Assembly (NCBI GenBank): GCA_900708905.1
Contig: CAADRB010000002.1
Coordinates: 3,212,365 to 3,276,364, forward strand
Reading direction: 5' to 3'
From: Hymenolepis diminuta
Taxonomy: Eukaryota; Platyhelminthes; Cestoda; Cyclophyllidea; Hymenolepididae
DNA: 64,000 bases
Positions 1 to 64,000 of the stretch are shown one piece after another. The translations under genes and the position numbers were made by a program. The notes under the pieces are model-generated. The model did no database searches. It worked only from the letters and a program-made list of their open reading frames with translations, and had not been told where the DNA came from. Each line of letters opens with the position of its first letter. Positions within the stretch are counted from its first letter, which is position 1.

Positions 1-1804
1 TTAAACCAGGTCAGAAACATTCATTGGCATCTCATCGATTTGAGTGGAGTAGTACTGTTCAATGTCACGAAGAATACGAATGTCCTCGTTCTTCACAAAA
101 TTAATTGCCACTCCCTTGCGTCCAAAACGTCCTGAGCGTCCGATACGATGAATGTACAATTCACGATTGTTGGGCAAATCGTAGTTAATCACCATAGATA
201 CCTCCTGCACATCTATTCCTCTTGCTAATAGATCGGTGGTGATCAGAACACGACTAAATCAGAAATTGAAACAAAAAAAACATTAGATGCGGTTTAGTAA
301 AATAACAATCAAGGAGGCAGAAAATCACTTACCTTTCACTGCTACGGAAGTTCTTCATAATTTCTTCGCGTTCTCTTTGGACCATATCGCCATGCATAAC
401 GGTAACTGTGAAATTACTCTTCCGCATTTTTTCAGCTAACCACTCAGCCTTTCTACGTGTGTTGCAGAATATCACTGATTGTGTCACCGTTAGAGTATCG
501 TAGAGGTCACAAAGGGTTTCAAATTTCCACTCCTCTCGTTCTACGGCAACGAAGAACTGTTTAATTCCTTCCAGAGTAAGTTCATCACTGAAAAACACAA
601 GAAACGTTTTAGAAATCACCTAATCCAACAACTTTACATCTGTGCTTATCTTGACTAACCGCACATAGACTATGAAGATTGACACTACCATTTATTATTC
701 TAGGCTCGTGCATTTCGCGATATAGGCTTACTCCAGAAACCAAAACATTATAATTAACATCCAGTGCAATTTCTTACCCAACAATAATTAAATCAATGTG
801 GGGTAGAACTAAATAAACAAAGTTTCAAAGGCACAGGGAACCAATCAATAACCTACTAAGGCCTCATGTATAAGAAAATTATGAAATCTTTAAATCGTAT
901 ACTATTCTCCAGGTAATAAACAAGTCCGATGAATACCAACGAAACGAACTTTTAATAAAACGAAATAAGTGGTGCTAATAATCTCCTACCGTTTTACGAG
1001 AATGCGAACAGGATCCGTCATGAACTTGGAAGTCATTTCGAGAATATCATGAGGCATAGTAGCTGACAACAGGACCACTTGAGTTTCAGGGGGAAGATAA
1101 CGGTAGACATCGTAGATCTGTTCCTTGAAGCCCTTATCGAGCATCTCATCCGCTTCATCCAAAATCAATAATTTGATGGTCCTCGTTCGAAGATTTCGCC
1201 TCTTAATCATATCTATGACATAAAACAAGTTAAATTACTTTAAATAAAACATCATAAACTACGCAATGAAAACGAAAGTTCTAACCGAATACACGACCAG
1301 GAGTACCAGATACGATATGTTGGCCATAATCCAATTTCTTGATATCTTCGCCGACATTAGTTCCGCCATAGCAAGCATGACATTGGACATTCATGAAATC
1401 CCCCAATCCCAGAATGACTTTCTGAATTTGCAAGGCCAATTCACGAGTAGGTGATAGAATAAGTACTTGTGTATCACGAAGTTGAGTGTCCAAAGCTTGC
1501 AAAGATGCAATCGCCAGGGTAGCTGTTTTGCCGGTTCCTGACTGAGCTCTAAAGAAAAGTATAATAGTAAAAAATTAAATACTCACTGAGCTATAACATC
1601 TCTTCCGAGAACTATTTGCTTAATAGCACGTTGTTGAATTGCAGATGGTCTCTCAAATCCATATGCATAAACGCCTCTTAGAAGATCTTCGTTCAGTTTC
1701 ATGGAGTCGAAAGTAGGAAGAACATCTACATCTTCAGATGTTTCGAACTCCATATTCTTGAAATCATCGTCGGGATTAGCTCTTCTGCTTTTCGACTCAG
1801 ACAT
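1..1804 (-). CDS. EIF4A3: eIF4A3, DEAD-box RNA helicase of the exon junction complex
   Basis: ATP-dependent RNA helicase that clamps spliced mRNA as the core of the exon junction complex. Five exons join in phase: 1587-1804, 1286-1548, 990-1212, 333-587, 1-253, giving 403 residues, the family's usual length; the stop is at 1-3. Visible motifs: Q-motif region around 40-60, Walker A AQSGTGKT (74-81), DEAD (179-182), SAT (210-212), HRIGRSGR (355-362). The N-terminal stretch [11 protein letters not shown], the block [12 protein letters not shown] and the C-terminus [15 protein letters not shown] are eIF4A3-type rather than eIF4A1-type. Motif V reads [10 protein letters not shown], which is more like eIF4A1 (eIF4A3 of vertebrates has DVWARGLDVP). 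Introns are 38, 73, 402 and 79 nt. The ATG at 1804 directly follows a TTTGTTTGTAG acceptor, and the gene lies 114 bp downstream of an NDUFB1-like gene, suggesting SL trans-splicing. Identity is very secure. Confidence 0.97.
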
Positions 1805-1918
1805 CTACAAACAAATAATGCATGAGGAATCAAGAACCGATTTTGAATTAACAAAAATAGAAGCCTCTTTTTACAAATACTTTATTTCAGTAACTACAAA
1901 GTAATGACCAGAGGGAAG
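1805..1918 (-). promoter_or_regulatory. Operon-type intercistronic spacer: poly(A) signal plus trans-splice acceptor
   Basis: Seen on the minus strand: the upstream ORF stops at 1919, AATAAA lies at 1881-1886 (33 nt after the stop), then a pyrimidine-rich run ends in TTTGTTTGTAG at 1805-1815 with the AG touching the eIF4A3 ATG. Flatworm polycistronic transcripts are known to be resolved by 3' processing of the first gene and spliced-leader addition to the second, with short spacers like this one. No room is left for a conventional promoter. Trans-splicing itself is inferred. Confidence 0.7.
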
Positions 1919-2113
1919 CTAATATTTCCATGGGTCGGCACCTTGTGGAAGTTTTCGATCACGATAGAGAGCGCTTTTTCCTTTATAGGTATCGAGTGCG
2001 AATGATTTAGAATTATAAAGCAAACGCACTACTGCGTACGCCGCCACTGAACCAACTGCCGCTGCAGAAACAATCTCCTTCCCCCTTATACAAAACCAAA
2101 CCGGTATAGCCAT
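1919..2113 (-). CDS. NDUFB1-like (MNLL) small subunit of mitochondrial complex I
   Basis: Small 64-residue ORF starting at the ATG at 2113. It shows one hydrophobic segment (about residues 13-33, rich in A, V and I) followed by a basic, aromatic tail ending KSALYRDR...GADPWKY. The tail pattern, a K-S-A-L-Y core followed by basic residues and a terminal P-W/S-W, resembles the accessory complex I subunit NDUFB1 (57-60 residues; insect form also has KSALY), which is a single-pass protein of the inner mitochondrial membrane. The reading frame stays open upstream to 2215, so an alternative start at 2215 or a short upstream intron is possible, but the shorter form fits family length. It is the first gene of a probable two-gene operon with eIF4A3. 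Identification rests on the C-terminal pattern only. Confidence 0.6.
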   Translation of the reverse strand: MAIPVWFCIRGKEIVSAAAVGSVAAYAVVRLLYNSKSFALDTYKGKSALYRDRKLPQGADPWKY

Positions 2114-2526
2114 CCCGTCAATTATTTGAACAATTACCTTGAACACCCAGAGGGCGCAACAATCATCCAATATTACAAGCAAATCTTGTGACCTCAATCG
2201 AGCACACTTAAACACTCAATATATATATGCAATTATTTGAAGTTATTAGAAATGTAATTTTATATTTTATGAAATATTATATATTTAATATAATGTAATT
2301 TTGCAACGATAGGTATAAACTTATCGAATCCATTAATTGGTCAATTTCTTTCAGCCCCTTTTTATGGTCAGTCCTGAACACAAAACTCGACCTTATCCGC
2401 CAGTAATAAGTACTGTTCCCTCTTCCCTCCTCCCCCCCTCAAAATTTCCGTGAAATCAAGAGCGGATTCACTGCATGTACTTTTTATTTACACTAAACAA
2501 CATTTTTCCCTACTTATTGCTCAGCA
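2114..2526 (-). other. Spacer between TTI1 and NDUFB1-like gene, with TTI1 poly(A) signal
   Basis: No coding sequence seen. On the minus strand AATAAA (2483-2488) lies 38 nt past the TTI1 stop and is the likely cleavage signal. The remainder is AT-rich, with a C-rich patch at 2410-2445. It probably holds the promoter of the NDUFB1-like/eIF4A3 pair. Confidence 0.5.
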
Positions 2527-5500
2527 TCAAATTTGTGTATGGCAATTTACTTCATATATTACGATTCCGGGATCAAGTTCACATAGCTTCAACAGTGAAT
2601 AAGCTGCAGCCTGGAAAGAAAGAGAATTAAATAGCGACCTTCGAACCTTTCAAACGGAAACTTACTTCACGCAGTACCAACGGCTGATCTTTCCCAATAT
2701 ATTCGCACAATACTTTGACAACCGGATGCAGTACGTTAGAAAATATACACAACTAAAAAAGAAAATACCTAACTAGAATGCTCAAGAAATACAAATAAGA
2801 ATATGAATTGCATCGGTAAGTTCTGGATTAATTACATTTACACAGATGGGTCCGAGTGCATAAAGAAGCCGCCTTTGGACTGAGCAAGCAGTAAGACATT
2901 CGTATGATGACGTTTTTCCAGAGCTAAAAAAATAAATTGAAATCAAATAAAATACCTGATCGAAGCTCCCTTCTGAAGAAACCATACCAATGATGTTACC
3001 AAATCGCTTGATACTCGCGAGCGAATAAATGTACCAGCCACGAAGGTCAGCGTTGAGAATAACTCAAAGGCCTATGCAAAAATAATTTTAAATATCGCAT
3101 TAGTTTACCTGTTCAACAACCGCTGGTTGACGATCGCGTATCCTTGCGAGTAGTGGGGACCATATCTTATGCACAAGGGGCAAGAGAATATTTTCATTGG
3201 TTATAACTAAACAACCGTCTGAGAGAAGACACATTGAAGCCACCTTGACACGAGGTTCATTGCTCGACATCATATGGATACAGCGAAGCATAATCTGCGA
3301 TAGGAACATAAGCAGTAAGCCACTTAAACGATATGAAAAGGAGTTGATTTTTAGAAGGCTTATATCAATTGATAAGGTCCAGATATGGGATAAGCTTTTA
3401 AATACTGTTAAAATCCTCACCTCCTCCACAAGTCTTATATGTGGTGTTCGGTAGATTAGCTTGTCAGAAGTATCCTCAGAGGTATCATTTTCATACTCTT
3501 TCGACGCGTGAGTATCCTTTGCTTGTACCCTAGTAATTACATAATTATACTGCTTTCGAGTTGATGCCAGTAGTTGGGTGGCCTTGCTGAGAGTCCGTTC
3601 ACAAATATCGGAAAGAGTAGTCTTATCCATTTGTCGATTTAGCAGTTTTTCTACCATGCTCTCCTTCCTTTTGGCGAATTCTGAAGAGCAATAAATTGCT
3701 GGAGTTTTGGTCGGAATCAACTTTGAGCTAATTGGGGCAGAACTAATCCTTGCACATAAAGCTATAACTTTGCGGAGAACTGTGACGAAAACTGAGGCAG
3801 CAAACTGATAGCTTAGGTCCATACACAAAATCATCTGAAAAGGATTTAAGGGTCGTTCATTTAGTATATTTAAAATGTTATTGATAAACATATATGAAAA
3901 GTTTCTCTCAAGCAGTGGTTTAGAATATTTTAATCCGAAACAACACATTTATCCTTTTTTATTTAAAGATAGAAAATTGAACCGCATCAAACGTATTTCA
4001 TTTTTACCCTTCCAACAGAGGAGCAAAAACCTTGTATGTCATAGCAAGCAAATATAGAAGTGGATGAACTAATCCCAGAAAACCGAAGTGAACAACCCAA
4101 TTCGATTGCTTGAAACTAAATCCAGCCAGGAAAACTAGTAGATTATCAGAGTATAAACCAGCTTAAAACAGCTCCTCATGTAGATTTCAGTCATTACATC
4201 TAATCACAAGTTAGTAATGCCTTGAATTACCTAGAAATCTGTTGCACGGTTGAAATAAAAGAATACAGAATATTAGTGTTATAACTAGATTGTTCATAAA
4301 TAAATTGACGAATGCAACAGTGGTGTTATAAACAAAAGTTCGTGCTAGATGTTATTGAATGAGTATCATCCGGTGGCACTCGAGTTTCTTCCATTTACAC
4401 AGGAGCCATTCTTCCATAAGCTTGAAAATTATTATAAATATAAGGATGTTGAGTACGCGATTGGTTTGAATCAAATACTCGTATGTTTTAAGTAGATGAG
4501 ATAGCTATTAATGCAATCCAGACATACCTCCATAACCAGGGGTTGAAGACGATAAACAACATTTACGTTGGTATGATCCACAAAGTAGGAGAGAGCATGA
4601 CAAGTTTGTTGCAATTTGAGCATCAACGCCGACGAAAGCGGAGTTGAATCTTCTGACGGCACAGCAAGCAGAATCGCATGAAAATCAATAGTCAGGGAGG
4701 ATAGAATGGATTCTGAAACGGATAAGAGAAAGTCTTCCAGCCTGTAATGGGAAAAAGACAATACCAAGTTAAATCAATAGAGAAAAAAAACTATAAAGAA
4801 TAATAATTGCACACCTCGAATAGCCACAGCTGGTGGAAATGCATTTCAAAGCCTTCTGGGCAGTTGAAGATAGAAGACCGTCACCAGCTGCAAGACTAAA
4901 CATTTGCATTATGTAGGGTAGAATCTCGTCCGGATATACTGTGTTTTCTTCCGATGATCTCCAAATCTAAAGGAAGATAGTGATAAGATTATGGTAGGGG
5001 TTACTTCCTCTTCATTAAAAGTTAAGTGCCACTATCAAAATTAAGAGAAACATCTATTAGCCTACCTACCGAACGCATCATATAATTAAAACAATAGAAT
5101 GCGAATTCTTCCTAGTAGACTAATGGAAAAATTGTAAGCACCCAGGTGATATGATTCCCTTTTGCTTCGCCTTCGTTATTTCTTGTTATTACACACCAAT
5201 AATAATCCTTTGATTTATTCTCTAACAATGGCATTGTCTCCCCTCCCTTCTTCATGCTTATCGATCATTTGATTCTGATAATACTAAATCATATTCACAC
5301 ATATTCAACCTGCTTTCCTCTAATTAGTTACTACTCTTGTGTAATATGCAGGATAAAAAAGAATAAAAGTTTAATATAAATTTTGTAAAACTTACTGATG
5401 AGGTAGCAACTATGCATTCCATAAAAATGCACGATTTCAGACACCGTAGCTTCTGTTCCCGCAATCTAACAGGCGATGCATTAACTACAGTAGGGCTGGA

Positions 5501-8500
5501 TGAAGGAGGCCACTGTGATAGGGAAGTTTGATCAGCTTCAAACTCAAGTTGAAGGTAGTTCTGTTCAGCGAGTTTCTCTATTAAAGTGCTGAAAATGAGT
5601 GCAAATTAACAAATACCCTAAATTAGTCTATAGTATCAAAGGGAATACTCACAGAGCAAAACCAAATCGTTCTGATTTCGGCAGATCATCTAAAGGAAGG
5701 GAAACCAGAGAATGTAAAATTAAAAGCAAGCAATATGACAATTGGAATTCCCATTGTAGGCCGATGTCACCAATACCACGATACTATAACTATAATACAA
5801 CCACTATAACGCTTTAAGGAAAAAAACATTAACGCTATACTAATATTCTTAAGTCTACTTAAATTTATCTATCGAATATTCCGGAAAAACTTGATAAAAC
5901 ATAATATGATCAAACAGACGCACCACAGTTAGAGAGGGCCGAAAGGCAAGCGGAAAGTAGAATCAGTGAGGAACTTTTAAGATTTTCATCAGCATTTCCA
6001 ATTGCCAACAGTGTTTCGGTTATGAAGTCAAAATTATTGCCTAAATAAATAGCATTAGATTTATCATAATAATCGCAGCTTACATGTGAATGTAAGTAGC
6101 CTAATAACATCGAGTGTTTTATGAAGGTTAGCAGGATTACGGAAATGTACAAACTGCTTCCTAAATAGTTGATCCACAGAATCTGATACGCTGGTATCAG
6201 AAGATAGAGCGTTAATCTGATCAACAAGGCATATATCATCCAACTGCGGTTCAAGATATTTACATAATGTTGAGAGAAAGCTTTCCCAGTTGACTTTGTT
6301 TCCAACGAATGAAGAAGTAACATTGGATCCAAGGTAATTTATCACTCCACACAATCGAGACAAAAGAGATCTGGTAATATTTTCATCTGAAATGGAGATA
6401 CGAAAATGCTACTGCATTCTCGTAGAAGTAGTATAATGATAAATGTATTACTTACCACGACTACCTTGCAAGCTGTTATCAATATCTTTTCCAATATCAA
6501 TTATAATTTCGATGGAGATATTATTTAAAATTTCTGTGCCAAATAAGGAAATTGAATTTTCATGAGCGAATTTCAGACTTTCAGGAAAGGGGAAATTTCT
6601 ACCAGCAATTTCTGATAGTAGATCTGACGCTTTGTTAAACGTTGAACAACCCTCCTCAACATTCACAATAATCAAAGCACGAATCACGTCATCTCTCAGA
6701 ATCTGAGCTTCCGCATTAAGATTGAGGAAATCCCAACAGTTGGTAAGAATATTAGAAGAAAAATTGAAGACAGAATCAAATAGGCGTTCCTTTGCAGAGG
6801 CTGAATAGGTAACAACCTCAGCAAATATGGATGAAATACATATGTGTACCAGTTTCTTTAAATGGTCCACTGAGGCGGACATAAGTGAATTAAATTCAGA
6901 TAAATCCAATTGAGTGATTGTTTTCTTATCCAGAGCTAAATAATTACATCAATTTAATTAGATTGAAGGTTACATTTGATAGATTCACAAGCATCCATCC
7001 CGAAGCAAACAATTATTAGTCTCGCTAAAGCTAAAAGGGATTTCTGAAAATAAACGTACATTATCTCTTACCGCCTTGAGGGTTGAATTCCTTCCTTTTT
7101 CGCCGACAATAGAAACAAGCAAACTCTGAGATAAACCAGGAAGCATCTTCAAAATATATGAGACTCGTAAGGCGATTTTGAACGAACGGCCTATCTTGAA
7201 ATTTTTGTCAAAATGATCAACAAGTGAATGTATTGCTTTAATCGAATTAAGTCTAATGTCATCACTTTGCTGGCTTCGAAGTAATTCAAGAATGCGAACA
7301 AAAAGATGCCCGAGAATAGGTAATAAACTTCGATTATAAATATTCTCAAGACTAAAACAAACAATTAGGTAAAAAGATATAATTACATAGTGGGCGGTTT
7401 TGAAAGACATATTTCAATCATTTCCAGAATACATCTCCATGCATCAGCAGAAATATTGCTTGTTTCCTCGACGTTAAGTTTGAATAAGATAGAACTCAAA
7501 TCCTCTAGCACTATATTATAATCCATGTTATTATCTCCGGTGAGAATTTCTCTACATCCCCCTAAATTTTTTTCGATATTTTGTAAGCTGAATAGTAGAA
7601 AATAAATCAGAACGTACGTCGCGGAATTCACCAAATATACCCAGACACAATTTGCAATTTTATGATCACTACTGATCTCTTCAATCTTAAAGTTTTTCGA
7701 ATTCATTAAAAATTCGCCAAGAATATATGTCCCTTTTGAAGGGAGCATCCTGTGATCCGACTTACTATTGGACAGTTTGAACGAGGAGCTGAATTGGGTT
7801 CAAGGTTGTAATATTTTTTAGGAGATGATTATATTATTTTGTAAGAAAAGTCTTTCAACTATTCTTATTTTCAACGTTGCCTAACTTTTTATATGTTGCC
7901 TGCTTTTTATATTTGCTCATATTCTATTTGACTCTTTCACATTATACTTCTTGATTTATAAATATGCTCAATCAGAGAGAACAGTTAGCGCTTGTGGAAT
8001 CAAGACTATTTCAAATTTTTGTAAACAAAATATCCGATTTTATTAGATATGGCTGTTAATACGTGTCGCTGAAGTTAATTCGGAGGGGAAAATTTGATAA
8101 AGTCAAATACTGTTAACTTGTTCTTGAATATCTAAGTTTAAATAGACTGAAAATTTCATCTTATTTCAAGAACATCTAAATTATTCATGAGTTTTATGAC
8201 ATACAAAAATTTTCGGCATTTATTTTTTGAATGCATGCGGGAATTTCTACCTGTGATCAACTACATATAAATGGATGGCGACGTATCATTTTAAATGCAT
8301 TCATCAATTTTTGCCACTTTTGCCTGAAAGTCAACGTTATTGAAATGTTTAAGAACTCTAAGCTTTGAACACTTCTTATTATTTCAGACTCATTTGGTAA
8401 TCTTGTATATAGCAATCCCGGATTTCTATGTTAATCTCTCTTATTGAAGTCTATTAGAATAATATCATGGAAAATCTTCTACTTAATTAAGCCTAAATTT

Positions 8501-8978
8501 GAGTTTCTGTTTAAATTGCCTCTGATTAATAGTTTTTAGTCTCTCTAAAACATCCTGTGGCTTAACACGACTGATACAAACCTTTCGAAATACAATCGAA
8601 TCAAATACTCGCAAATGTCGTAGTAGCACCCATAGAATAACACAGTTGGAAGCCCTCCATCATCAGTACCCTAAAATGGGAATATTTAATTAGTTAAGTG
8701 GATCTAATAAATTATCACACTAGGGGATAAACCACTAATCTCAATTTTCTCTAGTTACAGAGATAATGGCTACATTCACGGTTAGTAAATATTCCTAGAA
8801 AAATATGTACAAAATTAAATACTAACCTCCAGTTAATGTGGCTTGGTAATTCAGTATATGCAAATATATGGAAAATTATTTGCATGCTCTCCCTAGGAAT
8901 AATCTCATAATTTCCAAAAACGGAGTGATTATATTTATCAATAATGTCAATTATTAATTTGAGATCAAACCGATTCAA
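2527..8978 (-). CDS. TTI1: TTI1, TELO2-interacting HEAT-repeat protein (TTT complex)
   Basis: Scaffold of the Tel2-Tti1-Tti2 complex that, with HSP90, matures PIKK kinases (mTOR, ATM, ATR). Exons found by phase matching: 8823-~8978, 8582-8670, 7618-7788, 7387-7587, 7072-7351, 6974-7043, 6452-6935, 6084-6370, 5924-6040, 5653-5689, 5396-5588, 4815-4966, 4528-4741, 3421-3834, 3109-3294, 2956-3071, 2836-2923, 2666-2752, 2527-2610 (stop 2527-2529). All internal joins keep frame, giving about 1,140 residues against about 1,090 in human. The C-terminal third is diagnostic: the segment LLPLVHKIWSPLLARIRDRQ, then AGTFIRSRVSSD, LLYALGPICVN and GKDQPLVLREAAAYSLLKL follow human TTI1 in order and spacing. 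The rest is leucine-rich alpha-helical sequence as expected for HEAT repeats. Exon 5653-5689 is a 37-nt microexon. The first exon has no convincing ATG or acceptor, so the true start is unresolved and may lie upstream of 8978. Confidence 0.85.
7044..7071 (-). other. 28-nt intron in TTI1
   Basis: On the minus strand a GTAAGA donor and TTTTCAG acceptor are only 28 nt apart. Removing it joins ...STLKA to KSLLALARLI in frame; the next join (6973/6936) also keeps frame. Two further TTI1 introns are of similar size: 7588-7617 (30 nt, GTACGT...TTCAG) and 2924-2955 (32 nt, GTATTT...TTTAG). Confidence 0.75.
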
Positions 8979-10239
8979 GCAAATGAATCATACAAAAAAA
9001 TAAAATCAGGCTGTGTGCATTAATAAAGGAAGCATGCCTGAAAGCAGTGTTGCCATGATGGTGGCCAAGTAGCAATGGATGAATGTCAGAATATCCACGA
9101 ATTAATATCTATGTTAGTATTATTGTGAAAATTTAGACCATAATTTTAAGACCACAGAGCCTACCTCCCTTAAATTATTATGGCTGATCGATTTCTCCTC
9201 CCCTCCCCTCCCCACCCAATCGAATGTGAACGTACTAGTTTTCTGTTAGTAAATTGAGATGTCCAACAACCAGTTTTCCAGAATGTTATTCAGTTTTCTG
9301 CCGAATCGCAAATAATAAGGATAAACTGCACAAATACGGAACCATAACGTTGGAATTATATTTCTGAGAAGAAATAGTAAGACCAAGATTTACCTTACAT
9401 CTCTGTCTCCAATTGGAATGTTTTACTTATAATAGGATGAAATTTCAGGTGATTCAGACCTGATCCTACTTCTTCTCTGACATAATACAACTAATATCAG
9501 GAATGACTACTTGAACAACTGCAGTCATGCACATCATCAAAATATATTAGTGATCCCAATTGTTTTATGCAATTCTATTCTGATAACTGTCAGGTATGGA
9601 TGCCTAGCCGAAAGAGTATGATAAATAATATGACTAACCATGCGTTAACAATAGACCGAACAACTTTCCCATGTTCGGTTTCTGTATCCATGTATACCGA
9701 CGAAAAATAGTGCGGATGCAAAGCACACAATCATAACATACGTTAACCTATTCCAGGGAAAGCAAAAAGCTGTATTTCCAAATGCATTTCATAATTACGG
9801 ATCAATGTAGGAAAATAAGTGATCTGTGATAATACTCTGACTAAGCTTCTGAGGTAGGAAATCATTCTAGCGCCTCAGTTAATGAGTGAATCATTCATAT
9901 CAATCAGCACAGCTGTTAGGAGGCCAATACACTAAGTGTACTCAAGTTCATCCCTCATACTATTAAACTGTAGATTTAGGACTTTTAAGCTCAGAATTGG
10001 ATATGCAAAACCACCAGCAAAGAATCCATCACCGTCAGTATTGGTTAACCAGTCAGCCAATCATTTGTCCCATATCCATTTATATAAAATTGCATTTATT
10101 TTCCCAATAGTGAACCGTTGCTTGGGCTACAATTCTTCGCCCTTCCTCTTCCTAGAGGTTGAGTAGTTTTAGCTCAGTAAAGTAGGCAACCGAGGAGGTT
10201 ATAAAAGTAACAAAAATCGTTAACGGAATATTTTGCAAT

Positions 10240-10810
10240 CAGAAGGTAGGAAAATTCATTTAATCCGATTTTGCTATATTTCAGCTAATTGGAAATTTAT
10301 GTTACATTAAAATGAAGCTGTTGTTAGACAGCATTATGTTCTAGTTAAGCATAAATCAATATGAATTAAATGAATTACATTTTGAAAGGTGCACCTACTT
10401 TCAAATTGGATACTAATGTTCAGTCTGTAACTGAAATAAATTTTCTATTAAGATTTCTTGGATGATCTCCAGTAAAGGCGAGGCAACAGTTTTAGAGTGA
10501 AATTAATTTAATGTTAGTACCCCAATGAAGCATGCTTAGCATTCGGTATAATGGTTGGCTAATTGAGTGTTTTACTGTCAAAAGGCGGGAGAAGCCATTT
10601 AATCCGCCTCTGCTACAAATTATGTTGTCGCTAGAAAACATCGCGCCCTAGTGAAAGATAAAACAGTCGGTCAACAAATGTCTTTCTTATTAAAAGCTAT
10701 TTTATCAGCTGAAGGAAGCGATTTGAGAAATTTATATAAACCTTTAAAATATTGTTTTAAATCTGTAATTGAAATTAATTTGGATTGAGATTTATTTGCT
10801 GATCAATAGC
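10240..10810 (+). repeat. Diverged direct duplication, two copies about 340 bp apart
   Basis: Copies at about 10240-10480 and 10580-10810 both open with a CATTTAATCCG motif followed by a T-rich stretch. They share a downstream block of the type TCTGTAAYTGAAATNAATTT, then an ATTTNTTGGATGATC/ATTTGCTGATC segment and CAGTAAA/AATAGCAAA. Divergence is high, so the alignment is approximate; this looks like an old tandem or transposon-derived duplication. Confidence 0.4.
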
Positions 10811-12689
10811 AAAATTAAGGGAATGATCTTAGGTTTGCAAAATTATAATGATAGAAAAGTTGAGTTTCCGATTCAGGGAAATGTAAGTAAGTCCTGGAAA
10901 TTGTTTTTCTGAAGAAGGAAATTCCTTTAGAATAAGGCAGTGACTAGAAACTTAAACAAACAGCACAATAAGAAGGGGACAAAATATTTCATTTAACCTA
11001 ACTATGACGCTGTGGGGTTCACAACGCTAACAAGACTGACTGAATCACGTGCGCTAGAACGTTCTGGAAAGTGGGATATGTAACCGGTCGCGTAGAGAAC
11101 GAGCACGGACGCGTGTGCAGAGACCTCCTCAACTAATCAGTAAGATCTCTGCAGCCTTGCATGGTTTTATATTTAATGACTAAGCTTTTGACAACGGTAC
11201 ACATAGAAGTAAGTAATAAACCCTCTCCGCTCAACACGTTGCTTGTTCTTGCTACCTTGGGCATAGCCTAGCTAGCTTGGGAGTAAATTGACAATAGAGG
11301 ACTCTGCTAGGGGCAATTTGGACTGCTTAGAAGGATTTCTTAGGTGTAGCAAAAAGACTTTTTGGTTTAGCATCCACTACAACATTCCTGGAGTGTTATC
11401 TTCATATATTCGTATCTATATACAATACTATCTTCGGATATTGGTTATTGTTTGAACTAGTGAGTCTCCGGTTTAGCCTTGCGTAGACTGACACGTATGA
11501 GTGTTAATACAGGGTGCTTTTATAAAATTTCTTCTTTTGGTATGCTCAGAAGTGGAACATTAATGCTCATTTAAAAATTCTTAGATTAAACCATGCTTAT
11601 AATATTACCAAAATTGTTTATTGCACCCTAGCTATATTCGATGGAAATTTCACTTAAAGAGGAAGTAAATATTGGAAAGTTTTTTGGAAAAAAAACCATT
11701 TAATTTGTTCTACCATCCTTCTCAAGTTTGATTATTTCAGTCTTCTGGGTCATTCGTTAGGGTTTGTCCCGCTGTTAAATTCATTAAAGGCTAATTTTTC
11801 AAGGTATTCAAACTAGCTTAGAGGGAATAAAGAGAGGAAAATGCATATTAAAGTAGCCGTTTTGATTGGGCTCAAAAGTTGTTCCAAAATAGTAAGGCTT
11901 TTAGGTTATAGCGCAACTTAACAAGAAGTATTGCTTGAAATTATTTCTAAATTTATTCCGTTAGAATGTAAATCATTTTAAAGTTATTACAGAAACTATT
12001 CATTCCATTCACTTAACATAAAAATGTGCTGATCAAGTCTTTGGTAGTCAGGAAATAGTACATCTTACAGAATTTAGTTGCATTTCAAGGAATTTAAAAT
12101 TTGTGTATTCTAACAATCGATTTAAAGAAAACGTTGCTATTTATAAGCATAACGGTCTAGTTTTATCCAAAGTTAAAGATTATTCAGTCTTCTGGTAAAA
12201 TGTTACTTTATGAACTAGTGAACAAGGGTTTTGAAACTTGTATATTTTTTAATTTCACGGGATTCTTTCAAATCAGTTCGATTTATTTGTTTCTAGGTAG
12301 CATAATTAAATCTCAAAGGAACCATTTTCATAGGAAGAATCTTGGACTCAAAGAGTACTCAGAAGATTAGTTCCATCACATCAATAAGAAGTTGCCAAGC
12401 TCCCTTACGGTAGTAATGGAACGCATTTTGAATTTGTCATTTATATAAATCCGAATCGATATCATCCTGAACTATTTACTAGGGGGGAAGTATCAAGTAC
12501 AGTAAATGTCACTATTACATGCAGTTTACATAATGTTATCTCTTCCATTAATTAGATAGGCATAAAATTACTAGATTAGAAGTAATAATAAATGAAATTG
12601 TAAAATTGTAAACTTAAAAAATTCATTTAGGATAGATGCTTCTAAAGAGAGAATTGGCCACGCAATTGGTCTTCCAAAATTTTCGATCG

Positions 12690-13150
12690 GATGTAAGCTT
12701 CCTTAAATTCGTTCCGAAATCACGTCCGCTTTTCGAAATGCAGAGGGATGTTCTGGTTGGCCTTAAAAATTCTTATATGAATATGACCTTCGGAACGAAA
12801 CATTATCGTTACACCTTGGAAAAAAAGTCAAATTTAAGATTGAGAATATTGAAGTGCACAAAATTAATGAATGCGATTCACAGAATATTGCAGTTAATGC
12901 ACTCGGTAATACATCAGCTAGCCATGTATCCTATCCAATAGTAATTACATCTCCTTTTGTCCACTTCATATCTTTGCTACGACTTATTAATAAGCGGACA
13001 TATCCATACAAATGGACTTTTTAACTCTGCTCTTAAGCCTTTCTCAATTAAATATTCAACTCACTATATGAATCAGTGAGTTTTCCTCTCCCATCCAATC
13101 TACGAAGGCCAGTGTATTGCAGGAATCCTTCTCTTTCATAAAAGACATTT
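12690..13150 (+). repeat. Interspersed repeat, copy 1 (relative at 48.2 kb)
   Basis: Shares with 48215-48590 a colinear series of blocks: TTCCGAAAT, then CTTATATGAATATGA, then GAACGAAACATTA/GAATGAAACATTA, AAGTCAAATTTAAGA/AAATCAAATCTAAAA, CCTTTTGTYCAMTTCATATC and a later CCATCCAATC/ACTATCCAACC block. Spacing is conserved over some 400 bp. Nature unknown; it contains a 101-codon open frame in copy 1 that is broken in copy 2, so a decayed transposon is likely. Confidence 0.5.
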
Positions 13151-13800
13151 TAAATTAAAAAGCTGAAAAAATGAGCATTGTATCCATATCGTACTCACAA
13201 ACCATCCCATTGTTCAGTTTCTTAGCGGGTAATCTTCGAATCATAACGTGATTAAGCCAGAAATACAGTTTGAGATTATATCCTGATAAATTTTCTTGGA
13301 TAGGAAATCATTTCATTGATAATATCTAGGTGATTCACGATTGCCATTCACTGTCTCGAAACGCTAATAGAGAGGTTATTATTCAAGGACAGAAAAATCT
13401 GTTATTCTGATTTAAATGTAATTCGGAATTTGATGTATTTAAATGAATAGCGACGAGTATTGCGCTAAAAAATCATCTCATTAATTTGCGCTTTAGTTAA
13501 ATCCGCTGGTATAAATAAAAAATCTTGGTATTGAACTACCTATTAGTTAAGGTTTAATTGTGAATTTTAAATTTCATTTTTGACTACGATTACGTAATTA
13601 TTTTTTAAATTTAACTAGTGTCGTTGTTTAAATTATATTGCTGTCCTGAAAAAGTGTGGAACAGGCAATTAATATACGTGTATAGGCGATAAACTGATCC
13701 ACAGTAAACGAGGTAAGAATTTTTACCGGAGATTTTCAGAATAAAGCGATGAGTGTTATCAAATGTTTCAGATTACTATCTATATATGAAATTTCTGTGT

Positions 13801-13824
13801 TACATATATATATATATATATATA
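13801..13824. repeat. (TA)n microsatellite
   Basis: Near-perfect TA dinucleotide run directly readable in the sequence. Confidence 0.9.
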
Positions 13825-15326
13825 GGTGGGTTTATACTAATCGACAATATAAATATTCTATACTATTCGCTAAACTTGTAATAAATAAATACTAGGGGAA
13901 AAATCTATTGTACAGAAAGTTAATCAGAATAGAAGTATGACATTATTTTTAACTATTAATTTGGGGAATAATCGTATTTTACCAGTATCCTAAAAGAAAG
14001 AAAGAGAAGAATAATACGAGGAACGGGAAAGAACTTGAGAGATGAGCATCTGCATCACAAATCTCCTAACCGCCGTGTCTTAAGATTTTAAAGACGAATC
14101 CTGATTTTTCGCGAAAGAGATGAGTACAATTCGTTATTCAATATTCTCCAACTGAAACATTTAAAAATAAATCAAGTAAGCACAAAAACCATTTTTTTTT
14201 GTGATCAAAATGAATGAAATTAATATTACCCAAAAATAAAAAGAAATTGTTGGGGAATCCTTCAGCTGTATGAAGGAAAATGAAAAAGAAGGCGTAAAGT
14301 GTTGTAGAAGGTTAGAGAGATTAGCTGTTCACCAGTGCAAATCCGGCGAAGGGAATTAACCGCTGGTTGTTATTGGTTAACGGAAGTGAACAGAAGGAGA
14401 TTTTCTCATTAGGCGGCTTAAGATCGTTTTAATTCTTCACAAGATGGGCATTGAAAACACGTTTCTTTGGGAACTATTCCGAAGACATGCATGTATTTAT
14501 AGTGAACTTTATCTCCGCCTCTTAAATGGTGAGAGTAGAATTATGGCAAATATATATTTTTTATGAATCATAATGATCAATATGTTTTCTATTATACACA
14601 TAGAATAAAGTTATTTCAAATCAAGCTTTGGAGACTAATTAGAAGTAATTAATTGAAGGGACGAATCAGCCATAAAGTATATATCTTATTTGTACCTCAA
14701 AAAATATTGTTATGATTTAACCGACTCAAGTACCAATTGTTTCAGCCTATTTCATCATCAGACAAAATTATCCGCAGGCCTTTGTTATTTGCAAAAGACG
14801 AAAGCTGAAAATCTTATTTAAGTCAGTCAATCTCTTATAATCTAATATTACTGTTAATATATTTTAATAAAATCTTCCCGCTTGAATTATTCGTTACTTA
14901 CGGATAGTATCACTTTATCGATCACATATGGTATATTTGTCAGTACAATGCGATCGAAAGTTATATTCTTTTAATGAACTTTTAATTGCACAACACTTTC
15001 TTACACCGAACACCTCTTATGCAATTAACAAGCCATGAATTTCGTGTGGAAATTAAACTTTTTTCCTGATTGGGTAACTGTTTCTTGTAAATCATAGAGA
15101 AATAGGGAGCAGAGTAATTTAATTGGTCTTGTAGGAACCAATAGAGAGCTAGGCATTAAGCGCTTTCAATACAGCGACGCGCGAATGATGGAAGCTTTGG
15201 GTTTGCGCCGTTCACAATATTATTTAGGTGTTAGGGTGTATGAGTGTTGTTTGGACAGGCAAGACTCACGGTATATTATTTCGCTTTGGTGTTCAAACGA
15301 TAATTAGGAAGTCTGAATAGTCAGAA

Positions 15327-18300
15327 ATGACCGAGGAATTAAAAGAAGTGTATTTTAATATCGATAAAAATCGCACAGGTACGTGATTGTTTGATAAAAT
15401 ATTTTAATCGTTAATAAGGTATTGAAGTTGCAAAATCCTTAAATAAATATTGCATGGCTCACAAATTTCTTACCCAACATCTAATTAATTTTTCACGAGC
15501 AACATATTTGAATTTCTAAACTTATATGCACAAGAACAGTCCAACTTATTTATGTACTTAATACGTAGATTTTATGAATTCGATAGCGCCTTTATGTATA
15601 TCTTAAATTCGATACTTCTCATCCTAAGATTTAGGCATTTTACAATTTTACGGTAAATGGTGCCCAGAACTAATAATGTTGTATGTCAGTATGAATCCTA
15701 TTCTTTTTAATTTATTTGAATTCTATGCTCACTTTTTCATCGTGATTTTTCGCACAATAAGTTGATGGAAAGGGCGAAAATTGTATCATTCAATTAATAT
15801 TCTCCAAGATTTATTAACTAAGTTGTGTATTCTAAATTAGGATATAATTTTATGTGATTATTAAAATTAAGAGGGAATAATAGAGAACTCGAGTATGACC
15901 ATGCATAATTTTTTAAATACATCAATTATACAGCTTTGAAAACAATGCTATAATTTTCCCTTCATTATATTATTTATTAAGATGCAATTACCATAGCTGA
16001 CCTTGAAAAATATCGCCAGGAAAACAATCTAAGTGAGGACTTCATTCACGTAAGTTGAAATATTTGATGAATAGGAAGCATTCTTATTTGATTATTCTAA
16101 TTTCTTAAAGTCAGCGTGTATGAGATATTTGCTTACCAACTCCGCGGTTTGTAGAGTAGCGAGGAAGTTTTCAATTTTATAATAAGTGATTTCCCAATCT
16201 TCTCTGTTCTTTCCTAAGCTAAGAAATTGTTTAACGTGGTTCTATTAGAAATCCATAATAAAATAGTTTGAAATCTTGTATGCGAAAGTATTCGAATTTG
16301 AAAATTTTACTTTTTGCAACTATCTCCTCATCATGGACAGTCAAGTCGATACAATTTATTAAATCATATGGAAAAAATTCTTTAATCTCTCATATAACAT
16401 TTGAACGTTTCATGGGTACAAACTTTAGAACTGACACATTTTGCACATCACATAGTACATCTATTTTAAATTCAGTACTTTGAAACCATATACTTGGGTG
16501 ACGTTCAATTAAGGGAGGAATGACACAGGATACAGCACGAGAATTTTGGGTGTACTTATAATTATGATATTTGACCGCCAATTTTTAAAAGCTTTTTAAA
16601 TAATTTTTTATAATTAATCTTTTATCAAAACACACTGTAGAATCAAAGGTTGCATTGATTGTTACCTTTAGGAGTTGTGTATTTCTTGATGCTCTGAGAA
16701 GAATTCGTAAAAATCTGTTGGTACTAAAATTTTCCAAGCTCAATAAGAGAGGTTTAACAACATTTAACCGGGGTAGAAGGAAGGCATCCTTGAGCCGCTT
16801 TCACGAGAAATTCACATTCTACCACATCTCTTGTTGACCAGAAGTAGCCAGGATGGTTTTTCACTGACACTACTGGAAGTGCACTGATGGGCATTGATTC
16901 CCTGACCTCTAACTTGACAGAGAGCTTGTTAACCAATGTGCCACCAACATTCCAGAGCACAGAATTTTTCAATTACTGCTGTTCCTTACTCTTACTTACT
17001 AATGAAATTTCCTTGTTAATACACATGGTGCCTAGGGTATCCAAAGACACTCATATTTTTGTAATCTAAATTAATCCGGTAATTATTAATGTATTTTTTA
17101 TATCATGGCAGACACTAATAAAATTTGTTGGAGTTAGGTAACAACCAACGGTTTGCAGCTAACAAATTGCGACAACCAATTCGTAGCTGTTTGAGTAAGA
17201 GCCAACAACAATTGTGAAACAGAACACCAAGAGGTGAGTAGACCAAAATGTATTCCAAGAAGCCACGACGAGTAACAGAGAGAGGGAGAACAGCGTGTTG
17301 AGGAAGAGAGGAGATGAACAGGACGTGTAGGAGTCTGCCCTGACCAGTGTGTTGTCAGGAGAACCAAGGGTAGCTTTATATGAGTCACTTGGGTAAGGCC
17401 ACGCCAGAGCATGAGTGCAGATGTGCCTTTCATATGAAGCGAGGCGGTTATAGAAAAAGGGGGGAAATCGATGGACGCGTTTAGACATGTCAGACAGGGG
17501 TTATGCGTCATAGGGACATAAATGGGGTCACTCCAACTTCGTGGGCGAACAACAGAGGTATTATCGTGGAGAATGCGAATAAAAGGTAATTGTGGAAAAT
17601 GCATAGAGNNNNNNNNNNNNNNNNNNNNNNNNNNNNNNNNNNNNNNNNNNNNNNNNNNNNNNNNNNNNNNNNNNNNNNNNNNAACTAATGAAATGAAAAG
17701 ACACGCTGTAATAGTGTCTATAATAACGAAACACGGGAATTTAGAAATTGCAAGATTTCTGGAAGCCGCTACATCTCTCGTTTGTAAAGTTAGGAAGGAG
17801 CCGCTGAATGAGGGAAATGGAGGTGAATTGGCCGCCACAAGCAGGAGAAAACAGCATTGTCAACGCTCTGCTGACTTACTCACAACACGTGAGCTTGTCA
17901 TAAGAGTGCATGACATGATGGACGAAAATCCTGGGAAGTTAATGCGCGACATCTTGCCAAACATCATCAAGTGTCTGAAGGAAGCATAAGTAATGTTCTT
18001 CTTCAACACCTCAGATACAAATCATACGTTCTTAGGCGAAGTCAATTTATGTTGACAAAAACAACAAAAGAGAATCACTTATTGTGTGCACAACGACCTT
18101 CGGTTTTTCTCTGACGAAAAAACTTCCACCAGCATCAAAAAATCAATCCTAGGGATGATGAGTGGCTGTGTGCAGGTGGACCCCACTGAACTACCAACTG
18201 TTATCCATGTGCACAAAGTTTCCACCAACAGCGATACTTTTCGGCGTTGTGAAGGGCAGTGAGGGATGGGCACATCATGACTCCTCATTTATTTCCACAG

Positions 18301-21300
18301 GGCCTTAGAGCCAATGCGGATGCAGATACCTATGTCGAGACTTCTTAAACCATTGTTGTTAAGCCGCCTTGGATAGACAGCGTAGCCAATGAAGGAAGAC
18401 CCTATGTCTTCCAACAAGATTCGGCTCCATCCCATAAGCCTCTCAAAACCTAGGATTGGATGGATGGCCGAGAATTTTCATCATCATGTCACATCAAACT
18501 TATGGCCACCTCCTACCTACTCACCAGACTTTATTCCTTTGAACTAGTACGTGTGGAGTTGGGTGTGATTGAAAAAGGAGGTTATTAAGCATCCCCATAA
18601 CACCAAATCCTCCTCTCTCATGGAAGCAATAGTCCGAGCGGTGGAGGACATAAAGACTTCCTGATAAAAGCTTGCAGTAGCTTTCCGACTCGAATGGAAT
18701 CGGCGATAGAAACCGAAGGAGGGCATAGAGAATGAAACCTTGGTTAATATTATTTTTGTTTGTTTGTTTTGTTCCAAGAAATTGTAAGTTCCAACCGGTA
18801 ACTGTTCCATTTTCTGTCCTTCTAATAGTGGGCAAGGTGTTCTCAGATGACTTACACACCCTGTATATATATATATATATATATATATAGAATTCCCGAA
18901 CCCAAACTGTTTTTAAATATTTGTTTTCTTAATGATACAATCTAGAGTATCCTTCGTTGGGCCTTCTTCTTTCCAAGTCTGAGCAACTATAGTGAATGAT
19001 GACCCCAGTTGACATCATAGACTAGTGGTTGCATGTCGCTATGTCAGTGATGTAAACCTTTTTAGCAGTTACACTTATCAACTTAGTCAATTAATGTCAC
19101 TATTTTCTAAAGAACAACAAACATTAATTTATGGTTCAATTAGAAGGGATAAGGAGTAGAATCTGAATTATTATTTTTTAATTTTCATTTCAGCAATGGC
19201 AGAAACTTTTCGATCCAGATAGTACCGGTGTTATCACACTTCAGAAATTCCTAGACATTCTCTGTCTGAACAGGATGGAGGACCAAAATAAGTAAGTTAC
19301 AATAGAACATTTGGTCGTGTAAATTCATAAAGTGAAATCGCACACGTGACCCGCTGCAACAAACATAGTTATTCAAATAAATCACAAACCGACGGCATAG
19401 TGTGATCACGTACGCCACATATCCAACTTATCAGCTGACACGATTATTTGAGTATTAATAGTTTTTAAAAAAGGTCCGGCTAAGAGGTCCATCTAAGAAA
19501 ACTTGGAAAGCCATTGTCCTTCCAAATCTCTACTGAACTGCATTACAACATGATGAAAAGAGATGGGGAAGCAATTAGTTGCATGTATTAAGAAAGAATG
19601 AAGTAGGAGAAAACCTTATCTTGATATAGATTTGAGTGGTAGATACATTTTTATCTTAGAGTCTGTACAGTAAATTCTGTCTGAGTTTTCATCCATTTAG
19701 CTTAATATGATTTTCACGACATAATCAAGGGGGAAGAAGTCAAGACGGTAGAGAAGAGAGTCAATTGGGAAGGGAAAGAAAGGGGAGAGGAAGAGAAAGA
19801 TAAGGGGAGTTGGTTTGAGACATGGCTGCAGATGTGTGGCTGTATGTAAGTGTACGTTTTTATAGTCCAGTAAGGACATGCTCCGCTAAAGATATCCGTC
19901 CTGTGAAGAAAGGAGGAAAACATGAGGTTTAAATAGAAGAGGAAATGCTGGGAGTCCTCTGGAGGTTTTCGAAATCTGTGAGAACTAAAATGAGTAAATC
20001 CCGTATGAAGCGTTTGGGAAATAAAATTCTCATAAATGATAATCTCCATCTTCCAACAAAATAAAATTCGGTAGACTTAAAATAAGTACTTTATACTGAC
20101 AAAAAATAAGCCAAAAGGAATGAAATTAATTATGAAAAAGTTTATTACTGTTACTCCACGTCAAGGCAATCAGTTGAAAAGAAGATAAATAATTAAATAA
20201 ACGATGAGGGGAAGAGATTATCGTCTTCCAATGTTTCAAAGTCCAAAGTTCAACAACCGAATTCGTATTCGCATCGTACAGAGCTTAATGATTAATTGGT
20301 CGATTAATTTGAGCAGTTTGTCATATCATTTCAATAAGCATTTTACTTCTAATTGGCAAATACAGACAAAGTTGAGGTTGATTCTCATAATTATGCCAGT
20401 TTTGTGAAAAAGAACTAGAAATACCAATGTAATATGCTTATCAATTATTAAATATGATATTTTGAAATGCGTATTTAACTGAAGCAAGGACATAATAGAT
20501 TTATGAAGCACAACAATACAGCTAGCAAGCATTCGAGTAGGGTCCTGATTATTCCATTACAATACAATTTTAACTTATCGGATAAAAGCAACTTTAAGTT
20601 GGTCAAGAAAATATTTTACATTTTCCTGATTTTAAATAAAAGTTTCCACAATTTACCGCAAATACATGTGATGATGAGAAGCATAATGTGTTGACAAGGT
20701 TTGGGTTTCGACTTATGTAATAACGTTTAGAATCTATCGAACCCCATCCATCGAATAGATGGAATAAGTCAAGTCATCCATGTCGCCAGATCAGTTCGGA
20801 GGTGGCAGGCAAGCCACCCCGGATTATTAGTCAGTAAATTAGGTTTATATACAAAACATTTCTTTGCTAGACGTCAGTCATGTCTCGTTGTCGGTGTCTC
20901 GGCGTGATGATCGACATCTGTTTAGGTATCGATGTGCGAATGGACAAACACACAGCGAGACCACCTGTGGACACTTTAGTGGAGATCTTATCGCCAGTCA
21001 ATCGCTTACAATCGCCAGGTGTTGATAGACATCTGCTGGCTATAGCAACTTCAGTAATCACCAAAACATCTATAATCAGTTGAAAATTATATGCAGAAAC
21101 TAATTCCACAAGAGTTTAGATTGGCTAAAATGTCTAAACGACATTAAGCAATGAAAGTTAAGCAAACGATAAGTGTTAATTAGATCTCGTATTGCTTTGT
21201 CATCACAGCTGAAGTATGGGATGAAACTGTAACAATTAACGAAATAAAAGACCCATAAAAAAGGTCTCAATATACAAGGGTAATCAATCGAAGCGGTACA

Positions 21301-22569
21301 TAATGATGCGGCTGCTATATAATTTCCAAGCAAACTTGACAGTGGGAAACTTGAATTTTGTTTTTATCTTCATTAGCCAGATTAAACCACTGCGGTTGGC
21401 CATTCTGCATACCATTTTTGTATCGGTGGACATTGAACAGATAACCTCTGGCTTTTTAAACGAGCACGTTAGCCTCTGGGCCACCGACGTTTGTTGTCAC
21501 TATTATATTAATGTCTTTTATAAATAATAAAAAAAGTGTTTCACCATGACCTATTTTACTACAAGAAATCTCTACTTATAGAATATTAAATCAATGTGAG
21601 TTTTGCTTTCATGATTTTTAATGAGGCATGTCATTCGTGATCGTGAAACCACGGTCATGCAAAACAACTAAATAAAGAAATAATGAAAAGAGTTTTCGAT
21701 TCCGTATATCATTAGACATCTTCTTTATTAAATTATCTAGACTGTAATATTAGAATTTTTGATATTCCATGTTCACATATCTCAGGAAGAGGAGAAGATA
21801 TGAAACATGGAGCTAACACATCAATATAAACACCGAATAGGCCAAATTTGTTAATATTATTTCCTTTATTACCCCACTGAAAGTTTATTTAAAGGTGATC
21901 TAACCACTGGGGATTTCGAGGTTACAAATGTATAGAATATTAGGCATTCTCTCTGCAACATTAATTAGTACTATTTGCCATGTATTATTTTAAATTACTT
22001 TAGAGATGAACCAATCGGTACCATAGAGGGTCAGCAAGAATTGCTTCAAATTGCCGAAGACATGGAACCCGACAAGCAAAAGGCTATTTTTGAGCTAGTA
22101 CAACAAGTCGAAGATGTTCATGGGGCAAACGATAGAGTGAGTTATTCGAGACACTTTTTGAATATTCACCTTGATATGAACCCGAATAAGTTAATTCTGT
22201 TTGAATCAGATCATATTAATTATTTTTAACCAAGCGTTTGTTCGATTAATTTGATTTAAATAAAATCTTATCTATATTTGCATCTGTTATAGAGATAAGT
22301 GTTTTTAATTTTATTTAAATGGTATTGATCTAACCGCTTTATCGTTCTTTTTAACTGTGTTACTTCGACCAAATTTCATTCATTTCATATCGTTTTAGGA
22401 TATTGTACGATCCCTGAAAACAAAACTGGACGATAAGTACGGCAGACTCTGGCACATTTTCATTGTGAAGGGTCAATTTCACGCATTTTACTCCTATGAA
22501 GGAGGAAACTCTTTTTGCTTCAAAAAAGGACCCCGTATCTATATCATCTACAAGACACCAAAAGAATGA
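15327..22569 (+). CDS. Tegument-allergen-like (TAL) protein: EF-hands plus dynein-light-chain domain
   Basis: Calcium-binding family of the parasitic-flatworm tegument; the C-terminal domain resembles dynein light chain LC8. Five exons in phase: 15327-15378, 15982-16049, 19194-19291, 22004-22136, 22399-22569, giving 173 residues, close to known TAL proteins (about 20-22 kDa). EF-hand 1 loop begins D13 (D13, N15, T17, D18, T21, ending D24). EF-hand 2 loop begins D47 (D47, D49, T51, G52, T55, position 12 is K58). Residues about 84-173 carry the light-chain fold pattern, with KLDDKYGRLWHIFIVKGQF and FCFKKGPRIYIIYK. Both EF loops lack the usual Glu at position 12, so calcium binding may be weak or altered. 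Two introns are very large (3.1 and 2.7 kb); the first of these carries a dead mariner element, an assembly gap and a SINE-like repeat. An AATAG/TCAG sequence just before the ATG could serve as a trans-splice acceptor. Which numbered TAL it matches cannot be said. Confidence 0.85.
16775..16947 (-). repeat. tRNA-like SINE copy (TAL intron 2)
   Basis: Read on the minus strand: A-box-like TGGCACATTGGTTAAC (16928-16943), B-box-like GGGAATCAATGCC (16890-16902), then a body with GTCAACAAGAGATGTGGTAG and GAATTTCTCGTG, ending near GGATGCCTTCC. Confidence 0.6.
17609..17682. other. Assembly gap (74 N)
   Basis: Run of N within the TAL intron, at the 5' flank of the mariner relic. Any open frame reading through it is meaningless, and the 5' end of the transposon cannot be seen because of it. 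Confidence 0.99.
17683..18863 (+). mobile_element. Tc1/mariner-superfamily element, inactive, 3' end intact
   Basis: Plus-strand remnants of a mariner-type transposase run from about 17690 to 18730, followed by a 3' terminal sequence ending CACACCCTG at 18855-18863 next to TA repeats, the expected TA target. Order of remnants: helix-turn-helix-like N-terminus (MKRHAVIVSIITKHG), the linker LRYKSYVLRRSQFM, the KNFHQHQKIN region of the first catalytic block, WIDSVANEGRPYVFQQDSAPS around the second Asp (the QQD core), and a C-terminal piece with IKACSSF. These match the widely distributed mariner lineage with a YVFQQDSAPSH core. Several frameshifts and stops make it non-functional. The 5' inverted terminal repeat is not identifiable, being in or beyond the N gap. 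Confidence 0.8.
17693..18730 (+). pseudogene. Degenerate mariner transposase ORF
   Basis: The first frame is open from 17693 to a stop near 17989 and covers the DNA-binding domain. Subsequent coding signal shifts frames several times (about 18000, 18110, 18330 and 18540) with internal stops. The first acidic catalytic position appears replaced or frameshifted; the second (QQD) is readable; the third lies in a SPDF-type stretch followed by a stop. It is a fossil with no expected activity. Confidence 0.75.
18864..18889. repeat. (TA)n microsatellite at the mariner 3' junction
   Basis: TA run immediately after the CACACCCTG terminus; either the target site or slippage-expanded target duplication. 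Confidence 0.85.
19292..22003 (+). other. TAL intron 3, 2.7 kb
   Basis: Bounded by GTAAGT and TTTAG. Contains a purine-rich, GC-richer block (19720-20000), a second GC-richer island (20720-21070) of unknown nature, and a partial SINE-like copy (21375-21488). No coding sequence recognised. Confidence 0.5.
21375..21488 (-). repeat. tRNA-like SINE copy, partial (TAL intron 3)
   Basis: Minus strand: TGGCCCAGAGGCTAAC at 21469-21484 (A-box position) and CTGTTCAATGTCC at 21428-21440 (B-box position); the tail portion is missing or diverged. Confidence 0.55.
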
Positions 22570-25396
22570 AAATAATTCCTTTAAGATTGCCGAGGACTAT
22601 ACGCTTCTGTGTTGTAATTTGATTCTCCTAGATTAACAAATGGCTTTGTATTTTTCATTAAAATGCTCCACTTATTAATAACTGGGTGGGATCGTAATGT
22701 GGAATTATAAGATTCTGGTCCTGTTTAATAAGAATATTAAGAAGAACGCAAATGCTTCTTTAATACAATCTGCTACAAATTTTAGTCAGGCCCTCTTATC
22801 AGGTATGGTACAATCGCTCAAATTCCACAGAGAAAAGAACAGGGATTTAGCCAGACAGGACTAGTCTAGTAACCAGATAGACCAGACCAAATTTATTTAT
22901 GCAAATAAGAATCAATCTACACAACAGAATTGAATTTGGTTGGATTTTGATTTACTGGAGAAGATTGAATTAATCATTGATCTTCATTGACCTGTCGTGA
23001 TAGAATATAATTGGCCAGACAACGAACCAATCAAAGAATTGTGACCGACCTCGTCTTATAATTAAGTCAAACGAAATGGTTCCAATAATTTTATCATCAC
23101 GGAAATAGCTAATATTGTATTCATATATTCTAAAAATAAATTTATTTAGTTACCCCATGTAAGTTCAGCAGTGATATATTCATAAAAACGCTTTACGTTT
23201 TTGCATTTAACTGCTAAAATAATCCATGATTCAAAACTAATATGAATATGCTCAATCAGCGTAGAAATTTAAACAAGGAAAATACAATTGCAGATCTATC
23301 TGTCAAACTCTAATTGCCATTTTTCAAAATCACTATTAATGTAAATTGAAACAAGACAAATACATAGGAGGATATTTTAATAATTGCACTATCATAACCT
23401 TAGATAAGCCCTTTGATTAATCCAGAAAAATCTGATGAATAACACATACAGGGTGATATTAAAGATACGTTAACAAATCCGAAGAATTAATGTCAAAAAT
23501 ATGTTGAAAAAACATTTGCTACTTATTAACCAGTTCGTTTTACAGAAACGGAGAATAATTCATACCGAAATATATCTATTCTGTAACTGCTTAGTTGCCC
23601 ACGTCTATTAAGTATGACTTTTATATGCTGTAGTATTGCCAGGAAATCTGGTTCTGCTGTTGTGATATATCCGCTCTCTTGATGATGAGGGAGTCATGTC
23701 TAGACTAACTATCTAAGTACTCGAACCGGCACGCACCCACATATTAATTTGACAGAGACCACCCCGTTATCATTGCTCATCCGTCAAAAGGTCATAGACT
23801 CTGTGGTTTTTAAATTCACAACTCCTTATTACCTTCCCCATTGAGATGGGTTGTCTCTAATCTTTTTTATCGAAGTCGAGTCGATTTCGAGGTAGAATTC
23901 GAAAGCACATTAACTGCCAGCTCCCGTGACTCCTTTTTATTTTCGGACCTTCTGCCCGACTCTTTTTCAGCTACATGCATTTAAGTATGGGTTGCCCTTT
24001 TTTGAATGACCTTGATCAGCAGCACTTTTGAACAGGAAATGTAGTTGACTTTTTTATAGACTGCATTCATTGTTCTTGAGATTTTCGTCCATTTTTGAGG
24101 ATCTTAATGTTGGTAGAAACTTTTCCCTCCTCTTGTGTTAAAGATCGAACGCATTTCGAAGATTACTGATGAAGAAATCGTTTCTTGCACGACAACATGA
24201 TTCTCCATAACCCTTTTTATCAAAATGTTGACACACATGTTACAAGAATGGACAGAACTGAGGAAAATGCTATTCATTGTGAAAGCGACAAGCAGATGGA
24301 GGTTAGTATGATGAATGAATATACCATTTAGGAGAATTAGATTGACAACGATGGGCCAAACTTTTGAGTTGTTTTCATGCCTTTCTGAATTAAGATTGTG
24401 CCATTATTCAAATTCTCTATCCGAAGGCATTCGATAACAACATCCGAGTGAGCGATGTTCGGCTATCTTTCACTTCCGTTGAAGAGGCCATATCGAACAT
24501 CAGAGCCACACACGTAGAGAAGACATTACAGTTCATTATTAGCAATATACTGGCAGCCAGGTCTTTCAAATTTACTGCTTTGGGGACTTGAGAAAGTTTC
24601 CCAATTCTCTTCAGTTCTCTAAGAGATAGTTAGACATTTGTGTCTTGCTTTGGAAAGTGACGTCTGTTTGATGATAGTTCAGCAGCTTCACCGAATGGTA
24701 GGTCTTTTTTTATGGGCACGATTGAATATTCGGTTATAAACCGATTTTGAACTTTTTAAAATAAGGAACCTTTTGCATCTCTGAAATATGGCTTTATATT
24801 TCTGGAACCACTTTGCATTGATTTTCATTTGACAAAAAATTTAGTATTCACTAGTTTATATTGGTTTTATGCGGTGCTCGCAAACTTAGTACTATAAATG
24901 GTCAACACATTTGATAGGCATTTCAATTCCATGAACTGCTAAATAATTTATATTGAAATAAAGGCAAGTTTACAAGGCACCTTTTTATGAAACTATATAA
25001 ATTTATAAATAAAAAATTTGAATATAAGCGTTTTATTATAATACAATTAATATGCATTGGTATTTTTATTAATAAAAAGATAGAAAATACAATAAGCATG
25101 CTAAATTATTACTTGTAATTATGTAGCATTCGCAATAATATGAGTGTTTTAGATTAAATATCGAAAAGTAATACTCCCCAAATATTGAATAGTGTTACAT
25201 ATTATTTTTCACAAAGATGTTGTAAGATAAATAACTTACTACAGTTAAAATAATTATATTAAGTATATTTTGAGATAATATTTGTGATATTTAGCTTGGA
25301 TTTTGCATATCGTTATGCTGAAATTACAACTGATTTTGATGAAGTAAAACTAGAAGCATTGCCGCACTTTTTGAGCTCCTGTCGTGTACTTCTGTA
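22570..25396. other. Intergenic region between TAL and RPS14
   Basis: No gene supported. Holds a solitary TACAGGGTG mariner-type end at 23447-23455 and a moderately GC-richer stretch at about 23650-24560 without a usable frame, possibly an old transposon. The final 400 bp before RPS14 are extremely AT-rich. Confidence 0.5.
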
Positions 25397-25890
25397 ATGG
25401 CTACCCGTAGGAAAACCGCAAAGCCTCAGGCTGAGGAACAGCTCTCTCTTAAAGCTGCTTTGAACCCTGACGAGACTGTTTTTGGTGTTTGTCATATTTA
25501 TGCCTCATTCAATGACACGTTTGTTCATGTTACTGATTCAACCTGTTCCGAAACTATCATTCGTGTTACAGGAGGGATGAAAGTCCGTGCTGATCGCGAC
25601 GAGTCTAGTCCCTACGCAGCTATGCTTGCTGCCCAGGATGTAGCTGAACGTTGCAAGGCTTTGGGTATCACCGCACTTCATGTTCGCATACGTGCCACCG
25701 GTGGAACTAAGTAAGTTTCAATTGCTTAATTCTTATATGCTCTAGGGCTCGTACCCCAAGTCCTGCTGCCCAGTCTGCTCTGAGAGCTTTGGCTCGGTCG
25801 GGAATGAAGATCGGCAGAGTTGAGGATGTTACACCAATTCCAACTGATAGTACTAGAAGAAAGGGTGGTCGTCGTGGTAGAAGATTATAA
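25397..25890 (+). CDS. RPS14: 40S ribosomal protein S14 (uS11)
   Basis: Component of the small ribosomal subunit platform that contacts 18S rRNA and the E-site region. Two exons, 25397-25710 and 25746-25890, separated by a 35-nt intron (GTAAGT...TCTAG), give 152 residues (human 151). Signature stretches are [40 protein letters not shown] and the basic C-terminus [20 protein letters not shown] at 25915-25920 follows the stop by 25 nt, a compact 3' UTR. The ATG at 25397 gives the conserved N-terminus [11 protein letters not shown]. It is convergent with VPS33A, whose stop is 623 bp away. Identification is certain. Confidence 0.98.
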
Positions 25891-26513
25891 ATTGCTTCGG
25901 ATATCATGATGCGAAATAAAACCGGCTTGTATTTTTTAATCGGAATACAGTCTTGCCTGTAAGGAATGAGTTTTGTCTCTGTGCAATATTCTTTTGCTGT
26001 TTGCTTATATTTCCTGTCAATTTTAATGTATTGTCAAATTTAAAGTAGTTGTGGGACGGTCTTACGAACGTTGTAGTACTGAAATTGATTTCACCTCTGG
26101 TGTCTCTTTTATGGATTTCGACCTGAATCTGTGCAGAACTATTTTCAATGCGTAATACATCGTTTGTTTTTATGTGCTTTGAGGAGCCAAAGAGTAGCAA
26201 TTGTGGTTGGCTAACGATATATGCCAGGTGATAAATTATTTTTGGATGGTTATAACAATTAGTGTCAAGGTTGGGTGTTCAACTTAAGGGCTCAAAGAAA
26301 TCAGCAAGGAGGAAAGATTCGTGCTATTATCTATGTATTAGTTTATTAAGAAATAGATTGGTAAGTGTTTGAAACTTGAATCGTGATAAAAATAGAGTGG
26401 AAAGTTGGCCGTGGGCGCGTGGACCTATAAGTTTCGCATCTAAATCAGTAAGATTTTTTGAGAAGTAAACAGTTCAGATGTATTTGTGATAGATCATTTA
26501 CATAGGGTAGATC
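25891..26513. other. 3'-3' spacer between RPS14 and VPS33A
   Basis: Contains the RPS14 poly(A) signal at 25915-25920 and the presumed 3' UTR of VPS33A. No open frame with coding character. Confidence 0.6.
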
Positions 26514-29500
26514 TTAGTTGTCCATTGAAGCAACATGAATCGGGTCGGATAACGATTTTATCAGCGTTTTCCAAGTAAGCATACCAGTGGTGGCGAATAT
26601 AAAGCTAGCTAAAGGAGAAAGAGTACAAGTTGAACAGAATGGTGGTAGGTTAAAGAGGTTGATGGTAGTGATTACCTTCATCGTAGACCACTACTTTGCG
26701 CAAGGCGGCCAATTCAGAGTGGGTCATTCCGCCAACAAAGGCAACAACGACCGTTCTACTGCGTTCTCCCGGGGATGGGTTTTTAATAAGGTTATTGCCT
26801 GTATTTGACGTATCTCTAGTGCATTGCTCCAGACTCTGAACTTCATTCACTTCAACAGCTGGAATAAGATTCATCACAAAGCTTCCATCTCCCCCATTAG
26901 CAGCTGAGCCATGGGAAACAAGCCTAAAAGACTATTGAAATCTCAACATGACCACTTACCTTCGGCTTGCACTAATGGCAGTAGATGCTGCTGTAGAAAG
27001 CAGGGTGGTACTATACGAGTTAACAATAGAGCTAGTTGAAAGTAGTGGACGGGTTGGCCATCCTAGAGCCATAGCTTGCACCAGCCGTACACTAACAGGA
27101 ACTGAACTGCCGAAAATTTGGGCAAAGTCGTTGTCAAGGTTCTGCTCCCCAGTGTGATCCCCTCTATTCACATGCAAACGAAGACTTCTACGCAGTGTGC
27201 TTTCATAGGCCAGTGAGACAGATGCTATCGTGTGTCGAACGGCAGCGCTTGAATCACCGGACAGGACAGGATCTATCTGGTTGTTCCCTGGTCGAGCAAT
27301 CAATGAGAGCCGTGATCTCTCTTCGACTAAACCGAGAGTTCGAAGATTGTTTAACGTCAACATATGCTCTGGTCCATACATCTACAACCGAAGGTGATTC
27401 CTAAGTAAATTGTAGAAACATGTTTAAAACACTCATCTGCTATTATGAAACACTTCTGAATGATAAACAAGCACTCTAACTAGTTAAAGCAGGCCAGTCA
27501 GATATACACATTGACCGCTACGCCATCGGTGCACACTTAGAGTTTTCGACGTGGGTAGAGAGAAGATATACGCTCATATTATAAGCCTTCTTGGTGACAA
27601 AGTTAACCAACGAGATTGACCACCCACTAGATGTGCGAGGATGACCACCGCACTCGTGACCTCTGGTTTGGCAAATGTGCGCCACCGGTGCACATCGAAG
27701 GAAAGTGCTAACACTCATTCTGAAGCCTCTCTGATGAGAAACTCACGTTCTGACACTCCTCTTTTAATCAACTAAAGAATAGGCATCGATATTGAGGTTC
27801 CAGCCTCTGACCCGACTAACATGCACATTGACCGCTGCGTCTTCTGCACACACTAAACGCACTGGAAACTAACCTGAATAATTTCACGCATATAGAGCTC
27901 CAGTGCTTGTTGTTTAAGACCACCACTGCAGAAAGATTGTATGCAGATAAGTTGAAGGATCTAGAAAAAGGAATGATTTATTTATCAAATTTTCTCACTT
28001 CTACTAAAGGAGCCATTTGAAGAATACGCTGTTCAATGTAGGGATGAATTTTGTCCGATTCATTGCCACTTAAAAAGTCTAAATGAAGAGAGAGAGTGAA
28101 TTAAGTGTAATTGTATATTTCAATCCATACCTTGTTGGGCCCGGTAGGAAGCCATAAAATTTTCGGTTGTGGCATACTCCTGAACAGCTTCAGCAATCGA
28201 CATATCTATAATCATAAGATTTGAAATTGTAAGATCTATCATATTGAATCATGAAAGTAATTTCTTGATTTCTCAACCAAAGCTCTTCATCTCATCAAAT
28301 TTGAAGTCGGAAACAACTACTAATTAACATTAGTCGTACAAGAAGACAACTGGGTGATATGCTTAACTTCTATTTAATGTGAAAAGATTTCGAGAAATAT
28401 GGTTACACATGTGATGTCCAGAAGGTGGAGAAATGCCACAAAGCTCAATGAATCCCAGCTTTATTCACTTTACCGTCGATAACGCAGCGATTAGCGAGCA
28501 TGATTCCCTTCTAACGAGCGGAGCTAACCACACTAATTCAGTCGAGATGGACGATAGAACTTATGTTTCAGTTTAGGGAAGCCCCATAATACAATTTTTC
28601 ACAAAAGACGTGAATTGGAAAGAGCTATGCTTAAGGGGTTTAGGAGGTATCCCTTGGCCCTCGGTAATAGGAATGCAGACATCTCTCAGCATATTAATTT
28701 TTGTCCTCTAATATTTTTCCCCGCTTAGATAAGTTCTGCATATGTAAGACAATTTAAATTTTCCATCAAAATCCATCTCCTGTCCAAGCGGCTCAGTCAA
28801 ACGCAACAGAGAACACAGGCTCGAACCAAATTTAAAGTATCTTTTTCCCATAGTATTTATCAAAACCAAAAATATGAAACTTACGTAATGATGCAGAAGC
28901 ATGCAACTGTCTTAACTCCGGTAATTGATTAACCACTTGTTTTAAAGCGGTCAAACTCTTCGAGTTCTTAGTTTCCTAAATTACGAGATAAATAGCAAGC
29001 AATAATGAGCCGTAAACTTACATTCACAACGCTTGATAGTTCTTTGGTGCGTTTGCTAAGTACAGCACCAACATTGGCAAAATTCTGGTCGCGAATTTCC
29101 GAAAAGAGCAAATCAGCTGAATTGAGATGCACTCGTTTGGAGGCACTTTCGCTCCCAAATTGGGGCATTTTCATACTTCCTATTGATAAAATTTTTTAGA
29201 TTTTTATTTGTTTGCTAACTAACCATACATTACGGGCCAAACTTCGTTGATAAGACCCTCATAGATAAGTTGACTCAAACATGGTGTGAGGATATCGACA
29301 CTGCGATCAATGACGACAAGTAGGTCAATCTGACCTGGAGAGTTCAGGGGTTGAGTCATTACACTTTTATCATCTTCCGTCGACGTGTCCGCATTAGCCT
29401 CTTGACGCATCTGCGTCAACATTTCGACAACACGCTAAAGGTAAACAGTTTAATCAGAGAAAAAATGTTCTACCTACTTTAGCTTTAGGGCCTTTCGCTC

Positions 29501-30254
29501 TAATACGCGGGATAAGACCATATATAGATTGAAATTTCATGAGACCTTTAGCAAAATTAAATAAACACGTCTCTTTATCTCGAAGACTATAATCCTAAAA
29601 GTGAAACCAATTATTTCCCTTCAAAAAGTATAACATACAGCAAAGCAATTTGGTTCTTCCATGGAAAGTAGATCATTGTCAATGGGAAGAAGAGTTAAGG
29701 GGAGATCGTAAACACCAGCAAGTTTATCAAGGATCTTGGTTTCTTGAAGGAATGATTTGCATGCGATGGAGATCTTTGGAATAGCAATGAGGCAATAGTC
29801 CTTTCTAATAGAATGAGTATTGACTTGACTATATGAAAGTTCACTAGGAAGAAATGTAAATAGAGGCATAAATAAGCCTTTATAATGTCTGTTACATAAG
29901 GACAAAATAACTTACGAATTCAGAAACTTGACTATCAGATCGATAGTTCGTAGTTCTGGGTAAAAGATAAAAAATACTGAACTAACATCGGGTGGAGTGG
30001 GAGCCGAATGAGCGGATTCAAGGACAAATGAGTGGTTAACACCGTGCTCCTAGTAATAAGCATTGTTTACCAGGACAAAGCCTCGTTATTACCTTCAACA
30101 AAATGGACCCAATCACGAGATTAACCGGTGATATAGCTCTCCTTTCCCAATATATGACTTTTGGACCCTTAAAGGAATCAAGGATTTTCAAGAGTTCTTT
30201 CTGGTATACATCTTTTATTGGAGCCGTAGTTAGAGAACTAGTCAAAGAAGACAT
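26514..30254 (-). CDS. VPS33A: VPS33A, Sec1/Munc18-family subunit of CORVET/HOPS
   Basis: SM protein that templates SNARE assembly in endosome and lysosome fusion as part of CORVET and HOPS. Thirteen exons keep phase: 30093-30254, 29916-30049, 29639-29828, 29478-29594, 29224-29434, 29022-29179, 28885-28975, 28131-28205, 27999-28078, 27874-27960, 26960-27381, 26676-26923, 26514-26608, giving 689 residues (human 596). Signatures: PVNLVIGSILLKEHGV near residue 50, TLLPIDNDLLSMEEP, FAKGLMKFQSIYGLIPRI, DRSVDILTPCLSQLIYEGLI, EIRDQNFANVGAVLSKR, YGPEHMLTLNNLRTLGL, VAFVGGMTHSELAALRK. The AKGLM..QSIYG.IP block is VPS33A-type rather than VPS33B-type. Extra length sits in the serine-rich exon 26960-27381 and the start of the next. 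Intron 10 (27382-27873) holds SINE-like repeats; most other introns are 36-87 nt. An acceptor-like TTTTTTCTAG lies 20 nt before the ATG. Confidence 0.93.
27498..27845 (-). repeat. Cluster of tRNA-like SINE copies inside VPS33A intron 10
   Basis: Three minus-oriented pieces in one 492-nt intron: a head fragment (27498-27538), a longer copy (27585-27692) with A-box-like TGGCGCACATTTGCC, and another (27721-27845) with GACGCAGCGGTCAATG. Same family as the copies at 61.4 and 62.9 kb. Confidence 0.6.
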
Positions 30255-31611
30255 GCTATCAGACGAAAAGTGTCTAGAAAAAAGAGTACAAAGTCACAGA
30301 AATTATTTTAAAATTTAAGAAAAAACAAAAACATTTAAAATTTGTGTTAGAGGAATATATTGCATGACATTAATATCAGAAAAAATAACATACTAAATAT
30401 GCATTAATACAGTCACTATGTTATATATAATTAAAATAAAGATTACACAAAAATATAATAGCAAGCAGAATCCTCAACCCACTTATCTCAACTATGCCGC
30501 ACCTTGAAGCAGGTTGTATCAAGGTCAACCAACGTCTTCTGAAATATGGCAACTTAATTTAATTTAGGGATAAATTTGTGCAATTATTCTAGATAAAATA
30601 ATTTTAATTGATGGAATATACATCAACATTTTACTTTTCTAAATAAATCCATAATTGTCCAACGGTAGGATCGCGGTTGCGATTCTGACAAAAGAATTTC
30701 TAGCTTTCTAATTGCATTACACTGAAGGTGTTCCTACAAATTTTAATGGTAAGTTTTCCTATTGATCTTTCTATTTTTGTCCATTTTCTTCTGCTACTTT
30801 GACCTATAGTGTTTTATCAATAAGGACGTGTATATTACTCTTATCGAGACAAAATTTCCAGTTTTTTTTAAGAAGCTTTGAGGGCTCTTGGAAGCTTACA
30901 TCCAGCGATAAGTATAGACTGCAATTGCAATTACTTCTTAACAGGTTTGGTTCATATGACACGACATTTTCTATGTTTTACATTATTTCATTACTGTATT
31001 GGTCTATAACGTGAATAGCTGCGAAAGAAAAAGCACTACGTTTGTTTGTTAAGTATGAAATCAGTTAGAGTATATGCAATGAATAAGGATAATAGTAATT
31101 AGATGGTGAGAAGCTTAGGCTATTATGAACAAAATGATCTGAATTTAATTCATTCTCCACTCGAAGACCATGATGAGATGATCTCCTTGAGAGCCCAAAA
31201 GATTACTTTTTAAGTAAGTACGCAGATTTTAAATTTATAAAAACTTGCATATCGAAATTTTTAAATATAATTTTTCTATGTCATCTAAAATAATCATTCA
31301 TTCGGAGGCAGCTGTAAGTTTGTTCTTAAACGAAAACCTGTATATTGAAAACTTTAAGGGATAAAATTTTGTATACTAAGTTGGTATTAAATTTCGTTTA
31401 TCAGCATCATGAATTATCTTATTTAACATGCTCCATTCGGTGAAAGATAATATCATTTGTAACACCTGGTCATATTGTCAGTGCAAAATGATTTGTAAAT
31501 TAATTACACTCTCCTATATTCATAAGATTTTCTTGTAATATCAAGCCATATCACTTAACTACAAATTTAATAAAACTCTAATTCTTAAATTTTACGTTTG
31601 ATTGTAGTAAT
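30255..31611. other. Divergent spacer between VPS33A and synaptojanin
   Basis: 1.36 kb shared by two divergently transcribed genes, so it should contain both promoters, though no TATA or known element stands out. Very AT-rich, with no coding frames. A TTTGATTGTAG acceptor-like sequence ends 3 nt before the ATG at 31612. Confidence 0.5.
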
Positions 31612-34600
31612 ATGTCTAAATGTCTTAACGCGTTATTTTGGATCCCGCGGTCTTTGACCTTCGATTTATCAGAGCAGTACATAATGTCTTTGGGAAGAAG
31701 ATGGCATATATCATGTCTAAAAGAAATTAATGAAAATTGTCAGCGCCCATTTAGCGTTATCTTAGAACGTCCTGACGAAAAGGAGGTTCTTCACTTTGAA
31801 TCGGGTGCCATCACCGAATTAAGTCCTCATGATTTTTCTCTAATAAAAGATCTTTTTATTAAAGTCGATGGCGCATTCTGTTGTTTAGGAATATATCGAT
31901 CTACTCACTGTGATATAACCCTCAAAACTCCACTCACATTTCTTGTATATGTTACTGAGTGTCATCTGGTTGGCAAGCTACCACATTGTGAAGTTTATCG
32001 AGTCACGAATGTGCAATTTTTGTGTCTAAACAAGAGATTAGGTGAAGAAGATCCTTATCCGGAGGTATCATTGTTGGCAGTATTTAACTATTTTTGTCTT
32101 GCTTTAGTCCAAAGTATTACTTTTTCGTTCTTTAGATAAAGAAACTTCTTTCCTGTGGTGCATTTTATTTTGCAAAGGACCTTTCAACCCGACTCCCCTA
32201 TGATTTGACTCGAAGTGTACAAAATCACTTCCACAATACTTATGTGAATGGATTAGCATTTGACACTTATGACCATCGTTTTCTATGGAACCGTGGGTTA
32301 ATGGTGCCCTTCTTTCAACAGTGCATATCCCCATCAAAGTGGATTTATCCCATAATTTGTGGAAGCTTTGGTGTGTCTACACTCTATGCAGGACAACAAC
32401 GTTCACAAATTGGCATTGTCTCGCGCCTTTCTTCCCTCCGACCTGGCACGCGTTTCAATGTCAGAGGTGTTGATGACAATGGCTATGTGGCTAATTTTGT
32501 AGAGACCGAAGTTGTAAGTTCCAGTTTTTACGTTCTTTCCAATTGTCATATTTTGCATATCTGACAAAACAAAAATCATCAGCTCAATTTTAGAATGGAA
32601 AATATATAATTTTCGACATGAAGTTTACCTAATGCAGAGGAAGGTGAAATTTAAAATCTCTGATTTTAAAAAGCGAAGATTTCTCGGAAGCTAAAGTTTT
32701 GGTTAGTGCTTTTTTGTCCTGGTTTGAGATATCTGATTATTTATGTTCGGCTGAAATGCAATTTTGAGGGCAATTGAAAAGCAGGGGAATTTTATTTGCA
32801 CTTTATGTCAATTTTCAAGGCGAAAGAACCCCCAGCTCTATCATACCTATATTAGATTAATTATTAACGCAATAATTTCGAAAGATATCTAACAATTTTG
32901 CTTTCTAATGCCTTATTGGTTGGGAAGAATCTATCCGTCAACACTGAGGATAGTTAATCTTTCATCTACTAAATAGATACCGATGAATTTCACAGCTATG
33001 CCACTGAATCACGTTTGTCAAATTAGAATACTTTATTTAGTCTGTCATTTTCCTTTTTTTACAAATTTAATCAAATACAATGCAATGTTCTAATTATAAG
33101 ATCCACCTAGGGAGTGGGTCCCCGTGGAGTTTATTTAAATTAAGAATAAACTTTCTTATCTTTAAATTATTGTTACCTCTTGTAAGCAATGTATTCTTAA
33201 AATAATTACTCTAATAAATGTGTAATGGTACTTGATTAGCGATCCCGTAGTATTCACGACTGATAACCGGAGGCCCGGAGAAACTAATGCTAATCCCAGG
33301 TCTGCTTAACTGCAAGTTTCAAAGTCCTATGGAAGGGAGTTTTTGAATTGATGTGATTTGTACACGGCAGTGAAAAACTGCAACACACATAATTATCCTA
33401 TACATACTAGGAATAAGTTTCGAGTCAAAGATCCTGTTGTTTAATGAAAATCTGACTAATATAAACCGCACGTATGGAAAATAAGTAACCAGTTCATTCG
33501 ACGGGCTAAGTAATCACTAATTAAATTTTAACTACGTAGAACATCCCAAAATGTATAACAGCAGATTAACTAAATAATAGGTCCAATGCCACAGTTCACA
33601 TTCACATTAGCAAGAATTGATTGTCTTGCATTCTCTCAAGTGGGCATTCACTCTTGCTTTTTTGCTCTATTTCTGAGTCATTCGTCACATAATTTTAATG
33701 AAATGTGCAAAAAAATGAGTACAGGTATTACGTTGATACCACATAAAATCGTCTCTAGCGATTCTTGTTATTTCTGTGATTGAGGACCAATATATGTAAA
33801 CCAGCTGTGATGTTAGCCTTGATGCGAATATTATTCGTCCAATAATGTGATATCAGTATTTATTTAAACCCAAGTGTCTAAATTTAAATCTGAATTAGAT
33901 TTATCACTTCTTAATCTTCCCAGGTTCCGTTTTGGTTACACATTTTCCTTCCCACCTTACTTTCTCCTATGACGTTTTGTTGTGAAAACCGGCATTTATT
34001 AAATACCAGTTATTAATGGCCTCTTTTATAAGCCAGTTTTAGTTTTGTCATTGTGATCTATAACTCTTCGCCAGTGAAGCATGATATTTACCGCTTTTGT
34101 GTTCAGTTTCTTAGTCACTCTTTTTTTCTGCTTGACAGAGACACCAAATTTCAATAGAACAGTAACATAACTGACGTGTTCCTTTGATGTTACTCTGTTT
34201 GTCATGTTGCATAGCGCCCTGTAGTGAGGATAGTAGAAACTGTTTAGTCCACGATTTCGTCAACAAATAGTATCAAAGATACTGTTTAGACGGAGATAAG
34301 TACAGTTTTCAGTATAATATTTCTGAGGGGAGAGAAGTTAATTATGAATATTTTTGTCTTCAAATGGGGATGTTTGTATAGTCGCGGTAGAAGCCAGAAG
34401 TTTTTTCATATACAACACAACCATTTCATTCTAATTTTGTTCTATAATTCGTTCCCAACAGAGCATGAACACTCCCGTTTTTATATTCTTAAAGCAGAAT
34501 TTATAAATCGTCTACAATTCCTGTACTTCACTCATTTTCGACCTCTTTCACTAGATGATCATGGGATATTTGATGTAGATCCGACGTATATGGGTCAGAT

Positions 34601-37600
34601 GGTACTAATTGCTTCCCACCAATTGATATTCCTATTTTTATTGTTTAAATATATTTTTCATTTAGTTTTGGCTTATATGTATAGGGATTTATGAGTTTAA
34701 CCTACTAACATACGGTGATTAATAGGTAAATAATCATAGGTCTGATTGCATTCTCTGTTAGTACTCGGAAGGTCTTATTTCTACCGTTTCAGGCAATGAA
34801 GGAACTAGTTTTGTGACTGACTTAATAATTCATATTTACTAAATGTAAAAGTTTCTTCCGCTATTTGCAGAGGGTCTGTAGTCACTGACTTAGTAAACAT
34901 AGCATTCAAATACGAATAAATCGTGATTCAAAAATATTAGCGATAGGAATTGAGTGAAAATATAAAATCAACAAATGAAATGGTGGCTGCTTAGAACAAA
35001 TACTTATTTATAAAATTGGGATTAACACATTTGTCAACAGTTTCTTAAACCTCTTAGGACCGTGTCATAGTACCTTTGACCTCGACTTTTCCCTAACAAT
35101 ACTTAGTGGTTCTTCCATATACCTGGGTAGTATTTCTCTTATAACTCGTTGTCATCTTTGAAATTGAACGACTGATTCTTCTACTCCACATTGTTCCCAT
35201 AAATTGGCATGCTCTTGAATTTAAACAGGTGGAGGTTATTGTAAGCGTTTACTTTTTATTTATATGCATTAAGTGATTAGTTGTTTTCAGACCAGATAAG
35301 ATTTGAGTTTTTTTACTCATGATTTTCTTCCTATACCTACTATGAGTATAGGAAGATGCGTTCCAAAATATGCTCATCATTCAATTAACTTTACACTATC
35401 AAAATAATTTTGATTTACCCTTAATTACGTGCAAGAAGTAAAATGACTTTCTTTTACTAGATGACAAGAATAGGGGATTTATTCAATCTTGACTTTTATC
35501 GTCATACTTGGGATTAATTTATTTTCTCGCGGCTGTTCTCCTTTGGGATTTCTCATACTGCAGTTTGTAGGGATCACTAGAGGGACTATTATCAACCTCA
35601 CTAATTTTAATAAATAGAGTTATCAAATCCATAAAATTATATTAATGCTTAGACAAAACGATACTATTCTTCCGGTTTTAGGTATTCTTCACGACTGTCC
35701 AATATAGAGGAGGTTAACGTAAACATTGTATCGCATACAGTCTAATGCAGAATTCTCGTAACTCTGATGACCGTAGTCAGATCAAAACAAACGTAAATGT
35801 GAATACTCAGAATCAGCTACATGTCAGTTGGTTACTCCACACTTAGATAATGCCCTTTTACTGTTAAACCTTTGGTCTGTCAAAAATCTTTGGATAAGGA
35901 GGCGCGTATTAAATCTACTAAACGGTGAGTTAATTTCATTTTGAAGATTCCAGTTCTGAAAACGAATAATATCTCTTGATCTCATCTTGTGATTTGTATT
36001 TGTTTTTTGAAATCCTTCTTGGCTAAACCTTTGATGCTATTAAGTTCAGTTATCGTGACACACGATTAAGATTTCCCTCTGCTAATTGTGATGTTCACAG
36101 TATTAAGACTCTAACCGCGAAATCCTGGAATGGCTGAATTTTCATCCCAGAGCGGCTTAATTATCACCCTTATAGTACCCGAAGTTAGACGTGAGAAGAG
36201 ATATTGAACAGATTTACGCTGTGGGTAAAAACCGGGGGGAAGGGGGGTCGCGTTTCATACAGTTTCAGCCTACAGTTCATTAATGGAAGAGTGAGTTTTT
36301 AGGACATATTCTGTGTCCTGAATTTAAGAAGGTACAAAATGACAGTTCGAGAGACTACCGCGAATATAATGATTGATACTTCATTGTTTAAATTCGTATA
36401 TTTTTGCAATCGCAAATTTTATAAATCATTCAAAATTTGTTTTTTTTTGACGTAGGTGCACATCTGAAACTGTAGGAGTCTAATGCTTAAGTCAGTGGCG
36501 CTTATCCTATCCTCATAATTACAGAGTAGTTCGAGTGATACATGATTTTAATTGTTATTTCAAACTTGCCTCATCGTCCTATTTATTATTTTCGTAAAGG
36601 CAGAGAAATAGATTTGTTAGGCATATCTCTGCACCATATATATGTATTGAAAAATTTAGATTCACATGCATGCTCAGCCTAACTCCCGAGTCTATTTGGA
36701 AAGTACTATCCAACACTCACTCTGGTTATAGAGGTAGCATGGAGTCTCTTAGCAAGAAACTCCAATTTTGTAACTCCTTTTAGTAGTCAGACTTCCTTTA
36801 GCGTCGTTGGCCATTCTTCTTACTGCTTTTACACCGAGCATCGAACTCGAGACCTCCGGCTTCGCAAAAGAGCACGTTAATCGCTGTGCCACAGACGAGC
36901 ATTTCACCAATTGTTTACTTGGAAAACGAAGGATTATTTGAGTTTTCCGATCTTAACGTTCAGATTTATGTAATTGGACCTATTCATCCATTTATTCAAG
37001 TGGCTTGTAGTGAAGTATGCGTGTGCTAATATAGTAGGACAACAACTCGAAATGACTCATACCAGGATGAAAAAAATATAATTAAGCGAACAAAAGAGGG
37101 CAATCTAGTTAAAGTGTGCGGACAGTTAAGTGATTGGGATTCCCAACAGTGTAGTTACAAGATGCAAATTCCGCATCCAGAGAAATATTAGGCTGCCTTG
37201 CCTCTATCCACTATGAATGTTGAGAAACAGGTTCCACCAATGGACTTGGAGATTATTATGCTACTTGAAAGTTACTTGCTAAGGTAATTACATTCAACTA
37301 TGATCGTCGAATGCACACAAGATGCCACAGTCTTGCGCAGGAATAGTTCGTTGGTGATTATTATTTAACGGTTATCAATTCTGATTTTATGCTTTATCAA
37401 AAGCGAAACTGTAGTTTCTACATATAATACGACGATCATGTGTGCCCAAGTCATAAAGCAGGGAGGCTTGTTAATCTTGTGCTCGAAATTTTCATTTAAT
37501 GTCCTGACTTATAACAATTCTGAAAGTTGGACTCTTTGTTTTTATTGTTGGCGACCAATCTTAATTTCAAATTCAGATGAAGGAAGCATACTTTGGTGAA

Positions 37601-40600
37601 TCTACCATTGGAAAACAGTATCTTAACCAGTCTTTTGCAGGATAAAATTAGCAAGTGAGGTATAATTTGATTTGAGCTGATAATATTTCAAGAGTATACA
37701 ATCCATAATCTCTGACTTAATAGATAGTGATAAAAGGAAGGTGATGTCAAATAATTCTTGATTAACTAGCATTAATCAGTCCACACAAGGTTTCCAAGCT
37801 GATTAAGTGAAATGCTATCAAGATCTTATTTTGGTAGAAGGAAGGTATCCTTCAGCTGCTTTTATGAGGAACTGGCATTCGACCATCCCTCTTGTTAACT
37901 ATAATCACCTAATGTGGTTGGCCATCCACATCACTGGATATGCATCAATGAGTATTAAAATTATGGTCTCTGACTTATCGCAAAGTGTTTTTAACACTCA
38001 TTCCGGATAAAGAAGTTTAGCGCCCTAGGATTTGTTTGCTAGTAAGTTTGATTTCTTATGCTGTTCTGTGAATCCAAATCGGGAAGTCTAAAATTTGTAG
38101 TCTCTGACACTAAAGACGCTATGCACAAAAAATGTTCTTTTTAAACAACATTAGTGAGTTTATATGGTCTTTTCGATCACTAATTTTACATTAGGTGGGT
38201 TTCAAACTAGTGATGTGAGGCATTATAGTTATTCACGAAGCTGTTTTAGTGCTTGGCTCATTTTTTTAGATCAAACTTACGCTACTCTATCTGTCTTGGG
38301 CCTCTTCAGATCTGTAGACTATTCAATTCTCATCAATCATCGTTAAGCCCTCAATTTCCATGCTTCTTTAGTGTCGCTTAATTGAAATGTTTTCTAGTGC
38401 TACCTCATCAATCGTTAGGATGCCAATGTCAAATTTTCAAATCTTACAGAGTCACACACGTTCACAGGAAACTAATGGATCGAGCTCTTTTATAATTTAA
38501 TCCTTAATGTTATGTAACGACTAACGTGATGTATATGTGTGCTTTTCAGTTTATCAACGTGAACAATCAGGTTTTAAGTCACGTGCAAATCCGTGGAACT
38601 GTGCCGTTGTTTTGGGAGCAACCAGGTCTTCAAGTGGGCTCACACAAAATCATTTTTCGTTTTGTGGATACTTCCCTCAGGCCGTTCAACCGACACTTTG
38701 CCGAAATTATGTCCAGATATAATGATACTATCATCCTCAATCTCATGAGTACGAAGGGCAATGAGGGGAAACTCTCTAACTTTTACAAAGAATACTGGAA
38801 TATCTCCGATTATCAGGTCTGTATTTGTATCTTTATTATGAGGTGATTTTGCTACCTATTGCGTCAAACCAGTCTTACATGCTTATATTATTGAATTGTT
38901 TTATGAAATAGTTACTACTTATTATTTGTTAGTAGAAATATTATTATGTTGTTTGTTTTAGTCGAAAATTGGGTACATTCATTTCGACTATCATGCGGTT
39001 GTGAATGCGAAGGGCATAGACGGTGTTTGGCCTCTTCTAGCGTCTTTGGAGGAACGGTTGAATAACTGGGGTTTCTTTCACTTTGATGGTAGTGAAGTGA
39101 AACGACTCCAAGTAGGCGCCGTAAGTCATCATTAGTATTTTTTCCAGTTAATATTTATGTATCTGCCTCCGTTTATCTCATTTAAGGTAAGTTTTATGGT
39201 TTTGTTAATGATACAAATAAATTATTCATATTTTTATGATATTTATTCATATATTTATGATATCAGTTTAGGTTAATATGTCTATCTCATCCACGATCCT
39301 ACGTCTTATTTTTATTTATTTTCTAGTTTTTAATCTGTCAATCTTGAGTAGAAAGTTACTCAATGTGATGTTTTTTTTGATCAGTTACATTTATCTTCCA
39401 TTACCTGCTTTACAAACTGATTCAAATGTATGTTTAGAAATCACTAGTTGATATTTTTACCTCTCAGCGACGTAAAATGCCGTCCAGTCTCAGTAATTTC
39501 TAATGGGACTTTTTAGGATATGAATTGATATCTCTCCTGAGCATTAGTCTCTCGATTCCTTAACTGCAGTTGAGACCAAGTATTTTTGTTTTTTACTTCT
39601 CTCTTATTGTTATTTCTAGCATTTGTTATTAATAAATACTTGAGTTTTGTCCTTTCTAAGGTTCTTTTAAATTCAAAGTAAATATTAGTAGGATTTTTAA
39701 AATGAACGAACAATATTTATTCATATTAAATCAAATAAAATAATAGTTTTGTAGTACCTGAGTTATCAGTATCAGACCATTTGATAAACACCCTTTAGGA
39801 GCCGGCGACTTGACGACAGGGGGATGTCACTCATACATAATTGTGTCTACTTTGTCTATCCAGTCAGTTATAATTCACACGAAATAATATGATGTGATCT
39901 AGTACAGTCGTGCTCTTTCTTACCAGTTAAATATAATTATTCCCTCTTTTCTTCTCCTTTTTCTTCAGAAAATGAATATTTGTCTTCAATGGTGTAGTAT
40001 CCAGGCTCCCAGTGACTAACTACACTATAAACTTCCAATATGTTACAGATGGGGTACGTTCAGCGTTCTCCCGTATCCATCACTTTCCCTTTTTTATTTC
40101 TCTTGAAGAGCTTTCCCCTCAGATTGGCCTTTATTAATCAAGAATCCCATTTCCATTAGTTTAGCCAAATGGCCACTCTACGCCAAAACTAAGAAGGTGA
40201 AAGCTCAATTTTCTCACGAAATGTCCATTTGGATTTAATTTACCGCTACAAGTAAATTTATTATCATAACTCGCGACAGGACTAAAATAATTCACAGTTT
40301 TTCATTTTGAAAAAGCAACTTAAATCTGGTAAATTTCAACACGGAATAGAGAGGATGGGATCGCAAAAATATATTTAGTTTAAAGTCAGAGTATCAGACA
40401 TGGTTTACTTCAATTGATTTTAGGATGCGGGTTACAATGTTTACTCAATGTTTATTTCACGTTCCAAAAACTGAATTTCATAATTCTTCCTCTGGTTTTC
40501 GGAGCAACTTCCCGTCCTAGATGTCCAATGCTCATTGGTCGGATGATTAATTAAGTTGGTCGGTCTTACTACCTCAATTCATATTTTTTTCCTGTTATGA

Positions 40601-43600
40601 TCAGCTTTTCTCTGTGGGATATCGTAACTGACTCTTAGATTCCCTAAGAAATTACACTAGTTACAAATACAACCGGACAACAGCACAATACAAAGGGGCA
40701 CAAACCACCATATCAAAATAAGATGCATGTTTCCGTATCGATAGGCCAATTCATATTAAGCGCCATTTACAGCCATAATGTGGATAAATTCGTTCGAATA
40801 AAAGGGAATTCAAAGGTGGAAAATAACGAATCTTATAATTAAGAATTATTTTGGGAAAAATATTATTTTCTTTTATGTAACACGCCTATTCGTAGATTTG
40901 ATCACCGGTCAGTCTTTATCGCGAGATCGACCGGGAGACGAGAAAAATGCCATCGATTCCTGGTAGTAATGTCTTTTTCGTTTTTTTCTTATCGTTGAAC
41001 TACGTCGGGAGATCACAGGCTGTTCGAAAGTGAGAGAACTGTAAGGTATAGAATACAAAAATTAATAGTATCAAGACTATTTATAGAATAATGTCTTTCA
41101 CGATTCGACACATCAAACCCTCTTGGTTTGAGTTGTTTGTGATCTGGAAATCAAATGTCTTTTCCGGTTTCCACCTCGTAGATATTTCCGCAATGCAGTT
41201 TGGTGATTATGGCACCTGTCCATTGGTGACTTAAATAATGGTTGAGGGCATATATGCATGCCTCGGGTTACACTTTGTCAGAACACAGTTGTCTTGATAG
41301 CAACATCTCTTTGCATACTGTCCCCAAATCTTGACCTCTAAATTCTGCTGTGGGGCGAATCGTTCTAACATGGCGAGAGATCTCCTTCGGCAAATAATCG
41401 GTCGATCAAAGCAAAATTTAACAAAACATAGAGTCAAATTGTGTAATTGGGTCCGTAAGGAGCGTTTCTTGTAAACCATAAATATCAGTAATTGCCTAAA
41501 ACAAATAGTTACAACGTCATCATACTCTTATTTAGATTTTTTTAGAATGAGCAAAAATGGGAGCCAAAGCAACTGTATGAAGGATGTGAATTTTCTCTAT
41601 CTGACAGCAATTTAGTGTTGTTTTGTTTTTCTTGGCCTAAGTTGGGATAAAATGTAATTATAAGGCAAATAAAATGAACATTTGTTGATTGTCACAATGT
41701 TTATCCTTAGATGAAATCCGCAAAGAGTCTTTTTTTCCTAAATTTAGTTGTGAATCACAGATATCTTCGCAAAGCAGCAGAATGAGAGGGATAGAAAGGG
41801 TATTTAAGATTTTAAGAACAGGGTATACTTGTCTGTACTGAGTAAAAGACACAAAGTTGTGATGTACAGATCAAGTTGGGATAAGCATGGCTGACTTTCT
41901 AACGACGATCTTTAGTTTTAAAGATGAAATCTTGTAAACCTATGCCCTCATTCAAGCGTTGAGATATTTTAGGCAGTTATTACTAGGTAGGGAGCTCTTA
42001 GTTATTGACTTTCATGGATAACCAATTGATATGTATTTTCTAGATCATATTATATTTAATCCTGGTATAAATAGGTGATAGGCCCCAATATCACATTCAG
42101 GGATGGAATTTGTAATAGTCACATATCCATGTATTTGTAAAAACTTATTTGATTTCTTGAAACTAAACTGGCTTAATTCGTATTATTTAGTTAGAAGAAT
42201 TGTTCTCATGTTTGATAAAGGGACGCCTATTTTCAACGATCACATTGGCCAGTGGAGTAACATCTTTGAACGTCTCTATTTGAGACACTTATATTGGTTA
42301 ACTGGTACTATTCAGTTCAACTATTCACTCGATATGTACCATTGAGTATCGAGTCCGTGATATCTGACTAGAAAGACGTTTTCATTTATCACTAAGCCAC
42401 TGATGCCTGATCAAAATAACCAAGCAGACAGGCAACTCACTCTTTTTTTCATTGGATAGGTACTTAAGTTTATTTACCTGACGATGCTAAATCTCTACAT
42501 GGCTTTCATATTTCTATGTTTGGTACCGAAGGTGCGAACGAACTGTGTGGACTGTTTGGACAGGACAAATGTGGTGCAGACAATGATTTCCGTGATGCTA
42601 CTCAGATCACAATTTCTCAAGGCACTGAACCTTCTCTCAAACAGCAACCCCCACACGGAGAGGCGTGCTCAAGAAATCTTTCAAACCGTGAGTTTACTTA
42701 TCCGTTGTTGTTTGTCTGGTTTATTGGTCATAAGTTTGGTAGTTTTTCAAAGCGTACGAGTCATGTTTGTTAAACTTTATAAGATCTCCATATTGTAAAT
42801 GACTTAGGTGATATTACGTCTTACATTTAAATAAAAATGGTTTTCTTCTACTCTAAGAGATCTACTACGGATGTTTTACTGATAAATTTCTATTATTCCT
42901 AGACACTCAGTCATACAATCAAGTAAAAAGTACATAAAATAGTGAATTATTCTAAAATTGTGGTTGGTGGTGCATATGTTAACAGAAGCTTCTGGAACAA
43001 AATATTCTCCAGTAAATGACCCACAGTGTGACCTAAATCATTATTGATGTGTTCCGTTTTGGTAATTCCTAATGCTACAGTCGGAAAGCAGAGCATTATG
43101 TTCAGTAGTTATCCATTCTATTCAAATTGTTATGGCGTCGAATATTCAAATCTCTATTCTTTCCTCGTTTCCTCTCTCCTAAAATCACTGTTATGTTCAC
43201 TAGGTGATGTAAACTAGAGCAGAGCAGACTGAGTGCATGTTGTCGGTCATTTCGACTCATTGGTTGAAATCACTTATACAATATCTTCTGATGAATTTAG
43301 AAATGAACTTAATCTCTAGTTCTAATTTACTTTTCAACTAATAGCTCCCTATTCTGCAGCTATCCCGAGACTTTTCTGTTGTTAACCGATTCTCCACCAA
43401 TTCTACGTTAATTATGAAAGAATCTTGTGATCAATTTGTAGCGTTCTCGTAGGTATTAGCTGCAAGTTATCAGAATATGTATCTTGGTCTTATACTTGAC
43501 AAGTTATGCACAATTGTGAATGCCCAATTCATTTACCTTAAATAATCTAACAAAAGACTCTATTTATTTTATTTACTCTGTATTTTAGTTATGGGCAGAA

Positions 43601-46600
43601 AACGGTGACAATGTGAGTCGAATCTACACAGGAACAGGTGCTTTGGGTGGGGACAGATCAAAATTCAAGATCGTCCAACGCAGTGCCACTAGAACCATCA
43701 AAAACAATTTCTTCGACAGCGCTAAACAGGAAGCTATGGTCGCTCTCCTGAATAGTTCCAGTCTCTCCGGTTGGCAGCGTCTTGTTGCTGGTATGTTTAT
43801 TTTACCGATAGATACTAACGATGGTCGAATTCAGTATCAAAATCGTATCATTTGTTTTATAGGTCAATTTCTACCTCGACCGCTGCATTTCCTTCCTCAA
43901 TCCGTTCTACAGAGTATTCTTGATCGTAATGCAGAGTTTACTCATCGGGAAAGGCTGAAGGTGTTTGTGGGAACATGGAATGTGAACGGAGGTCGATATG
44001 TACGTTCTCTGGCTCATCGGGATAACGATATTGCCGACTGGTTGTTGGAGAAAGAGAAGAGATATACAGGCTACGTCAATCTTCATGCAGACCCAGAAGC
44101 ATTCTCTCGTCCTACGGACATCTATGCCATTGGATTTGAGGAGATTATTGACCTGAATGCTGGCAATGTTGTGGCTGGTAAGCAGAGTTCTGAAAGCCAG
44201 ACGTACTGGGGCACAACCATGCAAGCTATGCTTGATCGGAATTCTGAAACGGGAGAACCCTACGTCCTTCTCTGTACAACACAGCTTGTCGGAGTATGCA
44301 TATACGTTTTCCTTCGGCTGGGTCTTTGTGACTATGTACGTGGACTCTCTTCTGCATCTGTTAAGACAGGAATGCATGGAAAAGCCGGAAATAAAGGGGC
44401 CTGTGCTGTTAGATTTCAAATTGCCTCAACCTCACTGTGTTTCTGTTGCTCCCATCTAACTGCCGGGCAAACAGCTGTTAAAGAACGCAATGCGGAGATG
44501 CACGACATTGCCCAACGCTTGATTCTAGGGCCAGATAAGCGCAGTGTCCTCATGCATGACTATGTATTTTGGTTTGGTGATCTCAATTATCGTATTAATC
44601 TACCTAACGACGAAGTGAAATCATTAATATCTCGATCTGCCTGGTTGGAGCTGTTGAGAGCTGATCAACTCTCAGTGCAAAGAGAGGCTAAAGAGGTGTT
44701 TGATGGGTTCAGCGAGGGTCCCCTACGTTTTGCTCCTACTTATCGATACGACTTGTTCTGTGACTCCTATGACACTTCGGAAAAGCAACGCTGTCCAGCA
44801 TGGACTGATCGGATACTCTGGCGAAAGGCGAAACTGGTCTTTAAGAAGTCAAACAGTCCACCGTTGAATAATGGCAGTAATGGAAGGAGTGCTGACTCTA
44901 GTGACGAAGAGAGGCTGCTCTGCAAGAATTTACTTGTTTATTACCGAGCGGAAATCAGAACTAGTGATCATCGGCCTGTCGCTGCAGTTTTTGATATCAA
45001 CATTCAAGTGGTATCTTTGATAGGAAATTTTATTTATTGTCCTTTTGTTTTATTTGGTCATCGAAATCATTTGAATCAGGTTTTCATCGAAAGTTATTGG
45101 GGGCAGAGTTTGAGTTATTTCAGCTCGATTTCCGAAAATATTTGTTTTGTTGTGTTTTCCCTACTGTTGCTGCTATTCTGGCGATATGTACGTCTGAATT
45201 TTGACTAAGACTCTGAGAATCAGAACAGATTTAGTGTTTTGAGCAAGAATTACTCAAAAACATTGTAGAAATAAGTAATCGCTCTCATAACAAGTATGAG
45301 ATTTTCCAAGAGCACCAGCTGTTTGGTATTTGATCCATTATTGGAAAATTGATACTAACGAACCAAGCATAACTTGGACCTCAAAGTACTAGCATTGCTG
45401 AGTAATAAGACAACAGCGCTAGAGTTGGGTGTTAGTGAAACTTAACCGAGAGCCTCCTACCCTATGTTAATATCCAGTACATTTACAGCATCTGTAAATT
45501 GAATTACGTATGGTGCATTGCCTAGATTAGAAGATGAAGAAATTGATCTCAATTTAATATTTCATGTTACATGTCTATTTGTGTTCTCTTACTGCAATTA
45601 ACTTAGAATATGCCATGTTCTACAACTGCTAGTATTCCATCACGAGCTTGTGCTCATCTCTGAATTTATTTTTACCGACCATTTCGTTTTCTGATTCGAT
45701 TGTATACCCTAGTGTGCTTTTTGATGAAGAATTGCTGATCATTTTTAAAATGCGGAATGTTCAAATTACATTATGCCTGAAATGAATATGCGTCATTTCC
45801 GTCTAATTTTAACGTGCATTTTTCAGTTGTCTCGTCGAAATTTGCCTCCTGTCTGATTTTGCAAGCAGCTAGATAAAGAAAGCGGCTATGAACTTTTAAT
45901 TAGCCACTTATCTAATCGCATTATAAGGTGCTTTACTACTCCAGTACATTTTCAGCACGACTACAATTTTTTTGATTTATTAAAAAGCACATAGCAGAAT
46001 TCAGAACTCTTCGGATTAAGGTCTTTCTGTTTGAGAGATTGCATTAAATCGGTACTTACGTAATTATCATCTTTAAGCTGATTACATCATGTTGGATAAT
46101 CGGTGAAAAACTTACAAACCGAGACATCAGTTATGTGCGGAACTTAGTAGAAAATTAGGTTACAATGCTAAACGATTTGAGATAACGGTTAAAATAAGAC
46201 AACTAAAGCATTCAGAGAGCATTTAGGAAACGGAGTTTATGCAAGTTTACGATAGAGAAACTCAGGTTATGTAAATACCATTGCAAGTTAACCATGTACA
46301 ATGCGACCTAATGCAATGGTTAAGGACCACCATATTACCTCAGCCTTGAGTAATTAAGACAAGATTTGTCTTCAGTAGTAACTTCTTTTAATATAAAGTA
46401 GCTATGTGAATACAGTCATTTCACTTACGTAAAATTATATGCTCATTATTTTGAATTTTTCAAACTCAACTTTCCCCAGTATCTTGGAATTGCTCTTGAG
46501 AAACGTACAATTTTCCATCCCTCCAGCTTTTCAGAATTAGCCGGTACGATTGGCCATGTACATCACCGGATGTGCACCTGATAGACATACACGTTAACCA

Positions 46601-49600
46601 ATATGCTCTATTTTTTTAAATTTTTTATTCAAATGCCTGTTACTTCCTTGAAAGGTTGAGCCAAAAAAGCGTCGCCAAGTGGTTCAAGAGGAACTCCTCG
46701 CAGCAGGACCTGGCGACGCCACCGTTCGAATCACTTGGAGTAGTGAAAGTGGAGAGGTCAAGGCTGATGATATTTACCAGTCTATTGTCGAGTTGGCCAG
46801 TTCTGCCGGTACTATCATTCTCACTAGGTTCGAAGGATGCGATCAACTACTTCTCACTTTCTCGTCACCCTAGTAAGCCAATATTTCAGTATATCCCCAC
46901 TGTGTCTAGAGAACTATCGCCATTGACTGAGTTTTCTTCCTTTAAAAGTGAGGCTGTTGAAGCTGTTCGTTGTTTGAGTGGTAACAAGGTGACAATGGAG
47001 ACTTCAGCTCAGCAAGTTGTTCTCTCAGTTCGTCTGAATTCCACCCCTCGATTACCGATTCAATCTTCTGAAATGATCTCTACTCCACACGACTTTGCAA
47101 GCGTTCTAGCCGCGGGTTCAGGGTCTTTCGACCCTGGCACACGTGAATGGTTAGTGGGCATGCAGAAACTGATTGAAGTGGCTGAAGAAGACTACGTTCT
47201 CACCCACGACCATCCTCCTGAACCAGCAGTCTTCCAACCAACCATCAGCTTGGAGCATCTCCGACGCAAAGAGAATGTCGATGCTGATGAGTTGCGTCGA
47301 AAACGCATTATTACCATGATCTCCACGGAGGATCAAAATCTCATCAATCTATGGGATGAGGACGATGATGATGTCTCGACAACGTCTAGCTCAACAACAG
47401 CAGTGACAGTAAATGAATGTGAGACTCTTTTCCAATCCGCTCCCTTCCCTCATGGTAAGCCACGCTTTATGCCTGCCGCTCATAGAAATTCCATTAGTTG
47501 GGTGCAGTTCAAGTATTTTCATCACACGCTAATATATGCTTCCATCGTTACTAATATTGCGATGCTATTGAATTATGGGTGATTTTTTTTAATCTAATCA
47601 CGATTGGGTTGACTTTGTTTTGATTTATCATTAAAGGCCATGATGTGAAACTGCTCCAGTTTAGGCGAATTTTCTGTTATTTTTATCTGAATTTTGTTAA
47701 CTATCTTGAGGACTTGAGGTATAATGACTTATATGGATCAGGGAAATCGTGTAAAAAACATTTCATCAAATTTTATTCTTATACTTCCTTTATTATCGCG
47801 TTTTACTTTAATGATCGGTTTTTGCTTAATCAACGTGGAATGTGTCGCCAAAGTTTATTGATTTTTTGTTAATGAAGTTCACATGGTTTAGCAAAACAGG
47901 CGTTTATTACTATATAAAAATTCTTTTTGATCTTGAGTCTAAGATTACAAGAAGTCTTGAGATCTACTGAATTACTATCAAAAGTTTAAATCACATGTAT
48001 AATTTGCGTTGATAGATTTGTACGACATTTCAGTTTTAAGTCGTTATGGCACACAAAGTTATTCGTCGTTATGATGCCCTAAGTTATCAATTAGTGATAC
48101 TTGAAAAACTTTTGGGTAAGTTTTATCATATTCAGAAAATTCTTACCAAAAACAAAAGGTTTGTAAAAAAGAAATCAGTCATGCAACTAATCTTCTAGAT
48201 TTTCCTACCGGCTGTATGATCCTTCCGAAATTAAGGCTGTTCTGCGGAATACAAAATGAAGGGAAAATGCTTATATGAATATGATTTTCAGAATGAAACA
48301 TTACAATTAAAAAGCGGAAAGAAATCAAATCTAAAAATGAGTTTGCTTGAAAGATATTCATTGAATTTCGCAGGCCTCTGAAATTTACGTACTAATATTT
48401 GAAAAATATGCTTCCTTTTGTTCAATTCATATCCTTGCACATAATTATTATCTTCGGATATTGAACCTTTCTATACCTGTCATACTATTTCTATGACAAA
48501 TATGACTTTTTTCCATTTCTGTTATACTTCTACCTGGTAATGAAGTCTTCTCACTGCCATATTACTATCCAACCAGGTAACCAATCCATATTCTTAACAC
48601 ATAGGTAAAGAAGACATTTTATAATAAAGTTAAGAAAAGAGACCTCCGATAGGTTACAGGTAATCTGCCTTCTTACTCATTTGGATGAGTTATTGGTTGA
48701 TATATGTTGCTGAATGCTATTTATACAGGTAAAACTTAAGCTTAGTGAACAAGATATATGGCGATGAAGTTGCATATTCTCCGCTGTTTGAAAAGTCAGA
48801 ATCCAGTGGGGTTTCCTATTCGAGAGGCTGTGTAAATATAATAACTAGAATATTATAGGATGTTGTGACTCTGTTATTCTAAGATAGGTTCTCTTCGAAA
48901 TTTGTAAATTTTGTACAAACTGCTAGTCTCTTCCAAATCAGAAGTCCATTGGCTGAATGGGGACCAAATATGCATTGTGCGACAGTAATATGAACGGGAA
49001 GGAAATAAACGGAGAGGAGTAAAGATTTTCAGGACAATAACAAAGTCTCTATTATAGAGAGTGTAAAGGCTTGACCTCGAAACACGGACGGATGAGCTGG
49101 ATCATAGTGGTGCGGTAAAAGTGTATTTTCATCCTATCTATGCTCCAGGAAAATAGATAATGCATTAGTTCACAATGCGCACACGATTGACGAGTGCACT
49201 GATTAAATTCGATTGAAATATGAACTGGGGAAGTGCTATTTCATGAATATCGTGAGCGCCATACAAGTGCCGATCTCACGCTTCATGTCCATCTTCCCTA
49301 TTAGTACATTTTAGAGTATTATCATTGCATTCTGCCACTCTGCAGACTGTATCTTTCCTATGTGTACTAACCTTAACTCAACAAAAATAGGTAAGACAGT
49401 AGTAACATGCAGGTTTATTGGCAGAAGTGAGAAGAGTGATGGAAACTAAGGGGTTAAAGTGGGCCGTAGTTGATGTAGGTCACTGTGATGAAATGGAGGT
49501 TGCGGTGATTGTGTTCTTATGGTGTTATGTGCCTACAGAGAGGGAATAAATAGTCAAATGGATAGCATAAACAAACGGAAGAGTCTTAGGATATCGTAGA

Positions 49601-52600
49601 AAGAGATAACTTAGAATATTTAGATTCAAAGTAAAGTAAGACGCTTTTGATGATGTCCTAGCATTTTATATGTCATTTGTAGTCCCCCCACGACCTCCAC
49701 CGCCAGTTCCTCCAGCTCCCAGTTCCAGTTTAAATATGCCGGATCTTTCCGTATTGAAGCAACTCTTGCCATCACCACTGCCCCTCCATCTGGTGCACAG
49801 CTGCAGTGATCTTTTAAATGAGGTCAGTAATGTGGCTAGCGACAGCAGAGATGGGGGACTGATGATTGGTCAGACGACCAATTATGATCTTCAGCCACCA
49901 ACTCTACCATGGAATGCATCAGCAAACGTCTCCCCTCAACACATTAAACTCGTTCAGCCTCCATCGCTACCACCACCTCCACCACCTAAACGTCCTCCTC
50001 CACTCCCTTCTGCTCAACCATCAGCAGTAATTAACTCGTCTGTAGTTCAGCAACAACGACCGATATCGGGTGTCTCTTCCTCACCACAACCCCTAATTGA
50101 TCTCTCTCCGGTGTAGGTTTTTTATTCTTTTCTGTCATTTTATCGATGTACTAATGTTATACCTAGAAGTCAGGTTTAGTCTAGATTATATTTAACCTAT
50201 TTAATAGACATTTATTTTTCGTATTAAAGTGAGGTCCTATTTAGTTCTGCTGCTATGTACCCATTAGCAATAAAGAAGACAGTTGCATAGTTACTTCAGG
50301 ACATTTATTAACGTAAAAGACTTTATAAGGTTAACCGTTTTCTTTCCATAATTGGCGTTAGAAATTCAATCCACCATCTGATCAATGACTTTTTTGTCCA
50401 GACTTATTGTCAATTTTTCAGAAGCGTTGGGCACTCACATGCTGATAGGAATTATGGGCGTCTCAGAGAATCGCTAATCCCTAGACAAAACATAAACCCT
50501 CCGACACTGAGCTATGTAGTGGTTTAAGTCTGAGATTTATTTGTTAAATTGGGCATTACTGTTATTACCATTAGGTCATGTTAGTATTAATTCAAATACA
50601 TGCGCGTTGTTACTTGCCCGTGTTCACTATTGGTCAATTTAAGGACACATTCCATCCTCCTGTAAAGAGAAGGGCATTACGTGTATGGTTGCTTGTGTGT
50701 GCAAACTGCTATTAGTACATATCTACCTGTTACTTATGTACATTCTGACAGGACCCGTGTGCACTTCCATTATTCAATACGTTCCCTGTTTAATTCCAAT
50801 GCTACTACCAAGTGAGGTTTAGTGGAACAACCCTAGTGAAATTCCGGCTAACAATCCCAAAATATCCACAAAAATAATAGTAGAGAGGAGACGTCAAATT
50901 TAAAGACATTAAGACTCTTTTAAGATATTCAGTTACCTCAGAAAAACTATTCGATATGCAAGGTTATTCATTAGTTCGAACAACAATCTCTTAACTATAC
51001 GTCAAGGAAAAATATTTAATAACTTGCATACTCTCATTTTCTCCTTGACAAATTCAAAATACAACGACCTATTTCTGTCGGCTTCCAGTCAATTAGTTAA
51101 CATTAGCATCTCGGTCTTACTTGTCTAGTATTTCCTCTAGTAGTAAAGCAAGGCACTGTGTTTCAAAGGCTTAAACTCCCTAACAGGATCCATTCTTCAA
51201 GGAAAATCAGTTTTACACATTCTTATATTTTAGATGTTCAACTAAAACGCTAAATAGATAAATAACATGAATGAAGAGGTTACTGAAAATGGCACGAGAT
51301 CGATGGTACTCGGTGCAAATCCCACGACCGGAATGACTAACTGCACTGGTTAGTCTGGTTAATAATGGTACGACAGAATTTGAATTTCTCACAGGAGAGG
51401 CTCCATGATTCCGCCTCTCTACTCAAGATGAGTGTTGGAGGAGGCTTTCCCAAATGAGGTTGAGAGTCATAATTAGGGCCTATATCGGCCATAGAAAACC
51501 CTTCAAATCTCGCCTAGCCGCATTGTAATGCGTTACTAGCTGCGAAACTGAACACTATGAGTGCCAATTAATTTCTCTTGAAATTATAAATAAGTAATAG
51601 GTGACGTTTCAATTGGTATGTTCGCATTTTTTTCAAGAGTCTTCAAGTACACCGAAAATATTCGGTTAGGCCTCCTATCACTTTAATTTTAACCTATATG
51701 TGCATTTTCACATATGATCAGCCTTTTGTGGTGTGACTTCTACACTTTTGGTGAGTTTAACTTTTACTTTAATTTATATTACATTTCATTTGTGATTCTA
51801 GAGTAGAAAAACAAATACCTGTAACTTCGTAAAAGTGTACTTTTCGAAAACAGGTCTCAAATAGATACAAATGTATAAGTTAATGATATTTAGGTAAATA
51901 TGCCTAAGCCACCACTTCTCAAAATCAGAATTGCCCGTATTTGATTGTAAACCAACTCCATAATGTATAAATTAATATTTCAATTGCTAAAATTTTTTGT
52001 TAATATGAATATGGAATATGAAAAAAACATTAAATTGTACGCTAGCATTGGCCTGCAGTTCTTCAAAACACTGGAAACTGCAAATATGGAACTAGTGAAC
52101 TTTGGTTTTTTCATGACAGTTATTGGTTTCCTGTAATAATAAAAAAATCTTTGCTCTCGAAGAATTGATTTGCAAACTTCACAGCTTGATAATTTGCCAC
52201 GTACATAAACGATTATAGGTTTTTATAAGGAGTCTCATTTCTATCACCCTGTATATTAGGTTTTTCCCTTCCAAAGTAAGAATAAATCGAATTTCTAATA
52301 TCTGATTATCCTACTTTTGCGTTTCGAGCATTTACTTTTCCCCATTTAAGTGGTATACTCTATTCGTAATGCATAAAATTTTATACTTGTTTCCTTTTGT
52401 TTCAGCCCAACTCCCCCAACAACCAAAGCGGTGAGTAAATGTAATTATTTCAATGTTCTTACAAGGAGTTTTTAGGATATATTTCATATGCCTATGCTAT
52501 TTAATAGGCAGAGTTGTTTTATGTGTTTTTATTGTATCTCCCTTTATTCTTATTAAATTAGCAAATATATTAATCCGGAATTTACTTCTTCACTATTCAG

Positions 52601-53700
52601 CTCAGAAGAATATGGGCTATTGTTGTTTCGAAGGATTCTTTGAAGAGACTTTCGTTGAATTTGGTGTCACTGTTGAGGAAGACATTCTGACCTTTGGCTT
52701 TTCAACCATCCTTATCTTTTAAGCGACCTTGAGCATTCGGAAATTGGTCATTGGGGATCCCTGTTGATCGATGTGCTTTTGGACAGCGGTCCTATCGGCA
52801 GTCCAAAAGCATTGTTTTCTCAGTAAAAATTCGCATACAGTTTGCAGCTTCACTTCACTTCACTGCTTTCACTTGAATACCCTAGAGGTGGGTATTTACG
52901 TATTTAGAGACTAGAATCAATGTTGTTGACTGTCAACGGGCAAACTTTCCTGGCGTCAACCCATTTCAATATTCTTAAATCGTGAACAGGTACTGCATTG
53001 AAGCAAAGTATATAAAGACGGGACAATGGCCATAACTGGTTTAAAGAGCTTTCTTAACGGTCGGACCAAGTTAGGTTTAGAGATATTCCCTTACTGATTC
53101 AATGATCTTATTGAAGGCTGGGAGCATGCAACAGCCTTTCCAAAAATCAGTGGACTAAGCACTAAATGGGAACATGTGTATATTGGACAACTCGAAATGT
53201 ATAAGAAAAAGAAGAGGGAGGAATTGAGGATCAGAAGGGAAGGGAACAGGCGTCAGTAATGCGCGAGTGAAACTCGGGTTGTGATATTGATGGTTTATTG
53301 AACTACAACAAGGCGATTGACAGATTTCGTGTTCCCTGCTTGTTAATGAGCATCCAGTAAAAAAATCAACGAAAATTTAGGACGCGCAGAGGTGGGAGTT
53401 AATTTACTACTACAGGTTTTTTAATCATAATAAGGACAGACCCTTCTTCTGAACCTTCTCACCTTTGAAGTTCTTCTTTTGCAACTAGTGTCTTTTTTTC
53501 CAGCTTTTGCTACTTGCATCATTTGAATTGTTTCTGTTTTGCCATTTCAGAGCACGTTGAGCCCCCAACTACCTCGCCGAGACGATGTTGCATTACCAAC
53601 GAAGATGGGTACCATGCCACCTCCTTTGATCCCCGAAAAGGTACCCCCGCCCCTTCCCGAAAGACCTAAGGTCACGCCCTTCATCAACCAACCGAAGTGA
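31612..53700 (+). CDS. SYNJ: Synaptojanin, Sac1 and inositol-5-phosphatase enzyme
   Basis: Phosphoinositide phosphatase that strips PI(4,5)P2 during clathrin uncoating and synaptic vesicle recycling. Twelve in-phase exons: 31612-32064, 32136-32513, 38550-38816, 38962-39120, 42532-42687, 43589-43790, 43863-45010, 46655-46872, 46949-47454, 49683-50112, 52406-52430, 53551-53700; 1,363 residues. Sac1 domain (about 30-535) has the catalytic CX5R at C424-R430 in RTNCVDCLDRTN. The 5-phosphatase (about 565-915) has WNVNGG (577-582), FGDLNYR (776-782), PAWTDR (850-855) and SDHRPV (906-911), all catalytic residues present. An RRM-like DUF1866 domain follows (about 925-1010). The rest is proline-rich with PPRPPPPVPP and PPPLPERPK motifs for SH3 partners. 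Family alignment favours the in-frame ATG at 31684 (MSLGRRWHI) as an alternative start 24 residues in. Exon 11 is a 25-nt microexon. The 6-kb intron 2 and others carry SINE-like copies. Confidence 0.93.
36730..36896 (-). repeat. tRNA-like SINE copy, well preserved (synaptojanin intron 2)
   Basis: Minus strand: TGGCACAGCGATTAACG (36875-36891) is close to a tRNA A box, and CTCGAGTTCGATGC (36838-36851) contains a B-box GTTCGA core; the body ends with GAGTTTCTTGCTAAG and CCATGCTACC as in the other copies. Confidence 0.7.
37833..38000 (-). repeat. tRNA-like SINE copy (synaptojanin intron 2)
   Basis: Shares GTTAACAAGAGGGATGG and the GGATACCTTCC tail (minus strand) with other copies; A and B boxes are diverged. 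Confidence 0.5.
39121..42531 (+). other. Synaptojanin intron 4, 3.4 kb
   Basis: The exons on both sides abut in the Sac1 alignment (KRLQVGA to VRTNCVDC). Contains a SINE-like copy near 42285-42405 and otherwise AT-rich sequence; no host gene seen. Confidence 0.6.
42285..42405 (-). repeat. tRNA-like SINE copy, head only (synaptojanin intron 4)
   Basis: Minus strand: TGGCTTAGTGATAAAT (42384-42399) at the A-box position and GGACTCGATACTC (42344-42356) at the B-box position, followed by a diverged body. Confidence 0.5.
43791..43862 (+). other. 72-nt stop-free intron (possible exitron) in synaptojanin
   Basis: GTATGT donor and TTTTATAG acceptor; length divisible by three and no in-frame stop. 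Splicing gives the expected short linker between the Sac1 and 5-phosphatase domains; retention would insert 24 residues without breaking the protein. Confidence 0.6.
45011..46654 (+). other. Synaptojanin intron 7, 1.6 kb
   Basis: Lies between the 5-phosphatase exon and the RRM-like exon. Its end carries a partial SINE-like copy at about 46505-46605 (minus). No coding sequence recognised. Confidence 0.55.
47455..49682 (+). other. Synaptojanin intron 9, 2.2 kb
   Basis: GTAAGC donor to TTTGTAG acceptor. Holds copy 2 of an interspersed repeat (about 48215-48590) and a GC-richer block near 49380-49560. A short additional proline-rich exon cannot be excluded because the tail is poorly conserved. 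Confidence 0.5.
48215..48590 (+). repeat. Interspersed repeat, copy 2 (relative at 12.7 kb)
   Basis: Colinear with 12690-13150: TTCCGAAAT, CTTATATGAATATGA, GAATGAAACATTA, AAATCAAATCTAAAA, CCTTTTGTTCAATTCATATC and CTATCCAACC appear in the same order and similar spacing. Confidence 0.5.
50113..52405 (+). other. Synaptojanin intron 10, 2.3 kb
   Basis: The GTAGGT donor chosen here is the only one keeping frame with the 25-nt exon at 52406. Contains a plus-oriented SINE-like copy (about 51330-51421) and a solitary CACCCTGTA (52245-52253), the reverse complement of TACAGGGTG. Confidence 0.5.
51330..51421 (+). repeat. tRNA-like SINE copy, tail part, plus orientation (synaptojanin intron 10)
   Basis: Body and tail only: CACTGGTTAGTCTGGTTAA, CAGAATTTGAATTTCTCA and GGCTCCATGATTCCGCC match the distal half of the copy at 61.4 kb, here on the plus strand. 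Confidence 0.5.
52431..53550 (+). other. Synaptojanin intron 11, 1.1 kb, with an 11-bp hairpin
   Basis: Between microexon 11 and the last exon. Contains TGCTTTTGGAC (52774-52784) and its perfect complement GTCCAAAAGCA (52801-52811) around a 16-nt loop, and a purine-rich stretch at about 53200-53260. No exon needed to keep frame. Confidence 0.5.
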
Positions 53701-54606
53701 TATCCTCCCCTCATTCCGGTTATTTCATCGTCATTCCAACTGGCTTGGTCGCATTTGTTGTCACCCGATTCTTACTATTATTACCTCTTTAACAGAGTAT
53801 ACGTGTCGAGCTAGATTCTTTGTGCGTCTGATTTTGATCTATTTTAAGCCATCCTCTTTCCTTGTGTCGCCATTTAATTATTCTACCATTCCTCCTTCTC
53901 CTTCTCTCTTCCCCCTTTTGTGATAATTTGATTAATTAGTCAACATGATTCATGAGTATTGATGTTGTAAATTTGTGATTAGTTTTTTTCTTTTCTCCCT
54001 ATGCATATAGATGGTTGTGTAATGAACTGAATGATAATAATATACTTTAGTTCAGTTCAGTGTGGTCTGGTTGGACTTTTTAGTATAGAATTTTTGATGA
54101 GTTATAGTTCCATTGGTTTACAAATATTTCGGCAAAAGATTAAAAACATAAAATAGGGTTATTATTCACATGGCTATGCAAAAAATTGCTTACAAGTGTT
54201 AATCATGGGAAAGCATGTGAATATGGAGAATAGGAGAAGGGTATATTCGAGTAAGAAACTGTTGAGATGATCAAGAAAAAGTAGTTAATGAAGGCAGTAC
54301 ATTAGAAGACTTTATTTGAATTGTAAAGTCATTCATTTTTCCGTATTCTCATATGAAGTTCAATCACTACTTAATGTCCTGACCTAATTCTATTTCCACG
54401 TTATTCGGAGCTTGTTGAACGAGTGATTTTATTCCGTAATTGGTTGTCACTTCAAGTTATTTGAATCTTTTTACGGTAAGGTGTAGATTATCTTATCATA
54501 CACCGCAAGAAAGTAAAATAGCATTAACTTATTGGGAGAGTTATGCCACTAACAGGAAAAACCCCTCAATTTCATTAAGAGCAGTGTTTGCAAAACTAGA
54601 TTTTGG

Positions 54607-54735
54607 CAGGCATAAAGTATCCTGAAGCCGCTCTTATAAGAAACTTGCATTATCGACCCTTCTTATTAACCTGCGTGTTTATTCACCTATATCAATGGAT
54701 GACACCGATGAGTATCAACCATGTGACCTTTAACT
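54607..54735 (-). repeat. tRNA-like SINE copy, diverged
   Basis: Minus strand contains GTTAATAAGAAGGGTCG, AAGTTTCTTATAAGAG and GGATACTTTATGCC in family order. Confidence 0.45.
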
Positions 54736-55030
54736 AACGGCTGCAGTCTGATCAATCACTTAAATCATCGGCATGATTCACTACAGATGTGAGTAGAAAC
54801 GCCTAGCTTGAACCCACTCGAAAGAGGAATGGACTGTGGATTTGATATGAGCTATAGTACTTTATCAAGAGCTTGAACGCTTTTTAATTAATTCAGTTTG
54901 TAAGAGGAAGAAATTGGAGATTTCAAAAGCCCTGAGCAGAATTCATAAAATTCTGTAAATGGGGTTTCTTTAACCAAGTAATAACTCCAAAGTCTATTTA
55001 GAAAAGCTTTTTCCGGCAATCGTTTTGGGT

Positions 55031-55095
55031 AGAGAGGTAGCATCATGGGGCCCCATGGTGAGAAAATCTAATTTTGCTTATAAAAGTCGGACTTA
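55031..55095 (-). repeat. tRNA-like SINE tail fragment
   Basis: Minus strand GATTTTCTCACCATGG and CATGATGCTACCTCTC match the tail of the 61.4-kb copy. Confidence 0.45.
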
Positions 55096-56482
55096 AATAG
55101 TGCAGATATACCGCATCATCGGTGAATATTTAAATTGTAGAAGCTTTAGTTGAGCTACTAGTCCAACCCTTCCTCCTATGGGTCTGAGCTCCCATAGTGT
55201 GCAGCCCAGGCTATATATGTGCCTACGTACCATTAAATCGGTGTAAAGCTCCTTATCGTCTTGAAAAATGACGATATCCTACCACTTTCTGCTTATATTA
55301 AAGATAAGAGTTTAATAGGTAGATGCTTATTTTAAGGTGGGTATGATATACTGAGGATCCTTTTCAGGAGAAGAATAAACTTCTCAGACTTGGATTAGTA
55401 ACTGGTAACTCTCTATTCTTAATACAAACTTAATTTGAAATTTCTATTGAATCTGTAGCCACCACATGGTGACTCGTAGGTCTGCTCAGCCTATACAACC
55501 ATGGTGTGACTCACAAGGGAGGCAAAACAGACAGTACCCCTAAGCATGCTTTATTTTACATGCTTTACACATAATACTGTTTTCACGTACGCAGTTTAGA
55601 CGTGTAATCAGCTCTCCTTCTTACAACTCTCACTCTCTTCCTTCTCTGGTATCGTTTTCTACACCACTGTCCACCTAAACTCCGGCTCCTCTTATTAGGA
55701 TCGATTGGGGTTTCCTGTTAGCCTTTAAGATGACTCATTTTTAAAGGCCATAGAAGTAACTTTTCCTGGAATTTTTTAGTGCTACTTTAAGACCTTTTGA
55801 AATTTAATGAATGGATGTCGGTCTTCTATGTACAATGGAATTTAACAATTCCGTAACCGCTTATTCCTCGAACCAAATCTGAATTATTTGGTAGCAGAAG
55901 AACTGTACTTATTAAATCTCATATATTAATTAATATGTGTCATCTACTTGATATAAGCTAAGATTTTCTTTACATAATAATATTGCATTTCTCCGAGCCC
56001 TTAACTCTCAGCTATTCCAATAACCTGATTTATTTATTTCTATCTTACTTAAATTTTGAAATCAATATTTTGTGTGGATAGAGATGGATTCTTTTAACAG
56101 AATTGTAAAATGTTCAGTCCTGGATTAGATGACATGATTAAACGAACAGATATTAAAATTTGCGACTATTCTGATTGAATATCCTAAACGTATATAAATA
56201 GAATTACTCAGAGAGTAGTTTTTACTAATTTTATCTGCTTTGGAATCAATATATCAATATATAAAATACTGGTAGATATTGTTGCATTTCTATTCGATAT
56301 AAAAGTTATTTCGTGCAGGACTTCTAGAAACTTTCTGATTTTATTTCAACACAGTAGTAAAAGGAATAGTGCAAAAAGTAGTCAAATAAAGACTTTATAT
56401 GACTCTGTTTGATCGGATTCCATATTTTAAGGCTTTCAATAGCATATCTCCGGTAGAAAACTTACTTATGGCACTGAATAAT

Positions 56483-56525
56483 TAGAGTTCACCTTGAGTG
56501 CCCAAGGTGAACTCTATTGGGCACT
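56483..56525. repeat. Two overlapping, mutually exclusive perfect inverted repeats
   Basis: Arm TAGAGTTCACCTTG (56483-56496) pairs perfectly with CAAGGTGAACTCTA (56503-56516) over 14 bp with a 6-nt loop. The loop and 3' arm also begin AGTGCCCAA (56497-56505), which pairs with TTGGGCACT (56517-56525). The two stems share 56503-56505 and so compete. Confidence 0.85.
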
Positions 56526-59500
56526 GCTACTATGGTATGATTTACCTGCTCATAAATATATGAAGATGCCAATGAACCTGACATGGCCAACTATTCAATT
56601 GAATCTAGTGATCAGCAAGCTCTGAATGCTGCCTACGTGAACTCATCCAGAAACCCAATATTCAAAACACGAAATTTTAAATTTGAAACATTTGGAAGGT
56701 ACAATACTGGCAGAATTCAAATAATTGAAGATGTTTAGAACTCTGATTTTGTCATGTAACCCCATTCGATATCCGCCCATTTCATTCCTCAATGGACAAT
56801 TTTACCATTTCGTGCACTCAGATACTATTACATGACCAAAAGTAGCAGAACATTTTTTTGCGTTGTTTTGGGTTATAATAGTTACCCTATGGTACTATGT
56901 CAAAGTCGTCTTTGACAATCCTGGACTTGGTTACTGACATTCTAGTCGCGTAAATTATCAGTTGCCATTCTTTCAACCGAAATGGCTAGACTCCAAATAG
57001 CGCGATTTTGAAATCTTTTTAAAAGTAACCTAATTTTTTGATACCGGTTTAAGATTGACCATGAATGACTACTCTCCTTTTAGCCATTCAAAAGACAGTT
57101 GCACGGCCAATCAGACTTGAGATCTAGTCAGTGATTAAAACCTTCTAAATGTTGTCCTAAAATCTTTTATATTTTCCCCTAACTGCCTCCAAATAGTTTG
57201 AGTGATTTTTTTATTTCATTTATAATCGATTTTGAGAGATTCAAAATGGTGTTCTTTAACTGGATGTATTATTATGGAAATATTTTCGCTGTAGTCATAA
57301 TTTAGAGAACTGGATTTTTGCAGTCAGCGGGATGATTGGGAGGTTTTTAATTACCTTTTTAATTAAACGGATCATTTTTTTTCCAAAAAAGGAAGTTTTT
57401 TAAATCAACCTGGGACCTTGATTTTTTCCTGAGGGTTCTTAATTATCTTTGCATTGATTTAAGTATGTATTTCTGTAGTGTCCCTTTGCACAACTGGTTT
57501 CCGAGCTTCTTGAACGTTTAAACCTCTGGAGTCCGTCTAGGGAGTCACTTTTTACCAACCTACACATTAAATTAAAATGCACATTAGCTCTTAATTCCCT
57601 CTCTTCGCTGTAATTTACTTCAATAATACAAAAAACATTTGTGACAAACTGAATGAGATTAGGAGCTGTAGTAACCTAGCATTATCCATATTCATTTGAA
57701 ATTTTTTTAGGCGTAGTTTTCTATCTTGCTGTTAATGATTGTCAATTTATCGCAAATTAAGAAGTTCACAATGCAATATTTGGCGATTTGGAATTGGTTA
57801 CCTGATTACTACTCGATCAATATTTATTTTTGTGCATCAATAAAATGGCGTTAAGGTTAAACTAGATTTAAGGTGTATGAACTAAACAACTATCCCATTA
57901 AATAGCTAAATTAAATTGAACAAGAATATTCAAACTGTTAACTAGTGCCTATGGCTCCTGAGCTGGTTATCAGATCTGCTTACTTAATCCACTTTCTAAC
58001 CGAACTAAATGCGATCAACACCTGCGTTAGAATAACAGGCACAAATATTGGATAAGTGAGCCTCATGTAATTAGCCGAGATTTGGCGAATTTTCAACAAG
58101 ATTTCATCGCTGAAAATCGCAGAAGAATTTAGCTATGTGAGATGGCGTTAAAACATGTTAGTTGCTTTGGCGCAAAACAGGCAGAGTGCGATTGACGAGT
58201 TTAAACCTGTAGAAACCCCAATTGATATTTCATCTTGCCAATAATCTATCAACCTGAAAATAGTTATTTGGTTCACTTAAAACAAATTCAAATCTATTTC
58301 AGAGTGTAATATAAATTCATCGTTATTCAGAGCTACTAAACCGCTCTTATAATGCATGATTTCATCAACGCTTTTTGTGATATTTAACTAACAAATTGCA
58401 TAATATCTGTATTTAGTTAATTTATAACCATTATCCAAGACAAAGCAAAAAGTCACGAGTAGTAATCGTGAGAAAGCATCCAAAAGTAGGGAATAGCAAT
58501 TGTTATCATTATTATTCACAGAAATGCAAAAAAATAAAAACTTTGTGGGAAGCAACTGAAATCAGTTAATAGAACAAATGATAAAGGGATAAGATCAAAA
58601 AGGTGCTAAGGACAACGTCGAAGTATCAGGGAGTATTAATTCATTTTATTTTTTTAATTTGGGTTGTTTAGTATTTGATAAATGGGTAGCTCATATTCCA
58701 AAATTGGAATTTCATGACCCATTCCCTAGATTGCAGTAAATTCTTGTCTACCATGTCCAGCGCTTATTGATTGGGTTTTAAATCATGGTGGTCGGTCTTG
58801 CCACATTAATTCATTTTTTCTTCCAGAGGTTAAGAAGTCAAAATGATCTCCCATGATATTCAGTAGCTCATAGTCTTACCATTTGCAGGGATGGGATAGC
58901 CAAAAGGTTTAAGTTTGCAAAACTCCGTAATCTGTCTACTCAAGGGAATAGCAAAATTTTTCATAAATGGGTGAAACGGAGAGTCGAGTAGAAGTAGATA
59001 ATGCATCTAAGACGAAATTTGGTTGTATTGACCTATCTGCTTTCTTATAAGGGTATGATTTACCTTATAATAATTTAATAATACAAAGTCTAAAGTTCTG
59101 GATTTGTTCCCTAGGTTTCTGAATTAGTTCATAGTCGCGCTGTTCAGACCTTACAGAATAGTTGATTTGATGGTGCTTGATTTCATTTATCCTCTCACCG
59201 CCAAAAATAGACAGATAAGACTAGCTAAGATGTATATAATAACATTCATTTTAATGCACAATAGTATCAGTTTGGCTTTAGATTTATACCGGGTCTAGTT
59301 GTGAACTTCAAGCAATTAGACAGAAAGGAGTGCATCATTTTCGCGCACTTTTGAAGTTAGTCACGGGTCCCCATTCAGTAATACTCAGTTCCCGTTCACT
59401 CATAAGTTTTTGGATTTCACTTCTGAAGAGTTGCTGCTTGAAATAACTTAGTCCATTTGATTAATAAAAAAATGATCAAAATGGCTTTACAGTACCATAT

Positions 59501-59947
59501 TTTGTGAAGGTAAAGATAAGTGAATCATAAAGATTTGGTCTTAAAAGGTAAACGGCTCCAGTTGTTTTTGATGCCTCTTACTACAAAGGCTTGAGATACT
59601 TACGATTGTTATGTTTCAAAGGTGATGATTGCATAAACATAGATTTACTCTCACTTATATTTGCTAAATGTTGCTTTTCAAAACCGGTGGAAATTCTTTC
59701 GAAAGCAGCAGAAAGCATACGTGTAGAATTAACAAAGCTTAAAAGGTAGAATGGTAATGTCACTCCACCTTCTTATTCAGTGGTTAACTTGGGGAGTTTA
59801 TCCTTACTATTATCCCGAAACAGGTAGTTGATACTAGGTAAACTGATATTAACATAAGAGTTCAAGAGAGCTCACTCAAGATGAACTTTAATAAAAATTT
59901 ACAAGACCATTTACGAATGCGTTTTCCAACAAACCCATACTGAACAG

Positions 59948-60050
59948 AGAAGTGGCATCGGGAGCCTCCCTAGGGAGAAACTCCAAATTCTGCCACCTTC
60001 TTTAAAAACAAGTGAGGTCGGCCATTCCGTCCAATGTCCGCACAGTGGAC
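59948..60050 (-). repeat. tRNA-like SINE tail fragment
   Basis: Minus strand GGTGGCAGAATTTGGAG, TTTCTCCCTAG and GGCTCCCGATGCCAC match the family body and tail; the tRNA-like head is absent. Confidence 0.5.
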
Positions 60051-60187
60051 ACCTCACCTCAACGGAATTCGAGCAAAAAGTGAAGGGTGAAGTTGCCAAC
60101 TGCATGCGAATGCTTGCAGAAAGGAATAATCTTGCAGTACCAATAGGATCATTATTCCTAAGGCGTAACGTTCGACCAGGACTTCCA

Positions 60188-60280
60188 GTATCTGATGTCT
60201 GGTCGTTTGAAACCTCGTAAGGCCAAAATAGTTGGAACGCCAGATATCCTATTGTTATTCTTAACGTAGACATCAGATAC
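60188..60280. repeat. 13-bp inverted repeat flanking a 67-bp segment
   Basis: GTATCTGATGTCT at 60188-60200 and its exact reverse complement AGACATCAGATAC at 60268-60280. It may be the terminal repeats of a small element or chance. Confidence 0.6.
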
Positions 60281-60722
60281 GCCTCAAGCCTACTCGAAAG
60301 CAGCAGGAAATACTCTTCAGCCCGAGGAGAGAATAGGTGATAATCTCAACTCTCATGAACCGAATTTTCCCGCTCCTTCCCAAACTATTTCCTCTCCGTT
60401 GCAACTATTTGTCTTATCCGAATAGCGTAATGTATATTATATTAATAAATGGGCATATTTTATAGTACTATATTATTTATATCAGGTCCAATATAAATAA
60501 GCAGGAATCCGTTTAGTACTATAATCGTCCAGCTTCAAAGTATCACCCTTTCCTCCCTCTCACAACACTTAAACGTCCTTTGCATTTCAACATTATCATC
60601 TATTTTCAGTAAAAACAAAACTCAAACAGCTTTGCCTCAAAACACGCGACAGTTTATATGCAAAAAGTGGGTGGGAAACACACATCAAAGATGACGACGA
60701 CGAAGACGACGAAGATAGCCAA

Positions 60723-63700
60723 TTAGCGTCGACGTGAAACCGAAGAATAAGTACTCCTCGACGACGCGCTGGAATACGACGAGTAGGATCGTCGTCGACG
60801 TCGTCTTGAATATGCCGAGGAAGAACTTCTTCTTCTACGACCTCTCAAACGATCTCGTGATGAGCTTCTCGTATAAGAGCTCCTTCGGCGACGTGAGTGT
60901 CGTCGTCTACTTAGTGATGAGCGAGAACTGGACATTTTCCTGCGTCTACGAGAGCGAGATCTCGACGAAGAACTCCTTACTCGATCCCGACGTGATCTTC
61001 GACTACGAGTTGACCCTGATGATCGTCTTCTTGAATGAGATCGGGGGACTGGAGAGGATGAAGATGACGAAGACCCACTACTTCTTGAAGGTCGCCTGGT
61101 CCGACTCCTACTTGATACCGATGTTGTTGAAGATCCGGATGAAGAGACTGACCGAGATCGTATCTTCTTGGCTGATGCCTTAGAACTCTACAAGAGAGAA
61201 GAGAAAAACTGTCAGCAGGTGTACAAGAGATTGGGGGAAGAATACATGATTAGTTACTCCAATACCGTGATCTTTTTATGAACTACTTCCAAGCCCATTT
61301 ATGAAGGTTTTTACCAACCCTCATCTTGGATTGAGGGGTAGCATCATGGAGCCTAAAGGTTGAGAAACTCGAATTCTGCCACTTCCTTTAGTCACCAGAC
61401 TTAACCAATGTGATTGATTTGCGGGTCTATAGGTATCGAACTCATGTCCTCTGACCTTGCAAACGGGCACGTTAACCACCGGTACACTAATACGACTGGC
61501 TAACACATTGACCTATAATTTGAACTAATCACATGTAGATATTTTACACAAGTGGCAGAAACAGAGTAATAAGTAAATGTGTAAAAGACTAACGATGAAG
61601 ACCCGGAAAACTTGGCCATCTACCAAGATTGAGGTCACAAGATAAATGCTCATCAATACGGATGCTGTGATGTGGATCGTGAACTGCACTGGTTAATTCC
61701 GATTAAGAAGGCGGGTGTTAGAATGTGAGATTCACATAAGAGTAGCTATTGGATATCTTTCTTTTAGCCAAATCATATGGAAACACACTTCCCTTTCACT
61801 TCTCTATTAGTCATTTTGAGAATAGAGAAGACGAACTATATCAGTGCTATGCCTCCTTTTTTCAAAGCCTAACATTTAGGCTCGAGCTTTAAATGAACCA
61901 CTTGATCAGATAAACAGGATTGTAGTGTAGCTCCAAAATATGCAAAAAATTACTTGAATTTACCTTAGTAATTGAGGTCGATGATTTCTTCTCAGCCGGA
62001 GGTTCTGATTTCTTTGCATCCGATTCGCCATCACTCATATCCATATCGATAGGTTGAGGAATGGTCTCTATATTACTGCTGCCTCCAAGCGCCAATTTTA
62101 CAGGACTTTTCTTCGTCGAGGACGTTTGGGCACCATTTTCTGCCTCGTCTGTTTGCCAACGACTGGTTGTCCATGGACCGGTCTCCTCTTGATCCCCATG
62201 ATCGCCACCTTTGCTTTCAGGAGTTTCATCTCCCTGCACTTCTTTCCTATCCATCTTAGGACTGCTTGACCGTTCCCCTTTAGATGGACTCTATATTACA
62301 CAATTGGCTTAGAATCGTCAAAAATTAGTGAGAGGGACGCATATAAGTGAATAGGACTTTACTCACCTTGTGCGATGATGATGGTTTGATTTCAGTGGAA
62401 TGCGAACTAAAAGAAAAATACTGTGGTATTAAGAAGAGTTTCTGTAAGCGAATGTCAGCTAATAACAAGAAATTGTTTCAAAATTAAGAGATGTAACGAT
62501 TCGAAATGTAATTGTAAGTGTCATACACCATAATATTCCAACTTCTAAATGCCAACCATAGCCTACTTTTAAAGGGAGAAACATATCCAACCGGCTATCT
62601 TGGTTTAATTTGACCAAGTAATAGGAAATGCAGGCATATTCTCAAATTTAAGGCGAAAAAGTGGTTAAAGAATAAAGTCCAAAATTCAAAGGTAATATGC
62701 TTTCCCAAATTCCACACTAAAATCCGTTAGACCAAATTTCAAGCCCATTAGGAGAGGTGTTCACAGCACTTAACTTATGCAGAGAGAAGGTATTCTGGAG
62801 TTGCTTTCTTATGAGAAACCCAATTTCATCACCCCTCTTGTTAACCAGAATTAACAGAGTCAGTCGCTCACACCACTGGATGCGCACCGATGGGAATTGA
62901 TCCCATAACCTCTGACTAGGTATATGTGCACGTTGACCACCGCATCACTTTGAAAATAAACGAACTTTCCATATTAACGGTAGTGAAAATGCAATTTTGT
63001 GTCCACAGAAACTCTTCAGAACACTCGATTATTTCACCCCTACAAAAAGAGCTCAAATTAACGAAAAATTCGAACATCCCAAGAACTTTTATTATAGAAT
63101 GGGGAGAAACATAAATTTTAATGCACACTTTAACGAAACTCGAATATCTCAAACTGGGGGCAAGAGCACAATTCCTATACCTGTGAATTTAAACGACCGA
63201 ACTTTCAACGTATTATATTCCCAAAAACAAACTCACTCTTCAGCTATGGAATCAGCAACGGGAGGCTTGATATGTGAAGGAGGGCTCAAAAGAGGGGATC
63301 GAGGTTTCTTCGGTGGAACAGCCTCGTCGGGGACATCAGTCAGCCCTTTCGGAGAAACAGTGATGGGAGAAGGAGGTGCTTTCAAGAGAGGGGATCTTAC
63401 TGTTGTATGTGGCTTCTCCACATTCGTAGATGAATTAATCAGCGCTGATCTTGGTGATGCAGTACGTTTTGGCGGTGAACGTTGAGTATGTGGTGATGAT
63501 GGTGACACAGAAGAGCTAGGCCTGCGACGAGATGCATTGGGCTTCAGAGCTGGGGAAAATGAGGCGTCGATATAATCGTCACCACTATTCCATCTTTCCA
63601 ATTCCACCTTCTTCATCGACTCCCGTTTTCGTTGATTCTCCCTGTGGCGTTCTTCCCATTTGCTTACAAGATAAGCAGGTGGACTCCGTGAAGCAATGTG

Positions 63701-63853
63701 TTGTTTCTCATTGCTTGGAGATCTTCCCCTATTCACTTCATGTTTTGTTTCTGGAGTTGCTTTAGCATCTGAATAATAATCATTGCGCCTTTTAGCTGGT
63801 CTAATCGGAGACTTTTCAGGAGATGCTGATAGTGAGCGCTTTCTACCGAATTC
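60723..63853 (-). CDS. RS-rich nuclear protein, 3' part only
   Basis: Four exons in phase: 63237-63853, 62367-62406, 61964-62290, 60723-61187 (stop 60723-60725), encoding about 482 C-terminal residues; the gene continues off the right edge. The first exon is basic and serine/proline-rich with many SP sites (SPEKSPIRP, RSPPKRTASPRS) and a charged helix YLVSKWEERHRENQRKRESM. The third is acidic (QPIDMDMSDGESDAKK). The last 155 residues are a classic arginine/serine domain with long RRRRSS, SRSRSRRRR and RGRRRRSSSS runs, ending SVSRRR. RS domains of this kind mark splicing or nuclear-speckle factors that are phosphorylated by SR kinases. No RNA-binding or zinc-finger domain is visible in this part, so SRRM-, ZC3H18- or CLK-substrate-type proteins cannot be told apart. 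Intron 62407-63236 contains a SINE-like copy, as does 61188-61963. Confidence 0.75.
61330..61495 (-). repeat. tRNA-like SINE copy, full length (RS-gene intron)
   Basis: Minus strand: TGTACCGGTGGTTAACG (61470-61486, A-box position), CATGAGTTCGATACC (about 61432-61446, B-box core GTTCGA), then CACATTGGTTAAGTCTGGTG, GGCAGAATTCGAGTTTCTCA and GGCTCCATGATGCTACCCC. This is the best reference copy with the one at 36.8 kb. Confidence 0.7.
62781..62948 (-). repeat. tRNA-like SINE copy, full length (RS-gene intron)
   Basis: Minus strand: TGATGCGGTGGTCAACG (62931-62947), GGGATCAATTCCC (62892-62904), then CATCCAGTGGTGTG, GGTTAACAAGAGGGGTG and GGGTTTCTCATAAG. Confidence 0.65.
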
Positions 63854-64000
63854 CTGTAAAAAAAAGAATATATGACAATTGCACCGTAGTTGTATGTCTG
63901 AAAAATTCCCTTCAAGGTCGAAGGTTACTTAGTGCTTGCTTTGTTTACAAAATCTTAACCATCGATTAACACGTTCATACAACGATTTAACGACTTGCAA

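Follow-up and report, generated by a model that had tools for sequence, protein, structure and literature searches.

The dispersed repeats in the 64-kb stretch of DNA analysed here (the window) very probably belong to a tRNA-type SINE family of the tapeworm Hymenolepis diminuta, spread by LINE-type copying and probably no longer active. A tRNA-like SINE had been proposed from the letters alone, and our analysis bears this out in the ends shared among copies, the spacing of the A and B boxes, direct repeats above a control, 5' truncation, and the lack of a tandem array at the copies. The SINE unit is about 229 bp long plus an (ATT)n tail. Its tRNA-like head contains the A and B boxes; downstream come a body and then a 3' hairpin (AGCGTT-GGAA-AACGCT), and the (ATT)n run closes the unit. 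Most of 30 aligned genome copies share a GTG start and an (ATT)n tail, so a common 5' start and 3' tail do exist; the claimed plan of 160-180 bp proved too short. The sequence taken for the tail in that plan, GGCTCCATGATGCTACC, is internal, occupying consensus positions 157-173 of 228 and being followed by 55 more positions and the (ATT)n run.

A profile HMM of 229 positions, built from 30 genome copies, gave 20 matches in the window at E<=0.5, of which 17 score at least 15 bits and cover 2,782 b (4.3% of the window), while the same profile run against the reversed window as a control gave no match at E<=0.5 and a best score of 3.2 bits. The repeat family is thus real and dispersed, with four of the 17 copies on the plus strand and 13 on the minus strand. 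Four minus-strand copies are almost full length: 16729-16949 (profile positions 4-226; 89.6 bits), 36680-36897 (4-227; 110.7 bits), 62734-62949 (8-226; 94.3 bits) and 61284-61491 (5-226), which at 145.8 bits has the top score of the window. Also on the minus strand are 21340-21489, which lacks the 3' part (4-153; 85.0 bits), 27596-27694 (11-117; 38.3 bits), 27716-27841 with an internal loss (11-169; 17.8 bits), 37791-37979 (36-224; 63.4 bits), 42227-42406 (3-202; 37.1 bits), the fragment at 46494-46588 (60-153; 19.8 bits), the very old copy at 54565-54735 (40-222; 20.8 bits), and the 5'-truncated copies at 54981-55105 (98-228; 67.6 bits) and 59895-60036 (79-227; 72.9 bits). The plus strand carries 51289-51469 (46-227; 112.4 bits) and 61604-61771 (18-184; 35.4 bits), together with two copies absent from the sequence-only reading, an old one at 14324-14476 (59-227; 17.7 bits) and a 5'-truncated one at 28510-28649 (77-227; 35.3 bits). 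Fifteen of the 16 places which that reading had given (counting three at 27.5-27.8 kb) are among the 17 copies, but the third of those three, at 27.5 kb, yielded only a weak match to a possible head fragment at 27497-27533 on the minus strand (2-38; 6.0 bits, E 0.16). This fragment coincides with a repeat of 34 nt (27504-27537) that has 79% identity to 27821-27854. Two weaker pieces beyond the earlier list are possible 3' fragments, both on the plus strand, at 35320-35374 (165-218; 9.8 bits) and 37201-37256 (174-228; 9.0 bits).

Outside the window, a 23-mer from the 3' part of the SINE has 703 genome matches at no more than three mismatches, 362 forward and 341 reverse and hence without strand bias, and its control has none on either strand. 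A first look at the genome gave 3,558 and 2,916 candidates, 40 of which were scored from each set. The flanks of known copies, 162.0 kb in 60 non-overlapping loci, hold 17 further copies, SINE sequence making up 1.46% of this length; nine arbitrary 900-b stretches contain none. We estimate the genome copy number at some thousands to roughly 10^4. An exact 29-mer of the SINE 3' end has no match in viral contigs.

These copies appear to be old. Eleven window copies have 62.9-74.2% identity to the consensus, and the copies at 61.4 kb and 36.8 kb show 75.7% and 72.9% identity to the typed consensus. Because the window copies are old, few retain the motifs that had been quoted from them: those motifs do occur, but the A box is found with at most one mismatch at only two places, and the exact B box and the exact supposed tail at one place each. 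None of 87 measured copies exceeds 89.7% identity to its own subfamily consensus; no measured copy looks recent, and the family is probably extinct. Amplification involved two or more source lineages. The consensuses of the two recognised, A and B, differ at 17 head and body sites, none of them past position 176, and these sites are linked (maximum |phi| 0.91 over 516 pairs).

The head carries what we take, from the box consensus and tRNA numbering as generally known, to be an A box at consensus position 9 and a B box at position 53. The 44 nt between them agree with the earlier observation that the boxes stand at the spacing of a pol III internal promoter, as in tRNAs. Compared with 15 of H. 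diminuta's own tRNAs on both strands, the head of subfamily B reached a best score of 44 and that of subfamily A a best score of 37, a similarity for which the boxes found in every tRNA may account; none of 1000 shuffles per head reached the real score, the shuffle maxima being 41 (B) and 35 (A). Folding the head as a tRNA had been suggested as a check: ARAGORN calls a tRNA in two of three typed heads at one relaxed setting, and in head A only at a laxer setting, but in its lowest-energy fold the head forms a long stem, with 12 bp closing it, and no cloverleaf. In 20 SINE loci, Rfam matched no family at E<=1. A second tRNA-like unit considered in the body (CGCACTGGTTAA) was dropped, as its alignment score was reached by 89 of 1000 shuffles with head B and 233 of 1000 with head A.

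Target-site duplications of variable length, which had been suggested as a check, are present at the younger copies. In 28 copies with at least 81% identity to the A consensus, and with swapped flanks as the control, direct repeats score at least 7 in 10 copies versus 1.11 expected, at least 8 in seven versus 0.37, and at least 9 in four versus 0.15. The ten repeats scoring at least 7 are 7-16 nt long, the lower limit being set by the score cut, and they lie no more than 3 nt from the SINE start and in or just past the (ATT)n run. Little excess is seen in 35 older copies (at least 7 in three versus 1.29 expected; at least 8 in one versus 0.47). An initial test of 51 copies with looser ends had shown no excess (at least 8 in one versus 0.7; at least 7 in one versus 2.4), after which the scoring was altered, the ends were fixed and the test was run on younger copies. 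Truncated copies, likewise anticipated, are common: 17 of 34 tail-selected genome copies begin at profile position 27 or later. One copy (L080) starts at position 179 and has, by eye, CAGATCT on both flanks.

Taken as a tRNA-type SINE, the family would have been transcribed by RNA polymerase III from the GTG, some 9 nt upstream of the A box, by means of the internal A and B boxes, giving an RNA of about 230 nt with the hairpin and (ATT)n at its 3' end. A LINE reverse transcriptase may have recognised this 3' end, and the RNA would then have been copied from its 3' end into a nicked target by target-primed reverse transcription. The A and B consensuses do not differ over their last 52 positions, as would be expected if the 3' end were held by recognition. 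A variant of this scheme, possible though rather unlikely, keeps the same kind of SINE with a tail not derived from a LINE, its reverse transcriptase tolerating an AT-rich repeat (relaxed recognition). This would be consistent with the search for a partner: the tail of the SINE had been proposed for comparison with the 3' ends of resident LINEs, and that comparison produced no LINE match among the tail matches fetched or in the one LINE family examined. All 34 matches fetched, out of 40 scored and 184 candidates, are SINE copies, and the 3' parts of six copies of that LINE family (L091-L096) have a 3' end unlike that of the SINE. The PF14529 endonuclease, the one endonuclease family looked for, has no genome match at E<=0.001. 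By eye, among the matches listed, none of 150 reverse transcriptase places lies just upstream of, and in the same direction as, a tail match (40 plus the first 100 of 703). A 3' end in common with a resident LINE is a trait of stringent-type SINEs and is not required of every SINE. Against relaxed recognition stand the identical last 52 positions, set beside 17 differing sites upstream, and the conservation of positions 181-228, the best-kept stretch, at 86.4% identity in A and 80.2% in B versus 83.3% and 74.3% at positions 73-180; these figures leave out copies picked by their tail, but the remaining ones were found with consensuses carrying the same tail, which favours such copies.

A more doubtful reading of the same search is that of an orphan SINE, with about 10^4 copies in a small tapeworm genome; the LINE that mobilised it would have been lost, or would not have been an ordinary (APE-endonuclease) LINE in the first place. 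Given the lack of a PF14529 match and a LINE family with another 3' end and, by eye, zinc fingers after its reverse transcriptase, the enzyme involved may be of a type that has so far not been linked to SINEs. If so, the family would have died as a whole after using that enzyme type.

The SINE ends in (ATT)n and not, like LTRs, in CA, and close pairs show no same-strand excess (11 on the same strand and 11 on opposite strands among 147 non-overlapping sources). Together with the frequent 5' truncation, this argues against Helenus-type elements (PMC10886601), solo LTRs or TRIMs whose promoter is tRNA-like and which are spread by the enzymes of an LTR retrotransposon. Such a source is very improbable for these repeats, even though TRIMs are reported from taeniid tapeworms (PMC4558846). 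The flanking repeats of 7-16 nt above chance also contrast with the 4 bp reported for animal Helenus, in a test that does not register repeats of only 4 bp. It is scarcely credible that the family is a non-autonomous DNA transposon (MITE) or dispersed satellite: copies do lie on both strands and a 12-bp inverted repeat closes the head, but that repeat spans the head only (roughly its first 75 nt), by eye the two termini of the element (GTGCG... and ...AATTATT) are not inverted repeats, the flanking repeats vary in length rather than being constant, and none of the six tandem arrays listed in the window lies at a copy.

In conclusion, no description of the family turned up in the flatworm literature searched, a search that did not extend to Repbase, Dfam and most subscription papers; on that basis it appears to be a new family of a familiar type, the tRNA-type SINE. 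In the H. diminuta genome paper, Repbase masks only 0.72% of the genome and 15.4% is estimated to be repetitive; of the repetitive sequence in the H. microstoma paper, 14.8% is left unclassified, and the words SINE and SINEs do not occur in that paper's main text. The family is a structured part of this unnamed repeat fraction, and its insertions could be markers for hymenolepidid phylogeny. Parasitic flatworms are reported to have lost the Piwi pathway, and the demise of this SINE family is a test case for how flatworms with that reported loss lost or silenced a retroposon.

Several known elements invite comparison. EgBRep (E.canG7_Brep) of Echinococcus is called a SINE in a paper that reports hits in H. 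microstoma and 88.5% identity at 70.2% coverage to a TRIM, an LTR-type element (PMC5327563). Compared by description only, it resembles the H. diminuta SINE in that both are short interspersed repeats from cyclophyllidean tapeworms. Schistosoma SM-alpha is a SINE-like flatworm element with a tRNA-like promoter and an embedded hammerhead ribozyme. The H. diminuta SINE shares the flatworm host and the tRNA-like promoter, but Rfam lists no such ribozyme in the window (at the gathering threshold) or in 20 SINE loci (E<=1). The eel pair UnaL2 and UnaSINE1 is a stringent-type LINE/SINE pair in which a short repeated tail comes after a 3' hairpin; by description the H. diminuta SINE has the same two features, but no LINE with its 3' end was found in H. 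diminuta. Unlike tRNA-derived SINEs (SINE2 in Repbase terms), the H. diminuta family has a head without a clean cloverleaf fold. Like them, it is short (less than about 600 bp), has A and B boxes spaced as in tRNAs, a unique body and a simple-repeat tail, and shows direct repeats at its flanks, truncation at the 5' end and a high copy number.

The dispersed repeat of the window belongs to a SINE family with defined ends. Used as a genome query (170.6 Mb in 203 contigs, the window being C2:3212365-3276364), the 61.4 kb copy, which scores best in the window, returned 283 candidates, 40 of which were scored, and once 33 sequences (including one identical pair) had been aligned, the unit was seen to run on beyond the motif that the sequence-only reading had taken for the 3' end, a placement that is thereby refuted. 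A consensus used as the query gave 3,558 candidates, with identities of 79-84% among the 40 scored. Most of 30 aligned copies share a 5' start at GTG and a 3' end at TTGGGAATTATT followed by further ATT, and no common sequence was seen beyond these ends in that alignment, bearing out the earlier proposal of a dispersed family with a common start and tail. A 229-position profile made from this alignment detected 17 copies in the window at a cut-off of at least 15 bits and 156 matches in loci taken from the genome (overlapping loci counted repeatedly), and none at that cut-off in either the reversed window or the reversed loci.

We estimate the copy number at about 10^4, from samples none of which is truly random, the window maybe being richer than average. 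The window holds its 17 copies in 64 kb, and the outer flanks of 60 non-overlapping loci contain 17 in 162.0 kb, corresponding to ~17,900 genome-wide; nine arbitrary 900-b stretches (8.1 kb) contained none, compatible with the ~0.85 expected at the flank rate. A 23-mer from the 3' part had 703 genome matches at up to three mismatches (control, 0). The total must lie well above this figure, since the 23-mer is absent from the window and the flanks, which together contain 34 copies.

Several other features of the window were recorded. A run of 74 N at 17609-17682 is an assembly gap. A long open frame at 43589-45208 (+) encodes a predicted synaptojanin-like phosphoinositide 5-phosphatase, the best among the matches listed being synaptojanin of the fluke Fasciola hepatica (50%), in keeping with a flatworm source. 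Serine/arginine-rich open frames at 60723-61187 (-) and 63233-63928 (-) are perhaps exons of a splicing-factor-like gene, and three SINE copies lie between them and are therefore possibly intronic.

Linked sites divide the SINE copies into two subfamilies, A and B, with |phi| of up to 0.91 and a chi-square above 15 at 61 of 516 site pairs (153 copies). Grouping 108 copies by four linked sites, with tail-found copies left out, placed 38 in A and 55 in B, with 15 undecided. The two consensuses differ at 17 sites, including the four used for grouping, all at or before position 176. Copies of A have a median identity of 83.5% to their own consensus (range 75.0-89.7%, 38 copies), a figure raised because 20 A-type copies were fetched for their good match to that consensus, and those of B a median of 78.5% to theirs (57.3-84.5%, 49 copies with >120 positions). 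The top scored genome match was 89% identical to the A consensus and 84% to the first consensus, and no recent copies were seen among those measured against the consensuses. Tail pieces alone reach 96% identity, but over 47-48 nt, too short to be a guide to age.

Numbered along a 228-column consensus whose first column lies one base inside GTG, the unit comprises a tRNA-like head (1-75), a body (76-180) and a 3' domain (181-228). The head contains an A box, TGGCGCAnTGG, from position 9 and a B box, GGTTCGATnCC, from position 53; they lie 44 nt apart, as do positions 8 and 52 of a tRNA, in agreement with the pol III internal promoter proposed earlier. The head can close on itself through 12 bp between its two ends. 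Folding it, which had been suggested as a check for a tRNA, gave a long stem closed by these 12 bp as the lowest-energy structure in three typed heads and both subfamily consensuses. Compared with 15 tRNA genes of the same genome on both strands, the top score of head B was 44, against tRNA-Asn, and that of head A 37, against tRNA-Val(TAC); none of 1000 shuffles reached the real score of either head (maxima 41 for B and 35 for A). As the best match differs between the heads, no single parent tRNA is indicated, and the boxes alone may account for the likeness. Rfam matched no family to any of 20 SINE loci at E<=1. "tRNA-like" is a safe description of the head, whereas derivation from a particular tRNA is not. 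No domain was recognised in the body, and a candidate second tRNA-like unit there was dropped after failing a shuffle test. The 3' domain forms a predicted hairpin, AGCGTT-GGAA-AACGCT, followed by (ATT)n, and the last 54-56 nt fold at -17.1 kcal/mol.

Target-site repeats together with 5' truncation are characteristic of a LINE-type enzyme working by target-primed reverse transcription. Direct repeats were scored with fixed ends, the chance level being set by pairing 5' and 3' flanks that came from different copies. In the younger set, 28 copies at least 81% identical to the A consensus, scores of at least 7 were found in 10 (1.11 expected) and of at least 8 in 7 (0.37 expected), and the target-site duplications looked for are thus present above chance. 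Examples are ATTAACTGCAAATAAT / ATTAACTACAAATAAT at L123, TCGCCCTGGTT / TCGCCCTAGTT at L124 and AACCTTAT, present twice, at L073. In all ten repeats the 5' unit ends within 3 nt of the SINE start and the 3' unit begins within the consensus end or up to 21 nt beyond. The 35 older copies gave few repeats (3 against 1.29 at >=7; 1 against 0.47 at >=8), as expected once many bases have changed, and an earlier test with looser ends and other scoring found no excess in 51 more decayed copies. The predicted truncated copies also appeared: 17 of 34 tail-selected copies begin at profile positions 27 to 179, the other 17 at or before 14. We infer that the SINE spread by LINE-type target-primed reverse transcription.

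A tail search of the genome gave 184 candidates, of which 40 were scored and 34 fetched. All 34 were SINE copies, and the proposed comparison with the 3' ends of resident LINEs yielded no LINE among them; 31 begin at or before profile position 130, and the three starting later have mutually dissimilar upstream sequences. The six remaining scored matches fall within copies from the 61.4 kb-copy and consensus searches. A LINE family from which six copies were fetched (L091-L096; 77.9-90.7% identical over pieces >800 b) carries a reverse transcriptase (RVT_1, 4.5e-28 in one stretch), C2H2-like zinc fingers downstream of it, as judged by eye, and a stretch like CAATAAAGGCTTAGTAGAATTA at the 3' end in five of six copies. 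This family appears to be younger than the SINE, whose consensus gave no hit in it at E<=1. The endonuclease domain PF14529 had no genome match at E<=0.001. The searches by tail, in L091-L096 and for PF14529 thus found no partner enzyme.

In one of the six LINE copies, L094 (G000:C196:249600-252033), likeness to the family stops ~1,730 bases past the start of the reverse transcriptase, and the sequence beyond resembles what we take to be the 3' part of 28S rDNA; this copy may be an insertion linked to rDNA, or else a fused pseudogene. Separately, contig C200 (336,654 b) shows mirror-image match pairs: the two positions of each (29846/306809; 153064/183591) add up to 336,655, one more than the contig's length. 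It seems to consist of a single long inverted duplication, which may be an artefact of the assembly.

Within the literature searched, a scope with Repbase, Dfam and most subscription journals outside it, the family appears undescribed. For H. diminuta itself, 0.72% of the genome is reported as masked by Repbase, and the available text has no word starting with SINE (PMC6890685). The H. microstoma paper gives repeats of ~23% and LINEs of 1%, leaves 14.8% of the repetitive sequence without a class, and uses neither "SINE" nor "SINEs" in its main text as available. Nothing on such a SINE was found in the accessible portions of the Echinococcus TRIM, Saci2 and densovirus papers. From the consulted parts of other flatworm reports, SINEs are scarce in flukes (F. 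buski paper), the T. hydatigena paper mentions a SINE track and a SINE class, and in E. canadensis SINEs make up 0.9% of classified repeats, where EgBRep is named a SINE yet is 88.5% identical to a TRIM (PMC5327563).
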